From assembly GCA_903910705.1 (NCBI GenBank), contig CAIWAN010000052.1, positions 69,844 through 124,639 on the forward strand: a stretch of DNA of 54,796 bases, given 5' to 3'. Position numbers and translations under genes: made by a program. Origin of the DNA: an uncultured Candidatus Marinamargulisbacteria bacterium (GTDB lineage: Bacteria > Margulisbacteria > Riflemargulisbacteria > GWF2-35-9). Below are positions 1 through 54,796 of this stretch, in pieces. Positions within the stretch are counted from its first letter, which is position 1; each line of letters opens with the position of its first letter. The notes below the pieces were generated by a model. It did no database searches. It worked only from the letters and a program-made list of their open reading frames with translations, and was not told the DNA's origin.

Positions 1-3000
1 ATTAAAAACACCGACAGGAGGCGTTGTATCAAGAACGAAATTGATCGACACCAAGGAGAGGGGCGAAATATTGCCAGCCCCATCAACCAGTTTTACGTTG
101 AGTGTGCCAGCTCCCTCATAGAGGTTCGCCCCAAAATATTCTCTAAGGTCAGCGGTGATTGAAATACTCACCTCTGATAAGTTTGACGTCGACAAAATCG
201 TCGGCAAAGGCAAGAAAGAACTGAAAACATTGCCGGTTGCAACATGACCAAGCAGTCCATTCTTTGTCACAACAAAAACCTCAATAGGCAGATTGAGATA
301 AGGCGGATACCCTGAACTTAATTGAGTTAGATCATACGCATCGGTATTCAACTTCACAAAGAAATTGATCGTTGTTTGATCGAAGTAACCTGACTTTTTG
401 GACACACCGAATGGGGTCTGTCCATCACCTTGATTGTCAAAATCATCAATAGCCGCCGACATCGTCGCAATCTGATCCTGTAACACATTCCCTGTATCAA
501 TAAAAATAATCATCGATCGTTGCGCTATATTTTGAGCATAATCAACCGCATTCAGCGTCAGACTAATCGGGCCGGCCCCCATAACATTGACCCAATAAGA
601 CCAATTCACAGATACTTTTGTAGAGTCGGTCAAAACAAATTGGGGCAGCAGATGAGAACTATCGGTTGGGACAACGTTTCTTGAACTAAAAATAAAGCCG
701 GTGTTCCCCTTGAGTAAATTCTGATAGGCCAACTCATAATACCAGATCCCAGTCTTACTATGACCGGTTAGCCAAGCATTAGTTGAACCCACTAAATTAT
801 CAGACGCGACCCAATTTAAAGCAATTTCTGGATTATTTGAATTGAAAAAATGGGGCAATAGAGATGGATAACCCGACGCATTCACTACAGATCCAACCAT
901 ATTAAATGATAAGATCGCAGGTTTTGTTGTATCAACGATCATGGCGATCGAGGATCGTGTAACCAGCCCCGCGCGGTTTGAGTAATAAAGATCTAACCGG
1001 TAGAGCCCTGCAGGATCTGGAGTATTTAGTCCTAAACTTATTGTTGGATCACTTTCTGAATACGCAAAGCAATTATTGCTGAGCAACTGATAGGTAAAGG
1101 CTGTCCCTGTCGAGAATGGCGTGAAATAGAACTTTTGCCGCAAATACTCATTGCCCGTCGGCATTCCACTTTGCAGATCAACCAGTGCTCCCATGGCATA
1201 ATCTATATGAGTTGAAGATCCATTAAAATAAACCACTTGTTGGGCCTCGGTGTAATCATTAACCGATACGATAAAATAATTATTAGTGTTGACTATCGGG
1301 CTTTGTCCGATGGGGGTGCCATCAATAAGGGTAAGACCCTGATTAGGATTGAGTGTTGAAAAATTAAACATCCCTAAGCCGTCAGGAACAACCGGTGGCG
1401 TAACATCGATCGTCAACGTCACCCAGAAATCGCTAGCCGGCATAAAACCTCCCCCTTGTGGAGACATGGGAGAGGCAAAAACACTTATCCTAATCGAGGA
1501 TGAGGACAAGAGTGCACTAGACGCATTTAAGGTAGTATAACGATTTCTACTTACATTTAAGCCATATTTGCCAGACCCAGGAACCACATTTAAAAAGTTA
1601 AAAGAAAGGGTCGCAAAGGCGTAATACTCAGAAGTCTCCACATTGAAAGACGTTTTTAGATCATCATAAGTATTGTAAACATAAAAATCCTTTGATGAAT
1701 ACGATGGGGGATTAGTCGGCCCGCGGGTCCACACCAATCCATACGTTCCTCCAGGCATTTCACTGGTTGTTACAGCTAAATCAAAGTTAACGGTTCCCAC
1801 ATTATAAATTCTATTTTTAGTAGTAGCAGCCACATCAAGTTGGAAGGGCGTATACATTTCTGAGATATTAAGAGTAGCTCCATGATCTGAAAAAGCGAAA
1901 AGAAGCCAATTTGCCGTATTAATCGAGTTGTTTGGAAGAATCGTTAAGATCGAAGGATATTGCGGCAAATAATTTGCAATAAAAAGCGAATTAGGAAGTG
2001 CAACGCTACTGCGATTCCCTGCATAATCCAATACATCTATCTGAAAGTCATAGGTTGTCCCTAAGTTTAAATCGCTGGTTGTTCCCGTTCCCATCATTCC
2101 ATTCTTAGTGATGATGGCATCGGGGCTAATGAAAAAACAATATTTAAACGTCGCGGGGGATGGATTCCGAGCGTTTATTTGATAACTGGTCGTCGTTGCA
2201 TCAAATATCCCATAGGTGTTGCTGACAATCGTGTTGAATCGATTCGATGGGATAACAACGCTCATCGAAGGGATATAGCCTGATTGGCCATTTCGAGACA
2301 CACTTATCTCTACAACCGAAACCCTCTCAATCCCAGCATTGATCCGTCCCTCATTCGCAAGATTCTCCTCAACATTAAAATAGATCCGCAACCCCTGATA
2401 ACCATCAATATTAAATAATCTCTCCTTATTGTTAGGATCTGACGGATATATCGGTGCATTATCAAGAACAGAGAGATAGGGCATTTCAAAAAGCGCTCTT
2501 ACATCGTTACTCGTATTCGGATAACGATGGTCAATAATCGTTGCGGTAACAAAAACAGGCGATGTCTTATCATAAATGATCGCGAGGTTTCTTGTTCCTG
2601 AATAATTTCCTGCCTTATCTTGCCAAATAAAGTCAACGAGATTTAACCCTTCGACAAGATCCGATGTGATCGAATAAAAGGCAGGAGCCCAACCGGTCTT
2701 TGCACTCCCATTTTGATAGAGTCTGATCATAAAAGGATTATCAAAGAACCCCGTTCCCGTGACACCATTCTTGGTATCAGATAATTCAACATCAGCCGAC
2801 GTTATCCATCTACCAGAGGAAACAATCTCCAGATTATTTACGAACAGAACATCCTTTATTGATGAAGCTAAGGGCATTACTATCTTGGAAAAGAGATAGT
2901 CTGGCGATATCACCACCGACAAGGTGTTCGCAAACGTCAACCCCGGTGTAACGATCAGCCTATTCAGGCTCAAGGTAGTCGCGCCCAAATAGGAGTTGGC

Positions 3001-6000
3001 AATATTTGACGAGGGGAATTTATAGAGGCTCTCATGATTAAACGTTATCGTCGGCGCATCCGTGTCCAGATAATAAGGGATAGCGAATGTAACAACTGAA
3101 TCGGCAGCTCTATTGGGGATGTAGACCAACATTGCAGAAGATCCGTTACGCGTTAAGATGGTTCGGGGCTGATTTGGATCATACCAGTTTGCATTGGAAG
3201 CATCATAACTCTTCATACTAAAAGCACCCTCATAAACATAGTTGATCGTCGAATTACTTGTTGCCCACGAGGTGTCCCTCCCCCATTTCCCCGCATACGG
3301 GTTCACTGTCAGGGTTCGTTCTGCAAAAAAGAAGGGGGATTGATTGTAGTTTCGCAGACTATAGGGATCCGACGAAACCACAACATTAATAGATAAGTTA
3401 ATGTTCCCCGAATTCATATAAAATACTCCCTCGGATAGGGTGGGCTTCGTTTCATAGTCGCCCCAATCAGTATAGGCAGCCGGCTTTCGAATGGAATTAT
3501 AGGAGTAGTTTCCGTTTGAATAGATCACCTCGACTACTGGTGGTACTTCAAGAGAAACGGGTTTGGAAAGATGGACATGGTCAAACGTGATCCTAGATTC
3601 ATTATTGGCAAGATCCACAACCCCGAGACCTATTACACCCTTATCTTGAACCGTATCAAGGTTAATGCGTCCCAACTTTCTAACAGAATAATAGTTGCTA
3701 GAAAGGGTGGCATCGAAGTCTTGAGAACTCACTCGAATTAACTGAAAGTCATTGTTTCGAGCATTGGTGTCATCATAAAAATCATAACTGGCAACCTGAA
3801 GTTGATCGACTTGTGAAACGGAGATCGCATTATTGAATGAAACATATCGACTCATACCCCGAGGGTCGGATGACGGGATCATACTATTGCTTCGAGCACT
3901 CCAAGCATAAGAAAACCGACTATTCCCTAGATTTGTACCTTGATAAAACCCTAACTCATGACTCTTTTGATCCCATGCTCGAACATAGAACAATGAGTTG
4001 CTCGTAACCGTCAAGAAATCATATCCCCATTTATTAGGGTCGAATTCAAAGTAAGGCAAAAGCATGGTTCCAACATTGAAAGATAAGGGGTCTTTTGACG
4101 TGATCGTTTCATATGATCTTTGCACGTTATTTGGGAAAAGAGAGATCCGAGGTTCGCTGGCATACCCTGTTCCTTTAGCACCACTCTCTGGATAATCTAT
4201 CTCAAAATACGGGGTAACACCGAATGCACCCGCGATCGTCTTGATCCGAACAAGTCCAAGGAACTCTGGCCGACTATCAAGCCCCACCATACCCGAAAAG
4301 TTCGCATCGATCTGGGGGGCATCTTGATCGATATAAAAATAATAGTTTTTAGATGTTATATTATCAGCCCAATCTGACAGAGTGGCCTTTAACCGATAGA
4401 ATCCCGTTGTGTTCTGACTCACTCGAACCAACAACAGGTTTCTTGTCGAGACTTGAAGAGAGTCAACCAGATTATTCGAAACCAGAAAACTGTCGCTGAC
4501 CACCAGTTCATCACTGATAAAGGCAAAACGAGATAGCGTAGAAAGCTCCGTTGTGTGAATAGCATTTTGGGTTGATCCATAAAGCGGATCGATACTTTGG
4601 GTCAATGTCGTATCAAACGTAGCGATAATACCAGCTAAGGAGTAAGTTGGAACGATATTATTAACGGTTATCCAAGCATTGTCGGCTAATTTTCCCGGAC
4701 TAGCCCATTCATAAAGACTTAGTTTGAGATCTCGAATCCCCGACCCGACATTACCCGTCTGTGTAAGAGATGTATCCTTCATGAAAAGTGAGAATCCCGC
4801 CAAGTTGCCTTTAATCAATGCGTAGTCATTGTTGCCATACGTTCGCACGGCATGATAAGCACTATAATCATCCCGAAGCATGATATTGATCGAGGGCGCA
4901 CGTCGATCCAATACTAAGAGCTTACTAATCGCCTCATCAGATTTATTCTTAGCTCGATCAATCGCAGAAATATATAAGGCATAGACATTATCCGAAGCAA
5001 ACTGGACGGGTTGCCAGGAAAAATTTGACGAAGGGATCGCTCGATTATACGAAATGACCTTTTGACCAAGCCCAGCCGGATACACAGAAAGCGTAACGCT
5101 AAAGAGGTCGATACCACTACCCCCATTATCGTCCACCCTCGACCACGCCCACTTGGGTGTAGTAAAAGAGGATGTCGGATAGATCTCCGTGTTCTGGGAG
5201 ATGACATTAACCGTAATCAGCTTATTGGGTGTTGCCAAGTCAAGCCAGAATAAGACATTTGATCGACCTGGCTTTGACCACACCCCATTTTGATCGATCG
5301 CGTAGACTAGCGCTTGATAATCGCGACTAGAGAACGTTTCATCAAAACTAACGACCGCACTATAGGAGGGGTTGTCACCACTCGATCGAGTAAACTGACT
5401 ATAGTAATTCCCTGAATCCGTAACGACAGCGCCATCCGAGGTCAGCACATTCATCGTAACATTGAGATAGGGTTCTCCTAGCATACCCAGATGCAAATTA
5501 TTCTCCGTTGAGCTAAAGAACCGAAGGACATACGCATTAACAGGATTATTGTCTCGAACCCCATCCCATGTAAACAGATGGTTGCGAGAGGAGGTATAGC
5601 GACCATTTTCTATCTCCATTGTCCTATCATGCATGGCTTCAATGGGTCGAACATAAGAATCATATCTAAAGGAGTGCACCGTAGTCATCGGCGACCAATT
5701 GCCCGCATTATCTTGTACTCGGAGCTTTAAATAGTAGGTTGTCTCTGCTTGATCGGGGAAAACAACCAAAGGAACAATCGTCGTTTGATCCAAGGGAATA
5801 TCGAGCCCCTTATCTTTATTGGCCTCGGTCCCAAAATAATACTGAAGACGATAAATTCCACTTGGATTAGCCCCTGGATCACTCCAACTTATTTTAGGAA
5901 GCGAAATATCAAACTGAATTGCGTTAATACTTGAGATCGTCTCGCCATCGGTTACAACGATCGATGCTTCAAGGGGAATGGTAGCATAGGCTCTTCCACT

Positions 6001-9000
6001 TATCGAAGGCGGAAGGGTATCCACCCTAAAATTCCCCACACTTTCAAGTGACATCGCAGGAGCCATATTCCCCGCCTTATCTCTAGCAACAAGGGTAACC
6101 GTAAAGGCTTTACCCTCAACGCTTGCTGTTGTCACACCATATTTCGCTAATAGATTAAGGGAGGTCCGAATCGAAGCGCTTGGCGGATTATCTAATGTTC
6201 TCGTACCTAGATCACAATTCATATTTAATAAATACGAGTCGAGTCCACTGCCTCCGGCATCCTCCGGTCGAGTCCAATAGACCATCACGCTTTGAGGATT
6301 GTTCACCCAAAAAGAACTCATCGCGATTTGTCCGATCCCAGGCCACAATCGAGCTGGCTTTGAAGGGGGTGATTGATCAATCCCAACATAACCCGTTCGT
6401 CCGATCAAACTAACAAGGCCCGCCTTATCCACGGCACTCACTTCAAACCGATACTGTTTTCCGCTTATCCCCGTATAAGAATAGGACAATGGGCTCCCAA
6501 GAAGAATTGTTGGAGGTTGAGCAACAACCGTCCCTTTATTATCATATACGACAACATTATAACCCCGAAGCCCTGACCCCCCATCGTTGACACTTGTCCA
6601 AGAAAAAACGACAACATTCTTGGAGGTAATGGTGCCCACAGCAGGAGACGCATTCGGAACCGGCATCGGTGGCGGCGTAATATCATAACAAAGAGAATAC
6701 ATAGAATCATTAACTCCGCTATATCTTATTCCATCATGTGCTTGCAGTGAAATATTCGTAGTCCCTTCGGACACACTCGCGGGATTGACCATCATCCATC
6801 TCTGACCCTGCCACGTATTAATAGCCGGAAACCCACCGTAACTATTACTAGGTGATGTTTTGCCAAATAGGTACGCTGAGGCTGGCCCCTGTGAACTGTT
6901 GCCTTGCACCCAGAAGGCGATCTGTTTATGCCCGCTCCAAGGGGTCTTGATGTACTCGCTTGCATTATTAAATGCAACCGGAGGCCAAGGAACCTCCCAA
7001 TCAATATCACTATTCCATGTGTAATTCCCCGAAAAGAAAGACTTGGCTCCCTCATTACCCACCCAGTCTACGGGCGCAACAGCGATTGTAGGAACATTAT
7101 CAACATGATAATAATTTACATCAAAAGGGTGAATCGCAAGGAGTGTACCTAAATTATCATATATTCGCCATTCCTTAATACCCGTCCCCCAAACACCATC
7201 ATCAGCCGCTGTCCAGGTGAAAACAAAGTGATTTTCATTTGAGAGGACATCTGCCTTTGTTTTGATAAAACTGGGGTTGGCTCGGTTACCGCTAAATCCA
7301 GAATAATATAGCAAGGTATTAAAAAGACTTTGCCTAGCTGCTAATACGATAGTTTCGTCCGTTGTTGACATTATCGACACCAAATCCTGACAAAAAGAAT
7401 TAGGCATAGCCCCCCCCCGAATGGCAATAAAGGCATCCCCGATAACATGGGCTTGAAGAACATTGTGCAAGTTTATCGGTTGCGTATCAATGGAATACTC
7501 GCTTGCAAGATAGTCAATTAAATTTGATGTTACAGAAATATATTTGAGCGGCTTCATCGTTTGGTTAAAATCTCCAGCTGTCACATAACCTTTTTTAAAA
7601 CAGGCTTTATAGTCATCAAATTTTTCGGTCGACATCCCCGACAAAGCATTCGTCAAAGACCCATTTGAGTAAAGACTTAAGTAGTCTATCACCGGATATC
7701 CTGATGATAGGGGGCTATCCCCCTGTCGATAGAAGGGGGGGTACCCATTAAAGAATTCATAAAAAATGGAATACAGCACACCATCCCATGTGTCGCTCAC
7801 TACCGTATTTCTCGCAATATTAACCATCGAAGATAGCGGAGCCGCGCCATCAATAGCAATAAAGTTGGAGAACCCTGCAAGATCCTGACGATAGCCTGCT
7901 TTTCTAAAATCAAAGTCGGGATAATCTTTACCCGGCAAGCTCTCTTGCAATAGATTTCCAAACGCATCTCTGGCGGTCACTTTTGCATAGAACAGACCAA
8001 AGTTTGTGTCTGAATTGATATAGGGATTTAAATCAATAGGCCAACTTGTACCATCGATCCATCCAGAGGAAGCTAATGCGACTCCACCAGAGTAAGGCAT
8101 AAGCGAGACATTATAACTAACCGCAGAGCCACCACCCCGATCAGCCGCTGCCTGCCAAGAGATAACGATCTGCGCGGCCGCCCCAGGGGTAACAATGATC
8201 GGCGTCTTGGTAAGATCATTATTGATCGTGGGGATTTGCGGGGGGAAATAGTCGAGCTTTGTCGTGACCCAGTCGCTCCAATCGGATGTATTCCCCGCAT
8301 AATCTACGGTTCTGATCTTGAAATATTTAACATCTCCGAGGGCTGTGATACCGTACATGGTTCGACTATTCTCGGTACAAGCCCAACCCGCCTCATCCTT
8401 ATTGGTCTGCCCCATAATATTGTATCCTGTCCACTGCTCCCATGGAGGGCCTTCTCGAAGTGCGAGCTTTGTTAAAACATCATAGGGATAATCCACGGTA
8501 TTAAAGGTATCTAGCTGTGGCCTTGCATATCCATAATAAACTTGATACTCCTTGGTAGGGGTTGTAAAATCGTGGGGATTGTCATCACTACCCAGAACCC
8601 AGTTCCACTCGCGGCTCTTTTCATTGGTATAGTTTGTTTCATTTCCTCGAATAACCCCCGCATTATCTGCTGAGTATATGTCGACCAGTTGCTTTGGCTT
8701 TTGCATATCGACGATGACCTCATTGCTAGATACACTCCACCCACCCACATTCCCTGCTCGGTCAACCGGACGAACCCTGATGGAATATTTCCGACCCGAA
8801 ATAAGTCCCGACAAGCTCAAAATGATGCCCTTGCCATTTATATATTCGGGATTTGTCAAATTATTAAGAAATATTGTTACGTTAGATAAATCGGATACAT
8901 CATTGAATCGTGTCACTTCTGCCTCGTAGTGGTGAATCCCTGATCCTGCATAATAATTATTGTCATCCTTGGCATCCCTAACCGGCATAAACTGAACCGC

Positions 9001-12000
9001 AAGGGTATTATACGAAGCGTATTCTTCTCCCCCATTTAATCGAATATCATTAACTGTAGGGGGGCACTCATTATCCATGAACAAATATTCCGACCCATAG
9101 CTACTCTCGGTAAAGCCACCCGTCTTTTCGACATTCACGCCTTGCAATAACTGACTAACATCCCACTCGAGGTAATACTTAACAAAATACTGCGCCCCGA
9201 ACTTTAGATTATCCGTTAGGGCAATCCATGTCTGATTTGACAAATTGGGCGTTATCAACCATGCCCCTACGGCAATATCAGAAAAGGCACGATACAAGCG
9301 AATCGTCGCCCGTTGATTTGAGTATGTGTAGCCAGCAGGCACATTCTGCTTGGGCAATAGGCTCCAATCAATACTGACAGAGATCTGGGTGTTTTGGCTT
9401 AAATACAGTGGCACATTCCACGTCGCGGCTTTGGGGCGACTGGGAGAATTCCCTGAGAAGTTATAGCGATAACTTTCCTGCCAAGTATCATTTAAATTAT
9501 TATAATAATCCAACGACCTGATCCATAAATAGTAATTCCCTGCTGATGAAGCGCGAAAATTAAGGACTCGATTGGTAGTAAATATGGCACCTGCCGAAGA
9601 TGTTGGCGCACTAAACCCTGCCATCTTGTTCCAAGTTACATAGTATCCTTGAACCCCAACCAGATCATCCTCTCCCGGCATCCAAGTAAAATGGAATGTA
9701 TCAACATTGCCGGCTGTGTAGGCTGGAACGCGAATATCATTGCCCATCCCATCATTGGCAAAAATGGAGTAGAGGGAAAAGTCTCTAGACACTTGAATGG
9801 GCGGATTGTCCGGCGGGGTATTGTCAACGATAAGATCTCGAACCAACACCCACGGCCCAGCAATCCCGACTCGATCATAGCCTCGAACATACGTTATGAT
9901 AGGATTATCACCCGGAAGCTGCAATTCTTGTGTTGTTTCACCGACAAAGACACTGGCTCCATAGGTTGGGGCGGTTTCATACGGGGGAATGCTCCCATTT
10001 GGATCCCCCGAAACACTTTTATCCCAATAGAAGGACTGGATCTCATACGACTCCACACCTGAACCCGCAGATTTTCCAGTCAAAACATTATCTCTGGGTT
10101 CGCCCCATTTAATCGTTGCCACCGAATCAACGACAGCATCAACTCGGGCATTTCGTGGCGCCTCTGGGGGATACTTATCTAGCAGTACTGAATTCGATTT
10201 TCTCAACGTTGAGATAAGTCCTACATTATCTTCTACCACAACAGAAGCGATGTACTTATATTCATTAATCAGTCCATTTGATAAATTGTATGCGCTATAA
10301 CCCGCAAAATAATTGTTACTAATCAATACTGAATAGATAGGGCGTCCATCCTCTGAAATAACCAAGAGAGGCGGACTCAGTAAGAGCGACTGCCCCCGCC
10401 CATCGTAAGCCTGAATAGAGACACGATAACGTTTGACACCACTCCCTCCCTGATCGACGGCAGCCTTCCATGTTAGCAGCAGGTTTTCGGTATTTGCATA
10501 TAGATCGCCGTTACTGAGCAGAAAATCATTGGGCGGATAGGGGGGGATCCCATCGTACCAGATCGTATTAACCGTCACCCAATCCGATATATTCCCAACA
10601 TAGTCTATCGCGCGCATAGATAAACGATTTTTTACGCCCTCTGGCAAGGGGGTAATCCCCGATACCGAAAATTTCGCTACATTAGATGTAATGGTCAAAG
10701 TGGGGTCATCCTTCATGAGATTCTCCGTCGGCGAGTTAGATTGCGAACCCCAAGAGAACTGATACATTTTAAAGCCAGCCGAACGGATGTTAAGAAAATT
10801 AAAAGGGTTCGGCGCTGGATCCACCGGTATACTGGTTGTAATATAAAAGACCATCGCATCTTTCGACGTCCAGGTTGCGGCCTGAACAACGGACGGGGAT
10901 ACCTTGCACACCTGAAACGAGAACGTGGGTGGGGATAGATCAATTCGATATGATGTCATATTTGTTGCTTGATTACCTGCACGATCTTGTACCAATGAGT
11001 ACCAGAAATACACATCTCCATCAACAGGGATATCTGAAGAGGATATGCCTCCTTTGCCATTGGGCCAAACAAGACCGCTTGCTAATGAATTTAGGGTTAC
11101 AACCGATGAGGAAGGGGCTGTTACAATATTTGCATTAGAAACATTCTTTGTTAGCATTATGGCGATAAAATCCACGCCTGATAGGCCTTGCTCATATGGC
11201 CCAGACCAAGAATTATTCAACACATAAAGAATTGAAGGGGCATTATTACCTGCAAGGGTATGATAGGGATTTCCATGATTCCAAACGATACCACCCCTAG
11301 GAGGCGGGTAAGGATCATACACAAATTGAAATAACTCTTGAAAATTCGCCGTATTACCTGCATTATCTCTGGGCGCGAGAAAAAGAGCCCAACGATCATT
11401 CTCATAGGCAATAGAAGTAGGGATTGTGTCAGGGATATATTGTCCATTATTAATAGTGCCAGTTGTATACGCATATCCACCCCGATATGCATTATTCGTA
11501 GTCCAAGCAAAGTTAACGGCTTGAAACCCAGCGATCCCATCATCAGCCGGATTGATCCAATTGAATGTAGGAGGATTGCGATTTATTGAAAAGGTTACGA
11601 CATTCTGTCGACCATAAATATCCTTGGAAGCAAATGGCGGTTTAATGTCCTTGCTCACAACTGTTATCATCGGTGTTGCCACATTGTGGGCATAATCTTC
11701 AACCCACAAATAAACATAGTTGATCGTTTCGGCTAGGTCGGCCCACTTAATATCAAAGCTAAAAGTTGGCTCACGGGCTCGATTCATATTCGTACTCAAT
11801 GTTGTCCACTTTACTTGATCAAAAGACTGCGAATGTCCGCGATAGCCGATATTAACCGTAGCCAACTTCGAACCTAATGTATAATCCCATAAGTCTACGG
11901 TGATAGACTTGAGCCATTCGGGTTCTAACCGATAGATACCCACGGATTGAGACATGGGATCGTTATATTTCGGGGCAAAAGATAATGTTGGCTTAAGGGT

Positions 12001-15000
12001 ATCCTTTAATATGGTAAACAATACCGGTGAGGACGCTTGCTCTGGGGGAACACGAGTATTATTAAAGGATATATAAATATCATTAACACCCTCCGCTAAC
12101 TGACTAAAGGTAATCACCCAAGGGGTCGAGAAGAATGAATCGCTCCCACTAATGTATGAGGTGATCCTATTCCACGTAATATGCCCCATAGAATTTGACG
12201 ATACGCCATACTGAAGGGTTCCCAAGGAATAAAGTCCTGACGTATCAAAGAACTTAATATTGACAGAGTTGATCCAGTCTTGGGTAACATTATAATATTT
12301 CGAGAAATCAGCATTCACTAAATTATTAAAGCTAAGGGAGCCTTCATTTTTTGTTATAGAGAATAAGACCCCGCTCTGGGTGAAATTTCCGGCACTATCC
12401 ATCATTCTGACATAGATATCCGTCGTCCCATTATAGAGTTGGGCCCATGGGATGTTGATCGGGATCGAATAACTGGTACTCGACAACACAGGGGCTACGG
12501 TAAACCAGTTCAACGTGAGTCCACCGACAATAACATTATTTCGCGAAAGTCCATAGTCGATCCAAGCGATCATGGATGATGTGTCTACAAAGTTGACCGT
12601 CACTCGACTGAGGAACGCGGGGGGTGAAGCACCGATGCCACCATACACCCCTTTTGGCACGGTAGAGTTAAAGCTAGGGGAAAGAGTATCTTTACGAAAA
12701 TGGAAAGAACTCACACCGATATTGTGTGCAAAATCTTCGACAGTAACCGAAATGGTGTTCTGCCCATCTTCCAGCTCGGCAAAAGAAAGGGTGATCGTAT
12801 CGGCCGTAACAAACAGGTAGTCATGGAGATCAGCAGGCAACGGTGAACTGAAAAGCGTCGAAGTCTTGATCGTCTGCCCTTTGTAATTGCGGACACTGTA
12901 ACTAAGGGTAGCAACCCCAGACAAGCCATCTTGATCATTTGCTGTAGCAACTATTCCTTGTAGGGATAACCACGTCATGGGGACTGAATCCTTGTACCAA
13001 GTATCCTGATTAGCAAGTTGCTGAGGGTCGATATAGACCGTTGGCGACACAACATCTTTATAGATATAGAACGAATCCAAGTCTAGCCAGTTAATCGAAT
13101 TCCCCGCATTATCACTAGCCTTCAATTGCAGGACATTGATACCATTATCAAGCATATTCCAACTGAGGGGGAACCCCGCTACGGTCTGAATATTTCTCAA
13201 CCCATTATCTTGATAAATGATGGACCATTTATAATCTTTAGAGATCAGATCGGGCGCATCTTTCGTCAATACCCCCTGCCAAACAATACTAAAGTTAGAA
13301 CTCCCCGTTTCATTAAAGGTTACCGGCAACGCATTCATCCACGGAGCCAATTGATTATTCCAATGTCGGATAGTTGTCTTATTTGAAACAAGTCCCCACT
13401 CAATTGTTGGCGTATCAACGTCTTTTAATAGCGTAAAAATAACCGATTCCGTAACATTCCCCGCGCGATCAATGACTCGAAGATGAATATCGGCCGAACC
13501 ATTCGAATAGTTTTCAGAGAGGTATACATTATTCATGCTGACATAAAACGTTGAGACGTTGGTCATCAAGTTGCGCGTAATTAGCACCCAATTATCAGAA
13601 ACCTTCTGGGCGTGATAGTAAACATAATAATCTACCGTTGAGATCATGGCATTCCCCGAGTCGGTGACATCGATCGTAATACTCGACAACCAAGGGGGGC
13701 TGACGCGATGCCATTGGTTAAAGGCTTCAACCGTAGTAATTGATAAACTCGGCATAATATTGTCTTTGTAAATGGTAAAAACAACACCCGCGTTACGAGA
13801 TAGATCGGCATTATCGGTAACCCGAAGGATAATGTCATTGGTACCGTTGATCAGCAGATTCCATGAAATCGAAAACCCTGAGATCTGGTGAACGGAGGCG
13901 TTGTCTGTCAAGATATCCCACGTCACCGTCGTTCCTTGATTGGCACTGATCCCATAGGCCGCGAATCTTATATTTGAGCTACCAACATCAACGAACGAAA
14001 TATTTATAGCAGACATCCAACCGGGCGCAGATGGATGCCAACGTTGAAATTTAGGATCATTGCGATTCTCAAGCACATCCATAGACGGAACACCCGTATC
14101 CTTATTGACCGTTATCCAAACCGCACAATAATTATTGCTTGCCCGATCCACTACATTAAACGATATAAGATTCACGCCCTCTGAGAAGTTGTTCCAACTG
14201 ATTGTGAATGGATAGGCATCCGATTGTTTAAACCCACCTGATTTGCTGAAAAAGTTAGAAAGATCTTTTGCCCGATACCGATAAACGCTGCCATACGTTT
14301 GAAGTAGATTTGAATTGCCAGTATCCGTTACCGAAAGAGTTACCCCTACAAGCCAATCTGGCGAAGCGGAATACCATTTACTGATATCGGGAATAACCGA
14401 GGTCGTTACCGTAAAGTTGGGAGATAATTCATCTTTATAGATTGAGAATAGCACCGGGCTTCGGGTTACCCATCCTGCATTATCACTGACAACAACGATG
14501 ATGCTATTGGTTCCATTGATAAGATTATTCCAAGGAATAGCCCACCAATCAGTGAAAGGATACGTTGATTTATTAATGTTTTTGGATATCAAATAATAAT
14601 CGTGTGAAACGCCATTATCATGAGAGATCTCGTATCCAAAATCGGACAAAAGCGAACCACCCACATCATTAGGAGTTACTTTAATCGTATCGAAAACCGG
14701 ATTCCCTATCGCTGTATTACACCACTTCATAAAGGAAGCATTCGACGTTAAGGTCGGAGCAACAACATACGATGGGGGTGTATCATCCCGTCTGATAACC
14801 ATCGCTCGTGTAACAGTTAGATTATTTGCTCGATCTAGAACACGAATAGAAACGGTGTTGGTTCCATTGACCAACATGCTCCAAGTAATGCCCCAGGGTT
14901 CCGTATAATCTTGGATACCCTTCACAACAGATAGATTCCATGAAATAGGCGTAATATTATTGGTTAGAAGTTGAATCGAGATAGTTGATATCCCCGAATA

Positions 15001-18000
15001 ACTATCTAGAAAGTTAATCGACACATTCTGCGAGATCCACGATCGATCGCTAGTGACCCAAGGAATAAATTGGCCAATGGTTTGGTTATTAAGAATATCC
15101 GGACTAATAACATCTTTAAGGATCGTAACCCCCATGTCGATGGTAATGCTATTATTGGCATAATCCATCAGTTTGAAAATGACATTGTTCGTACCATTGA
15201 CAAGTGCATTGAAGGACAGCGAAATATCTGGGCTTACCGTATAAACGCTTCCGGTTAGAAAAGGTACAGAATTTACCGTTATATAAACATCTGGCTCAAG
15301 TTTGTTCCCAGTGACAACCCCATAAAAATAGTGTTTAATCCCAGATCCACCTTGGTCGACAAGATGAACCCCATTTATGCTAAGGACCGCCTGAACGGGG
15401 ATATTGTACCAATTGGCGTACATCGCTTGACCGGGGATATTTCCAGACGGGGGGATCGTATCCTTTAGGATCTGTTTAACAAATAACACCGATTGATTCT
15501 TTGCACGATCTTCAACGATCGCATAAATATCGTTGACTCCATCCGTTAAGACATTCCAACTGATCGCCCACGGCAAAACATAGTCATTTGAAAAATAATT
15601 GCCCGTAATGAGTTTTAATGTTGCCTCATTATAATCACCGTCCATTGAAACAATAATCTGAATGGTTGCGATCGAGGAGCCCCCCAAATCATGAAAAGCG
15701 ATATTGTTCTCCGAGATCCAATTAGGGGTTGTGTTATACCACAAAGGATCATAACTACTCGAAGGGGATGCAAACGTTGGAGACTGCGTATCTTTAAGGA
15801 TTTGAGTCACATAGACTTTGGCCATATTAAAAGCATTATCAGTAACCACAAGATAGATGTCATTAGCCCCCTCATCTAATTCGCTCCAAGGAACAATCCA
15901 ATCAGTGGTAACAAGTCGCAAATTGAAAACAGAAATTTCCAACGGATCAGAGTAGCCATTCTTTCTCAGAAGTGGACTATGATGTTTGATCAACCCCGCG
16001 TTTTCTACATCTAATCCGGCAGCCATGAGTCCGCTATATAGGTTGTCAGAAAAATCAACATCCAATGACTTATACAAATCATCTCCACCATTTTGCCAAG
16101 TGTGAAATACAGGATTTTGAAAATAATTCACACTAATGCTCACCGTGGGGACAACCCTGTCAATTTTTAACATAAAAACCGAGCGCGAAATAAGCTGATT
16201 CCCAGCCCCGTCACTGACGGAGATAATGACCTCATTGATCCCACTCGTCAGAGCATTCCAACTGAGAGTCCACGGTTCAGTATATCGCCACTGTGCCGTC
16301 GGATTGAGTGTCAGAATGACCGTCTTCTGCCACGTTCCTTGATTGGCGCTGACGATATAAGAAACCGTTGCCAAGCCCGAAAAATTCTTATCATCAGAAA
16401 CGATGGTGAGCATGTATTGCCACTCGGGGGGAAGCGTAGAGTGCCAATCAGCTAACCCCCCATTGGGAAAGTTGGGGGAAACACTTCCTAATAGAGGCAG
16501 AACCGAATCCTTTTTGATCGTAAACAAGTAGTTTGAAGTTGCATTGTTAGCTAGATCGTTGTAAGACACCCAGACTTCATTGACGCCCTCATTCATACTG
16601 CTCCAGTTGATTGTCCAGTCCTGTGAATAGGTGAATTTTCCCTCAACATTTTGGCTAATAAAAGTCCAAGTGAAATTGGATCCATTTTTCAGCCCATATT
16701 GAAGAGCTGATATACCAGCACCACCTTGATCTTCAAAGTCAACATCAACGGCTGAAAACCAAGAGGGACTGACTTGATACCATCGCTCTAGATCTTGAAA
16801 GTTAATGTTAATATGAGCCGTTGGTGGGAGTTGATCTTTGTAAATGGTAAATACTGGCCCTGTTATTACCCCATTCCCTGCGTTATCACTGGCTTTAAAC
16901 CAAATTCTGTTTTCAGCATTATTTAAAATGCTCCACGTAACAAATACGGGGGTTGTATAGTCATTGGTGTTTACACTATCCATTATGGTGAACCATTGAA
17001 TAGCCCCAACGGATTGGCTATTTACGTAAGAATCGACCCCTATATAGAAGTCTTTTAACAAAGAATACCCCGTATCATGAACCTTTACATCGACCGTACT
17101 ATATTTATAGCCGTTTGCAAGGGGTTCCGCTGGATACCAAACCGTTGTTCTATCATTTGCAAAAGCAATAACATTTGAACCAAAATTAAAATAGGGGGCG
17201 TTCACGTCTTTCTTCACTTGAAGCAGTATGGGTGTAAGCAAATGATTTCCTGCATTATCCGTCAAAGTGAAAGATATATCGTTGATGCCATTGGTAATAG
17301 ACGTGTCCCATAAAACATTGATGGCATTCGTGTAATGATCAGAATTGATGAGAGCATTTACAGTAAAACTATTGGATTGTTGATTAGCGGAGACAATATA
17401 GTCTATACGGAAAAGATTTGAGCCGCCACGATCATAAAAATTTATATCAAGATCATTTAATCCTTCGGGGGCATCATTCCACCATTTTCCGGAATTGATG
17501 CGAGTATCAACAACTTCATATGATGGTGATATCGTATCTTTCTTTACTGTAAATAAGTTTGAAGTCAAAACATTCCCCGCATAATCTTGTACTACTGCGT
17601 TATAGCTATTTACCCCATCAAACATTCGACTCCACTCAACACCCCATGGCAACGTATACGAAGAAACTCTAAATAGACTCGATGGAGTAGGAAATAGTTG
17701 AACCGAATAACTGGTAACGAGTCCATTCATATCGAGAATGGAAATAGTGGTTAAATTTGAATATCCCTCATCCTTGAAGGCAATATTTACTGTATTGAAA
17801 GTAGAAACATTTGAATCAAACCAAGCTTGGTTGTGCCAAGCCGAATATTTCGAATGATTAAGATCTTCATAATTCTGTACAATGGGCAACTTCGTGTCCT
17901 TGTAAACTGTAAACGTTTTTACATTAATACTATTATGGGCGGCATCATCCACTCGAACGAACACATCATTTGTTCCTTCTGCGAGCATCGCCCAACTGAC

Positions 18001-21000
18001 CGTCCAACTATATAAGTTATGCGTTATATGAGCATCATCTGAGACCTGAGACCAAACAATGGGCATGATATTATATGAAACCCCTAAATAAATATCCTTA
18101 ATCCAAGACACATCTTCGGTAAAGGAAATGGTAATATCATTCATCCACTCTGCTGGAGATTTATACCATAACGCGTATCGCTGGTCAGTTGCCGCAACAA
18201 ATGAAATACTCGGGGGTTTTTCATCTTTCTTCACACTGAAAACAGCAGCCTCAACATGGTTAAGCGCAAAGTCATTAAAGGAGACCATCACGTCATTGAA
18301 GCCATTTGTTAACGTGTTCCAATCAAGAGCCCATTGATCACTAAAATGAGTCAGTCGTAAATTAGTGCTGACCTGTTTCCAGGTCTGCAATTGACCGTTA
18401 AAGGAAACCCCATAAAAGATATCTTTCAGATCAGAACTTCCCGTATCAGAGAATCCGATATCAACATTCGCGATCCAATCGGGTGTAATTCGATACCAAG
18501 AATTCGTCAGATTCTGAGATACCAGATTATTAAACGACGGGAGCAATTCATCTTTTTTGATCCTAAACAAGTACGGACTATTCGTGCTATTTGTCGCATT
18601 ATCACTGATTCGGATATAAACATCATTGGTTCCCGAGGATAGAACCCCCCACGATATGGTCCAACCACTGGGAAAAGAAAGGGCATTGAGATTCTTTGTA
18701 ATATTATACCAAGCCATAGGCTGACCATTCCAAGAAATACCATATTCTATGCAGTCAATATTGGAACTGCCCATATCAGAAAAACTAACATCGATTGAAC
18801 ATAACCAATCCGGTGATGATTTATACCAATAGTCGTAGTCATGGAAAGTTTCTCGGTTATTATAGCTTGGATCTATAGCATCTTTTCGGATCATAAACAC
18901 TTTGTTTCTGGATACACTTCCTGCCCAATCGGTAACCTCAACAAAAATATCGTTGGTACCCGAGAACAGCTTATCCCATTTAAGAGGCCAGTCGACAATA
19001 TAATTAGTGGTTGCGCTCTCATATTGTACGCTTCGTGAAATAATATTTCGGGTAAACGTAGAATCTCCATTCCAGCTCACAATATATTGAATAGTTGCAA
19101 TACGAGACCCGCCTAAATCGCTGAAATCAATATTTACAGACGACATCCATGAAGGATCAAACACCCGAAACCACCGGGTTGGGACGGTCATTTTATTGTC
19201 AAAATTGGGCGTAATGATATCCTTTCGTATCGTAATAACAGGACCTGTAACAACGCGATTACCAGCATTATCGTTATAGGACAAAAGGACTTCATTGATC
19301 CCATTGGTTAAGACATTCCAAGCAATGGCCCAATTATCAGTGTAATCACTTCGATCAAAACTTGAATTGATCGTAATAACATTTTCTGTTAAACCCATTG
19401 ATGAAGAGATAATATATGAAACACTTTTTAAGTTAGAAAAGCCTGTATCAGCAAAATCAATATTAATCGTCGTAAGCCAAGCGGGCTCGATGTTATACCA
19501 TTTTGACAGATCCCAACCCCCAGGATTTATGACATGATTCGGGGAGATGATATCTTTTTTTAGAATAAAGGAAAGCTTTCCCCTATTTGTTTCATTGGGT
19601 ACACCCGGTGTTTGAGAATTATCAAATGCTCTGACAGCAATATCATTTGTACCGTTATTTAGAAGCGTCCAGTCAATATTCAGGGAAATAGAAATTGAGG
19701 CTGTCGCTGAATTTGTTAAATCAGAGGTGATGACATAAGACTTATCAGGTTGACTAATTATTTGATAATCAACCATTCTAAGATTTGACCCACCACGGTC
19801 CTTGATATCGGCAGTTAATTGTCTAAACCAATTCGGACTGGCGTTATACCAGATCACTTGATCATCAGCACTAACTATAAATAATACTTCTGGGGGTATA
19901 GTGTCTTTATTAAAGGTAAACAGTGGCCCAAAACGACTTTCGTTTCTGGCTTTATCCAAAACTCGAATACTTATAGTATTAGTTCCATCAAACAAATCTG
20001 TGAAAGAAACGGCTAGGGGCGAAGGATAGGATGGTTGTATTCTACTAGAGCTGAAAATATTGGGCGTATTTGCTTTTCCATCACAAGATATAATGTAATT
20101 CGCAAAATATAACGTAGAATACCTTGCATCAAACAACGAGACAGCTAAATCCGTTAACAATGTCGAATTATTACTCTTAAACCATAATTTATAATCAGGA
20201 TTTGAACTAATGACCTGATTGTCCCAAGTTGGAAACTCAGTATCTTTTTTGATGGTCAGTATTTTGCGGTCAAATGTATTGGCGGCATGGTCATTCATTG
20301 AAATAATAATATCGTTGATCCCATTGGTTAGGATATTCCAACTGATATTAAGGACTCCATTAAAGGTAATAACCATGGCTTCCTGCGTCACCCATATCCA
20401 AGATGACTGTCCTTGAACACCGTCATTGTTATAGGAAACGCAATACTGAACATCTTTAAGGAGAGACCCTCCTTGATCATAGATCACGATGGGCACATCT
20501 GCCATCCAAGGTGCTTTCTCGCCATACCAAAGATCCATTGAGGGTTTTAAGTTTTGCATAAACGATATGGAGGGGGGCGTATCATCTTTGATAACATAGA
20601 AAAGCAGAGAGCTCGTGACGGTCAAACCTGCCCTATCAGAAACCCTGACATATATATCCGATGTTGCATCTAATAAAACGTTGTAGCTAATAAACCAATC
20701 CTCAATAATACGATCATTATTGACCCAATTTACTGAAAGGGGATACCACTTTAGGCCCTGTCCATTTGATGAAACACCATACGAAACAGACGCAATGCCC
20801 GCCCCCCCTGTATCACTAAAATCAACATCAATGGGCCCTATTTCAGTAGATGAGTCCATTTGATAGCACTTGAAAACATAGTTGGGTGTTACATGATTAT
20901 TATATGAGGGGGGTGAAATATCTTTTCTTAGGGTAAACAGTGTGTTGCTCGTGGTTTGATTCGATGCATAATCATTCATTGACACCGATACTTCATTAAT

Positions 21001-24000
21001 CCCTTCCGAAAGTAAAGTCCAGTATATTTTCCAGTTAAGGTTATAGGTGGCCGTTCTATTGTAATTTGTGGTAACAATACCTTGGGTTGGAATAATATTA
21101 TTTGAAATAAGATATTGGATGTCCTTAAGTTTTGCCCCCCCTTGATCCATAAAATCAACATCGAAAGCCAACTGCGGATCACTTGAATACCATTTTGAAA
21201 ATGTTACACTCATGGGATTTTCTTTTGAATTATAGGACGGTGGGGTCACGTCTTTTAATATTGAAAACAGTTTTGAACTGCGTTGAACATTCAACGCAAC
21301 ATCATTAAACGAAACATAAATATCATTTACACCATTAGTTAATACAGACCAACTAATAACCCAAGGTGTATCCATTGTTGGACTTCCCCGTAATGAGTTT
21401 GAGACAATAAACCAATTCATCGTACTATTCGAATAGACCCCATAATTTATGCTAGCTAGACCCGAAAATCCCTTGTCAAAGAACTGTACATTAATCGTGT
21501 TAAGGAAATCATGCACACTCTTGAGGCCATACCATTTTGTAAAGATAGAGGGATCTCCCGTTGCTTTGTTCTCAAAATTAGGAGAGGTCACATCCTTCTT
21601 GATGGAAAACAACACACTATTCGTTGGATGATTGTAAGCCATGTCATTAAGGGAGATGGCAATACCATTCACCCCCTCAGGAAGAAGCGCCCAATCAATA
21701 GGCCAAAGTGAATTATACGTGACAACCCCTATGTGCTGTGTGATCGATTCTTCTGAAACAAGGACTCCATTATTCGAAACGAGGTAGGCAATATTATTTA
21801 TCTTACTATTCTGAGTAACAACCCCCTGATCGAAAAACCAAACATTGATGGACGATAACCAAGCAGGTCGATTCGGTTGATTATACCAAGTTTCAAATTT
21901 TAAACTATTTTCAGAATTTACGACCTGTGGATGCATCGTATCTCTAACCAACACCGCTAGTTTTTGGTGCGAAATGTTCCCCGCCAAATCTTTAGCAAAT
22001 ACGATTAGGTCTGAAAAACCGGTAGGAACAGCACTCCATGGCAAGCCGAAGAACAGTCTAACATCATAAGTTGGAACTGCTGAAGTAAAGACTGAAAAAG
22101 TTGGCCCCATGACCACATCCTGTGAGATGCCAAACCAAATATCCTGAATACCGGTTCCAGTAAGTGCATCTACAATATGAGCATTTATAGTTAGGTCACC
22201 AACTAGTTGCTGAACTCTATTGTAGTTAAGGGTTGCTGGAACCGTTGAGCTAATATCGGGAAATGAGATGTCTTTGTTGATAATGCCGACCAAATGACTA
22301 GAACTATTCTTGGCTTTATCATTCACGCTCAAAATGATCTCATTGTGTCCGTCATGTATCCGGCCCCAATCAAAAGATATCGTCCTCTCATACAACGCTT
22401 GATCGACTGAAGCATCAATCGCAATCCAATCATAAACACCCCCATTTTGAGAGAGTCCATATTGAACTAAATTAATCCCCGAATATCCATCATCGGTAAC
22501 AACAAGAGGCATTGCCGAGATCCAAATCGGAGAAGTAATTAGCCAATCTGTTGAAAGAGAGGATCCCTGTAGATTAAAGCTCGGGGGGATTTCATCTTTC
22601 TTCACAACAAAAATACGCTGAAGAACCCAGTTGCCAGCCCCATCGTTCATGCTAACCTGAATGTCATTGGTACCATTCTGTAGGAATGACCAATTCAAAT
22701 CAAAATTATTTTCATAGGCACTAACATTTAATTCATACGAAAAGAGTTTATTGGTTGAGATAGGCTGCCCGTTATTGCTGACAACTATCCAAATCTCTTT
22801 GAGTGTTGAGCCTCCTTTATCATAATAATCCACATCAATTTCTGAAAACCAATAGGGTTTGGATTTATACCAAATTGATACATCAGGACTCGAATTAATG
22901 ATCAAATTAGGAGTTATGATGTCTTTTCTTATCGTAAATAGTTTTGAATGCTGACTATTTCCGACCCTGTCTCCTACATCAGACCAAATATCAACCACGC
23001 CGGAATATAATGAATTCCAACTTACACTCCACGGCACATTATAGGCAACTTGCCCTCCAACATCGGCAGAAACTTGGATCGAGGTTGTTGTGGGGCTAGA
23101 GGTTGCATCCTGCGTTACCATCTCATAGGCAATACTCTTTAACCCTGACATCGTATCTGAAAAGGAGATCGTAACTGAGCGAAGTGATATCGGTTCAACG
23201 TTGTACCACTGTGTTTCAATAAAATTAAAACTATCCTTCTGATACAAAGGCGCCGTTGTATCCTTGTTGACTCGCAACAGACGACTCGTTGTGACTCCGT
23301 TCTCGGCACGATCAGAGGCAATGACAGACATTGCGCTCATTCCATCATAAAAATAATCCCACGAAATATTCCAGTTTGAAACAACTTTTAATGCACCATT
23401 TGGAGACGCAACGGTAAAGCGACGAGAAGGATTGATATCATTCGTAACCCAAAGAGCAATTTCAGAAAGGCCGCTCTTCCCATTGTCAGAAACATCAAAA
23501 TCAAGCGAATCCAAGAATAATGGCTTCAATCGATACCATGAATCCTGAGACACTTCCTGTGGCCATGTTTCACTAACCGTTATTATGTCTGGGAACAACG
23601 TATCTTTATATATTCGGGTGACACTCGAACTGACCGTCTTATTGCCAGCATTGTCTGATACTTTGATCCAAATATTATTGGTTCCTTGTTCAAGAGCGTC
23701 CCAAGAAATAGACCATTGTTTTTGATAATTTGTCGTGGCCATATTCGTTGATATAACAAAATATTGCTGTTGATCGGCACTAATCACATACCCAAACTCG
23801 TTAAGACGACTCCCTTCAAGATCAGATACACCGATATCGATCTGGGCAAGTTCAGGTGGCGGTTTGTTGTACCACTTCGATCCGAAACTTGCCTGTCGAT
23901 TACTGATGAGGGGCGGAACGATATCTTTATAGACTTTAAACAGATAGGGTAACATAAATGAATTCTTGGCATAATCAGATCCTGTGACATATATTTCATT

Positions 24001-27000
24001 GAGACCATTGGTAAGCGATACCCAAGGGATTACCCAAGGTGAAAGATAATTATTGGCTCGTCCTGCATCCGCAAAAAATTCCTCGGGGCTTCCTATTGAA
24101 TTACTAACAACATATCCCAGACGACTCAGCCCCGCATTACCCGAATCCGTAAATTGGACAGGCACATTAACTAAATAATCCGGCGTTACATTGTACCAAA
24201 CATTATCACTCACGCTTCGAGTCAGAATAAACTCAGGGGGGAGAATATCTCGATATACTCGGAATATCGCCCCACTTACGATGGTATTTCCCGCATAATC
24301 GGCAGCCTGAACATAGACATCATTGGTGCCATTTATTAAAACATCCCATTGAACCTGCCATGGAAGGCTAAATGTCAGATTTTTATCTCCCTGCCCGATC
24401 GGATAAGGTAGAGCCATCCCATTATATGAAACTAAATAATAAAGGCCGGCCAATCCCGATCGCCCTTGGTCTTCAAAAAATATATTTATTGAATTGAGAT
24501 AAGAAGGAGGATTCGTTAACCCATACCAAACATTTTGAGAGGCAACGGAGACAGTCCAATTTTTTGAGGCAATGGCCAAGGGGAATTTTCTATCAATTAA
24601 GGGGCTAAGCACGGCATTATACGTTATTCGATTTCGAGCATTATCTTCGAGAATGACATCCATTGTATTTTGTCCGTCTACAAAAAAGCTAAAGGGAACA
24701 CCCCATGTGGCATTCATCGTCAGTATCTGCAAGCCCAAAACATTCGTTGTTACATGATGCATAACGGAGGCCATACCCTCTCGCTCGATGTGCACATCAA
24801 TAGAATACCATCCAGAGGTTGAATCAACGATATCAAACGGAACATCACTCATCCAATCTGGAGTTGCACCAACCCAACCGTTAAGAGCATAAGAATGATT
24901 CCTTGTAACGATTCGAGGAGGGATCGTATCTTTCCAAAGGATGTCTCTTGATAAAAACGTTGCGGTATTCCCCACGACATCATCGATAGAAATGATAAGG
25001 CTGTTTTTGCCTTCAAATAATTTCCCCCAAGGTAAATCAACGCTTTGGGTAAGACTATTTACAACAGGTGTAAAGTATATTCGGTTTGAAGTGTTCTGGG
25101 TTCCAGCTTGTATTGTTTTAGTGACAATGTTGATTCCACTACCGATATCAACCATGCTTACCGTAATGGAAGCAATCGACAAATCCGACGTGTTGATCCA
25201 ATGCCCCCAGGATAAACCCTGAAACCCTGACGTCCACGAGAAAGTTGGTGCGGCTGTGTCCTTTTTTACAGAAAACACATTCATTGAGGTAAACAGGCCA
25301 GCATTATTGGTGATCAACACCCAGATACTATTCGACGCTTCATCCTGAAGGTCCAGCCAATTTACGGCCCATCTATAATTGTAAGTCGAATGATTGTAGT
25401 TCTGGGTTATGCTGCGCCTGATCGGGTCGGAAGCATTTTGTGGCCTTATTTCATAGGCGACATCGTTGATGCCTGATTCTTCATCAAAGAATACAATATT
25501 TAACGAACTAAGCAAGGTTGGCTCAATCCTAAGCCATCCCGAGAAAACAGATAAGTCAACATTAATTGAAACGACCGGAGGCGTAAAGTCTCTTTTAATG
25601 GTATAGCATTTTATTAGGGTTTCATTCTTCGCATTATCGGATACTTTCACCCACACATCATTAAAAGATTTATCAAGCATGCTCGATGAAATAGCCCATT
25701 GTCTGTTATAGTTGGCGCTATTGATATTCTCGGAAACACTCACCCAATTATGCGTGCCATTGTCGTTGTGAATGGTGTATGAAAAACCGTTTAATAAGGA
25801 ACCATTATCATAAGCCCGAACGGTTATTGCATTGAGTAAGGCTGAATGCTCTCCGATATAGCCAGAAAATACGGTTGGATCGGGGATAACAACCGTTGGA
25901 GGGACGGTATCTTTATTTATCGTCAGTAAGGCCGAATTTGTGACAATATTCCCAGCATAATCGACGACACCAATACCGATTCGGTTTATCCCCTCAACCA
26001 ATAGATTCCAACTGAGCGACCAAGGACTGTTAACCGTTACTGTCCCGTCTGTTTCACGATAAAATATAGTATCAAGGGTAGTCGGTGAAAGGGAATAATA
26101 CGCATTCTTTAGACCTGAAAGCGCTTGATCATAGAATCGAATATCAAGCGTTGATGCCCAATAGGGTAAAGCATTATTCCATGCAGCTTGATTCTCATTT
26201 GAGATCGGGGTCGCGACAAAATAACTCGGAGGTAATACATCTTTTTTTATCTTTAATATTGCATCTTTCGTCGTTAAATTACCGGCTCGATCTTCAACTC
26301 GGAAAAGAATATCATTTTCCCCATTCCCTACAACATTCCAACTAATCGCGAAGTCATTTGTCCAATTGCTTAATCCTTGGAGACTTGATGAGATGGTCTG
26401 ATAGTCAAACCCACCATTGTTGCTCGGCACTCCATACTGGATCTTCGCTATTCTTGATCCACCAAGATCACTGAAATCGATATTTACATATTTTGACCAG
26501 TCGGGAGCCGCCTTATACCAAAGGTTTTGACTGACTAAAGAAACAGGACCTGTGTTATCAATACTAGGCGCTTTTATATCTTTTCGGATCTGAAAGAGAA
26601 TGGGACTAGTAACAACACTTCCCGCTCGATCTTCGACTCTAAAGATAATATTATTCGTCCCGTTATCCAATACATTCCAGCTGATATTAATGCCATCTGT
26701 CCAACTATCAATACCTTCAATATTTGAGGAAACATCAAAAAGAGAAAAAGATTGATTTGTTGTAGACGCTCCCCAAAAAATTCGCCCAATTTTTGAACCA
26801 CCCAAATCCGTAAAATCAATATCAACCGATACTGACCAAGGCGGCTGCAGATTATACCAAGTGTTTTGATTCGCCGTTGAAATGGGTGTCTTCAAATTAA
26901 AGCTAGGGGGAATCTCGTCTTTCCGAATCTGGAAGACGAGAGTGCTTGTTACCACATTTTGTGCTCGATCCTGCACTTTGACAAAAACATTATTAACGGT

Positions 27001-30000
27001 ATTGGATAATGCATTCCAACTGACATTAAAATAGGGAGTCCATGTTGAGAATCCATTACTATTTTGAGAAATGATATAAGCCACAGCTTGGGTGTCTTTT
27101 GTTATCACAATATACTCGACTTTAGAAAGGTTTGATCCACCTAGATCTGAGTATATGATGTTGACTGAGGCCGCCCAAGTGGGCTGTGCATTATACCAAC
27201 GATCCTGAGCAACCGTAGGAACCGGATCGACCATATAATAACTGGGAGCTATGATATCTTTCCTTATTTTAAACCCACTATCTTTGGTCGTTACATTATC
27301 CGCTCGATCCTGCGCAAATAAGATCAGCTCATTGATACCATTGGTAAGGACATTCCAAGAGATGGACCATAGCTGAGTATAGCTACCGATCCCATTTTCA
27401 TTTTCACTAATGGACACATCTCCGGAAATGCCATTATTCAAATAGGTATAGCCAAATTTTAGAAGTTGAGAATAATTGATATCTTTAAACTCTATGTGAA
27501 GCCCTGTTGACCAGATCGGCTGTACGTTGAACCACGTATTTTGACTCACAAGTGGAATGGATGAATAGATGTCAATAAACGGTGCGATCATATCTATATT
27601 TACCGTCAAGATAACGGGGCTTGAGGTCACATTCCCTGCGGTATCTTCTATCGAAAACCGAAGGGTATTCGTCCCATTCGACATAAGGCCGAACGTTGGC
27701 GATATACCCGCAAGATAGGTTGGCTGATGATAATTTGATACAACAAGGTAGGAAGTATAATTATTGAGATACTTATTGTTAACCGTAAAGCTGATTGTGC
27801 TGATCAACGAATAGAGTGGATCAAACACCTTAACGTCTAAATACTGACTCCAATCGGGCGTAACGTGATACCAACGACTCTGCGTCAAGCTAGAAACATT
27901 AATTGACGTGGTGTATGTTGGCATAATGTCATCTTTCAGGATCTGAAAAAGAACGGGGCTAGTCACCACGTTGCCAGCCTTGTCGGAAACCCGGACACGG
28001 ACATCATTCGTACCCAGTGCGAAATTAGCCCACGGTATCGGCCAATTTGAAGTATAGCTGGTTCTTTGGTTTAGGTTGCCTGGGGACACCGCTTGATTCC
28101 AAGTCTCGACTCCATTAGACGAGATCCCATACTCAATATTACTTAATTTCGAACCGCCTTGATCAAAAAAATCGATATCAATTTGACTAAGCCAAGAGGG
28201 GGTAGTCGAATACCATTTTCCAAATCCATATTTCCCAAGATCATTATAGGAGGGGGCCATCGTATCTCTTTGAAAATGGAACAAAGCACTGGATTGGAAA
28301 CGATTATTCGCATTATCTGTTGCTATAATAATAATATCGTTAACACCCTCCGCCAAAACACCCCATGTAATAACGATCGAATTTATTGACAGACTGCCTG
28401 CCAGAAAAGCTAAACTATGTTCAGAAAACATCCCATTACTTGAAATTGCATATGCTGCTTGTTTTAATCCAGAATATCCTCGATCATAAATGACAATATT
28501 TAGGGTACTAAGTGAATGGGGATCTGAACGATACCAAGTATTAAACGTCGTCGAGGATGAATCCTCGCCATTATCACAAGTGGGCGGGAGGGAATCTTTT
28601 TTAACAGAATATAGTTTCTCGCTCGTTGTTGTATTCTCGGCATGATCGATCGCTTTCACAAAAACAGAATTTTCACCTTCCGAGAGATTCTGCCAATCAA
28701 TCGCTAGTGCAGAATAGGACCTTGTGCTAATCATTTCGGGCTGAGAGATCGAAAAAAGGTTGCTTACTCCATTAACAGAAATCCCATAGTAGACACTCTT
28801 TAATAAGGAATTCCCCACATCATAGAAGTTGATCGATACGAGCGACATCCAACTGGGTTTAACCGCAGTCCACTCGTCAGTATAGGCAGGGATGTCGGCA
28901 ATAAAACCCGGAGGGATCGTATCTTTTTTTAGGGTCAAAACCTTCTGCACGACAACATTCCCTGCATAATCATTCATGGAGATATAGATCTCGTTGATAT
29001 TGTCTGTTAGCGCCAACCAATTAAACGACCAATCCGTTGTATAGCGTTTTGTCTCCATTGGACAATTTGCAATAAATGACCAAGCAGGGAGCACCCCATT
29101 CATGGACAAGCCCCATTGAATAGTATTAAGTCCCGAATACTGCCCCAAATAACCTACGTCTTCAAAATCAATATCAATCACATCTTTTGACAACCACGTG
29201 GGCTTATCCTTAAACCAAACAATTGAAACATCAGAAATGTTCAACAATACAAGGGGGGCCACGGTATCCTTTTTTATACTTAGGAACTCGTTGGTAGATA
29301 GTGTACTATTTCCGGCCTTATCAACTACCCGAAAAGTTAAATCGGTTCGCCCTTCACTCAGTGAAGCAAAAGAAATATCACAAGAGACGTGGGTGTCCCC
29401 TAAACGCCCAAGATCAGAAGAAATGACCGATTCATCGTTTATAGGAGAACCTAATACATTGCGAGAGGTGCGCAGATAAAGGGATGCCAATCCCGATCCA
29501 CCAAGGTCTTGTATGTTTACAGCGGCGCCCGTCATCCATGCAGGAGATCGTGAAGCCCAAGGGTTGTCTGCATCCGCGTTAGGAAGAGAAATAAAGGAAG
29601 GCGTTATTGTATCTTTTTGAATTACAAACAACACCGGACTGTTGTAAACATTCCCCGCATTATCAGAGACCGACACCCAGACTTGATTGACCCCACTACT
29701 AAGTTTGTTCCAGCTTATCGCCCAATCGGTTAAAAAACTTGGGTGAGTCTCATCTAAATAATTAAAGATAAGCTCGCTAGTCACCACCCCATTACAAGAA
29801 ATGAAGTAATAAGCTTCTTTTAGATTTGAACTTCCCGTATCCTCAAAGTCTATATCAAGATTATCCATCCAATCTTGCTTAACGGTATACCAAGAGTCCG
29901 ATGAAACAACGGCAAGGTCGATCTTAGAGATTATCGAAGGCGTTAACGTGTCTTTATGCATCCACATGAGGGGAATAACGTTCTTACTATTCCCCGCATT

Positions 30001-33000
30001 ATCTTCGACCCGAAGATTGATCGTTGAAAACCCGTCAGGGAAATCCGTCCACGGGATCGACCAATGACTTACATAATTATTTGAATTAATGTTGATCGAG
30101 ATGGCTATATTCGTTGTAGTTTTCTGCCAAATAACCGAATACGACGCCGTGGCCAACATTGATCCACCCAGATCACTAAACTGAACGGGAATATTAGAAA
30201 TATAGGAAGGAGGCGTTCGATACCATTTATTCATAGAGGCAACAACGGTATCAACCCCTCCATTAATGGAGGGCTCTTTTTCATCTTTAAGAATGGTCCA
30301 CAATAATACATCGCTCGTGTTACTGGCTCGATCTATGGCGCGGAAACGGATCTCATTGGGGCCATTGATCAATAAATTCCAGCTAATCGTGAAATTATTT
30401 GTAAATCGAAGATCATTAATTAACGGGGCAATGGTGACGACAACAACGCCCTCATTATTTGAAATTATGTAGAAAACTGAACGAAGTCCCGCATTACCAC
30501 TATCAATGGCATCAACATCCACCTGATTGAACCAAGCGGGAGCTTTATTTTCCCATCGACCTTCTTGATAGAGCGTGTTTTTTGAAATGATGGGCGACAA
30601 CGTATCCTTTAACACATTAAAGGTCAGCCAAGCACCATAAAGGTTATGAGCATTATCCGACAAGGCAACATACACACTATTGGTTCCATTCAAGAGCGAT
30701 GCAAAGGGGATATTCCAGTAAAGATGGGCTGTATCGATTAAAGTCGACTTCGAGATGACAAACGACTGAGAGATCCCATTGTTTACAAATATCGCCCGAA
30801 ATTCAGATAAACCCGAATCCCCTTGATCAAAAACTGAAACAGACACCGGCGCCATCCAATCAGACGTCACTCGATTCCAAACATTGGTTGTGGCGGTTAC
30901 GGCGTTAGCAAATCCAGGGAGAAGGGTGTCAATTTTTATCTTAGCAACATTTGACTCCGTACTTCGGTTCCCCGCATTATCGATGGCGAAGACGCTTAAT
31001 TCATTAATGCCATTATTTAGGTCATTCCATTTGATCTCGATCGGTGAACCAATTTGTTCCGTCACACCGGACTGAATGGTTGGTCGTGATTCCCCCATAT
31101 GGTTGTTTGAGATGATCCAGCCCACAAACTTAAGACGAGCCCCCCCGAAGTCCTTAACATTAACGCTAATCTGACCACCAAACCAAGTCTGACTTGATCT
31201 ATACCACTCTAGGAACTTGGGATCGGTAGATGTCTCATAATTGTTTATGGAAGGAGCTCTTGAATCTTTAAGAATAGAAAACAAAACACTGGAAGACGTC
31301 TGATTCCCTGCTTGGTCGTTAAAGGAAACGCGGATATCATTCGTCCCATTTAGGAGGGCAGCCCAAGCGATTGCCCATTTCTGATTATATGAGAGGACAC
31401 TCTCATTCGTCTCATGACGAATAAGCTGGGGCTCGAGAGTCGTTCCGTTATTTGAGATAAGATAATACATATCCTTTAGCCCCGAGTACCCCGAATCACT
31501 GAATGGGACATTGATACTCACCATCCAGTCTTGTAATTCGCTATACCAACTCGAAAATTTTACATTATTGGACATTTCATAGCTTGAAAAACTAGGCGGC
31601 GTGATATCTTTTCGAAATGAAAAAGCTGGGGTCGCTTCGTTAGCTGTATTACCGATCAAATCATAACGTGGCAGAAATATATAATTTATTCCTTCATCGA
31701 GATCTGCCCAATTTAAGAACCAGTTATCGGTATATTCACGTCTTTGAACATTTCGACTGATCCAGTTTGTTGTTGATCGAATATTTCCCGAAATGCGATA
31801 ACTTAAATCTTTAATTCCTACCCCATCATTATCGATAAAATCGACATCAACGGATGAAATCCAAGCAGGCGGCGTGTTATGCCAAGAGGAATCTGGCGGA
31901 TGGTTATCTATATATACCGGCGCTGTATCATCCCAAAGAAAAGAAAAGACATTGGAAGAGGTAAAATTGTTAGCATTATCTCTAACCGTGACTTCAATAT
32001 CATTGGTACCTACATAAAGGTTTGCAGTGGGAATAGGCCAATTTTGGGGAAAGACGCTCATGTTTAACCCTGAGAATATTGGATGAACATCGTTATGCCC
32101 TCCGTTATGAATAATATAGAACGCATCATTAAGTTTTGATCCGCCCGTATCGCCAAAGTCAACATCGATCGAGCTAATATAATCGGGAATGATGCGATGC
32201 CATTCAGAACGATATTTCGAGTCGGTTGAATTAATATGACTGTCGATCGTAGGAGGGAGGATGTCCTTACTGATCCAAAATACTTTCACCAACGTATTCC
32301 AACTTGCTCGGTCATTCAGGGATAAGAAGACTTCGTTCAACCCATTGGTCAGCATCGAGAAAGAAACCGTCCATGGCAAGGAATACTCGGGGAGCGTTGC
32401 GTTCTTTGTCAAAACCACTTGATATTGGATGGCATTGTTATAGGAAACCAAATAGACAACATCACGAAGGCCTGATTGGAGGTCATTCATAGAAATGGGA
32501 ATACTCAACATCCAATCTTCGGTGGCATTCTTCCACCCAGATGAATAGTTTGAAGGCAATAATTTATTTGAAACAGTTGGAGTCTTCGTGTCCTTAAAAA
32601 CCGACCCTATATATAATAAGGTATAATTATTGGCTTGGTCATTGACGGAAATACGCAAATCATTGCGTCCCTCCTGCCACGCATTCCATAATATTCCCCA
32701 AGGCTGCGTATAATTCGCACTGTTCATATTCATGGTTATCCAATGAGGAAATAATCCGTTGTTGGCTGAAATAACATAGGCAATACTTTTCAGGTTTGCA
32801 TTTCCGCTATCTTGAAAGTTGATGGTGAGACTGTCATAGAACCCCACGTCTTTTGTTTGCCATTCATGGAAATACGGCGAGGTAAAATCTTCAAGGATCT
32901 GAAGCGTTGGGGATTTGGTGTCCTTTTGAATGATCACGACCGAAGATTGGGTAATATTCGACGCATTATCGCTAACGATCAAATTCACCGTATTGAAGCC

Positions 33001-33687
33001 TTCTAATAAAACCGAAAAACTCACGCAAAGGTGAGTGGCAACAAATAAGTTGTCCTTAATATTCGGCAAATAGAGCAATGACTGACCTGGATAGAAGTAA
33101 GCAGCCTGATTAAGGCTCGACCCTCCCAAATCGGAAATGTTAACGGTGATAAAACTCATCCAGTCGGCAGTGGTACTAAACCATTTACTCAGTTCGTCCT
33201 GCAAGATATCGACACTAAAGGTTGGCGCGATATATTCGCTAAAGACAAACCAACCATTTTCTGTACTCCAAGGCCCCCACTGAAAATTAGACTCGCGCAA
33301 CCTTATCTGCCAAGAATATGTCACATTCCATGTTAAGGACTGTCCTTGATAATCTATTGTTGGGGTTCGAGATCCTGGTTGTGTAGCGTCCATGTTCAAA
33401 AAATCTGGGACACCACTGTCCCAGACAATTCTTGATGAATTAAAATTTGCCCCTTCTGAAACTTGGATCTGATACCCTCTTGCAGGTGTCGCATCAGTAT
33501 TATTATATTTTGCTGAGAAGGCTATCGAATTTGTAAGCGTTGAGGGGTTCGTTTGCTGATTAACCTGCAGTTCATTGGGTGTCGTGGGTGGCGAAAAAGA
33601 ATAAACCGAAGACGCCACCCCTAGAAGCAAAGGTAGCGCCCATAAAAACACTCTGGATAGTTGCCCAGCCCGTCCCACTTTAATCAA
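1..33687 (-). CDS. Giant secreted Ig-like/FN3 repeat protein, C-terminus beyond window
   Basis: One minus-strand reading frame stays open from 33687 to the window edge, giving 11,229 codons with no stop seen (about 1.2 MDa). I followed the frame at the start, at 27-33 kb, near 20.2 kb, near 10.1 kb, at 7.3-7.9 kb, at 1-5 kb and at the edge, and it carries the same kind of domain sequence throughout. Residues 1-12 are basic, 13-25 are hydrophobic (VFLWALPLLLGVA), and a cleavage site near residue 26 is likely, so the protein should be exported by Sec. Residues about 35-150 look like a fibronectin type III-like module. About 64 Ig-like repeats follow, then longer FN3/Ig-like modules. The visible end reads VLDTTPPVGVFN, a linker typical of such arrays. 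No catalytic domain, anchor or secretion-system partner is visible. A surface adhesin, stalk or prey-contact protein is plausible; the true function is unknown. Confidence 0.9.
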   Translation of the reverse strand, partial: MIKVGRAGQLSRVFLWALPLLLGVASSVYSFSPPTTPNELQVNQQTNPSTLTNSIAFSAKYNNTDATPARGYQIQVSEGANFNSSRIVWDSGVPDFLNMDATQPGSRTPTIDYQGQSLTWNVTYSWQIRLRESNFQWGPWSTENGWFVFSEYIAPTFSVDILQDELSKWFSTTADWMSFITVNISDLGGSSLNQAAYFYPGQSLLYLPNIKDNLFVATHLCVSFSVLLEGFNTVNLIVSDNASNITQSSVVIIQKDTKSPTLQILEDFTSPYFHEWQTKDVGFYDSLTINFQDSGNANLKSIAYVISANNGLFPHWITMNMNSANYTQPWGILWNAWQEGRNDLRISVNDQANNYTLLYIGSVFKDTKTPTVSNKLLPSNYSSGWKNATEDWMLSIPISMNDLQSGLRDVVYLVSYNNAIQYQVVLTKNATLPEYSLPWTVSFSMLTNGLNEVFLSLNDRASWNTLVKVFWISKDILPPTIDSHINSTDSKYRSEWHRIIPDYISSIDVDFGDTGGSKLNDAFYIIHNGGHNDVHPIFSGLNMSVFPQNWPIPTANLYVGTNDIEVTVRDNANNFTSSNVFSFLWDDTAPVYIDNHPPDSSWHNTPPAWISSVDVDFIDNDGVGIKDLSYRISGNIRSTTNWISRNVQRREYTDNWFLNWADLDEGINYIFLPRYDLIGNTANEATPAFSFRKDITPPSFSSYEMSNNVKFSSWYSELQDWMVSINVPFSDSGYSGLKDMYYLISNNGTTLEPQLIRHETNESVLSYNQKWAIAWAALLNGTNDIRVSFNDQAGNQTSSSVLFSILKDSRAPSINNYETSTDPKFLEWYRSSQTWFGGQISVNVKDFGGARLKFVGWIISNNHMGESRPTIQSGVTEQIGSPIEIKWNDLNNGINELSVFAIDNAGNRSTESNVAKIKIDTLLPGFANAVTATTNVWNRVTSDWMAPVSVSVFDQGDSGLSEFRAIFVNNGISQSFVISKSTLIDTAHLYWNIPFASLLNGTNSVYVALSDNAHNLYGAWLTFNVLKDTLSPIISKNTLYQEGRWENKAPAWFNQVDVDAIDSGNAGLRSVFYIISNNEGVVVVTIAPLINDLRFTNNFTISWNLLINGPNEIRFRAIDRASNTSDVLLWTILKDEKEPSINGGVDTVVASMNKWYRTPPSYISNIPVQFSDLGGSMLATASYSVIWQKTTTNIAISININSNNYVSHWSIPWTDFPDGFSTINLRVEDNAGNSKNVIPLMWMHKDTLTPSIISKIDLAVVSSDSWYTVKQDWMDNLDIDFEDTGSSNLKEAYYFISCNGVVTSELIFNYLDETHPSFLTDWAISWNKLSSGVNQVWVSVSDNAGNVYNSPVLFVIQKDTITPSFISLPNADADNPWASRSPAWMTGAAVNIQDLGGSGLASLYLRTSRNVLGSPINDESVISSDLGRLGDTHVSCDISFASLSEGRTDLTFRVVDKAGNSTLSTNEFLSIKKDTVAPLVLLNISDVSIVWFKDKPTWLSKDVIDIDFEDVGYLGQYSGLNTIQWGLSMNGVLPAWSFIANCPMETKRYTTDWSFNWLALTDNINEIYISMNDYAGNVVVQKVLTLKKDTIPPGFIADIPAYTDEWTAVKPSWMSLVSINFYDVGNSLLKSVYYGISVNGVSNLFSISQPEMISTRSYSALAIDWQNLSEGENSVFVKAIDHAENTTTSEKLYSVKKDSLPPTCDNGEDSSSTTFNTWYRSDPHSLSTLNIVIYDRGYSGLKQAAYAISSNGMFSEHSLAFLAGSLSINSIVITWGVLAEGVNDIIIIATDNANNRFQSSALFHFQRDTMAPSYNDLGKYGFGKWYSTTPSWLSQIDIDFFDQGGSKLSNIEYGISSNGVETWNQAVSPGNLNQRTSYTSNWPIPWANFALGTNDVRVRVSDKAGNVVTSPVLFQILKDDIMPTYTTSINVSSLTQSRWYHVTPDWSQYLDVKVFDPLYSLISTISFTVNNKYLNNYTSYLVVSNYHQPTYLAGISPTFGLMSNGTNTLRFSIEDTAGNVTSSPVILTVNIDMIAPFIDIYSSIPLVSQNTWFNVQPIWSTGLHIEFKDINYSQLLKFGYTYLNNGISGDVSISENENGIGSYTQLWSISWNVLTNGINELILFAQDRADNVTTKDSGFKIRKDIIAPSYYMVDPVPTVAQDRWYNAQPTWAASVNIIYSDLGGSNLSKVEYIVITKDTQAVAYIISQNSNGFSTWTPYFNVSWNALSNTVNNVFVKVQDRAQNVVTSTLVFQIRKDEIPPSFNLKTPISTANQNTWYNLQPPWSVSVDIDFTDLGGSKIGRIFWGASTTNQSFSLFDVSSNIEGIDSWTDGINISWNVLDNGTNNIIFRVEDRAGSVVTSPILFQIRKDIKAPSIDNTGPVSLVSQNLWYKAAPDWSKYVNIDFSDLGGSRIAKIQYGVPSNNGGFDYQTISSSLQGLSNWTNDFAISWNVVGNGENDILFRVEDRAGNLTTKDAILKIKKDVLPPSYFVATPISNENQAAWNNALPYWASTLDIRFYDQALSGLKNAYYSLSPTTLDTIFYRETDGTVTVNSPWSLSWNLLVEGINRIGIGVVDYAGNIVTNSALLTINKDTVPPTVVIPDPTVFSGYIGEHSALLNAITVRAYDNGSLLNGFSYTIHNDNGTHNWVSVSENINSANYNRQWAISSSMLDKSFNDVWVKVSDNAKNETLIKCYTIKRDFTPPVVSINVDLSVFSGWLRIEPTLLSSLNIVFFDEESGINDVAYEIRPQNASDPIRRSITQNYNHSTYNYRWAVNWLDLQDEASNSIWVLITNNAGLFTSMNVFSVKKDTAAPTFSWTSGFQGLSWGHWINTSDLSIASITVSMVDIGSGINIVTKTIQAGTQNTSNRIYFTPVVNSLTQSVDLPWGKLFEGKNSLIISIDDVVGNTATFLSRDILWKDTIPPRIVTRNHSYALNGWVGATPDWMSDVPFDIVDSTSGWYSIDVHIEREGMASVMHHVTTNVLGLQILTMNATWGVPFSFFVDGQNTMDVILEDNARNRITYNAVLSPLIDRKFPLAIASKNWTVSVASQNVWYGLTNPPSYLNSINIFFEDQGRSGLAGLYYLVSYNGMALPYPIGQGDKNLTFSLPWQVQWDVLINGTNDVYVQAADYAGNTIVSGAIFRVYRDILPPEFILTRSVSDNVWYNVTPDYLVNVPVQFTDSGNAGLSRLGYVVSNSIGSPEEFFADAGRANNYLSPWVIPWVSLTNGLNEIYVTGSDYAKNSFMLPYLFKVYKDIVPPLISNRQASFGSKWYNKPPPELAQIDIGVSDLEGSRLNEFGYVISADQQQYFVISTNMATTNYQKQWSISWDALEQGTNNIWIKVSDNAGNKTVSSSVTRIYKDTLFPDIITVSETWPQEVSQDSWYRLKPLFLDSLDFDVSDNGKSGLSEIALWVTNDINPSRRFTVASPNGALKVVSNWNISWDYFYDGMSAMSVIASDRAENGVTTSRLLRVNKDTTAPLYQKDSFNFIETQWYNVEPISLRSVTISFSDTMSGLKSIAYEMVTQDATSSPTTTSIQVSADVGGQVAYNVPWSVSWNSLYSGVVDIWSDVGDRVGNSQHSKLFTIRKDIITPNLIINSSPDVSIWYKSKPYWFSEIDVDYYDKGGSTLKEIWIVVSNNGQPISTNKLFSYELNVSAYENNFDLNWSFLQNGTNDIQVSMNDGAGNWVLQRIFVVKKDEIPPSFNLQGSSLSTDWLITSPIWISAMPLVVTDDGYSGINLVQYGLSQNGGVYDWIAIDASVDQALYERTISFDWGRIHDGHNEIILSVNDKAKNSSSHLVGIINKDISFPDISSTVPATLNYNRVQQLVGDLTINAHIVDALTGTGIQDIWFGISQDVVMGPTFSVFTSAVPTYDVRLFFGLPWSAVPTGFSDLIVFAKDLAGNISHQKLAVLVRDTMHPQVVNSENSLKFETWYNQPNRPAWLSSINVWFFDQGVVTQNSKINNIAYLVSNNGVLVSEESITQHIGVVTYNSLWPIDWALLPEGVNGIAISLNDMAYNHPTNSVLFSIKKDVTSPNFENKATGDPSIFTKWYGLKSVHDFLNTINVQFFDKGFSGLASINYGVYSNSTMNWFIVSNSLRGSPTMDTPWVISWSVLTNGVNDIYVSFNDVALNVQRSSKLFSILKDVTPPSYNSKENPMSVTFSKWYSSDPQLAFDVDFMDQGGAKLKDIQYLISNNIIPTQGIVTTNYNRTATYNLNWKIYWTLLSEGINEVSVSMNDYASNQTTSNTLFTLRKDISPPSYNNHVTPNYVFKCYQMDSSTEIGPIDVDFSDTGGAGIASVSYGVSSNGQGLKWYPLSVNWVNNDRIIEDWFISYNVLLDATSDIYVRVSDRAGLTVTSSLLFYVIKDDTPPSISFMQNLKPSMDLWYGEKAPWMADVPIVIYDQGGSLLKDVQYCVSYNNDGVQGQSSWIWVTQEAMVITFNGVLNISWNILTNGINDIIISMNDHAANTFDRKILTIKKDTEFPTWDNQVISSNPDYKLWFKSNNSTLLTDLAVSLFDARYSTLYFANYIISCDGKANTPNIFSSSRIQPSYPSPLAVSFTDLFDGTNTISIRVLDKARNESRFGPLFTFNKDTIPPEVLFIVSADDQVIWYNASPNWFRQLTADIKDRGGSNLRMVDYQIISQPDKSYVITSDLTNSATASISISLNIDWTLLNNGTNDIAVRAFDNSQTPGVPNETNRGKLSFILKKDIISPNHVINPGGWDLSKWYNIEPAWLTTINIDFADTGFSNLKSVSYIISSSMGLTENVITINSSFDRSDYTDNWAIAWNVLTNGINEVLLSYNDNAGNRVVTGPVITIRKDIITPNFDNKMTVPTRWFRVFDPSWMSSVNIDFSDLGGSRIATIQYIVSWNGDSTFTRNIISRSVQYESATTNYIVDWPLKWDKLFSGTNDIFVEVTDWAGSVSRNKVFMIRKDAIDPSYNNRETFHDYDYWYKSSPDWLCSIDVSFSDMGSSNIDCIEYGISWNGQPMAWYNITKNLNALSFPSGWTISWGVLSSGTNDVYIRISDNATNSTNSPYLFRIKKDELLPSFNNLVSQNLTNSWYRITPDWIANVDIGFSDTGSSDLKDIFYGVSFNGQLQTWKQVSTNLRLTHFSDQWALDWNTLTNGFNDVMVSFNDFALNHVEAAVFSVKKDEKPPSISFVAATDQRYALWYKSPAEWMNDITISFTEDVSWIKDIYLGVSYNIMPIVWSQVSDDAHITHNLYSWTVSWAMLAEGTNDVFVRVDDAAHNSINVKTFTVYKDTKLPIVQNYEDLNHSKYSAWHNQAWFDSNVSTFNTVNIAFKDEGYSNLTTISILDMNGLVTSYSVQLFPTPSSLFRVSSYTLPWGVEWSRMFDGVNSYNAVVQDYAGNVLTSNLFTVKKDTISPSYEVVDTRINSGKWWNDAPEGLNDLDINFYDRGGSNLFRIDYIVSANQQSNSFTVNALINSDHYTNAINVLWDTSITNGINDISFTLTDNAGNHLLTPILLQVKKDVNAPYFNFGSNVIAFANDRTTVWYPAEPLANGYKYSTVDVKVHDTGYSLLKDFYIGVDSYVNSQSVGAIQWFTIMDSVNTNDYTTPVFVTWSILNNAENRIWFKASDNAGNGVITGPVFTIYKDQLPPTAHININFQDLERWYQVSPSWFSAVDVDFEDQGGAGISALQYGLKNGSNFTWTFISQNVEGKFTYSQDWTINWSSMNEGVNEVWVSYNDLANNATSNYLFTIKKDSVLPLLGSVSPNFPNGGLADWHSTLPPEWQYMLTIVSDDKNFSGLATVSYIVSANQGTWQKTVILTLNPTAQWRYTEPWTLSWNALTSGINEVIISVSDGAGNQLISRSVFMLKIDRVVPTVSISVNYFQNPVFHTWQNGGDDLYKSLDVDFSDNLYSGLMAAGLDVENAGLIKHHSPLLRKNGYSDPLEISVFNLRLVTTDWIVPWSELDEGANDIYLVVTDNAFNMAKVYVTQILKDTQSPTFASPSSSYDPLWYNTTPNWISENNIAFHDLGGSSIATIQIIVSMDGDYNEATLKLITGNYFSNDYVLPWAISWNVLTDGVNDIYAIVEDRAKNQSVLFVKQILKDTIPPSGNIPGQAMYANWYNIPVQAVLSINGVHLVDQGGSGIKHYFYGVVTGNKLEPDVYITVNSVPFLTGSVYTVSPDISLSFNALVNGTNNVIFKLMDYANNSITIDMGVTILKDVISPDILNNQTIGQFIPWVTSDRSWISQNVSINFLDSYSGISTISIQLLTNNITPISWNLSVVKGIQDYTEPWGITWSMLVNGTNTVSIRVLDRANNLTVTRAMVIRRDDTPPSYVVAPTLTSNASFMKWCNTAIGNPVFDTIKVTPNDVGGSLLSDFGYEISHDNGVSHDYYLISKNINKSTYPFTDWWAIPWNNLINGTNSIIVVVSDNAGWVTRSPVLFSIYKDELSPNFTVTTSVIPDISKWYSASPDWLVGVTLSVTDTGNSNLLQTYGSVYRYRAKDLSNFFSKSGGFKQSDAYPFTISWNNFSEGVNLISFNVVDRASNNYCAVWITVNKDTGVPSMDVLENRNDPKFQRWHPSAPGWMSAINISFVDVGSSNIRFAAYGISANQGTTVTWDILTDNASVHQISGFSISWNLLINGTNDIILRVTDNADLSRNAGVVFTIYKDNIMPSLSITTVEAFNQWHRVSPPWLSSITIDVTDSGNAMISTVDYYVYYHAQKVSDNWVLITRNLMTNVSTFYVSMNNVYLSENYSNGSADIHLRVIDRAGNVTESVIFTLLKDVDTPTIEWGLVSNKTTIRHWNNQLAPWMNALPVTFNETGSSNFSIVWQGVLTKDAPDLISKDYKWSIIYQDNGLRNIQTVAGFPLSWNMLDNGINVLQLKASDNAGNSINWLDLDSFYIYKDVVSPTVYIDPQQLANQDTWYKDSVPMTWLSLQGIVATANDQDGLSGVATLSYSVRNYKGQTIKTSTLFSSPLPADLHDYLFVTADTITLSFAELEDGQNTISVTVEDFAHNIGVSSFHFRKDTLSPSFNSTVPKGVYGGIGASPPAFLSRVTVNFVDTSSMIAWIDYGLSRNNVIVGGLTLNWFTVAPVLSSTSYSIPINIPWAQLYNGTTDIYVRMMDSAGNFTQSGVLFSITKNEGSLSFNNLVNADFSKYYNVTQDWINSVNIKFFDTSGLYSLGTLQYGVSSNSMGHITWNRITSYISGSDSFFSTPWVITFSQLAEGVNDIYISFNNTRVPPEQASSPVLFTILKDTLKPTLSFAPKYNDPMSQSVGIYRLEPEWLKSITVDLWDYTLGSKLATVNIGYRGHSQSFDQVKWTTLSTNMNRAREPTFSFDIKWADLAETINYVYLWVEDYAHNVATPMITVVSKDIKPPFASKDIYGRQNVVTFSINRNPPTFNWINPADDGIAGFQAVNFAWTTNNAYRGGYAYTTGTINNGQYIPDTIPTSIAYENDRWALFLAPRDNAGNTANFQELFQFVYDPYPPPRGGIVWNHGNPYHTLAGNNAPSILYVLNNSWSGPYEQGLSGVDFIAIMLTKNVSNANIVTAPSSSVVTLNSLASGLVWPNGKGGISSSDIPVDGDVYFWYSLVQDRAGNQATNMTSYRIDLSPPTFSFQVCKVSPSVVQAATWTSKDAMVFYITTSIPVDPAPNPFNFLNIRSAGFKMYQFSWGSQSNSPTENLMKDDPTLTITSNVAKFSVSGITPLPEGVKNRLSMRAIDYVGNISDWVTVNTIWYDGIPPYPPNDFLLSNGDLYANTENLLLTWKAAVDQGGSGVKRYRVSIQAYDGRGQSLLLSPPLLVISEDGRPIYSVLISNNYFAGYSAYNLSNGLINEYKYIASVVVEDNVGLISTLRKSNSVLLDKYPPEAPRNARVDAVVDSVATIKWGEPRDNVLTGKSAGSGVESYEIQSFYWDKSVSGDPNGSIPPYETAPTYGASVFVGETTQELQLPGDNPIITYVRGYDRVGIAGPWVLVRDLIVDNTPPDNPPIQVSRDFSLYSIFANDGMGNDIRVPAYTAGNVDTFHFTWMPGEDDLVGVQGYYVTWNKMAGFSAPTSSAGAIFTTNRVLNFRASSAGNYYLWIRSLDYYNNLNDTWQESYRYNFSGNSPSRPKAATWNVPLYLSQNTQISVSIDWSLLPKQNVPAGYTYSNQRATIRLYRAFSDIAVGAWLITPNLSNQTWIALTDNLKFGAQYFVKYYLEWDVSQLLQGVNVEKTGGFTESSYGSEYLFMDNECPPTVNDIRLNGGEEYASYNTLAVQFMPVRDAKDDNNYYAGSGIHHYEAEVTRFNDVSDLSNVTIFLNNLTNPEYINGKGIILSLSGLISGRKYSIRVRPVDRAGNVGGWSVSSNEVIVDMQKPKQLVDIYSADNAGVIRGNETNYTNEKSREWNWVLGSDDNPHDFTTPTKEYQVYYGYARPQLDTFNTVDYPYDVLTKLALREGPPWEQWTGYNIMGQTNKDEAGWACTENSRTMYGITALGDVKYFKIRTVDYAGNTSDWSDWVTTKLDYFPPQIPTINNDLTKTPIIVTPGAAAQIVISWQAAADRGGGSAVSYNVSLMPYSGGVALASSGWIDGTSWPIDLNPYINSDTNFGLFYAKVTARDAFGNLLQESLPGKDYPDFDFRKAGYRQDLAGFSNFIAIDGAAPLSSMVNIARNTVVSDTWDGVLYSIFYEFFNGYPPFYRQGDSPLSSGYPVIDYLSLYSNGSLTNALSGMSTEKFDDYKACFKKGYVTAGDFNQTMKPLKYISVTSNLIDYLASEYSIDTQPINLHNVLQAHVIGDAFIAIRGGAMPNSFCQDLVSIMSTTDETIVLAARQSLFNTLLYYSGFSGNRANPSFIKTKADVLSNENHFVFTWTAADDGVWGTGIKEWRIYDNLGTLLAIHPFDVNYYHVDNVPTIAVAPVDWVGNEGAKSFFSGNYTWNSDIDWEVPWPPVAFNNASEYIKTPWSGHKQIAFWVQGNSSQGPASAYLFGKTSPSNSYGGFPAINTWQGQRWMMVNPASVSEGTTNISLQAHDGIRYSGVNDSMYSLCYDITPPPMPVPNASPAVGTITSKNVVVFSWTSVNDGGSGLRGYNVVVYDNKGTVVAQPPTILLGSPLSYSYTGISGKQYRFEVSAVDKAGLVSLIGRTGYVGIDQSPPSKPARLWPGIGQIAMSSFWVNNPQSVMVYWTRPEDAGGSGLDSYLLNMNCDLGTRTLDNPPSASIRTSLNLLAKYGVTTASVEGKAFTVTLVARDKAGNMAPAMSLESVGNFRVDTLPPSISGRAYATIPLEASIVVTDGETISSINAIQFDISLPKISWSDPGANPSGIYRLQYYFGTEANKDKGLDIPLDQTTIVPLVVFPDQAETTYYLKLRVQDNAGNWSPMTTVHSFRYDSYVRPIEAMHDRTMEIENGRYTSSRNHLFTWDGVRDNNPVNAYVLRFFSSTENNLHLGMLGEPYLNVTMNVLTSDGAVVTDSGNYYSQFTRSSGDNPSYSAVVSFDETFSSRDYQALVYAIDQNGVWSKPGRSNVLFWLDLATPNKLITVNVISQNTEIYPTSSFTTPKWAWSRVDDNGGSGIDLFSVTLSVYPAGLGQKVISYNRAIPSSNFSWQPVQFASDNVYALYISAIDRAKNKSDEAISKLLVLDRRAPSINIMLRDDYSAYHAVRTYGNNDYALIKGNLAGFSLFMKDTSLTQTGNVGSGIRDLKLSLYEWASPGKLADNAWITVNNIVPTYSLAGIIATFDTTLTQSIDPLYGSTQNAIHTTELSTLSRFAFISDELVVSDSFLVSNNLVDSLQVSTRNLLLVRVSQNTTGFYRLKATLSDWADNITSKNYYFYIDQDAPQIDANFSGMVGLDSRPEFLGLVRIKTIAGAFGVTPYFEIDYPESGAKGTGYASEPRISLFPNNVQRSYETITSKDPLSFNVGTMLLPYFEFDPNKWGYDFLTVTSNSLFYVRAWDQKSHELGFYQGTNLGNSRFSYAWSARSNSMIPSSDPRGMSRYVSFNNAISVSQVDQLQVASYDFYDDTNARNNDFQLIRVSSQDFDATLSSNYYSVRKLGRINLDTVQDKGVIGLGVVDLANNESRITFDHVHLSKPVSLEVPPVVEVIYSNGNYSYNSIRKPAAYTDWGDYETKPTLSEGVFYMNSGNINLSINVVVSSDPYSLRNYNQSPFFFAERTLTVNPYAGKWGRDTSWATSNSTINYVYEGAFSMKSYDASNANWYDPNQPRTILTRNGSSAMLVYIPNRAADSVVTFAIPYYLDTDAPTITFNHESLYKFPSSNIANSYLGATTLSLNRLIVTPGLTFANTLSVVISPDYLFSKIVMPLASSIKDVLFVNNLEIVSSGRWITSADVELSDTKNGVTGTGFFDNPFMIRLYQNGSAKTGWAPAFYSITSDLVEGLNLVDFIWQDKAGNYSGTRNLAIIYDKTSPVFVTATIIDHRYPNTSNDVRALFEMPYLSVLDNAPIYPSDPNNKERLFNIDGYQGLRIYFNVEENLANEGRINAGIERVSVVEISVSRNGQSGYIPSMSVVIPSNRFNTIVSNTYGIFDATTTSYQINARNPSPATFKYCFFISPDAIITKNGMMGTGTTSDLNLGTTYDFQIDVLDYAGNRSSVALPNSLFIANYLPQYPSILTILPNNSINTANWLLFAFSDHGATLNISEMYTPFQLDVAATTKNRIYNVGTVNFDLAVTTSEMPGGTYGLVWTRGPTNPPSYSSKDFYVYNTYDDLKTSFNVETSEYYAFATLSFNFLNVVPGSGKYGLNVSRNRYTTLNASSALLSSSSIRISVFASPMSPQGGGFMPASDFWVTLTIDVTPPVVPDGLGMFNFSTLNPNQGLTLIDGTPIGQSPIVNTNNYFIVSVNDYTEAQQVVYFNGSSTHIDYAMGALVDLQSGMPTGNEYLRQKFYFTPFSTGTAFTYQLLSNNCFAYSESDPTISLGLNTPDPAGLYRLDLYYSNRAGLVTRSSIAMIVDTTKPAILSFNMVGSVVNASGYPSLLPHFFNSNNPEIALNWVASDNLVGSTNAWLTGHSKTGIWYYELAYQNLLKGNTGFIFSSRNVVPTDSSHLLPQFVLTDSTKVSVNWSYWVNVMGAGPISLTLNAVDYAQNIAQRSMIIFIDTGNVLQDQIATMSAAIDDFDNQGDGQTPFGVSKKSGYFDQTTINFFVKLNTDAYDLTQLSSGYPPYLNLPIEVFVVTKNGLLGHVATGNVFSSFLPLPTILSTSNLSEVSISITADLREYFGANLYEGAGTLNVKLVDGAGNISPLSLVSINFVLDTTPPVGVFN
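7300..7930 (-). other. Non-repetitive island in the giant protein
   Basis: Residues about 8590-8800 break the FN3/Ig rhythm. The stretch looks more helical (blocks such as YEFFNGYPPFYRQGD, LSGMSTEKFDDYKACFKKG and NLHNVLQAHVIGDAFIAI) and has two cysteines (in KACFKK and NSFCQD), which are scarce in the rest of the protein I read. It may be a folded functional domain displayed within the array. I recognise no family. Confidence 0.55.
7410..7418 (-). repeat. G9 homopolymer inside the giant reading frame
   Basis: Nine consecutive C on the plus strand read as CGG GGG GGG G in the gene, encoding R-G-G-A at residue about 8757. A slip by one base would shift the frame and truncate the last visible 2,470 residues and everything beyond. 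Confidence 0.8.
11640..33240 (-). repeat. About 64 tandem Ig-like repeats of about 112 aa
   Basis: The repeats are inside the giant protein, residues about 150-7350. Each unit starts near a KKDTxxP linker, then has WY near a xPxW motif, an INIxFxDxGxSxL strand, an IxYxIS(x)NN strand, an IxWNxLxxGxNDI strand and a VxDxAGN strand before the next linker. I located about 64 linkers (for example near 32920, 29949, 25908, 20243, 15108 and 11650), spaced roughly 320-370 bp apart. The copies are clearly related in protein but diverged in DNA, so the array is old or under diversifying pressure rather than a recent amplification. Fold assignment (Ig-like beta-sandwich) is inferred from the motif pattern. 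Confidence 0.85.
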
Positions 33688-33698
33688 TAATTACCCCT
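33685..33698 (-). promoter_or_regulatory. Shine-Dalgarno and TTG start of the giant gene
   Basis: An in-frame TAA at 33693-33691 limits the N-terminus. Two codons later comes TTG at 33687, with AGGGG at 33698-33694, a 6-nt spacing. The next candidate, GTG at 33678, has no Shine-Dalgarno sequence and would remove one basic residue from the signal peptide. The TTG start is therefore preferred. Confidence 0.65.
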
Positions 33699-33711
33699 GT
33701 AAACTGTACGT

Positions 33712-33735
33712 CTTCCTAGATGATTATATAGGAAG
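33712..33735. promoter_or_regulatory. Inverted repeat around the giant-gene -10 box (operator candidate)
   Basis: CTTCCTA at 33712-33718 and TAGGAAG at 33729-33735 are perfect 7-bp inverted repeats separated by 10 bp. The -10 hexamer lies inside the 10-bp loop, so a dimeric regulator bound here would block RNA polymerase. No regulator gene is visible nearby. Confidence 0.4.
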
Positions 33736-33751
33736 CCCCCCCAATAATTAA
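33723..33751 (-). promoter_or_regulatory. Predicted promoter of the giant gene
   Basis: A perfect TATAAT lies on the minus strand at 33728-33723. The 17-bp spacer contains a run of seven G residues (33742-33736) and is preceded by a weak -35, TTAATT (33751-33746). The transcript leader would be about 28 nt, long enough for the AGGGG ribosome site. Confidence 0.5.
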
Positions 33752-33853
33752 GTGTTTACAAAAAACTGCAACACATTAGTCTAATTGTGCCCATAATTGG
33801 CACTTTTTAAACATAAAAAACCGAGACTATGCCCAGCGACTAAACCGTTAGCA

Positions 33854-34012
33854 CTATTCAGTCTTAAATTGATCCTTTGATACCCCACAAATCGGGCAAA
33901 CCCAATCGTCCGGTATTGACTCAAACGCAGTACCTGCAGGAACGCCATTATCGGGATCTCCCACAACAGGATCATACTCATATCCGCAAACGCCACATAC
34001 ATACTTGTTCAT
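33854..34012 (-). CDS. rub: Rubredoxin
   Basis: This 52-aa protein begins [15 protein letters not shown] and carries the two rubredoxin knuckles, C6-x2-C9 and C39-x2-C42, which bind a single iron. That is full length for the family. Rubredoxin passes electrons, here most likely to superoxide reductase and rubrerythrin encoded just upstream. The start has AAGGAG 8 nt upstream. It is the last gene of the operon, 21 nt after the ferritin gene, and is followed by the intergenic region holding the giant-gene promoter. Confidence 0.95.
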
Positions 34013-34033
34013 TACAAAAACTCCTTTAATCGC

Positions 34034-34549
34034 TTATATCGTTAAACCAACGGGCGCAATAAATGCTCGCGCCAATAGATCCTTATCCAAAAGGAACCAT
34101 CCCGCAGCTTGATTATCAACCAATTTCAAACTTTGAATAACCGCGTCTACATTGGATTCTTCTTCTACTTGCTCGGTCACAAACCATTGCAAAAACGATG
34201 TCATCGCATGATCGCGCAAATCCATTGAAAGATTCATCAACCCATTAATTAACGCGGTGATCTTGTGTTCATGGGCAAGTGCTTCTTCAAAGACGTGAAG
34301 AGGGCTCGTCCATTCAGTTGGGGGCGCATCGATCGCGGTTAGGATAATTCGAGCCGACCGAGCTGAAAGAAATGCGTAAAAGCGACGCGCATGCGTCAGC
34401 TCTTCCATCGCTTGTACCCGCATCCAATTTGCAAAACCCATTAAGTTTTTTGATTCGAAATACGAGGCCATCGAGAGGTACAAATAGGCAGAATAGAGTT
34501 CTGCATTTATCTGTTCATTGACGGTATCAATTATTTTAGGGTCGATCAT
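34034..34549 (-). CDS. ftnA: Bacterial non-haem ferritin
   Basis: The 171-aa protein aligns without gaps to the FtnA scheme. Ferroxidase ligands are E17, Y24, E50, H53, E94, Q127 and E130, and the third-site residues E49, E126 and E129 are also present. It should form the 24-subunit cytoplasmic iron store that oxidises Fe(II) with peroxide or oxygen. Beside rubrerythrin and superoxide reductase it limits free iron and so hydroxyl-radical formation. The gene begins 6 nt after the desulfoferrodoxin stop. The C-terminal 20 residues are hydrophobic and family-variable. Confidence 0.95.
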   Translation of the reverse strand: MIDPKIIDTVNEQINAELYSAYLYLSMASYFESKNLMGFANWMRVQAMEELTHARRFYAFLSARSARIILTAIDAPPTEWTSPLHVFEEALAHEHKITALINGLMNLSMDLRDHAMTSFLQWFVTEQVEEESNVDAVIQSLKLVDNQAAGWFLLDKDLLARAFIAPVGLTI

Positions 34550-34555
34550 AACGCC

Positions 34556-34933
34556 TTATGACCGCCAGAGACCATGAAGATTACAATAGGCTCTTGCCCA
34601 AATATTGGTCCCAAGGACACAAAATTCAGACTGAGGAGCATCGCCAGGCTGAAGGAATTGGACGTATGACTTTCCATCCGCGACCAACTCGATCCATTCG
34701 ATATAATGGGCCTCATCCATCGGATGCGAAACACTGCCCACTTTAACCAGATAACCCATGGCTGTTTTTTCGATCTGAGGAACATGTTTTTCATGTGAAG
34801 CATCAACCGTATTTTCAAGCACATGCGTCATAGCCTGACCACAGCACGTTAACGTCCCTCCGCCTGTATGAAGTCCCTCCACAATATTTCCGCACAATTC
34901 ACATTTATAGACCCCTAATTGCCAAGCCATCAT
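34556..34933 (-). CDS. dfx: Desulfoferrodoxin-type superoxide reductase
   Basis: The 125-aa two-domain protein has an N-terminal rubredoxin-like centre (C11, C14, C30, C31, with the adjacent cysteine pair typical of desulfoferrodoxin) and a C-terminal superoxide reductase centre. The active-site iron ligands H50, H70, H76, C117 and H120 are present, with E48 and K49 in the SHEKHVP motif. It reduces superoxide to hydrogen peroxide without making oxygen, taking electrons from rubredoxin. Two adjacent ATGs occur; AAGGAGG lies 4 nt before the first and 7 nt before the second, so the protein may start at MAWQLG. It sits 19 nt after rubrerythrin. Confidence 0.95.
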
Positions 34934-34952
34934 AACCCCTCCTTTTTTATTT

Positions 34953-35528
34953 CTACCAATTCTCGGCTAACACCTCAAAATACGCTCGTGGATGACTACA
35001 TGCCGGACACGCATCTGGCGCCTCCGTCCCCTCATGTACATACCCACAGTTGATACAACTCCACTTTTGGCTCACTTTTCTTTTGAAAACATCCCCTTTC
35101 TCCATATTATGAGTCAGTGCAAGATATCGACGTTCATGTTGGCGTTCTGCTACCGCAACATGCTCAAAAGCGTGCGCAATATGCTCAAAGCCTTCCTTGT
35201 GTGCAATCGCAGCGAACTCAGGATACATCACTTCTTGCTCGTAATGCTCACCCATAGCAGCGGCTTTGAGGTTTTCAAGAGTGGTTCCCGTTTGTCCTGA
35301 AGGAAAAGCAGCCGTTATCTCGAGCTCTCCTCCTTCGAGAAAATTAAAGAACCGCTTAGCATGCTCTTTCTCTTGACTTGCCGTTTCTTCAAAAATTTGC
35401 GAGATCTGAACATAGCCTTCTTTTTTTGCGACACTCGCAAAGTAGGTATAACGATTTCGGGCTTGCGACTCTCCCGCAAACGATTTCAAAAGATTCTTTT
35501 CTGTTTCGGTACCTTTTACGCTCTTCAC
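34953..35528 (-). CDS. rbr: Rubrerythrin
   Basis: This 191-aa protein has a ferritin-like diiron domain with E20, E53, H56, E94, E97, E128 and H131, followed by a C-terminal rubredoxin domain with C158-x2-C161 and C174-x2-C177. It reduces hydrogen peroxide to water, so it removes the product of the superoxide reductase encoded next. The start is a GTG whose G-T-G-A overlaps the stop of the 88-aa gene, with AAGGAGG 6 nt upstream, which implies translational coupling. Full length for the family. Confidence 0.95.
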
Positions 35529-35791
35529 GATGCGCCTCCTTGGGAAACAAGTATATGAATAAGGTTCGCCAGTTGAGTTCGATCCGTTCCGTGCATTTCT
35601 TTGGCTTGGCCTACTTTCATTTTAAGCTTCAATAGTTCCTGTTCAGCGACTTTATAAACTTCAGACTTTTGAGCAATAGGGGTGACTTTAATGTCAGGGT
35701 TCTCGATGATGGGGGGAATTCCCCTCTCTTTAAAGAGCTCTTTTTGCGCTTTTTCTTCTGAATATCGCTCTAAAACAAATGAATCTACCAT
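35525..35791 (-). CDS. Unknown 88-aa charged protein leading the oxidative-stress operon
   Basis: I do not recognise this protein. It is soluble, with no signal peptide, membrane segment or cysteine. It is rich in K, E and Q, with a probable helical segment in residues 40-70 (VYKVAEQELLKLKMKVGQ). Its stop overlaps the rubrerythrin GTG by 4 nt and it sits directly behind the operon promoter, so it is probably made with the detoxification enzymes. No Shine-Dalgarno precedes the ATG, and the -10 box ends 8 bp before it. It could be a small regulator or partner protein; nothing in the sequence decides this. Confidence 0.7.
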   Translation of the reverse strand: MVDSFVLERYSEEKAQKELFKERGIPPIIENPDIKVTPIAQKSEVYKVAEQELLKLKMKVGQAKEMHGTDRTQLANLIHILVSQGGAS

Positions 35792-35799
35792 GGTTGTTG

Positions 35800-35828
35800 A
35801 TTATACCAAATTCAAGGGGGTAAACCAA
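35800..35828 (-). promoter_or_regulatory. Promoter of the oxidative-stress operon
   Basis: TTGGTT (35828-35823), an exact 17-bp spacer and a perfect TATAAT (35805-35800) end 8 bp before the ATG of the 88-aa gene. Transcription would begin at or within a base or two of the start codon. Confidence 0.7.
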
Positions 35829-35840
35829 TGTTTTCATGTT

Positions 35841-36593
35841 TTATTTGTCATTTCGCGCTTTTCGGAGAACATCGCTCGCCGTATCCGTATTGACGATCAT
35901 GATCCGATTCAGATGAAGGGAGTCTGTTGACCGGTTATTATTTTTGCCTGAAATATTAAAGGCCAATTGATATCCCGCTTTTTTTATCGCAGCAGAGCTA
36001 CGGGGTGAAATAAGTCCGAAGGGGAAGGCCATCGTTGTCACATCATGGCTAATGCGCTGTTCAATATAGGTTTTGGCCCCCTGTGTTTCCCGTTTGAGCC
36101 AGACGTCGATCTGAGCTTCTGTAGCGATCGATTTGGGCGGATAAGGCAAGTAAGGATGGTCGAACCCATGGGCACCGACCTCAACTCCTGCGCGAGAGAG
36201 AACCAAAACATCAGACCAATCCATAAACCCTCGCTTATGCCCGACACAAATTGCCGTGGGATAAATAAAGACGGTCATCGGTATCCGCATCGCCTTCAAG
36301 ATAGGCCACGCAAGCGTATAGGCATCGTGATTCCCGTCATCAAAGGTCACAAGCACAGAACCACTCGGCAAAGATGCCCCTTGCTGATAAAAACGACGGA
36401 CCGAGCCCATGGTGACAAAGGTAAAGCCAGCGCTTCTTAACGCACTCAGATGGGTCTTCAATTGTTGGCTAGAAATATTGTACGGATTTGCACGCGGATA
36501 ATCGACGTGATGATAGCACAATATCGTTAATCTTGAAGGCGCGGCCATGCTTGTGGCCACTAGGGATAGAACAAGGAATAGTCGTCTAAACAT
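35841..36593 (-). CDS. Secreted polysaccharide deacetylase (NodB domain)
   Basis: This 250-aa protein has an N-terminal signal peptide (MFRRLFLVLSLVATSMA) and a NodB fold. Motif 1 is TFDDG (83-87) with the catalytic and metal-binding aspartates. Motif 2 is H142-x3-H146, the metal-binding histidine pair. A FPFG motif follows at 189-192. The N-terminal LCYHHV block (25-30) and overall shape resemble the deacetylase domain of PgaB/IcaB-type enzymes. It probably removes N-acetyl groups from an exopolysaccharide or cell-wall glycan in the periplasm or outside. It is transcribed away from the decarboxylase gene. The exact substrate cannot be read from the sequence. Confidence 0.9.
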   Translation of the reverse strand: MFRRLFLVLSLVATSMAAPSRLTILCYHHVDYPRANPYNISSQQLKTHLSALRSAGFTFVTMGSVRRFYQQGASLPSGSVLVTFDDGNHDAYTLAWPILKAMRIPMTVFIYPTAICVGHKRGFMDWSDVLVLSRAGVEVGAHGFDHPYLPYPPKSIATEAQIDVWLKRETQGAKTYIEQRISHDVTTMAFPFGLISPRSSAAIKKAGYQLAFNISGKNNNRSTDSLHLNRIMIVNTDTASDVLRKARNDK

Positions 36594-36602
36594 TAGTCAT
36601 TT

Positions 36603-36631
36603 ATCATACCCCCTAATTAGTGGGTAGCCAA
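36603..36631 (-). promoter_or_regulatory. Promoter of the deacetylase gene
   Basis: TTGGCT (36631-36626), a 17-bp spacer and TATGAT (36608-36603) end 9 bp before the ATG at 36593. There is no Shine-Dalgarno, so the mRNA is probably leaderless or nearly so. Confidence 0.6.
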
Positions 36632-36647
36632 GCGGTTTAACTTGCCC

Positions 36648-36653
36648 TACAAT
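36648..36653 (+). promoter_or_regulatory. -10 element of the decarboxylase gene
   Basis: TACAAT ends 10 bp before the ATG at 36664. No convincing -35 and no Shine-Dalgarno are visible. The predicted leader is 0-4 nt. Confidence 0.4.
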
Positions 36654-36663
36654 ACTGCACGCC

Positions 36664-37839
36664 ATGACACCTGAACCCTATCGATTCCCTCTGAACCGAT
36701 TCATGTCCGATAAGGCCTTTAATCGTATACAGAAATTCTCAAAGAACCTTAAAACCCCGTGCTTGGTTCTTGATCTCGACATCATCAAACATAAATATAA
36801 AGAACTCAAAAAAGAACTACCCGCATCAACCATTTTCTATGCACTCAAAGCCAACCCCCATGATGAGATCGTTCTTCTGTTAAACGATCTGGGGGCTCAT
36901 TTCGACGTTGCATCCACCCATGAACTCGATCAGCTCCTTCGGCTCGGCGTTTCACCCGAACGTATCAGCTATGGGAACACCATCAAAAAACGTGATGATG
37001 TTGAGTACTTTTTTGACAAAGGCGTACGCTTATTCGTAACGGATTCTTTTGAAGACCTTCGAAATATTGCCGACAAGGCCCCTGGAGCCAATGTCTTCTT
37101 TCGGATCCTCACCGATGGGACGGGCTCTGACTGGCCGTTATCCCGCAAGTTCGGCGCCCACCCCGACGTGGTTTATTCGCTCATCCTTAAAGCAAAAGAA
37201 TGGGGGCTTAGCCCTTTTGGCATTAGCTTTCATGTGGGGTCGCAACAACGCGACATTGGTCAATGGGACGAAGCCCTTGCTCGATGCAAATACTTATTTG
37301 ATGCCGCGAGTGAAGCGGGTATACGACTGAAAATGATCAACCTAGGCGGCGGATTCCCCGCTAATTACCTTGAACAAACCAATCCTGTCATCAACTATAC
37401 CTCTGAAATTAAACGCTTTGTTGAGGAAGACTTCGCCGACGAACACCCCCTTATTTATCTTGAACCGGGACGTTCTATTGTTGGGGACGCGGGGGTATTG
37501 GTCAGCGAAATTATTCGGGTTTCAAAAAAAACAAAAAGCAGCTATCACCCTTGGGTCTTTTTGGATGTAGGCAAGTTCGGGGGGCTCATTGAAACCATTG
37601 ATGAGTCGATCCGATTCCCCATTTATGTTGATAAAGCAGGCAAGGAAGAAGAAGTCATCCTAGCGGGGCCAACCTGTGATAGCATGGATATTCTCTATGA
37701 AAAGTTTAAGTATATTGTGCCCCACTCGATTGAAGAGGGGGATCGCGTTTACATTTTAACCACAGGTGCCTACACGCAATCTTACTGTAGCATCAACTTC
37801 AACGGATTCCCCCCCATTCGGGCCTATATCATTAAATAA
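36664..37839 (+). CDS. Ornithine/lysine decarboxylase, PLP fold-type III (group IV)
   Basis: The 391-aa protein is an alanine racemase-like barrel decarboxylase. It shows the PLP lysine K62 in FYALKANP, H190 in SFHVGSQ (stacks on PLP), the glycine loop LGGGFP (227-232), the PLP-binding EPGR (267-270) and the active-site cysteine C338 in GPTCDSMD. The C-terminal FNGF (379-382) is also conserved. It makes putrescine and/or cadaverine, the first step of polyamine supply. The GPTCDS motif fits ornithine or bifunctional ornithine/lysine enzymes rather than diaminopimelate or arginine decarboxylases; the preferred substrate is not decided. No spermidine synthase lies nearby, so it acts alone here. 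Confidence 0.92.
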   Translation: MTPEPYRFPLNRFMSDKAFNRIQKFSKNLKTPCLVLDLDIIKHKYKELKKELPASTIFYALKANPHDEIVLLLNDLGAHFDVASTHELDQLLRLGVSPERISYGNTIKKRDDVEYFFDKGVRLFVTDSFEDLRNIADKAPGANVFFRILTDGTGSDWPLSRKFGAHPDVVYSLILKAKEWGLSPFGISFHVGSQQRDIGQWDEALARCKYLFDAASEAGIRLKMINLGGGFPANYLEQTNPVINYTSEIKRFVEEDFADEHPLIYLEPGRSIVGDAGVLVSEIIRVSKKTKSSYHPWVFLDVGKFGGLIETIDESIRFPIYVDKAGKEEEVILAGPTCDSMDILYEKFKYIVPHSIEEGDRVYILTTGAYTQSYCSINFNGFPPIRAYIIK

Positions 37840-37843
37840 CAAC

Positions 37844-37925
37844 AAATCCCTCCCGACCTCCCTTTACGAAAGGGAGGAGCAGCACCGTATCCCCCCTCTT
37901 TCGTAAAGAGGGGCTGGGGAGATTT
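37844..37925. repeat. MITE-like double palindrome, likely bidirectional terminator
   Basis: The 82-bp element has ends AAATC…CCC and GGGGAGATTT that are inverted relative to each other. It encloses two perfect 9-bp hairpins with 3-nt loops (CCTCCCTTT/AAAGGGAGG at 37857-37877; CCCCTCTTT/AAAGAGGGG at 37893-37913). The two hairpins are near reverse complements of each other. It fills the gap between the convergent decarboxylase and outer-membrane protein genes and probably stops transcription from both sides. Confidence 0.7.
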
Positions 37926-38509
37926 TATAGCCCGATACTGACTCCAACCCGATAGAACAATCCACTGCGATCTGAACCACTTAAATCCAATGTTCCAACA
38001 CTCGTAGCACTATCTGCCAAAGCCTTTTGAGCATCATAGATCTTCGCAAAATAACCTAACTGAACAAACCCATCAACTAACGGAAGAAAATTCTGATTAT
38101 ATTGACCAAATACTCCCGCATAAACACCCCCTGGAAGTGCAACGGCCGTTCCATCATTGGACTTTCCTGTAAGTAGATCGACCAGAACATCGCCTCCAAA
38201 TTCAAACCCAGACATGTTTACAAGAGGAATCTTAGCTTGAAAATCAAGCGCCAAGGACGAAAATTTCTTTGTTCCCGAAAAAGTCTTTCCCCCATAGGTT
38301 AAGTTCGCAACAACATCCGTCTCACCAACAGACGTAATATTGAGCACGGTAGGAATAAACGGAAATAAGGGAAAATCAACCATCGCCCCTATCCCCGACC
38401 CTTTTCCAAACCCCGTATACGTTCCGCCCACTTTTAACAACGAAAACGATGATGCCATCACACTCATCAGCACAAAACTTAGCATTGAAACCTTCAAAAC
38501 ATTTTTCAT
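37925..38509 (-). CDS. Small predicted outer-membrane beta-barrel protein
   Basis: The 194-aa protein starts with a clear signal peptide (MKNVLKVSMLSFVLMSVMASSFS). The rest is glycine- and aromatic-rich with alternating polar/hydrophobic strands (VGGTYTGFGKGSG, GGVYAGVFGQYNQNF, GLFYRVGVSIGL), as in small eight-strand barrels. It lacks the terminal phenylalanine of proteobacterial porins. I do not recognise a family. The ATG is preceded by GAGGAGG, a strong ribosome site, and a TTGACA -35, suggesting high expression. It is convergent with the decarboxylase gene. Confidence 0.7.
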   Translation of the reverse strand: MKNVLKVSMLSFVLMSVMASSFSLLKVGGTYTGFGKGSGIGAMVDFPLFPFIPTVLNITSVGETDVVANLTYGGKTFSGTKKFSSLALDFQAKIPLVNMSGFEFGGDVLVDLLTGKSNDGTAVALPGGVYAGVFGQYNQNFLPLVDGFVQLGYFAKIYDAQKALADSATSVGTLDLSGSDRSGLFYRVGVSIGL

Positions 38510-38524
38510 ACCCTACCTCCTCAC

Positions 38525-38553
38525 ATAAATTTGGAACGATTTTATTATGTCAA
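38525..38553 (-). promoter_or_regulatory. Promoter of the small outer-membrane protein gene
   Basis: A perfect TTGACA lies at 38553-38548, followed 17 bp later by a weak -10, ATTTAT (38530-38525). The leader would carry the GAGGAGG ribosome site. Confidence 0.45.
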
Positions 38554-38575
38554 ACTTTCAAGACTATATCAACTC

Positions 38576-38584
38576 TGCTACAAT
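38576..38584 (+). promoter_or_regulatory. Extended -10 promoter of the DUF1761 gene
   Basis: TG-c-TACAAT, with the hexamer at 38579-38584, gives a leader of about 25 nt that includes GGAGG (38605-38609), 6 nt before the ATG at 38616. Confidence 0.45.
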
Positions 38585-38615
38585 ACAGTCGCATTACATC
38601 CCACGGAGGTCAAAA

Positions 38616-39005
38616 ATGAACTACATTAGCTTGGTTTTGGGTCTTATCGCAATGGTGGCATTGGGGATGCTCTGGTATTCCAAATTATTATTTGGCAGGC
38701 AATGGTTGGCGCTTCAAAAGTTTGTTGACGCGAAACCAGCACCCAGCACAAAAGCCCTCGCTCTAAGTATCATAATGAATCTTATCATTACGGCAGCCGT
38801 TAACTGGTTGGTTATTCAAAACAATCTCAATCTATTGGGAGCGGTTGAATTAGCCCTTTTTATTTGGATCGGGTTTTTGGTTCCGTTTCATGCTCAAAAC
38901 ATTATTCACGGTAAGCAACCGTTCAAACTATTCGCGATTATTTCGGGGTATCAATTGGTCGGGCTATTGATCGTTAGCTTAATTAGCGCCGCATTGCTCA
39001 GATAA
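38616..39005 (+). CDS. DUF1761 family membrane protein
   Basis: The 129-aa protein starts MNYISLVLGLIAMVALGMLWYSKLLFG and matches the DUF1761 pattern, in which a first helix carrying a WYS-LLFG motif is followed by three more helices. Four membrane segments are expected (about 4-22, 50-70, 74-94, 108-127). The start at 38616 is chosen because GGAGG lies 6 nt upstream; an upstream in-frame ATG at 38547 lies before the predicted promoter. The function of DUF1761 is unknown. Confidence 0.8.
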   Translation: MNYISLVLGLIAMVALGMLWYSKLLFGRQWLALQKFVDAKPAPSTKALALSIIMNLIITAAVNWLVIQNNLNLLGAVELALFIWIGFLVPFHAQNIIHGKQPFKLFAIISGYQLVGLLIVSLISAALLR

Positions 39006-39178
39006 CACCTAATTCTGCCTCACCCAGTGCTTCGCACAGCCCTCTCACGCCCGCGGAGAGGGCCACTGCTATGAATTATGAATGTTGCGTTTTAACGTCT
39101 TTCTCCGCAAGCGGAGAAAGATGCCCGTGGTCACTGAGGCTCTCGAAGTGAAGGGCAGATAGAGGCGGCATTTCGGAC
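39006..39178. repeat. Intergenic hairpin-rich element between convergent genes
   Basis: This gap between the DUF1761 gene and glnS has no coding sequence that I can support. It holds CCCTCTC/GAGAGGG (39040-39062) and a perfect 10-bp hairpin CTTTCTCCGC/GCGGAGAAAG with a 2-nt loop (39099-39120). The G+C-rich, palindromic content differs from the flanking genes and looks like a degenerate repeat element. It may also act as a terminator. Confidence 0.5.
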
Positions 39179-40852
39179 TTAGTTTTTCTTTTCGATCTTG
39201 GCCCACGCATCTTTGAGCGTGACGGTCTGATTAAAAACAAGGTTGTCTTTTTGACTATCCTTGTCGACACAGAAATAACCTTGGCGAAGAAATTGAAAGC
39301 GTTCACCAACGGTCTTCTCCGCTAGGCTAGGCTCCGCTTTACATCCGGTTAACGTCTCAATCGATTGTGGGTTAAACCCTTCCATAAAATCGTGTCCCTC
39401 GGGCAGGTCTTCGGGGTTTTGCTTAGTAAACAGATGGTCATAGCATCGAACCTCTGCCTCTACCGCATGCTTAGCCGATACCCAATGCGAGGTCCCCAAA
39501 ATCTTACGGCCATCTTGGCTCCAGCCCCCTCGACTTTGCGGGTCATAGTTACAATGAATTGTGGCCACGTGGCCACAATCATCTTTTTCCACAGAGTGGG
39601 CAGTAATGTAGTAAGCATGTTTTAATCGGATCTCTTTGCCAATAGATAGGCGAAAATATTTAGGTGGCGGATTTTCTTTGAAATCATCGGCCTCGATATA
39701 GAGTTCTTTGCAAAAGGGGATTTGACGCTTCCCTGCTTCAGGGTCTTCAGGATTATTATCAGCTTCTAGCCATTCGACTTGGTCGTCCGGATAATTATCG
39801 ATGATCAGTTTGATCGGACGCAACACCACCATTATCCGCTGCGCAGTTTTATTAAGTTGTTCGCGGACACAAAAATGCAAAAGCTCGATATCAATGGTGC
39901 TAAACATTTTGGCCACACCGATCTTTTCGGCAAAAGCCCGAAGCGCTTCGGGGGGATATCCTCGTCGACGCATCCCAGCGATCGTCGGCATGCGGGGGTC
40001 ATCCCACCCGTTTACCGAACCGGACATGACCAATTGAAGTAATTTGCGTTTACTCATGACTGTGTAGGTTAAATTAAGTCGAGCAAACTCGATCTGCTGA
40101 GGATAGCAAGGCACAGGAATTTGACGAAGAAACCAGTCATATAAGGGACGGTGGTCCTCAAACTCTAAGGTGCAAATGGAATGGGTAATCTGTTCAAGCG
40201 CATCGTTGATACCATGCGTAAAATCGTACATCGGATAAATACACCACGTATCACCGGTTCGATGATGCGGCACTTTCATAATGCGATACATCGCAGGGTC
40301 ACGAAGATTCATATTGGGCGAAGCCATATCGATCTTGGCGCGCAAAATATGCGCTCCCTCATCAAACTCACCCTTGCGCATCCGTTCAAAGAGATCAAGA
40401 TTTTCATCTATCGACCGATCACGGTAAGGACTATTACGACCCGCCTCTGTTAAGGTTCCACGGTACGCGCGCATCTCATCGGCGCTGAGATCACAGACAT
40501 AGGCTTTGCCCTCTTTTATCATATACACAGCAAAATCATAAAGTTGCTGAAAATAATCGGACGCATAATGAAGCTCGCTCCAATCAAAACCCAACCACTT
40601 AATATCATCCATGATCGAATCCACATATTCGGTTTCTTCTTTGGATGGATTAGTATCATCAAACCGAAGATTACATTGCCCACCATATTTCTTGGATAAA
40701 CCAAAATTTAGGCAAATCGATTTGGCATGTCCAATATGAAGATAGCCATTCGGTTCGGGGGGGAATCGTGTATGAACATGTGTCCATTTCGCCGATTCAA
40801 GATCTTTTACAACGATCTCTTCGATAAAATTAGACGGTTCAGGGTAGCTCAT
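39179..40852 (-). CDS. glnS: Glutaminyl-tRNA synthetase
   Basis: The 557-aa protein is a full-length class I synthetase. The ATP-binding HIGH motif is in [15 protein letters not shown] (31-45), and the KMSKS-type loop is VMSKR (265-269), the variant used by GlnRS. FDDTNP and [10 protein letters not shown] blocks are typical of the GlnRS/GluRS family, and the C-terminal anticodon-binding beta-barrels are present. It charges tRNA-Gln directly. GlnRS has a patchy distribution in bacteria, most of which use GatCAB transamidation instead. The start codon is 7 bp after a perfect -10 box, without a clear Shine-Dalgarno. Confidence 0.96.
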
Positions 40853-40859
40853 AGCCCCT

Positions 40860-40867
40860 ATTATAAT
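40860..40867. promoter_or_regulatory. Palindromic -10 box shared by glnS and prmA
   Basis: ATTATAAT is its own reverse complement. It presents TATAAT to the minus strand (40865-40860, 7 bp before the glnS ATG) and to the plus strand (40862-40867, 15 bp before the prmA ATG). The two genes are only 30 bp apart, so this one site must serve both unless transcription enters from far away. No good -35 is visible either way. Confidence 0.55.
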
Positions 40868-40882
40868 GCTAGAATAGCAAAT

Positions 40883-41728
40883 ATGTCCCTTGCCGTTTCA
40901 ATTTTTGCGCATCATGAAGACGATCCTGCGATCGATTTTATCTTGTCTGAAATATTTCCGTTTCTGTTCGGTGCCGAATTTCCAATCGTGACGTCGTCAG
41001 GCCACACCCTTGTCTATCGAACCTATACAGACGATCCCGAAACAGCCCAGACCATCAAAGCCACTGCGGAGCATAGCTTACACGCTTTCAAAAACGTTCA
41101 TATCGAGATTGAAACCATCCATGATGTCGACTGGCAAACCGCTTGGCGGGAGCACTTCACCCCCTACGCGATCGGCGAGCATCTTTACGTCACCGTTCCT
41201 TGGGACAAACAAGGTGTTCCCGAAGGAAGACAGGCCATTGTTATCGATCCAGGCATGGCCTTTGGAACGGGCGGTCACCCCACAACAGAAGGGTGTCTTT
41301 TCTTTCTCGACAAAATCATTTCCTCCAACATGTCCGTTATTGACTGGGGAACGGGATCTGCGATTTTGGCTATCGCGGCGGCCAAGCTCGGTGCCACCGT
41401 TATCGCCTTTGACAATGACCCCGAAGCGATGGACCCCGCAAAAAACAATATAGCCCTTAATCATGTCGAGCAAGCGATTAGCCTATTTGTTTCCGATGGA
41501 ACCAATCTTACCGAACCGGCCGACCTCATCGTGGCCAATATTACTGCGGACATTCATGTTCAATTGATCAGCCAGTATAAACGGCTGGCAAGCCACTGGA
41601 TCCTTAGCGGAATAAGCGATTTCAGAAAAGGACAAATGGACCTCTGCCTTGGCATTGAAAACCTTGCCCCCTCCGCCGTTTGGGAAAAAGACGGTTGGTA
41701 TACGTATTATATTGAGGCTATAAAGTGA
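40883..41728 (+). CDS. prmA: Ribosomal protein L11 methyltransferase
   Basis: The protein is 281 aa from ATG 40883. This is preferred to a further upstream start because the upstream frame runs antisense through glnS. It has the PrmA N-terminal domain with [19 protein letters not shown], then a SAM-dependent methyltransferase domain with [12 protein letters not shown] and the glycine-rich SAM motif [19 protein letters not shown]. coli PrmA is 293 aa. It trimethylates amino groups of ribosomal protein L11 in the cytoplasm. Its stop overlaps the GTG start of the transporter gene by 4 nt, so the two are co-transcribed and translationally coupled. Confidence 0.93.
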
Positions 41729-43281
41729 CCCTACAAAAGAAACTCCTGATTGCGAGCGTTTACTTTGTCCAAGGCGTCGTATCCATTACGGGGCTAGCCG
41801 AGTTCATCCTCACCCGAAATGCCTTTCACTTTACATGGGTGCAGTTGGCCTTTCTGGGCGCTATGTCAACGCTGACCTGGAGCATCAAACCCCTTTATGG
41901 CTTCTTAACCGATGGCGTGTCCATCTTTGGACTGCGCCGAAAACCCTATCTGATCGTCTCGTCCCTACTTGCCTTATGCGGATATTGGGGCATGGCGTTC
42001 TGGGGAACAGGGTTTACGTCGATCGCGATCGGGTCGCTCATTATAAGTATTGGACTTGGCTTTGCCGATGTCATTATTGACGGTGTGGTTGTCGAGAACT
42101 CCACCCCGCAAACCGTTGGAAAATGGCAAGCCCTTTGCTGGCGATCGAAGGGATGGGGGATCTTGCTCGCCTCGCTATTATCAGGCCTGCTTCTTGAGCG
42201 GGCTTTCTTCTCAAACTGGCTCGGACATTCAACCCTTACCAACGTCTTTACCCATCTTTTTCAAAGCACCTTTACGCTAGAACATGTCGGGAAGATCGCC
42301 ATGCTCGATATCCGATATCTCTTATTCTTTACGGGGTTCTGGCCGCTCTTAACGCTCGGGCTAACCCTGCTTGTCAGTGAAAAGAAACAGCTCACGCCCA
42401 CCCCCATAAACATCCCTCCGGTGATCATCGTGTCCGCAGGGATTGCCTTTGTGGCCACCGTTCTATTAATGCTATCCCATATCGGACAAGCCCTCACGAG
42501 TTTACTCATGGTGCTGATCTGGGGCGTTTGGATATCCGGATATTTATATGCCTTAGTTAAGAAGAAGATCGCCACGTCTACGCTTCTCTTTTCCGCGCTG
42601 TTTTTATTCTTATGGCGATTTACCCCAAGCTTCGGAGCGCCATGGAGCGATTATTTCATCAACACCCTTCATTTATCCCAAGAAAAGCTGGGGCTCATCG
42701 GGGCGTTGTCCTCCATCAGTTGGATACTGGGGACGTGGATCTATAATCGATTCCTCGATAAATTTCCTCTTCATCAATTATTGAAATGGACGGTGATTAT
42801 CGGGGTGATCCTCTCGTTTACACAGTTAAGTCTCACCCATAGTCAACTGGCGATGAGCCTTGGGGCAATGCCGATGATCAAATATCCTGCGGCCATTCTG
42901 CTCTCTCCGATCTATTTGATCGTTTATCAAGGCAATGCGTGGACGGAGCTTATGGCTCAACCGGGCATCCTTAACCTTGATGCCTTACTGTCCTTTTTCT
43001 TAGAGATCATGTTCATGGTGTCGTTTCTGCCCATATTAAAACTCGCGGCCGAAGTCACCCCCAAGGGCGTTGAGGCCACCAACTTTTCTATCCTCGCTAG
43101 TGTGATGAATTTAGGACTGGCCTTTGGAGCTGTGTCCGGTGGATGGATCTATACAGGGATTGAAGGGGGGTTGCACCTTGGGTCAAACCATATCACAGGA
43201 CTACAGTTGACCATCATCATTGGCGCCCTTACCAGTTTGTTGTGTTTGCCCGTAATCCCGAAGCTGAAAAACTTAAAGTAA
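41725..43281 (+). CDS. BT1/FBT-family folate-biopterin-type transporter
   Basis: The 518-aa membrane protein has about 12 helices. It carries the BT1-family N-terminal signature SVYFVQG (11-17), KPLYGFLTDG (55-64) and GLRRKPYLI (69-77). Family members in protozoa, plants and cyanobacteria carry folates or biopterin, and they belong to the wider major facilitator fold. It starts with GTG inside the prmA stop. The convergent neighbours pabC and pabB make a folate precursor, which supports a folate or pterin substrate, though this remains inference. Its last 9 nt overlap the end of pabC on the other strand. Confidence 0.85.
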   Translation: MTLQKKLLIASVYFVQGVVSITGLAEFILTRNAFHFTWVQLAFLGAMSTLTWSIKPLYGFLTDGVSIFGLRRKPYLIVSSLLALCGYWGMAFWGTGFTSIAIGSLIISIGLGFADVIIDGVVVENSTPQTVGKWQALCWRSKGWGILLASLLSGLLLERAFFSNWLGHSTLTNVFTHLFQSTFTLEHVGKIAMLDIRYLLFFTGFWPLLTLGLTLLVSEKKQLTPTPINIPPVIIVSAGIAFVATVLLMLSHIGQALTSLLMVLIWGVWISGYLYALVKKKIATSTLLFSALFLFLWRFTPSFGAPWSDYFINTLHLSQEKLGLIGALSSISWILGTWIYNRFLDKFPLHQLLKWTVIIGVILSFTQLSLTHSQLAMSLGAMPMIKYPAAILLSPIYLIVYQGNAWTELMAQPGILNLDALLSFFLEIMFMVSFLPILKLAAEVTPKGVEATNFSILASVMNLGLAFGAVSGGWIYTGIEGGLHLGSNHITGLQLTIIIGALTSLLCLPVIPKLKNLK

Positions 43282-43839
43282 CGTCACGCGTTGAACCCCT
43301 CGAAGGGCGTTCATGATGACAACCGACTGCGCACCACGGATCTGGTCTTCGGAAATATCCGCCTCAACCAATAACCCCTGCCGTAACATTCGGGCTCGAC
43401 AGGTCCCCTTCAAGAGCGGCTTTCGGGGGGTCAACCATCGTTTACCATCAAACATCGCCACATTGGCCATCGTTGTGTCCGCAACCCGTCCATCTATGAC
43501 CATCAGGACATCATGTGCCATACCTCGATGCTTATAAATCGATTCCAGCTCGGTTCTGTTCGCAAACTTATGGGGGTATTCAACGTAAGTCTCAAACACC
43601 TTAACCACGGACATGGCCGATTGAAAATAGGGGCGGCTATCCACACGAATAACCCCCGTTGGGTCATACTCGACCCGAAGACGAGTTTGGCCTAGCTTTG
43701 GAAGATCCGCCTCCAAGACGTCCCACGGTAGGACGACCTCATGACCCCAAAGGGCAATCGATGACCGAGATACTCGCTCATTATGGTCTGCACGGTTTTG
43801 AGTCTCTCCATCAACAACCAGACACGTTTCAAAAAGCAT
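43273..43839 (-). CDS. pabC: Class IV aminotransferase-like 4-amino-4-deoxychorismate lyase
   Basis: The 188-aa protein is a short member of the PLP fold-type IV group. It reads LFETC near the start, has TTMANVAMFDGKRWLTPRKPLLKGT (split at 122-146), where the T-x-A-N block binds PLP phosphate, and then CRARML. Short lyases of this kind occur next to pabB in several bacteria. It would split aminodeoxychorismate into p-aminobenzoate and pyruvate. The ATG at 43839 is chosen over the GTG at 43842 because GGAGGGG is 4 nt from the ATG but only 1 nt from the GTG. The ATG overlaps the pabB stop by one base (TGATG), so translation is coupled. Confidence 0.82.
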   Translation of the reverse strand: MLFETCLVVDGETQNRADHNERVSRSSIALWGHEVVLPWDVLEADLPKLGQTRLRVEYDPTGVIRVDSRPYFQSAMSVVKVFETYVEYPHKFANRTELESIYKHRGMAHDVLMVIDGRVADTTMANVAMFDGKRWLTPRKPLLKGTCRARMLRQGLLVEADISEDQIRGAQSVVIMNALRGVQRVTLL

Positions 43840-44804
43840 CACACCCCTCCTGACAAATACACCTTCAGCAACATTTCCTCATACTCCGCTTTCGCCTCGC
43901 TATCGATAGTGAGCCCACCCCCACTGTGATAATAGAAGGCCTCTCCCTTTTGGGCAATAAATCGAATGGACACCGCGGTATACAAGGCATGATCTTGGTA
44001 GTATCCAAAAATGCCACAGTAATAGTCTCTCGGAACCGGCTCGACTCGCTCGATGATCTGACAGGTTTCGTGTTTAGGCATGCCCGTTACGGATCCTGCC
44101 GGCAATAATGTCTTCAGTATTTCCCCTGTCTGGGACGGCCATTCAGGCAACATGTCCCCCTCAATGAGCGACTCGGTCTGCCAAAGCGCACCCCGATCTG
44201 TTTTGATCTGTTGGAGAAAACGAAACCGTTTAACCTCGACATCGGTGGCGACTTGAGCCAGATCATTGCGAAGCAGATCGACAACCATCTCATGCTCGGC
44301 TCGTTCTTTTGGATTATTTAGCAAAGCCTGACCATCCAGATCTTGGTCAACAGCCGAGGTCCCTTTGACTGGGGTCGTTGATATTCGATTATCCTTGATC
44401 GTTACAAACGATTCGGGGGAGAAACAACAAAAGTGATCCCGCCAGATCGCCCGATACGGCGCGGTTCCATACTCAAAAACATCAACCAAACTCCCCTTCA
44501 ATTCGATCTCGGTTGGAAAGGTCAGATTCAACAAGTAGGTATTGCCTTTTAACATCTCCTCTTGAACGGTTTGGTGCACGGACAAATATGTTGAAAAGGC
44601 AACCGGTTTCTTAAGCGTAACCTCCGGTTTTACGAAGCTTTCAACCCTCATTTCCCCGAAAGAACGGGCACCAAAACGAAGGGCAAAATCACGGGGAATA
44701 TCGCTTAAGGGGAACGCTTGTATCTGTTGTCCTGAATAATCAATAAAGAATATAAACGGGATGTTTTCTCGTCCCCACTCGCTTAATTGTCGATAGGAGC
44801 TCAC
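43839..44804 (-). CDS. pabB: Aminodeoxychorismate synthase component I (short form)
   Basis: The 321-aa chorismate-binding protein has PVKGT at 145-149. The lysine in this motif is the PabB-specific nucleophile (anthranilate synthases have alanine there), so it acts in p-aminobenzoate synthesis. Other conserved blocks are KGNTYLLNLTFPT (86-98), VVDLLRNDL (174-182), LPAGSVTGMPK (234-244) and HSGGGLTIDSEAEAEYEE-like residues 293-310 (here with K in the middle). It is shorter than E. coli PabB (453 aa) because most of the N-terminal subdomain is missing. The start is GTG, 9 nt after kup, with no Shine-Dalgarno. No pabA glutaminase gene is in the window. Confidence 0.9.
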   Translation of the reverse strand: MSSYRQLSEWGRENIPFIFFIDYSGQQIQAFPLSDIPRDFALRFGARSFGEMRVESFVKPEVTLKKPVAFSTYLSVHQTVQEEMLKGNTYLLNLTFPTEIELKGSLVDVFEYGTAPYRAIWRDHFCCFSPESFVTIKDNRISTTPVKGTSAVDQDLDGQALLNNPKERAEHEMVVDLLRNDLAQVATDVEVKRFRFLQQIKTDRGALWQTESLIEGDMLPEWPSQTGEILKTLLPAGSVTGMPKHETCQIIERVEPVPRDYYCGIFGYYQDHALYTAVSIRFIAQKGEAFYYHSGGGLTIDSEAKAEYEEMLLKVYLSGGV

Positions 44805-44813
44805 CCGATTAGA

Positions 44814-46625
44814 CTAGAGTTCAACCCGAGTAATAATGCCATGAAGTCGATGGGATGGCAGAGTGTAGAACTGGACAAAAGACGGGGTGACTTTTTTGAT
44901 GAACGCAAAGATCTTCCAAATTGACTTCTCGGTAACGATATCTTCAAGCCCGTAAAATATGACATTTTCGTGAATGCCAGCTCGACTGATCAGTGCCTCG
45001 ATATCCATCACCTCCATATAACCGATACGGATCTCAAAGTAACGAAGCCCCCCCGCTATATCGTCCTTAAACTCTCCAATCGTACCAAAGGGCTTATCCA
45101 TAACATTGATGGAGAGCAAAATGTTCGTTCGATAAATAATATGATTATTAAACATCGTATTGACGATATAAGGCGGGATAAATTGAGGACTACGGACAAA
45201 GAATAGCGCAGAGCCTTTAATCGCATTAGCTTCTTGGTAAGCCTTTCGATACTGCAACAAGAAATCTTCAAGACTTAAGGGCTTAAGGGCTTTATAGAGC
45301 TTTCGCTGACCTTCGGTATAGACAAGAATGGTGATTAAAGGTAGTGAAGCAATAATAAGTGACCAATAGCCTCCATGAGGGATCTTTAACATACATGACA
45401 TCAAAAATAATGAATCAATCCCCGTCACTAAGCCAGCAACGACAGCTTTTATATAGTTTTGTTTTAAATAGAAAATGGTCGTCATTAGTATTCCCGTCAA
45501 GGTAATGGTTCCGGTCACCGCCAATCCATAAGCTGCGGCTAAATTGGCCGATTCTCTAAAAAAGACGATAGCAATAAGGACAAAGATCATGAGGAACATA
45601 TTGACCGCGCCAATATATATCTGGCTGCGAATCGTAGGCGAAGTATAGTCGACCTTAAACATGGGCAATATGCGCGTCATGATCCCTTGATATACGACCG
45701 AAAAAAGGCCGCTGATCAAGGCCTGCGAGGCAATAATCGTCGCCAAGATACTGAGGAACAGAAACGGAATATAAAGCCAAGGCGCTTCATTAAACACCAT
45801 TTCAAATAAAATATTTACAGCCGTTGTATTCTGCGCCACATACGCACCTTGACCTAAATAGGTTAAGATTAGTGCAACAAATACAAAACCCCACGCTTGA
45901 ATGATCGGTTTGCGCCCTAAATGCCCCATATCCGCATAAAGCGCCTCGACACCGGTTGCACATAGAATAACTTCAGATAAAACAAAGAACCCCACCATAC
46001 CGTGAGAAAAAAGAAAATTAAGGGCAAACATTGGTGAAATTGCCAACAGAACAACGGGGTAATGAATGATAGAAACGAGCCCCGACAGTCCAAGGGCGAT
46101 AAACCAAAGCACCATCACCGGGCCAAAAAGCTTCGATATTTTCTCTGTGCCACGCTTTTGAATGGAAAACAACCCGATCGCTATAAGGCATGATATGACA
46201 ACAATGATCGTTTGACTAACTCCCGAAAACATCGGGATCAGTTTGAGACCTTCTACCGCACTTAATATACTAATGGCGGGCGTGATAACCCCATCACCAA
46301 CCAATAGCGACACTCCCAAATAGACGACGATCGCCACTACCGCGACTCGGCGACCCGATTTCAAAAGGGGGGCGAGAATTTCCTTTAAGACGATGGTTCC
46401 ACCTTCGCCTCGTTTTCCCAAACTCATCGCAAGCCATGTATAGCCAACGGTCACAAGCAAGATCAGCGTCCAAACAATCAAGGATAAGACACCCATAATA
46501 TGAGTGATGGTCGGCTGAAGAAAAATAAAGATTACGGTCAGGGTATAAATCGGACTGGTACCAATATCACCGAAGACAAGTCCCAGTGACTTAATAACCC
46601 GCATGACCCCTTCTTTTGAAAACAT
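44814..46625 (-). CDS. kup: Kup/HAK-family potassium uptake transporter
   Basis: The 603-aa protein starts with the family hallmark GLVFGDIGTSPIYTL (15-29). It has about 12 membrane helices in the first 430 residues and a roughly 170-residue cytoplasmic C-terminal domain. It imports K+ with protons. The first ATG (46625) has no Shine-Dalgarno, but an extended -10 box ends 6 bp upstream, which would give a leaderless start. The second ATG (46604, MRVIKSLGLVFG) has AGGGG only 2 nt away; either start keeps the whole transporter. It lies between rapA and pabB, all on the minus strand. Confidence 0.94.
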   Translation of the reverse strand: MFSKEGVMRVIKSLGLVFGDIGTSPIYTLTVIFIFLQPTITHIMGVLSLIVWTLILLVTVGYTWLAMSLGKRGEGGTIVLKEILAPLLKSGRRVAVVAIVVYLGVSLLVGDGVITPAISILSAVEGLKLIPMFSGVSQTIIVVISCLIAIGLFSIQKRGTEKISKLFGPVMVLWFIALGLSGLVSIIHYPVVLLAISPMFALNFLFSHGMVGFFVLSEVILCATGVEALYADMGHLGRKPIIQAWGFVFVALILTYLGQGAYVAQNTTAVNILFEMVFNEAPWLYIPFLFLSILATIIASQALISGLFSVVYQGIMTRILPMFKVDYTSPTIRSQIYIGAVNMFLMIFVLIAIVFFRESANLAAAYGLAVTGTITLTGILMTTIFYLKQNYIKAVVAGLVTGIDSLFLMSCMLKIPHGGYWSLIIASLPLITILVYTEGQRKLYKALKPLSLEDFLLQYRKAYQEANAIKGSALFFVRSPQFIPPYIVNTMFNNHIIYRTNILLSINVMDKPFGTIGEFKDDIAGGLRYFEIRIGYMEVMDIEALISRAGIHENVIFYGLEDIVTEKSIWKIFAFIKKVTPSFVQFYTLPSHRLHGIITRVEL

Positions 46626-46631
46626 GGTTAT

Positions 46632-46640
46632 ATCATAACA
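46632..46640 (-). promoter_or_regulatory. Extended -10 promoter of kup
   Basis: TG-t-TATGAT, with the hexamer at 46637-46632, sits in the 29-bp gap after rapA and ends 6 bp before the first kup ATG. Confidence 0.5.
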
Positions 46641-46654
46641 TAACTTAAGATTCC

Positions 46655-48643
46655 CTATCCCCGAATTATCAACCTCACCCCATCAAGCGTTGGGTGCGCG
46701 CCAAGCTTTGTCTGTGCAAATTCAAGCGATTGCTGTAGCAATTTTTTCAACAAGGGTTTTTGCGTGGCCACCAATCGTCGAAACATCTCTGGCGACCCCT
46801 CCTGCAAGACTTTTCTAAACGTCGAAATCGGGATATGTTGATATTCACCCCGTTCATTGAGGGTCAATCGAAGGGGAACAGTCCCCGCGACATAGACGGT
46901 TTCCAAATAAAGAGTCGGGCGCGCTCGGCTCTTATCCGGCCAATATGCGGCGCTACACGTTCCGTCTTTTCCTGCCAAAAGGAGCATCCTGGCGTTTTGC
47001 GTCATCGGATGATCCCACGTCAAGAAATGGTAATCTTCTCTGCGAAGTGCCATCGAACGCGAATAGGTGAACGGAGGCCTGACCTCGTCACTACCCGACA
47101 AAGCATCGAACAGACTATGGTCCGTGATAAATCGAACCGTATTTGGAGCAAGATCCTCGACCTCTACTCCAAAATGATCCATGATCGCCTCTGTCCATGC
47201 CATCAATCGTGGCGAGCGATCCACTCGTTGGAGGGTATTAAGCAGTTTTGCGTTATCCCTAACTGGCGCAGCGACCACATCTCCCCCACGTAAAGGCGCA
47301 TCAAAAAGCCCCACACTTTCGTTTAGCCAACGCACCCACTGCGCATCCTCACTGCCTTCAATAAACGGCATATGCAAATGGATTGTGCTGGTTTGACCGA
47401 TACGATCGATACGACCGATCCGTTGCTCAAGCAACCCCACATCTCGTGGATAATCAAAGAACACCAAATGATGACAGAACTGAAAATTCCGGCCTTCACT
47501 GCCGATTTCGGAACAGATCATGAGCCGAACCTCATCATTCTCGGCAAAATACGCCGCCATTCGGTCACGCGCGACTAACGTCATCCCCTCATGGAACAAC
47601 GCCGTATTCAGACTCGCCCGTTGACGGAGGGTGGCTTGCAACGTCTGGGCTTGAGTCGCTGTGTGGACGATCAGAAGCACTTTCTCTGTAGACAGCTCTC
47701 GAAGAAAATCCAGCAACCACGCCACGAGCGGGTCGGAGTCGTCCGTGGTTGCGCTCAGAGGAATCAGGTTAGCCTGACGTTTAGGAAACAGGGGGATCTG
47801 TGCCCGTGTGCTACGAAACACATGCCCCGACTCACTTAACATTTCAACTGGTAGTGTATCAACGCTTGCGCTTAGATAGAATGTCGATCCGGCCGCAGAG
47901 ATCAAGGGCAAATATACATCCGAATAATGGGGAGAACACGGCAAATGATGGGCTTCATCCACGATCACCAGATCCCAATGGTCGGCTAATAACGAAGTCT
48001 GAAGCGAAGGTGACGTTGCGATAAACTCATAAGAACTCAGGCACAGATCATGGGTCGCCCAGAATTCATCCGACGGCCCGGTCTCTTTAAAATAATCGTT
48101 AATAAGCGAAAAAGCGAGATTGAACTTGCGATATAGCTCAATAAACCACTGAATAAGAAGGGCATCGGGAACAAGAACCAAAACGCGTTCGACCCGCTCG
48201 GCTTGCAATAGATAGTGCAGCGCGAGTCCCGCCGTCACCGTTTTTCCGAGTCCCACTTCATCCGCCAACCAGAACCGTCCCGGAAAAAGTGACGCCACCA
48301 TGGATGCCGTGTTGATCTGATGAGGTATCAATTGCACGCGTGGCCCCACCCACCCTTTGGTGATGGACCGTTCATGATGAAAGCGTGCGTAAAGACTCTC
48401 AATTCTACATTGGCCTGCGGATGGGAGATCGAATTGGGTGTTAAGCAAAGTGTCCTCAATAGAAAGAGGCTTTCCGTTTATCGGGGCACGACTGAGCGGT
48501 GCACTCTCAATGGCATATCGACGCACAACCTCACCAAACTGAAGGACAACCTGTCGTCCCTCAAGCGCCGTCACCACGCCTACACCAAGACTCAGCTCCA
48601 TGGAACTAATCCACGACTCACCAATATTGAATGGCTGTTTCAT
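46655..48643 (-). CDS. rapA: Compact RapA-type SNF2 ATPase (RNA polymerase recycling)
   Basis: The 662-aa protein opens with a RapA N-terminal domain (FNIGESWISSMELSLGVGVV, near residues 5-24). Helicase lobe 1 has DEVGLGKT (128-135), DEAH (229-232) and SAS (258-260). Lobe 2 has SEIGSEGRNFQF (378-389) and QRIGRIDRIGQ (407-417), all RapA-like. RapA binds RNA polymerase and recycles stalled enzyme by ATP-driven translocation. E. coli RapA is 968 aa; here the region between the lobes and part of the C-terminus are much shorter. The -10 box ends 8 bp before the ATG and there is no Shine-Dalgarno. Confidence 0.9.
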   Translation of the reverse strand: MKQPFNIGESWISSMELSLGVGVVTALEGRQVVLQFGEVVRRYAIESAPLSRAPINGKPLSIEDTLLNTQFDLPSAGQCRIESLYARFHHERSITKGWVGPRVQLIPHQINTASMVASLFPGRFWLADEVGLGKTVTAGLALHYLLQAERVERVLVLVPDALLIQWFIELYRKFNLAFSLINDYFKETGPSDEFWATHDLCLSSYEFIATSPSLQTSLLADHWDLVIVDEAHHLPCSPHYSDVYLPLISAAGSTFYLSASVDTLPVEMLSESGHVFRSTRAQIPLFPKRQANLIPLSATTDDSDPLVAWLLDFLRELSTEKVLLIVHTATQAQTLQATLRQRASLNTALFHEGMTLVARDRMAAYFAENDEVRLMICSEIGSEGRNFQFCHHLVFFDYPRDVGLLEQRIGRIDRIGQTSTIHLHMPFIEGSEDAQWVRWLNESVGLFDAPLRGGDVVAAPVRDNAKLLNTLQRVDRSPRLMAWTEAIMDHFGVEVEDLAPNTVRFITDHSLFDALSGSDEVRPPFTYSRSMALRREDYHFLTWDHPMTQNARMLLLAGKDGTCSAAYWPDKSRARPTLYLETVYVAGTVPLRLTLNERGEYQHIPISTFRKVLQEGSPEMFRRLVATQKPLLKKLLQQSLEFAQTKLGAHPTLDGVRLIIRG

Positions 48644-48651
48644 TAAAAGCG

Positions 48652-48660
48652 ATTATAGCA
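48652..48660 (-). promoter_or_regulatory. Extended -10 promoter of rapA
   Basis: TG-c-TATAAT, with the hexamer at 48657-48652, ends 8 bp before the rapA ATG at 48643. Confidence 0.6.
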
Positions 48661-48690
48661 GAACCCCTCTACCCTGCGCGGCAATGACCA

Positions 48691-48699
48691 TGCAATAAT
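48691..48699 (+). promoter_or_regulatory. Extended -10 promoter of the 169-aa membrane protein gene
   Basis: TG-c-AATAAT, with the hexamer at 48694-48699, ends 6 bp before the ATG at 48706. GGGAG also lies in that 6-bp gap, too close to the ATG to be a normal ribosome site. Confidence 0.45.
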
Positions 48700-48705
48700 G
48701 GGAGA

Positions 48706-49215
48706 ATGGCACCTTCACTCAAGAAAAACATCCTTCGAACAGGGCTACTTGTCAACATCGCTCAAGGGTTTATGATGAATGTCTTTATCAACGCAAGTAT
48801 TGGGCTAGGTATGTTTATCGTCAATGGGCTTCGCCCCATTCCTTTGTTTGGCCCTCTCAGTATTAGCGGCGACTTGGTCGGCATGTCAGCGACATTAACC
48901 TTTCTGGTCTGTTGGTTTAATATCAAGACCGCCCGAGAGGAGATCAAGCGTTTTCCTCAAAAACAAATCAACCATCCCTCGTTATTGGTTCTCACCTTGG
49001 GTATTATCATCCCTACCCATCGACTTGTGCGAGTATTGCTCCTCACCCTTCTTTTTACCGTCCTTAGCGTCCCTGTTATCGAGGCCTTAACTATCCGCGG
49101 CAAAATGATGATGTCAGGGTTTGAGTTTATTCTCTTTAAATCCCTCTATTCCGGTGTTTTAGCCGCAGGGGTGATTTTGGTGTCGTCGTATTCGGTATAT
49201 GTTAAGAAAAGTTAA
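48706..49215 (+). CDS. Unknown 169-aa membrane protein
   Basis: I do not recognise this family. The protein has about four hydrophobic segments (roughly 12-40, 53-72, 92-125 and 140-165) separated by short basic loops such as [14 protein letters not shown], so it is probably an inner-membrane protein with basic loops in the cytoplasm. It has no signal peptide or catalytic motif. Its TAA overlaps the uxs TAA on the opposite strand by 4 bp. It diverges from rapA, and the 62-bp gap holds -10 boxes for both genes. Confidence 0.75.
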
Positions 49216-50138
49216 ACAACGCCCTTAAAATACGCGATGGTTTTATCTAGGCCCGTGGCGAGATCGATCGTGGGGGCCCACCCTAGCTTGGCTTTGGCGA
49301 GACTAATGTCGGGGCAGCGTTGGCGCGGATCATCACTGGGTAAGGGCATAAACGAAATATTCGACTTTTGCCCCAATTTTTGCTGAACAAGCATCGCCAA
49401 CTCTAAAATCGTAAACTCCCCAGGATTGCCCAGATTAACTGGCCCGATAAAGTCATCCGTATTCATCATCCGAATCATCCCCTCGACAAGATCATCCACA
49501 TAGCAAAACGAACGGGTCTGATTCCCTTCACCATAAATGGTGAGCTTTTGCCCCTTCAACGCCTGAACAATAAAATTACTCACCACCCGACCATCATCCG
49601 GTAACATGCGAGGGCCATAGGTATTAAAGATACGAATGATCCGAGTATCAACCTCATTTTGACGATGGTAGTCCGTAAACAAGGTCTCGGCGGTGCGTTT
49701 CCCTTCATCGTAGCAACTTCGGATCCCGATGGGGTTTACATGTCCCCAATACGCCTCGTCTTGTGGGTGGACATGGGGGTCGCCATAGACCTCACTCGTC
49801 GATGCTTGTAAAATCCGCGCCTTCACACGTTTAGCCAGACCCAGCATATTCATCGCACCCATAACCGATGTTTTGAGCGTCTTAATGGGATCGTATTGAT
49901 AGTGCACGGGCGAGGCTGGACACGCTAAATTGTAGATCTGATCAACGTCAATAAACAAAGGATCAATCACATCATGCCGAAGCAGTTCGAATCGCGGGTT
50001 GTCGATTAAATGGGCGACATTTTCTTTTCGTCCGGTAAAAAAATTATCAAGACAAATCACAGAATGGTTCGCCGCTAATAATCGCTCGCAAAGATGAGAT
50101 CCGACAAACCCTGCGCCACCCGTCACCAGAACACGCAT
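49212..50138 (-). CDS. uxs: UDP-glucuronate decarboxylase (UDP-xylose synthase)
   Basis: The 308-aa protein is an extended short-chain dehydrogenase. It has the NAD-binding GGAGFVG (7-13), [10 protein letters not shown] (31-40), the catalytic serine/threonine region STSEVYGDP (113-121) and the Y143-x3-K147 pair in SCYDEGKR. The DNFFTGRK and SCYDEGKR blocks are typical of UDP-xylose synthases rather than epimerases or dTDP-glucose dehydratases. It converts UDP-glucuronate to UDP-xylose with retained NAD+. The ATG overlaps the ugd stop by one base (TAATG), so it is coupled to its upstream pathway enzyme. Confidence 0.93.
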
Positions 50139-51457
50139 TACGAGGCTCGGCCTATTGAACGGTAAGTAAACCCAATCTCCATCATATCAACGGGATCATA
50201 GAGGTTCCGGCCGTCAAAAATAACAGGTGCGTTAAGGCTCGATTTGATCGTTTCAAAGTTGGGTGACCGAAACTCGTTCCATTCGGTGTGAATAAGCAAG
50301 GCGTCCGCCCCCCGAAGGACCCCATAAGGCTCTTCGCCAAAGGTTACGGCATTACCCCAAATTCGTTTGGCCGAGTCAACCGCCACTGGATCATACGCTT
50401 TTACGCTCACGCCGGCTTCCAAAAGCAAATTGATCATCTCAATAGACGGGGCTTCTCGCATATCATCCGTGCGCGGCTTAAAGGCCAACCCCCAAACGGC
50501 GATGGTTTTGCCGGATAGTTTGTGATTAAAATGTTGTTGGATGCGGTCAAATAATACCTTTTTCTGGCGATCATTCACATCCTCGACCGCTTCAAGGATC
50601 TTCATGTTCAGGCCATTCTCATGCCCTGTTTGGACCAAGGCTTTGACATCCTTGGGAAAACATGACCCGCCATAACCAATGCCAGGGAACAAGAATTTCT
50701 TGCCAATGCGATCGTCAGAGCCAATACCAAAACGAACTTGGTCAATATTGGCCCCCACTTTGTCACAAAGCGCCGCCATTTCATTCATAAAAGAGATCTT
50801 GGTCGCAAGCATCGCATTGGCCGCATACTTCGTCACTTCGGCACTCTTATTATCCATCACGTAGATACGGTTATCCGTTCGTAGAAACGAGGCATAAAGT
50901 TTCTTCATCAGCGATAGGGCTTTCTCTGACGAGCCGCCGATCACGATACGGTCTGGCTTCATGAAGTCGTCGATCGCACTCCCCTCTTTCAGGAATTCAG
51001 GATTGCTGATCACGTCAAAAGAGGTCACGGCTTTACGTTTATCCAGCTCGGCTTGAATGGTCGCCTGAACTGTTTGGGCGGTACCAACCGGTACGGTTGA
51101 TTTATTAACCACAACTTTATAATTATTCATATGGTGGCCGATCTGCTTGGCGACACCAAGCACATATTGCAAATCCGCCGAGCCATCCTCACCAGGGGGG
51201 GTCCCCACCGCGATAAAAATAACCTCCGCCGATAGGATCGCATTTTTGATATCCGTCGTAAAACGAAGTCGCTTTTCGGCGATATTTCGTGCTAGCAGTT
51301 CATCAAGCCCAGGTTCATAAATTATGGAGATCCCTTTGGAGAGTTGATCGACTTTGTGTTTATCGATATCGACCCCCACAACATCATTGCCTGTTTCAGC
51401 AAAACACGTCGCTGCAACGAGCCCCACATATCCACTACCTACCACGGTTACTTGCAT
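50138..51457 (-). CDS. ugd: UDP-glucose 6-dehydrogenase
   Basis: The 439-aa protein has an N-terminal Rossmann site [12 protein letters not shown] (5-16), [14 protein letters not shown] (152-165) and the catalytic cysteine C266 in [10 protein letters not shown], followed by the UDP-binding C-terminal domain ([17 protein letters not shown]). It oxidises UDP-glucose twice to UDP-glucuronate, the substrate of Uxs encoded next. Together the pair supplies UDP-glucuronate and UDP-xylose for glycan synthesis. The ATG lies 7 bp after an extended -10 box and has no Shine-Dalgarno. Confidence 0.96.
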
Positions 51458-51464
51458 GGTCTCG

Positions 51465-51473
51465 ATTATATCA
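51465..51473 (-). promoter_or_regulatory. Extended -10 promoter of ugd-uxs
   Basis: TG-a-TATAAT, with the hexamer at 51470-51465, ends 7 bp before the ugd ATG. This predicts a leaderless transcript. Confidence 0.6.
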
Positions 51474-51491
51474 GTGATTTTTACTTTCCGC

Positions 51492-51518
51492 TAAAGTTTT
51501 AAAGATATCTACCGATAA
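51492..51518 (+). promoter_or_regulatory. Sigma-28 (FliA/SigD) type promoter
   Basis: TAAAGTTT at 51492-51499, exactly 11 bp, then ACCGATAA at 51511-51518. The known FliA consensus is TAAAGTTT-N11-GCCGATAA, so 15 of 16 positions match. It lies 46 bp before the ATG of the 255-aa gene, leaving room for the AAGGAGG site (51553-51559). Confidence 0.75.
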
Positions 51519-51564
51519 TCAAAAGCTAGTCTGTCTAAAACAGGATCATTTCAAGGAGGATACG

Positions 51565-52332
51565 ATGGAAAATTCAAGTATTATTTCTGGCGCTTTCGTC
51601 AATCAAAGCTTGCTCCAAAACATGTTTAGCTCAAGAACAAACGGCTCCTTTGCCAACCTTTTGCCCACATCCACCTCTACTGATCTTGCCGCTGCTGCCG
51701 CCCAAAGTCTACTCGGGGCAACCTTTGGCTATACCCAAGACAACACAATCAGCACGTTGACTCAAAGCTTGCTCTCCACAGAGTCTCAAGCCGTCAGTAT
51801 TTCTCAAACCGCACAACAGATCTCGGAACTTTATAACAAAGTACGCCGCTCGAACAATTCCAACGCCATAGATGGTATGAACACCATCCTCAGTGAACTC
51901 ATTCAGAATAATCAAGACCCGTTAACGTTTATAAATTCCGTCAAAACCCTTTCCTCGGCCGACCTAACGTCTGTCATGGAAACGGCAAATGCGGTCGAAT
52001 CCACCCAACGCCTAGCCACAGGGAGATCAGACATTAATGCGTGGATCAACCAAGCAACGGAAGCATATTCTGTTAGTGATTCTGCAGGGAAACAGGTTGT
52101 TGCTGCCACTCAAAAGATATTAGCCGCTCAGCCCGAGGCTAAACTCACCACGAATCAAGCCTTATCCGACTATATCAAAGCCAATCAAACCATTGCAGAC
52201 CTCAATACAAAGGCAGCCAATAAAGATGAGTATTACAAACAACTCGCGCAAATCGTTCAAACCTCAACGAATCTCCACGTGGATATTAATAGTTTCGACC
52301 AAACCCTCTCAAGCAAGAAGCCGCTCGCATAG
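51565..52332 (+). CDS. Unknown 255-aa S/T/A/Q-rich protein, possible flagellar-regulon export substrate
   Basis: I do not recognise this protein. It is rich in S, T, A, N and Q, has no cysteine and only one tryptophan, and lacks a signal peptide or membrane helix. It is predicted to be largely helical, with blocks such as AQQISELYNKVRRSNN, LSDYIKANQTIADLNTKAANKDEYYKQLAQ. This composition resembles flagellin-, hook- or filament-associated proteins exported by the flagellar type III system, which also lack cleaved signals. The near-consensus sigma-28 promoter supports a late flagellar or motility role. AAGGAGG lies 5 nt before the ATG. It is convergent with the barrel-SppA gene (8-bp gap). Confidence 0.8.
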   Translation: MENSSIISGAFVNQSLLQNMFSSRTNGSFANLLPTSTSTDLAAAAAQSLLGATFGYTQDNTISTLTQSLLSTESQAVSISQTAQQISELYNKVRRSNNSNAIDGMNTILSELIQNNQDPLTFINSVKTLSSADLTSVMETANAVESTQRLATGRSDINAWINQATEAYSVSDSAGKQVVAATQKILAAQPEAKLTTNQALSDYIKANQTIADLNTKAANKDEYYKQLAQIVQTSTNLHVDINSFDQTLSSKKPLA

Positions 52333-52340
52333 CATGTCCA

Positions 52341-54656
52341 CTAATACTCACCAAAGGGCAGCATCATTGTGGCCTCTCCCCGATGCTTAAAGCGAAACAT
52401 TAAGTCCTGATAGACCTTGGAGTTGGCTAATTCGAGTAAGGTTGAAGTTTGTCCGTCCATTCCTCCACTAAAATCAAACAACGTTTGTTCTGGGTATTGC
52501 AATAAATCAACGCTCTTATCCGGCGCAATATGAGCCATTTTCTTAGCTAGCAGCAGGGCATCCATTAAGTTGCCTAAGTCATCTGCTAGATTTTGTTTGA
52601 TAGCGTCGGACCCTAGCCATACTCTGCCTTGTCCAATACTATCAACATTCGCTGTACTCAGATTACGTCCGCTTCCAACCCTTTCAATAAACCCATTATA
52701 AGCCTCTAAGATATTACTCTTAATTTTGCTTTGCTCGTCACTGTCCAAATTGCGATCGGGCAGAAAGCCAAACATCCCCACCGCTAAATCAGCATGTTTG
52801 CCAATTGCTACATAGTCTGTCGATAGTCCTAAAGTTTTTTTAAGCCCTGTATTATAAAACCAGCCACCAATTACTCCAATGGAGCCGGTATACGTAAAAG
52901 GTGTCGTTAGGATTTTCTTCCCGTACATCGACAACCAATACCCACCTGAAGCGGCTTGGTCGCCCTGTGAAATAATAATTGGCTTATTGGAGGTGCAAGT
53001 TCTTATCTCCTCCGCTACCATATCGGCCGCTACAGCACTCCCACCAGGAGAATCTACCCGTATCACGATGGCTTTAATATCATCATCCTTAATGAAGCAA
53101 CGCAGTTGACGGGCCAAGTCATAGGCTTTTATTCCCGTCTCAGTATCACAAACCCCCACCGCATATAACAGAGCCATCTGGGGTTTATTCTCCCAACTAT
53201 CCCGATGATCGGGTTCAGTTTGTGCAAAGCGTAAAGCAGGCTCACTATAGCTAATTTCGGATTTTTCATATTGTTTTAAAATATCGTCTATGTCGATCCA
53301 GCGTCCCGTAGCATCGACTAGCTTTTCGTTTTTAGCCGAAAGGGCACTTAAGGCGATTTCATCATTCATGAGATGCTCAATATTACTACTGGGTATGGCT
53401 CGATTGGCCATGACAGCACTTTGCCACGATTCAAACATACCCCGAAGCAAGACCTGTTTTTGCTCACGATCTGCTTCCGACATACTCTCACGCGATAGGG
53501 GTTCTACCGCTGATTTATATTTAAAGTAGCGCCATTCCTCAAAACCGATTCCCAGTTGGGCCAAAAGGCCTTTCAAATAGGTTCGACTTAACACAAATCC
53601 CTGAAAGGAAAGACTTCCCACCGGATCTATCACCATATAATCGGCCACCGAAGCCACACCATAATCAACGATGCCCGCTTGCTCCAAAAAAACGACCACT
53701 TTTTTGCCATGAGCTTTGCAGTAGGCCAGTTCTTTGTGAATTTCATAGGCAAAAGCGGATGTTAAATAACTGCCGGCAAAATTAACCGCCACCCCATCGA
53801 TACATTTATCTTCCGCCGCCTGATGAAGACGATCCAACACACTCAGTAAACTCTGGCTTTTACTAAAGAACACACTAGAATGGTACTCAACCGGCTGATT
53901 TAGATCTAGCTTCATATAGCGCTTTTGAGGTAACTTGAACAAGGGTACCTCATTGATCCTCTCCGCATTACGAAAACCGAACCCAGCCGAATTTGTCCAC
54001 CATATAAGGCTGTCCAACTGAAAACTTAACCCCAAGCTATAAGTAGATTTATCATTCACTTTGGCAAAAAGACTGAGGGCCTGAATCGGCTTATAATTCA
54101 GCCCCAACCCATAAGAAGCCAAGTCTTGATTATAGCGCGAATAATCCACATAGCTGCTGAGTTGATTCGTCCCAAATGGACGCCAAGCGAGTTCTAAATA
54201 TTCATCACTATCAGAAACAGCATATTTCTTGCTGCCGGCTACTGAAATAAAAGTGGTGGGCCGATAAACAAACCCATAAGACCCATAGTTTTCTCGATCT
54301 AAAACATTTTGCCCATCAAACCAGCCTTTACCCAAACCAAAACTAAGTTCCCGACTACCAGCAGAAAATGCCAAAATATGATCGGTAAAGTCACCTTGGG
54401 CCGTGCTATGCATGACCTTACCATAAGCCAAGTTGGGCAATACGATGTGCAGCCCCGTGGCTTTCGCATTGTTGTAATAAATAAAATCCGCTTGATCATA
54501 GTCGCTTAATAGTGCCGGATTATCTAGTCCACCTAAACCGGCTTCACTGACAGCCGGACTGCCCAAAGAAAACTGATTAATAGCACGATAATCCAAAATA
54601 CTCGACTCAGCCAAGGGTAAAAAACAGAGTAAAAAGGGGGCTATTTTTCTAAACAT
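52341..54656 (-). CDS. sppA: SppA-type peptidase fused to an N-terminal outer-membrane beta-barrel
   Basis: The 771-aa protein has a short signal peptide (1-18). Residues about 20-240 are barrel-like: a DNPALL motif (45-50) as in PorV/PorQ-type proteins, then many amphipathic strands (YGSYGFVYRP, YGLGLNYKP, YSLGLSFQL). Residues about 260-720 are a two-domain SppA: the catalytic lysine K381 in YKSAVEP, RVDSPGGS (533-540), and the nucleophile S570 in AASGGYW, then TGSIGV. Both catalytic residues of the tandem (67K-type) enzyme are present. Classical SppA cleaves leftover signal peptides in the inner membrane. Here the fusion suggests a protease facing the periplasm from the outer membrane. A TTGACA followed by nine G lies upstream. 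Confidence 0.9.
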   Translation of the reverse strand: MFRKIAPFLLCFLPLAESSILDYRAINQFSLGSPAVSEAGLGGLDNPALLSDYDQADFIYYNNAKATGLHIVLPNLAYGKVMHSTAQGDFTDHILAFSAGSRELSFGLGKGWFDGQNVLDRENYGSYGFVYRPTTFISVAGSKKYAVSDSDEYLELAWRPFGTNQLSSYVDYSRYNQDLASYGLGLNYKPIQALSLFAKVNDKSTYSLGLSFQLDSLIWWTNSAGFGFRNAERINEVPLFKLPQKRYMKLDLNQPVEYHSSVFFSKSQSLLSVLDRLHQAAEDKCIDGVAVNFAGSYLTSAFAYEIHKELAYCKAHGKKVVVFLEQAGIVDYGVASVADYMVIDPVGSLSFQGFVLSRTYLKGLLAQLGIGFEEWRYFKYKSAVEPLSRESMSEADREQKQVLLRGMFESWQSAVMANRAIPSSNIEHLMNDEIALSALSAKNEKLVDATGRWIDIDDILKQYEKSEISYSEPALRFAQTEPDHRDSWENKPQMALLYAVGVCDTETGIKAYDLARQLRCFIKDDDIKAIVIRVDSPGGSAVAADMVAEEIRTCTSNKPIIISQGDQAASGGYWLSMYGKKILTTPFTYTGSIGVIGGWFYNTGLKKTLGLSTDYVAIGKHADLAVGMFGFLPDRNLDSDEQSKIKSNILEAYNGFIERVGSGRNLSTANVDSIGQGRVWLGSDAIKQNLADDLGNLMDALLLAKKMAHIAPDKSVDLLQYPEQTLFDFSGGMDGQTSTLLELANSKVYQDLMFRFKHRGEATMMLPFGEY

Positions 54657-54679
54657 ACTAGGAGTCTGTCGGACTTAAT

Positions 54680-54708
54680 GGGTTAAAGTTTTGCCCCCCC
54701 CCTGTCAA
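54680..54708 (-). promoter_or_regulatory. Candidate promoter of sppA with G9 spacer tract
   Basis: A perfect TTGACA (54708-54703) is followed directly by nine G (54702-54694). The best -10 is TTTAAC (54687-54682), 15 bp from the -35; TAACCC at 17 bp is poorer. Two extra G would bring TTTAAC to 17 bp. Confidence 0.4.
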
Positions 54709-54717
54709 TAGGCAGTT

Positions 54718-54796
54718 TCAGCGATCACCTAAAACCACCGACACATTGTTGCTGAGCTTGGCGCAGGTTGCGTCATAATCGCTGCAAAACTGCAAG
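54718..54796 (-). CDS. C-terminal end of an unidentified gene, partial
   Basis: An open minus-strand frame enters from the right edge and ends in TGA at 54720-54718. It encodes about 25 residues (…FCSDYDATCAKLSNNVSVVL…). The fragment is too short to identify. It has two cysteines and could be the end of a secreted protein gene upstream of sppA. Confidence 0.3.
   Translation of the reverse strand, partial: LQFCSDYDATCAKLSNNVSVVLGDR

Follow-up and report, generated by a model that had tools for sequence, protein, structure and literature searches.

A 16,437-codon gene of uncultured Margulisbacteria, conserved over two families with an unvarying array of 64 Ig-like units, as a candidate for a fixed-length surface protein

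A single gene of an uncultured Margulisbacterium from the class of GWF2_35_9, 16,437 codons long, has orthologues that are collinear from end to end in two families of its order, and neither the number of Ig-like units in its main array, 64, nor the entire domain order varies between these families, an invariance that appears to be new. By the window we mean the whole stretch of DNA that was analysed, 54,796 nucleotides (contig C52:69844-124639, in a genome of 2.2 Mb that is 98% complete). The features within it that concern us here, in window coordinates, are the following.

1-33687, minus strand: giant gene, aa 1-11,229 of 16,437, running on beyond the window to a stop at C52:54217
1-1197, minus strand: beginning of the ~410-aa super-repeats (~aa 10,831 onward), most copies of which lie outside the window
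1198-11661, minus strand: varied FN3/Ig-like modules (~aa 7343-10,830), the boundary on the C-terminal side being approximate
11662-33234, minus strand: 64 Ig-like (Big_13-type) units of ~112 aa (aa 152-7342), with an Asp triad like that of the SiiE type-I Ca2+ site in 59 of 64
33235-33594, minus strand: N-terminal Ig-like module, Ig_Rha78A_N-like by Pfam match (aa 32-151)
33595-33687, minus strand: TTG start and predicted signal peptide (about aa 1-31), from inspection and hydropathy; orthologues with the start present also have TTG
33688-33800, minus strand: 5' region of the giant gene, with a ~30-base stretch, ACTTAATTATTGGGGGGGCTTCCTATATAAT, that includes TATAAT and is identical in the congener
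33854-34012, minus strand: rubredoxin, a separate neighbouring gene upstream of the giant gene
34034-35528, minus strand: ferritin, desulfoferrodoxin and rubrerythrin genes, upstream of the giant gene

The initial annotation had claimed that a giant secreted protein with a signal peptide is encoded by a real gene, in one stop-free frame of more than 11,229 residues that leaves the window. The frame indeed opens with a TTG at position 33687 of the minus strand and does so leave it, and the figure is a correct lower bound. Extension of the contig and translation of the full frame, both proposed in that annotation, yielded a stop at C52:54217-54219, 15.6 kb past the window edge, a C-terminal FlgD-like domain and zero internal stops across the 16,437 codons (1.82 MDa, pI 4.65). 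The TTG is preceded at a distance of ~6 nt by AGGGG and recurs in the four other copies checked (G001, G002, G003, and G005), and the N-terminus fits a signal peptide. Together with orthologues of the same length elsewhere, the stop and the C-terminal domain support the claim of a real giant gene. No convincing internal transmembrane (TM) helix was found in the protein, nor was any domain for catalysis or ligand binding recognised.

The giant gene is present in all seven genomes of the order that were examined, and the array was not found in G007, the sole other member of the class among the genomes examined. In G005, which belongs to another family, the orthologue is intact as one frame of 16,984 aa, and in G003 it comes to 16,419 aa across two contigs with an exact end overlap of 127 bases. 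The copy in G004 is truncated by the start of its contig, the only interruption of the frame being a run of N, and G001, G002, and G006 hold fragments of the gene. Profile matches of the C-terminus include the Margulisbacteria MAGs GWF2_35_9, Ki3-D4_bin-163 (Ca. Marinamargulisbacteria), and SulCav_GS10 (Ca. Termititenax sp.). Compared with the congener G001, the protein is 68-74% identical and dN/dS is 0.11-0.13 in all parts covered, nucleotide change being concentrated at third positions; judged from these comparisons, purifying selection holds across the giant gene. In pairwise dynamic-programming alignments of the full proteins, identity to G003 is 33-46% per 1,000 residues with zero gaps of 30 aa or more, and identity to G005 is 30-39%, the only gap of that size being a 65-aa insertion that lies outside the array. 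Because the neighbours diverge less (FliM 68% and 47%, HDOD 70% and 53% identity), the giant sequence has drifted more than theirs, and its length has barely changed.

The indels between our genome (G000) and G001 are short and in frame, with two exceptions in G001:C116, a contig of the congener, where a TAG and a frameshift occur; these two sit in an otherwise constrained frame, and at this site an assembly error and a recent lesion are indistinguishable. Three observations exclude a chance frame: its length, the dN/dS with the third-position bias, and the occurrence of the same gene in independent assemblies. Tandem Repeats Finder found no repeat at the DNA level, so the units have diverged enough to make collapse in a short-read assembly unlikely. 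An artefact of another kind, that is, a chimeric assembly, a pseudogene, or several genes joined by frame errors, could draw on the two lesions in G001:C116 and on the draft status of the genomes, but its probability is negligible and it is refuted for practical purposes, given collinear, one-to-one orthologues of 16,419-16,984 aa in independent assemblies, the selection described above, and units too diverged for collapse. The giant gene is a single intact gene, neither several genes nor a chimera.

A second family of proteins, of ~2,500-2,600 aa and akin to the giant protein in its C-terminal part, occurs in several members of the order (L045, G000:C104, G001:C177, G003:C2, and G004:C24). 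A contig of an Elusimicrobia MAG (L046:7898-8587) codes for a relative of the fn3-plus-tail region with 32% identity.

The domain order agrees in outline with the initial annotation, which had listed an FN3-like first module, a long Ig-like array, and varied modules. The first module exists but is of a different type, its Pfam match being Ig_Rha78A_N (aa 38-144, E 7e-5) and not fn3. The array comprises 64 units (aa 152-7342), with a Big_13 match at E 7e-34 in the first 5,000 aa of the protein. The varied modules are FN3/Ig-like domains, including an fn3 match at ~aa 9019-9090, then roughly six copies of the ~410-aa super-repeat, extending to ~aa 13,240, and then, mostly outside the window, a run of ~135-aa units, beta domains, fn3, and the FlgD-like tail.

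An iterated HMM delineated exactly 64 units of ~110-112 aa in each of the three complete copies (G000, G003, and G005); within the giant protein, the units are ~25-35% alike. The orthology of the arrays rests on whole-array register, individual units not always being reciprocal best matches: naive best-hit mapping of units is misleading because consensus-like units draw matches, and double-centring of the scores resolves the register. In the double-centred unit score matrices for G000 and G003, lag 0 scores 73.6 compared with a maximum of 11.0 at other lags (SD 3.5), and lag 0 is the best in every 8-unit window in all three pairwise comparisons. When one unit was deleted or duplicated in silico as a control, the same alignment showed detectable gaps, clean and single for a loss in G003 and smeared in the other controls, and no unit-sized gap was found in the aligned array parts of the partial orthologues in G001, G002, G004, and G006. 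Although tandem arrays can gain and lose units, the number of units here is invariant, which is strong evidence for selection on exact length; the exact length of the protein thus seems to matter to the cell. E. coli YeeJ (13 Big repeats), by contrast, has two length variants in a single species (PMC5595812). An origin of the 64 units by successive doublings was considered and rejected: lag 32 is the top detrended lag yet reaches only 1.75 SD, and lags 8 and 16 are at ~0.5.

The structure model of three consecutive units (pLDDT 94.8) has as its top solved folds the extender tetra-repeat 6xi3, SiiE BIg50-52 (2yn5/2yn3), and MpAFP (5irb), and the best sequence match of the units in the PDB is SiiE 2yn3, a weak one (E 0.01). 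The unit consensus contains three conserved Asp residues, D4 (97%), D41 (95%), and D99 within DxAGN (98%), which we equate with the ligands of the SiiE type-I interdomain Ca2+ site, namely, 117D of the preceding domain, 43D, and 97D (PMC5466336, PMC6272769). The full triad is found in 59/64, 62/64, and 56/64 units in the three species, and no SiiE type-II site is obvious in the unit consensus. By analogy with SiiE, Ca2+ would be bound at the unit-unit interfaces and the array would form a rod; given that SiiE, with 53 BIg domains, is 175 nm long (PMC6272769), that is, ~3.3 nm per unit, the predicted lengths are ~0.2 µm for the array and up to ~0.5 µm for the whole protein. A viral origin was also considered and rejected, as the C-terminus has no relative in IMG/VR or phage records and the viral fold matches are generic FN3/Ig folds with ~8-16% identity.

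The last 95 aa of the giant protein match FlgD_ig with 28.8 bits, above the cut-off of 27, and contain the motif YPNPF...IYDALGHFV, with the terminal motif GV(I/L)(H/R) in most orthologues. Only the Ig-like part of the FlgD hook-cap domain set is matched, so the set is incomplete (NF005176, 26 vs 230 bits). The tail is modelled poorly (pLDDT mostly <60), for which reason the fold search of the C-terminal model was not applied to it. In this genome, the FlgD_ig-like tail is C-terminal in 11 of 11 carriers, the giant protein and ten others, ending 0-13 residues before the terminus; the ten (L052-L061) are open frames of 465 to 3,021 aa, and in the three other carriers whose N-terminus is visible, a hydrophobic segment resembling a signal opens the sequence. 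Matches to the last ~100 residues of the giant protein are also present in many further genomes of the phylum. The tail domain has the look of a signal for sorting or anchoring and is a candidate for a phylum-wide C-terminal sorting signal; it may show by what means Margulisbacteria export their surface proteins or anchor them.

In its many exported-type carriers, the tail resembles the T9SS type A sorting/FlgD Ig-like domain; unlike in T9SS cargo, it falls below the T9SS cut-offs (TIGR04183, 21.7 bits vs 23; PF18962, 16.1 bits vs 27). The T9SS marker SprA_N was matched in 0 of 74 genomes of the phylum in a search without a positive control, and Peptidase C25 (PorU-type) is absent in G000 and G002-G006, so that a canonical T9SS was rejected. 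C25 (gingipain/PorU-type) peptidase domains are present in G001 and G007 (L047, L048). No T1SS genes were detected among the neighbouring genes scanned, and the giant protein carries an N-terminal signal peptide instead. Omp85 is encoded in all 12 genomes searched, and the cells are thus probably diderm.

The reading that we favour, and consider reasonably probable, is that the protein is exported by Sec and forms a fibre or adhesin at the cell surface, constant in length, stiffened by Ca2+, and possibly tied to motility. Under this scenario, the product of a single, functional gene would be exported as a 1.8 MDa fibre of defined length and would sit on the surface of a diderm Margulisbacterium that has flagella, with export driven by the Sec signal peptide and the 64 Ig-like units making up a rod in which Ca2+ would stiffen every unit-unit interface, much as in the SiiE and MpAFP extenders. 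Binding surfaces would be offered by the FN3/Ig modules that come later and by the super-repeats, and the FlgD/T9SS-tail-like domain, common to ten other proteins of the genome, would act as the sorting or anchoring signal. Such a protein would most likely serve as an adhesin or attachment stalk of great length, with the constant unit count fixing how far it extends, and it may be expressed jointly with the chemotaxis and flagellar genes downstream; surface location, adhesion, and co-transcription are what we infer here. A more far-reaching version, which we regard as doubtful, is a molecular ruler, in which the 64 Ig units and the fixed C-terminal half would set a surface distance linked to motility and chemotaxis, with selection for exact length holding each unit in place from the order's ancestor onward and with the FlgD-like tail exporting or anchoring proteins in this phylum without the known T9SS translocon.

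Downstream of the giant gene, co-directional and 13 bp off, is a gene for a DnaJ-domain protein followed by CheD, CheR, HDOD, and FliM. The CheD-CheR-HDOD-FliM cluster is found downstream of the giant gene, with small changes, in G002-G006, a hexapeptide-transferase gene adjoins the giant gene in G003-G006, and the spacing to the next gene is 12-64 bp across the order. Flagellin-family genes were detected in 8/8 genomes of the class vs 0/4 sampled outside it, such genome-wide statements resting on family searches. This context, the FlgD_ig match of the tail (accompanied by one to the FlgD equivalog, far under the cut-off), and a fixed length that suits a ruler are all consistent with a motility-linked structure in place of a general adhesin, that is, a FlgD-tailed filament, a gliding adhesin, or a flagellum-associated ruler used with the downstream operon. 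We nevertheless consider this explanation unlikely because the same tail ends ten proteins of unrelated size and so is general and not hook-specific, the DnaJ or hexapeptide-transferase gene separates the giant gene from CheD, and G007 has flagellins but lacks the array.

On the upstream side, rubrerythrin and/or ferritin genes are also present in G001, G002, G003, and G005, and a scan of the 5' region for the sigma-70 consensus returned no site. Farther along the window, on the plus strand (36664-37839), a PLP-dependent decarboxylase (Orn/DAP/Arg decarboxylase fold) has 99% protein identity to the congener at dS ~1.1 (dN/dS 0.009) and is far more constrained than its neighbours.

An envelope structural component, such as an S-layer-like coat or a periplasmic spacer, has in our estimate as small a chance of being correct as a motility-linked structure. 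The signal peptide, the Ig-like fold, purifying selection, and the fixed length would all fit it, and the fold matches include an S-layer protein of Deinococcus, as a generic Ig-fold match, but neither SLH nor peptidoglycan-binding segments were recognised, nor any convincing membrane-spanning one, and the nearest folds as well as the Asp triad are of the adhesin-extender type. Among the named relatives, one bears the label Ca. Termititenax, an epibiotic genus. A secreted factor for predation or host attachment, acting on prey or host cells by degradation or binding, is nonetheless very improbable: Pfam scans detected no hydrolase or lectin domain, no result indicates a host or prey, and the idea otherwise draws on analogy only, with the Omnitrophota giant ORFs for which it was proposed (PMC10066038). 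The allusion of the initial annotation to predatory or epibiotic lineages receives neither support nor contradiction from these results.

The favoured reading, a long surface fibre, invites comparison with known adhesins. The extender repeats of large adhesins, of the MpAFP RII type, are often near-identical, and these proteins are T1SS-secreted and have a LapA-type retention module. The units of the giant protein share the Ig-like extender fold with MpAFP RII (5irb) and the 6xi3 adhesin, but with their ~25-35% likeness they are anything but near-identical. SiiE of Salmonella enterica, a 595 kDa protein with 53 BIg domains and type I secretion, has an array reported to be genetically stable (PMC6272769), and it resembles the giant protein in its tandem BIg units, the same interdomain Asp triad, the DxAGN motif, and a near fold. 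The giant protein, however, is three times larger, has an N-terminal signal peptide and a FlgD-like tail where SiiE has a T1SS signal, and maintains its array over two families, whereas the stability statement for SiiE covers Salmonella.

Among giant proteins at large, the portions of a huge-protein survey on which we draw place Margulisbacteria among the phyla enriched in proteins of >5,000 aa, give those proteins no function, and do not describe the present family (PMC11573180). The Omnitrophota giant ORFs, for example, that of 39,678 aa in Velamenicoccus, are reported to be poorly conserved, with few annotated domains and, in some, many predicted TM helices (PMC10066038). The gene described here is like them in its extreme length and in belonging to an uncultured small-genome lineage, but its product is smaller, collinearly conserved, built in an ordered Ig architecture, and devoid of a convincing internal TM helix. 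Descriptions of giant bacterial ORFs have presented them as poorly conserved and unclear in function; with one that is conserved end to end over two families, the question of what a giant protein is for becomes testable.
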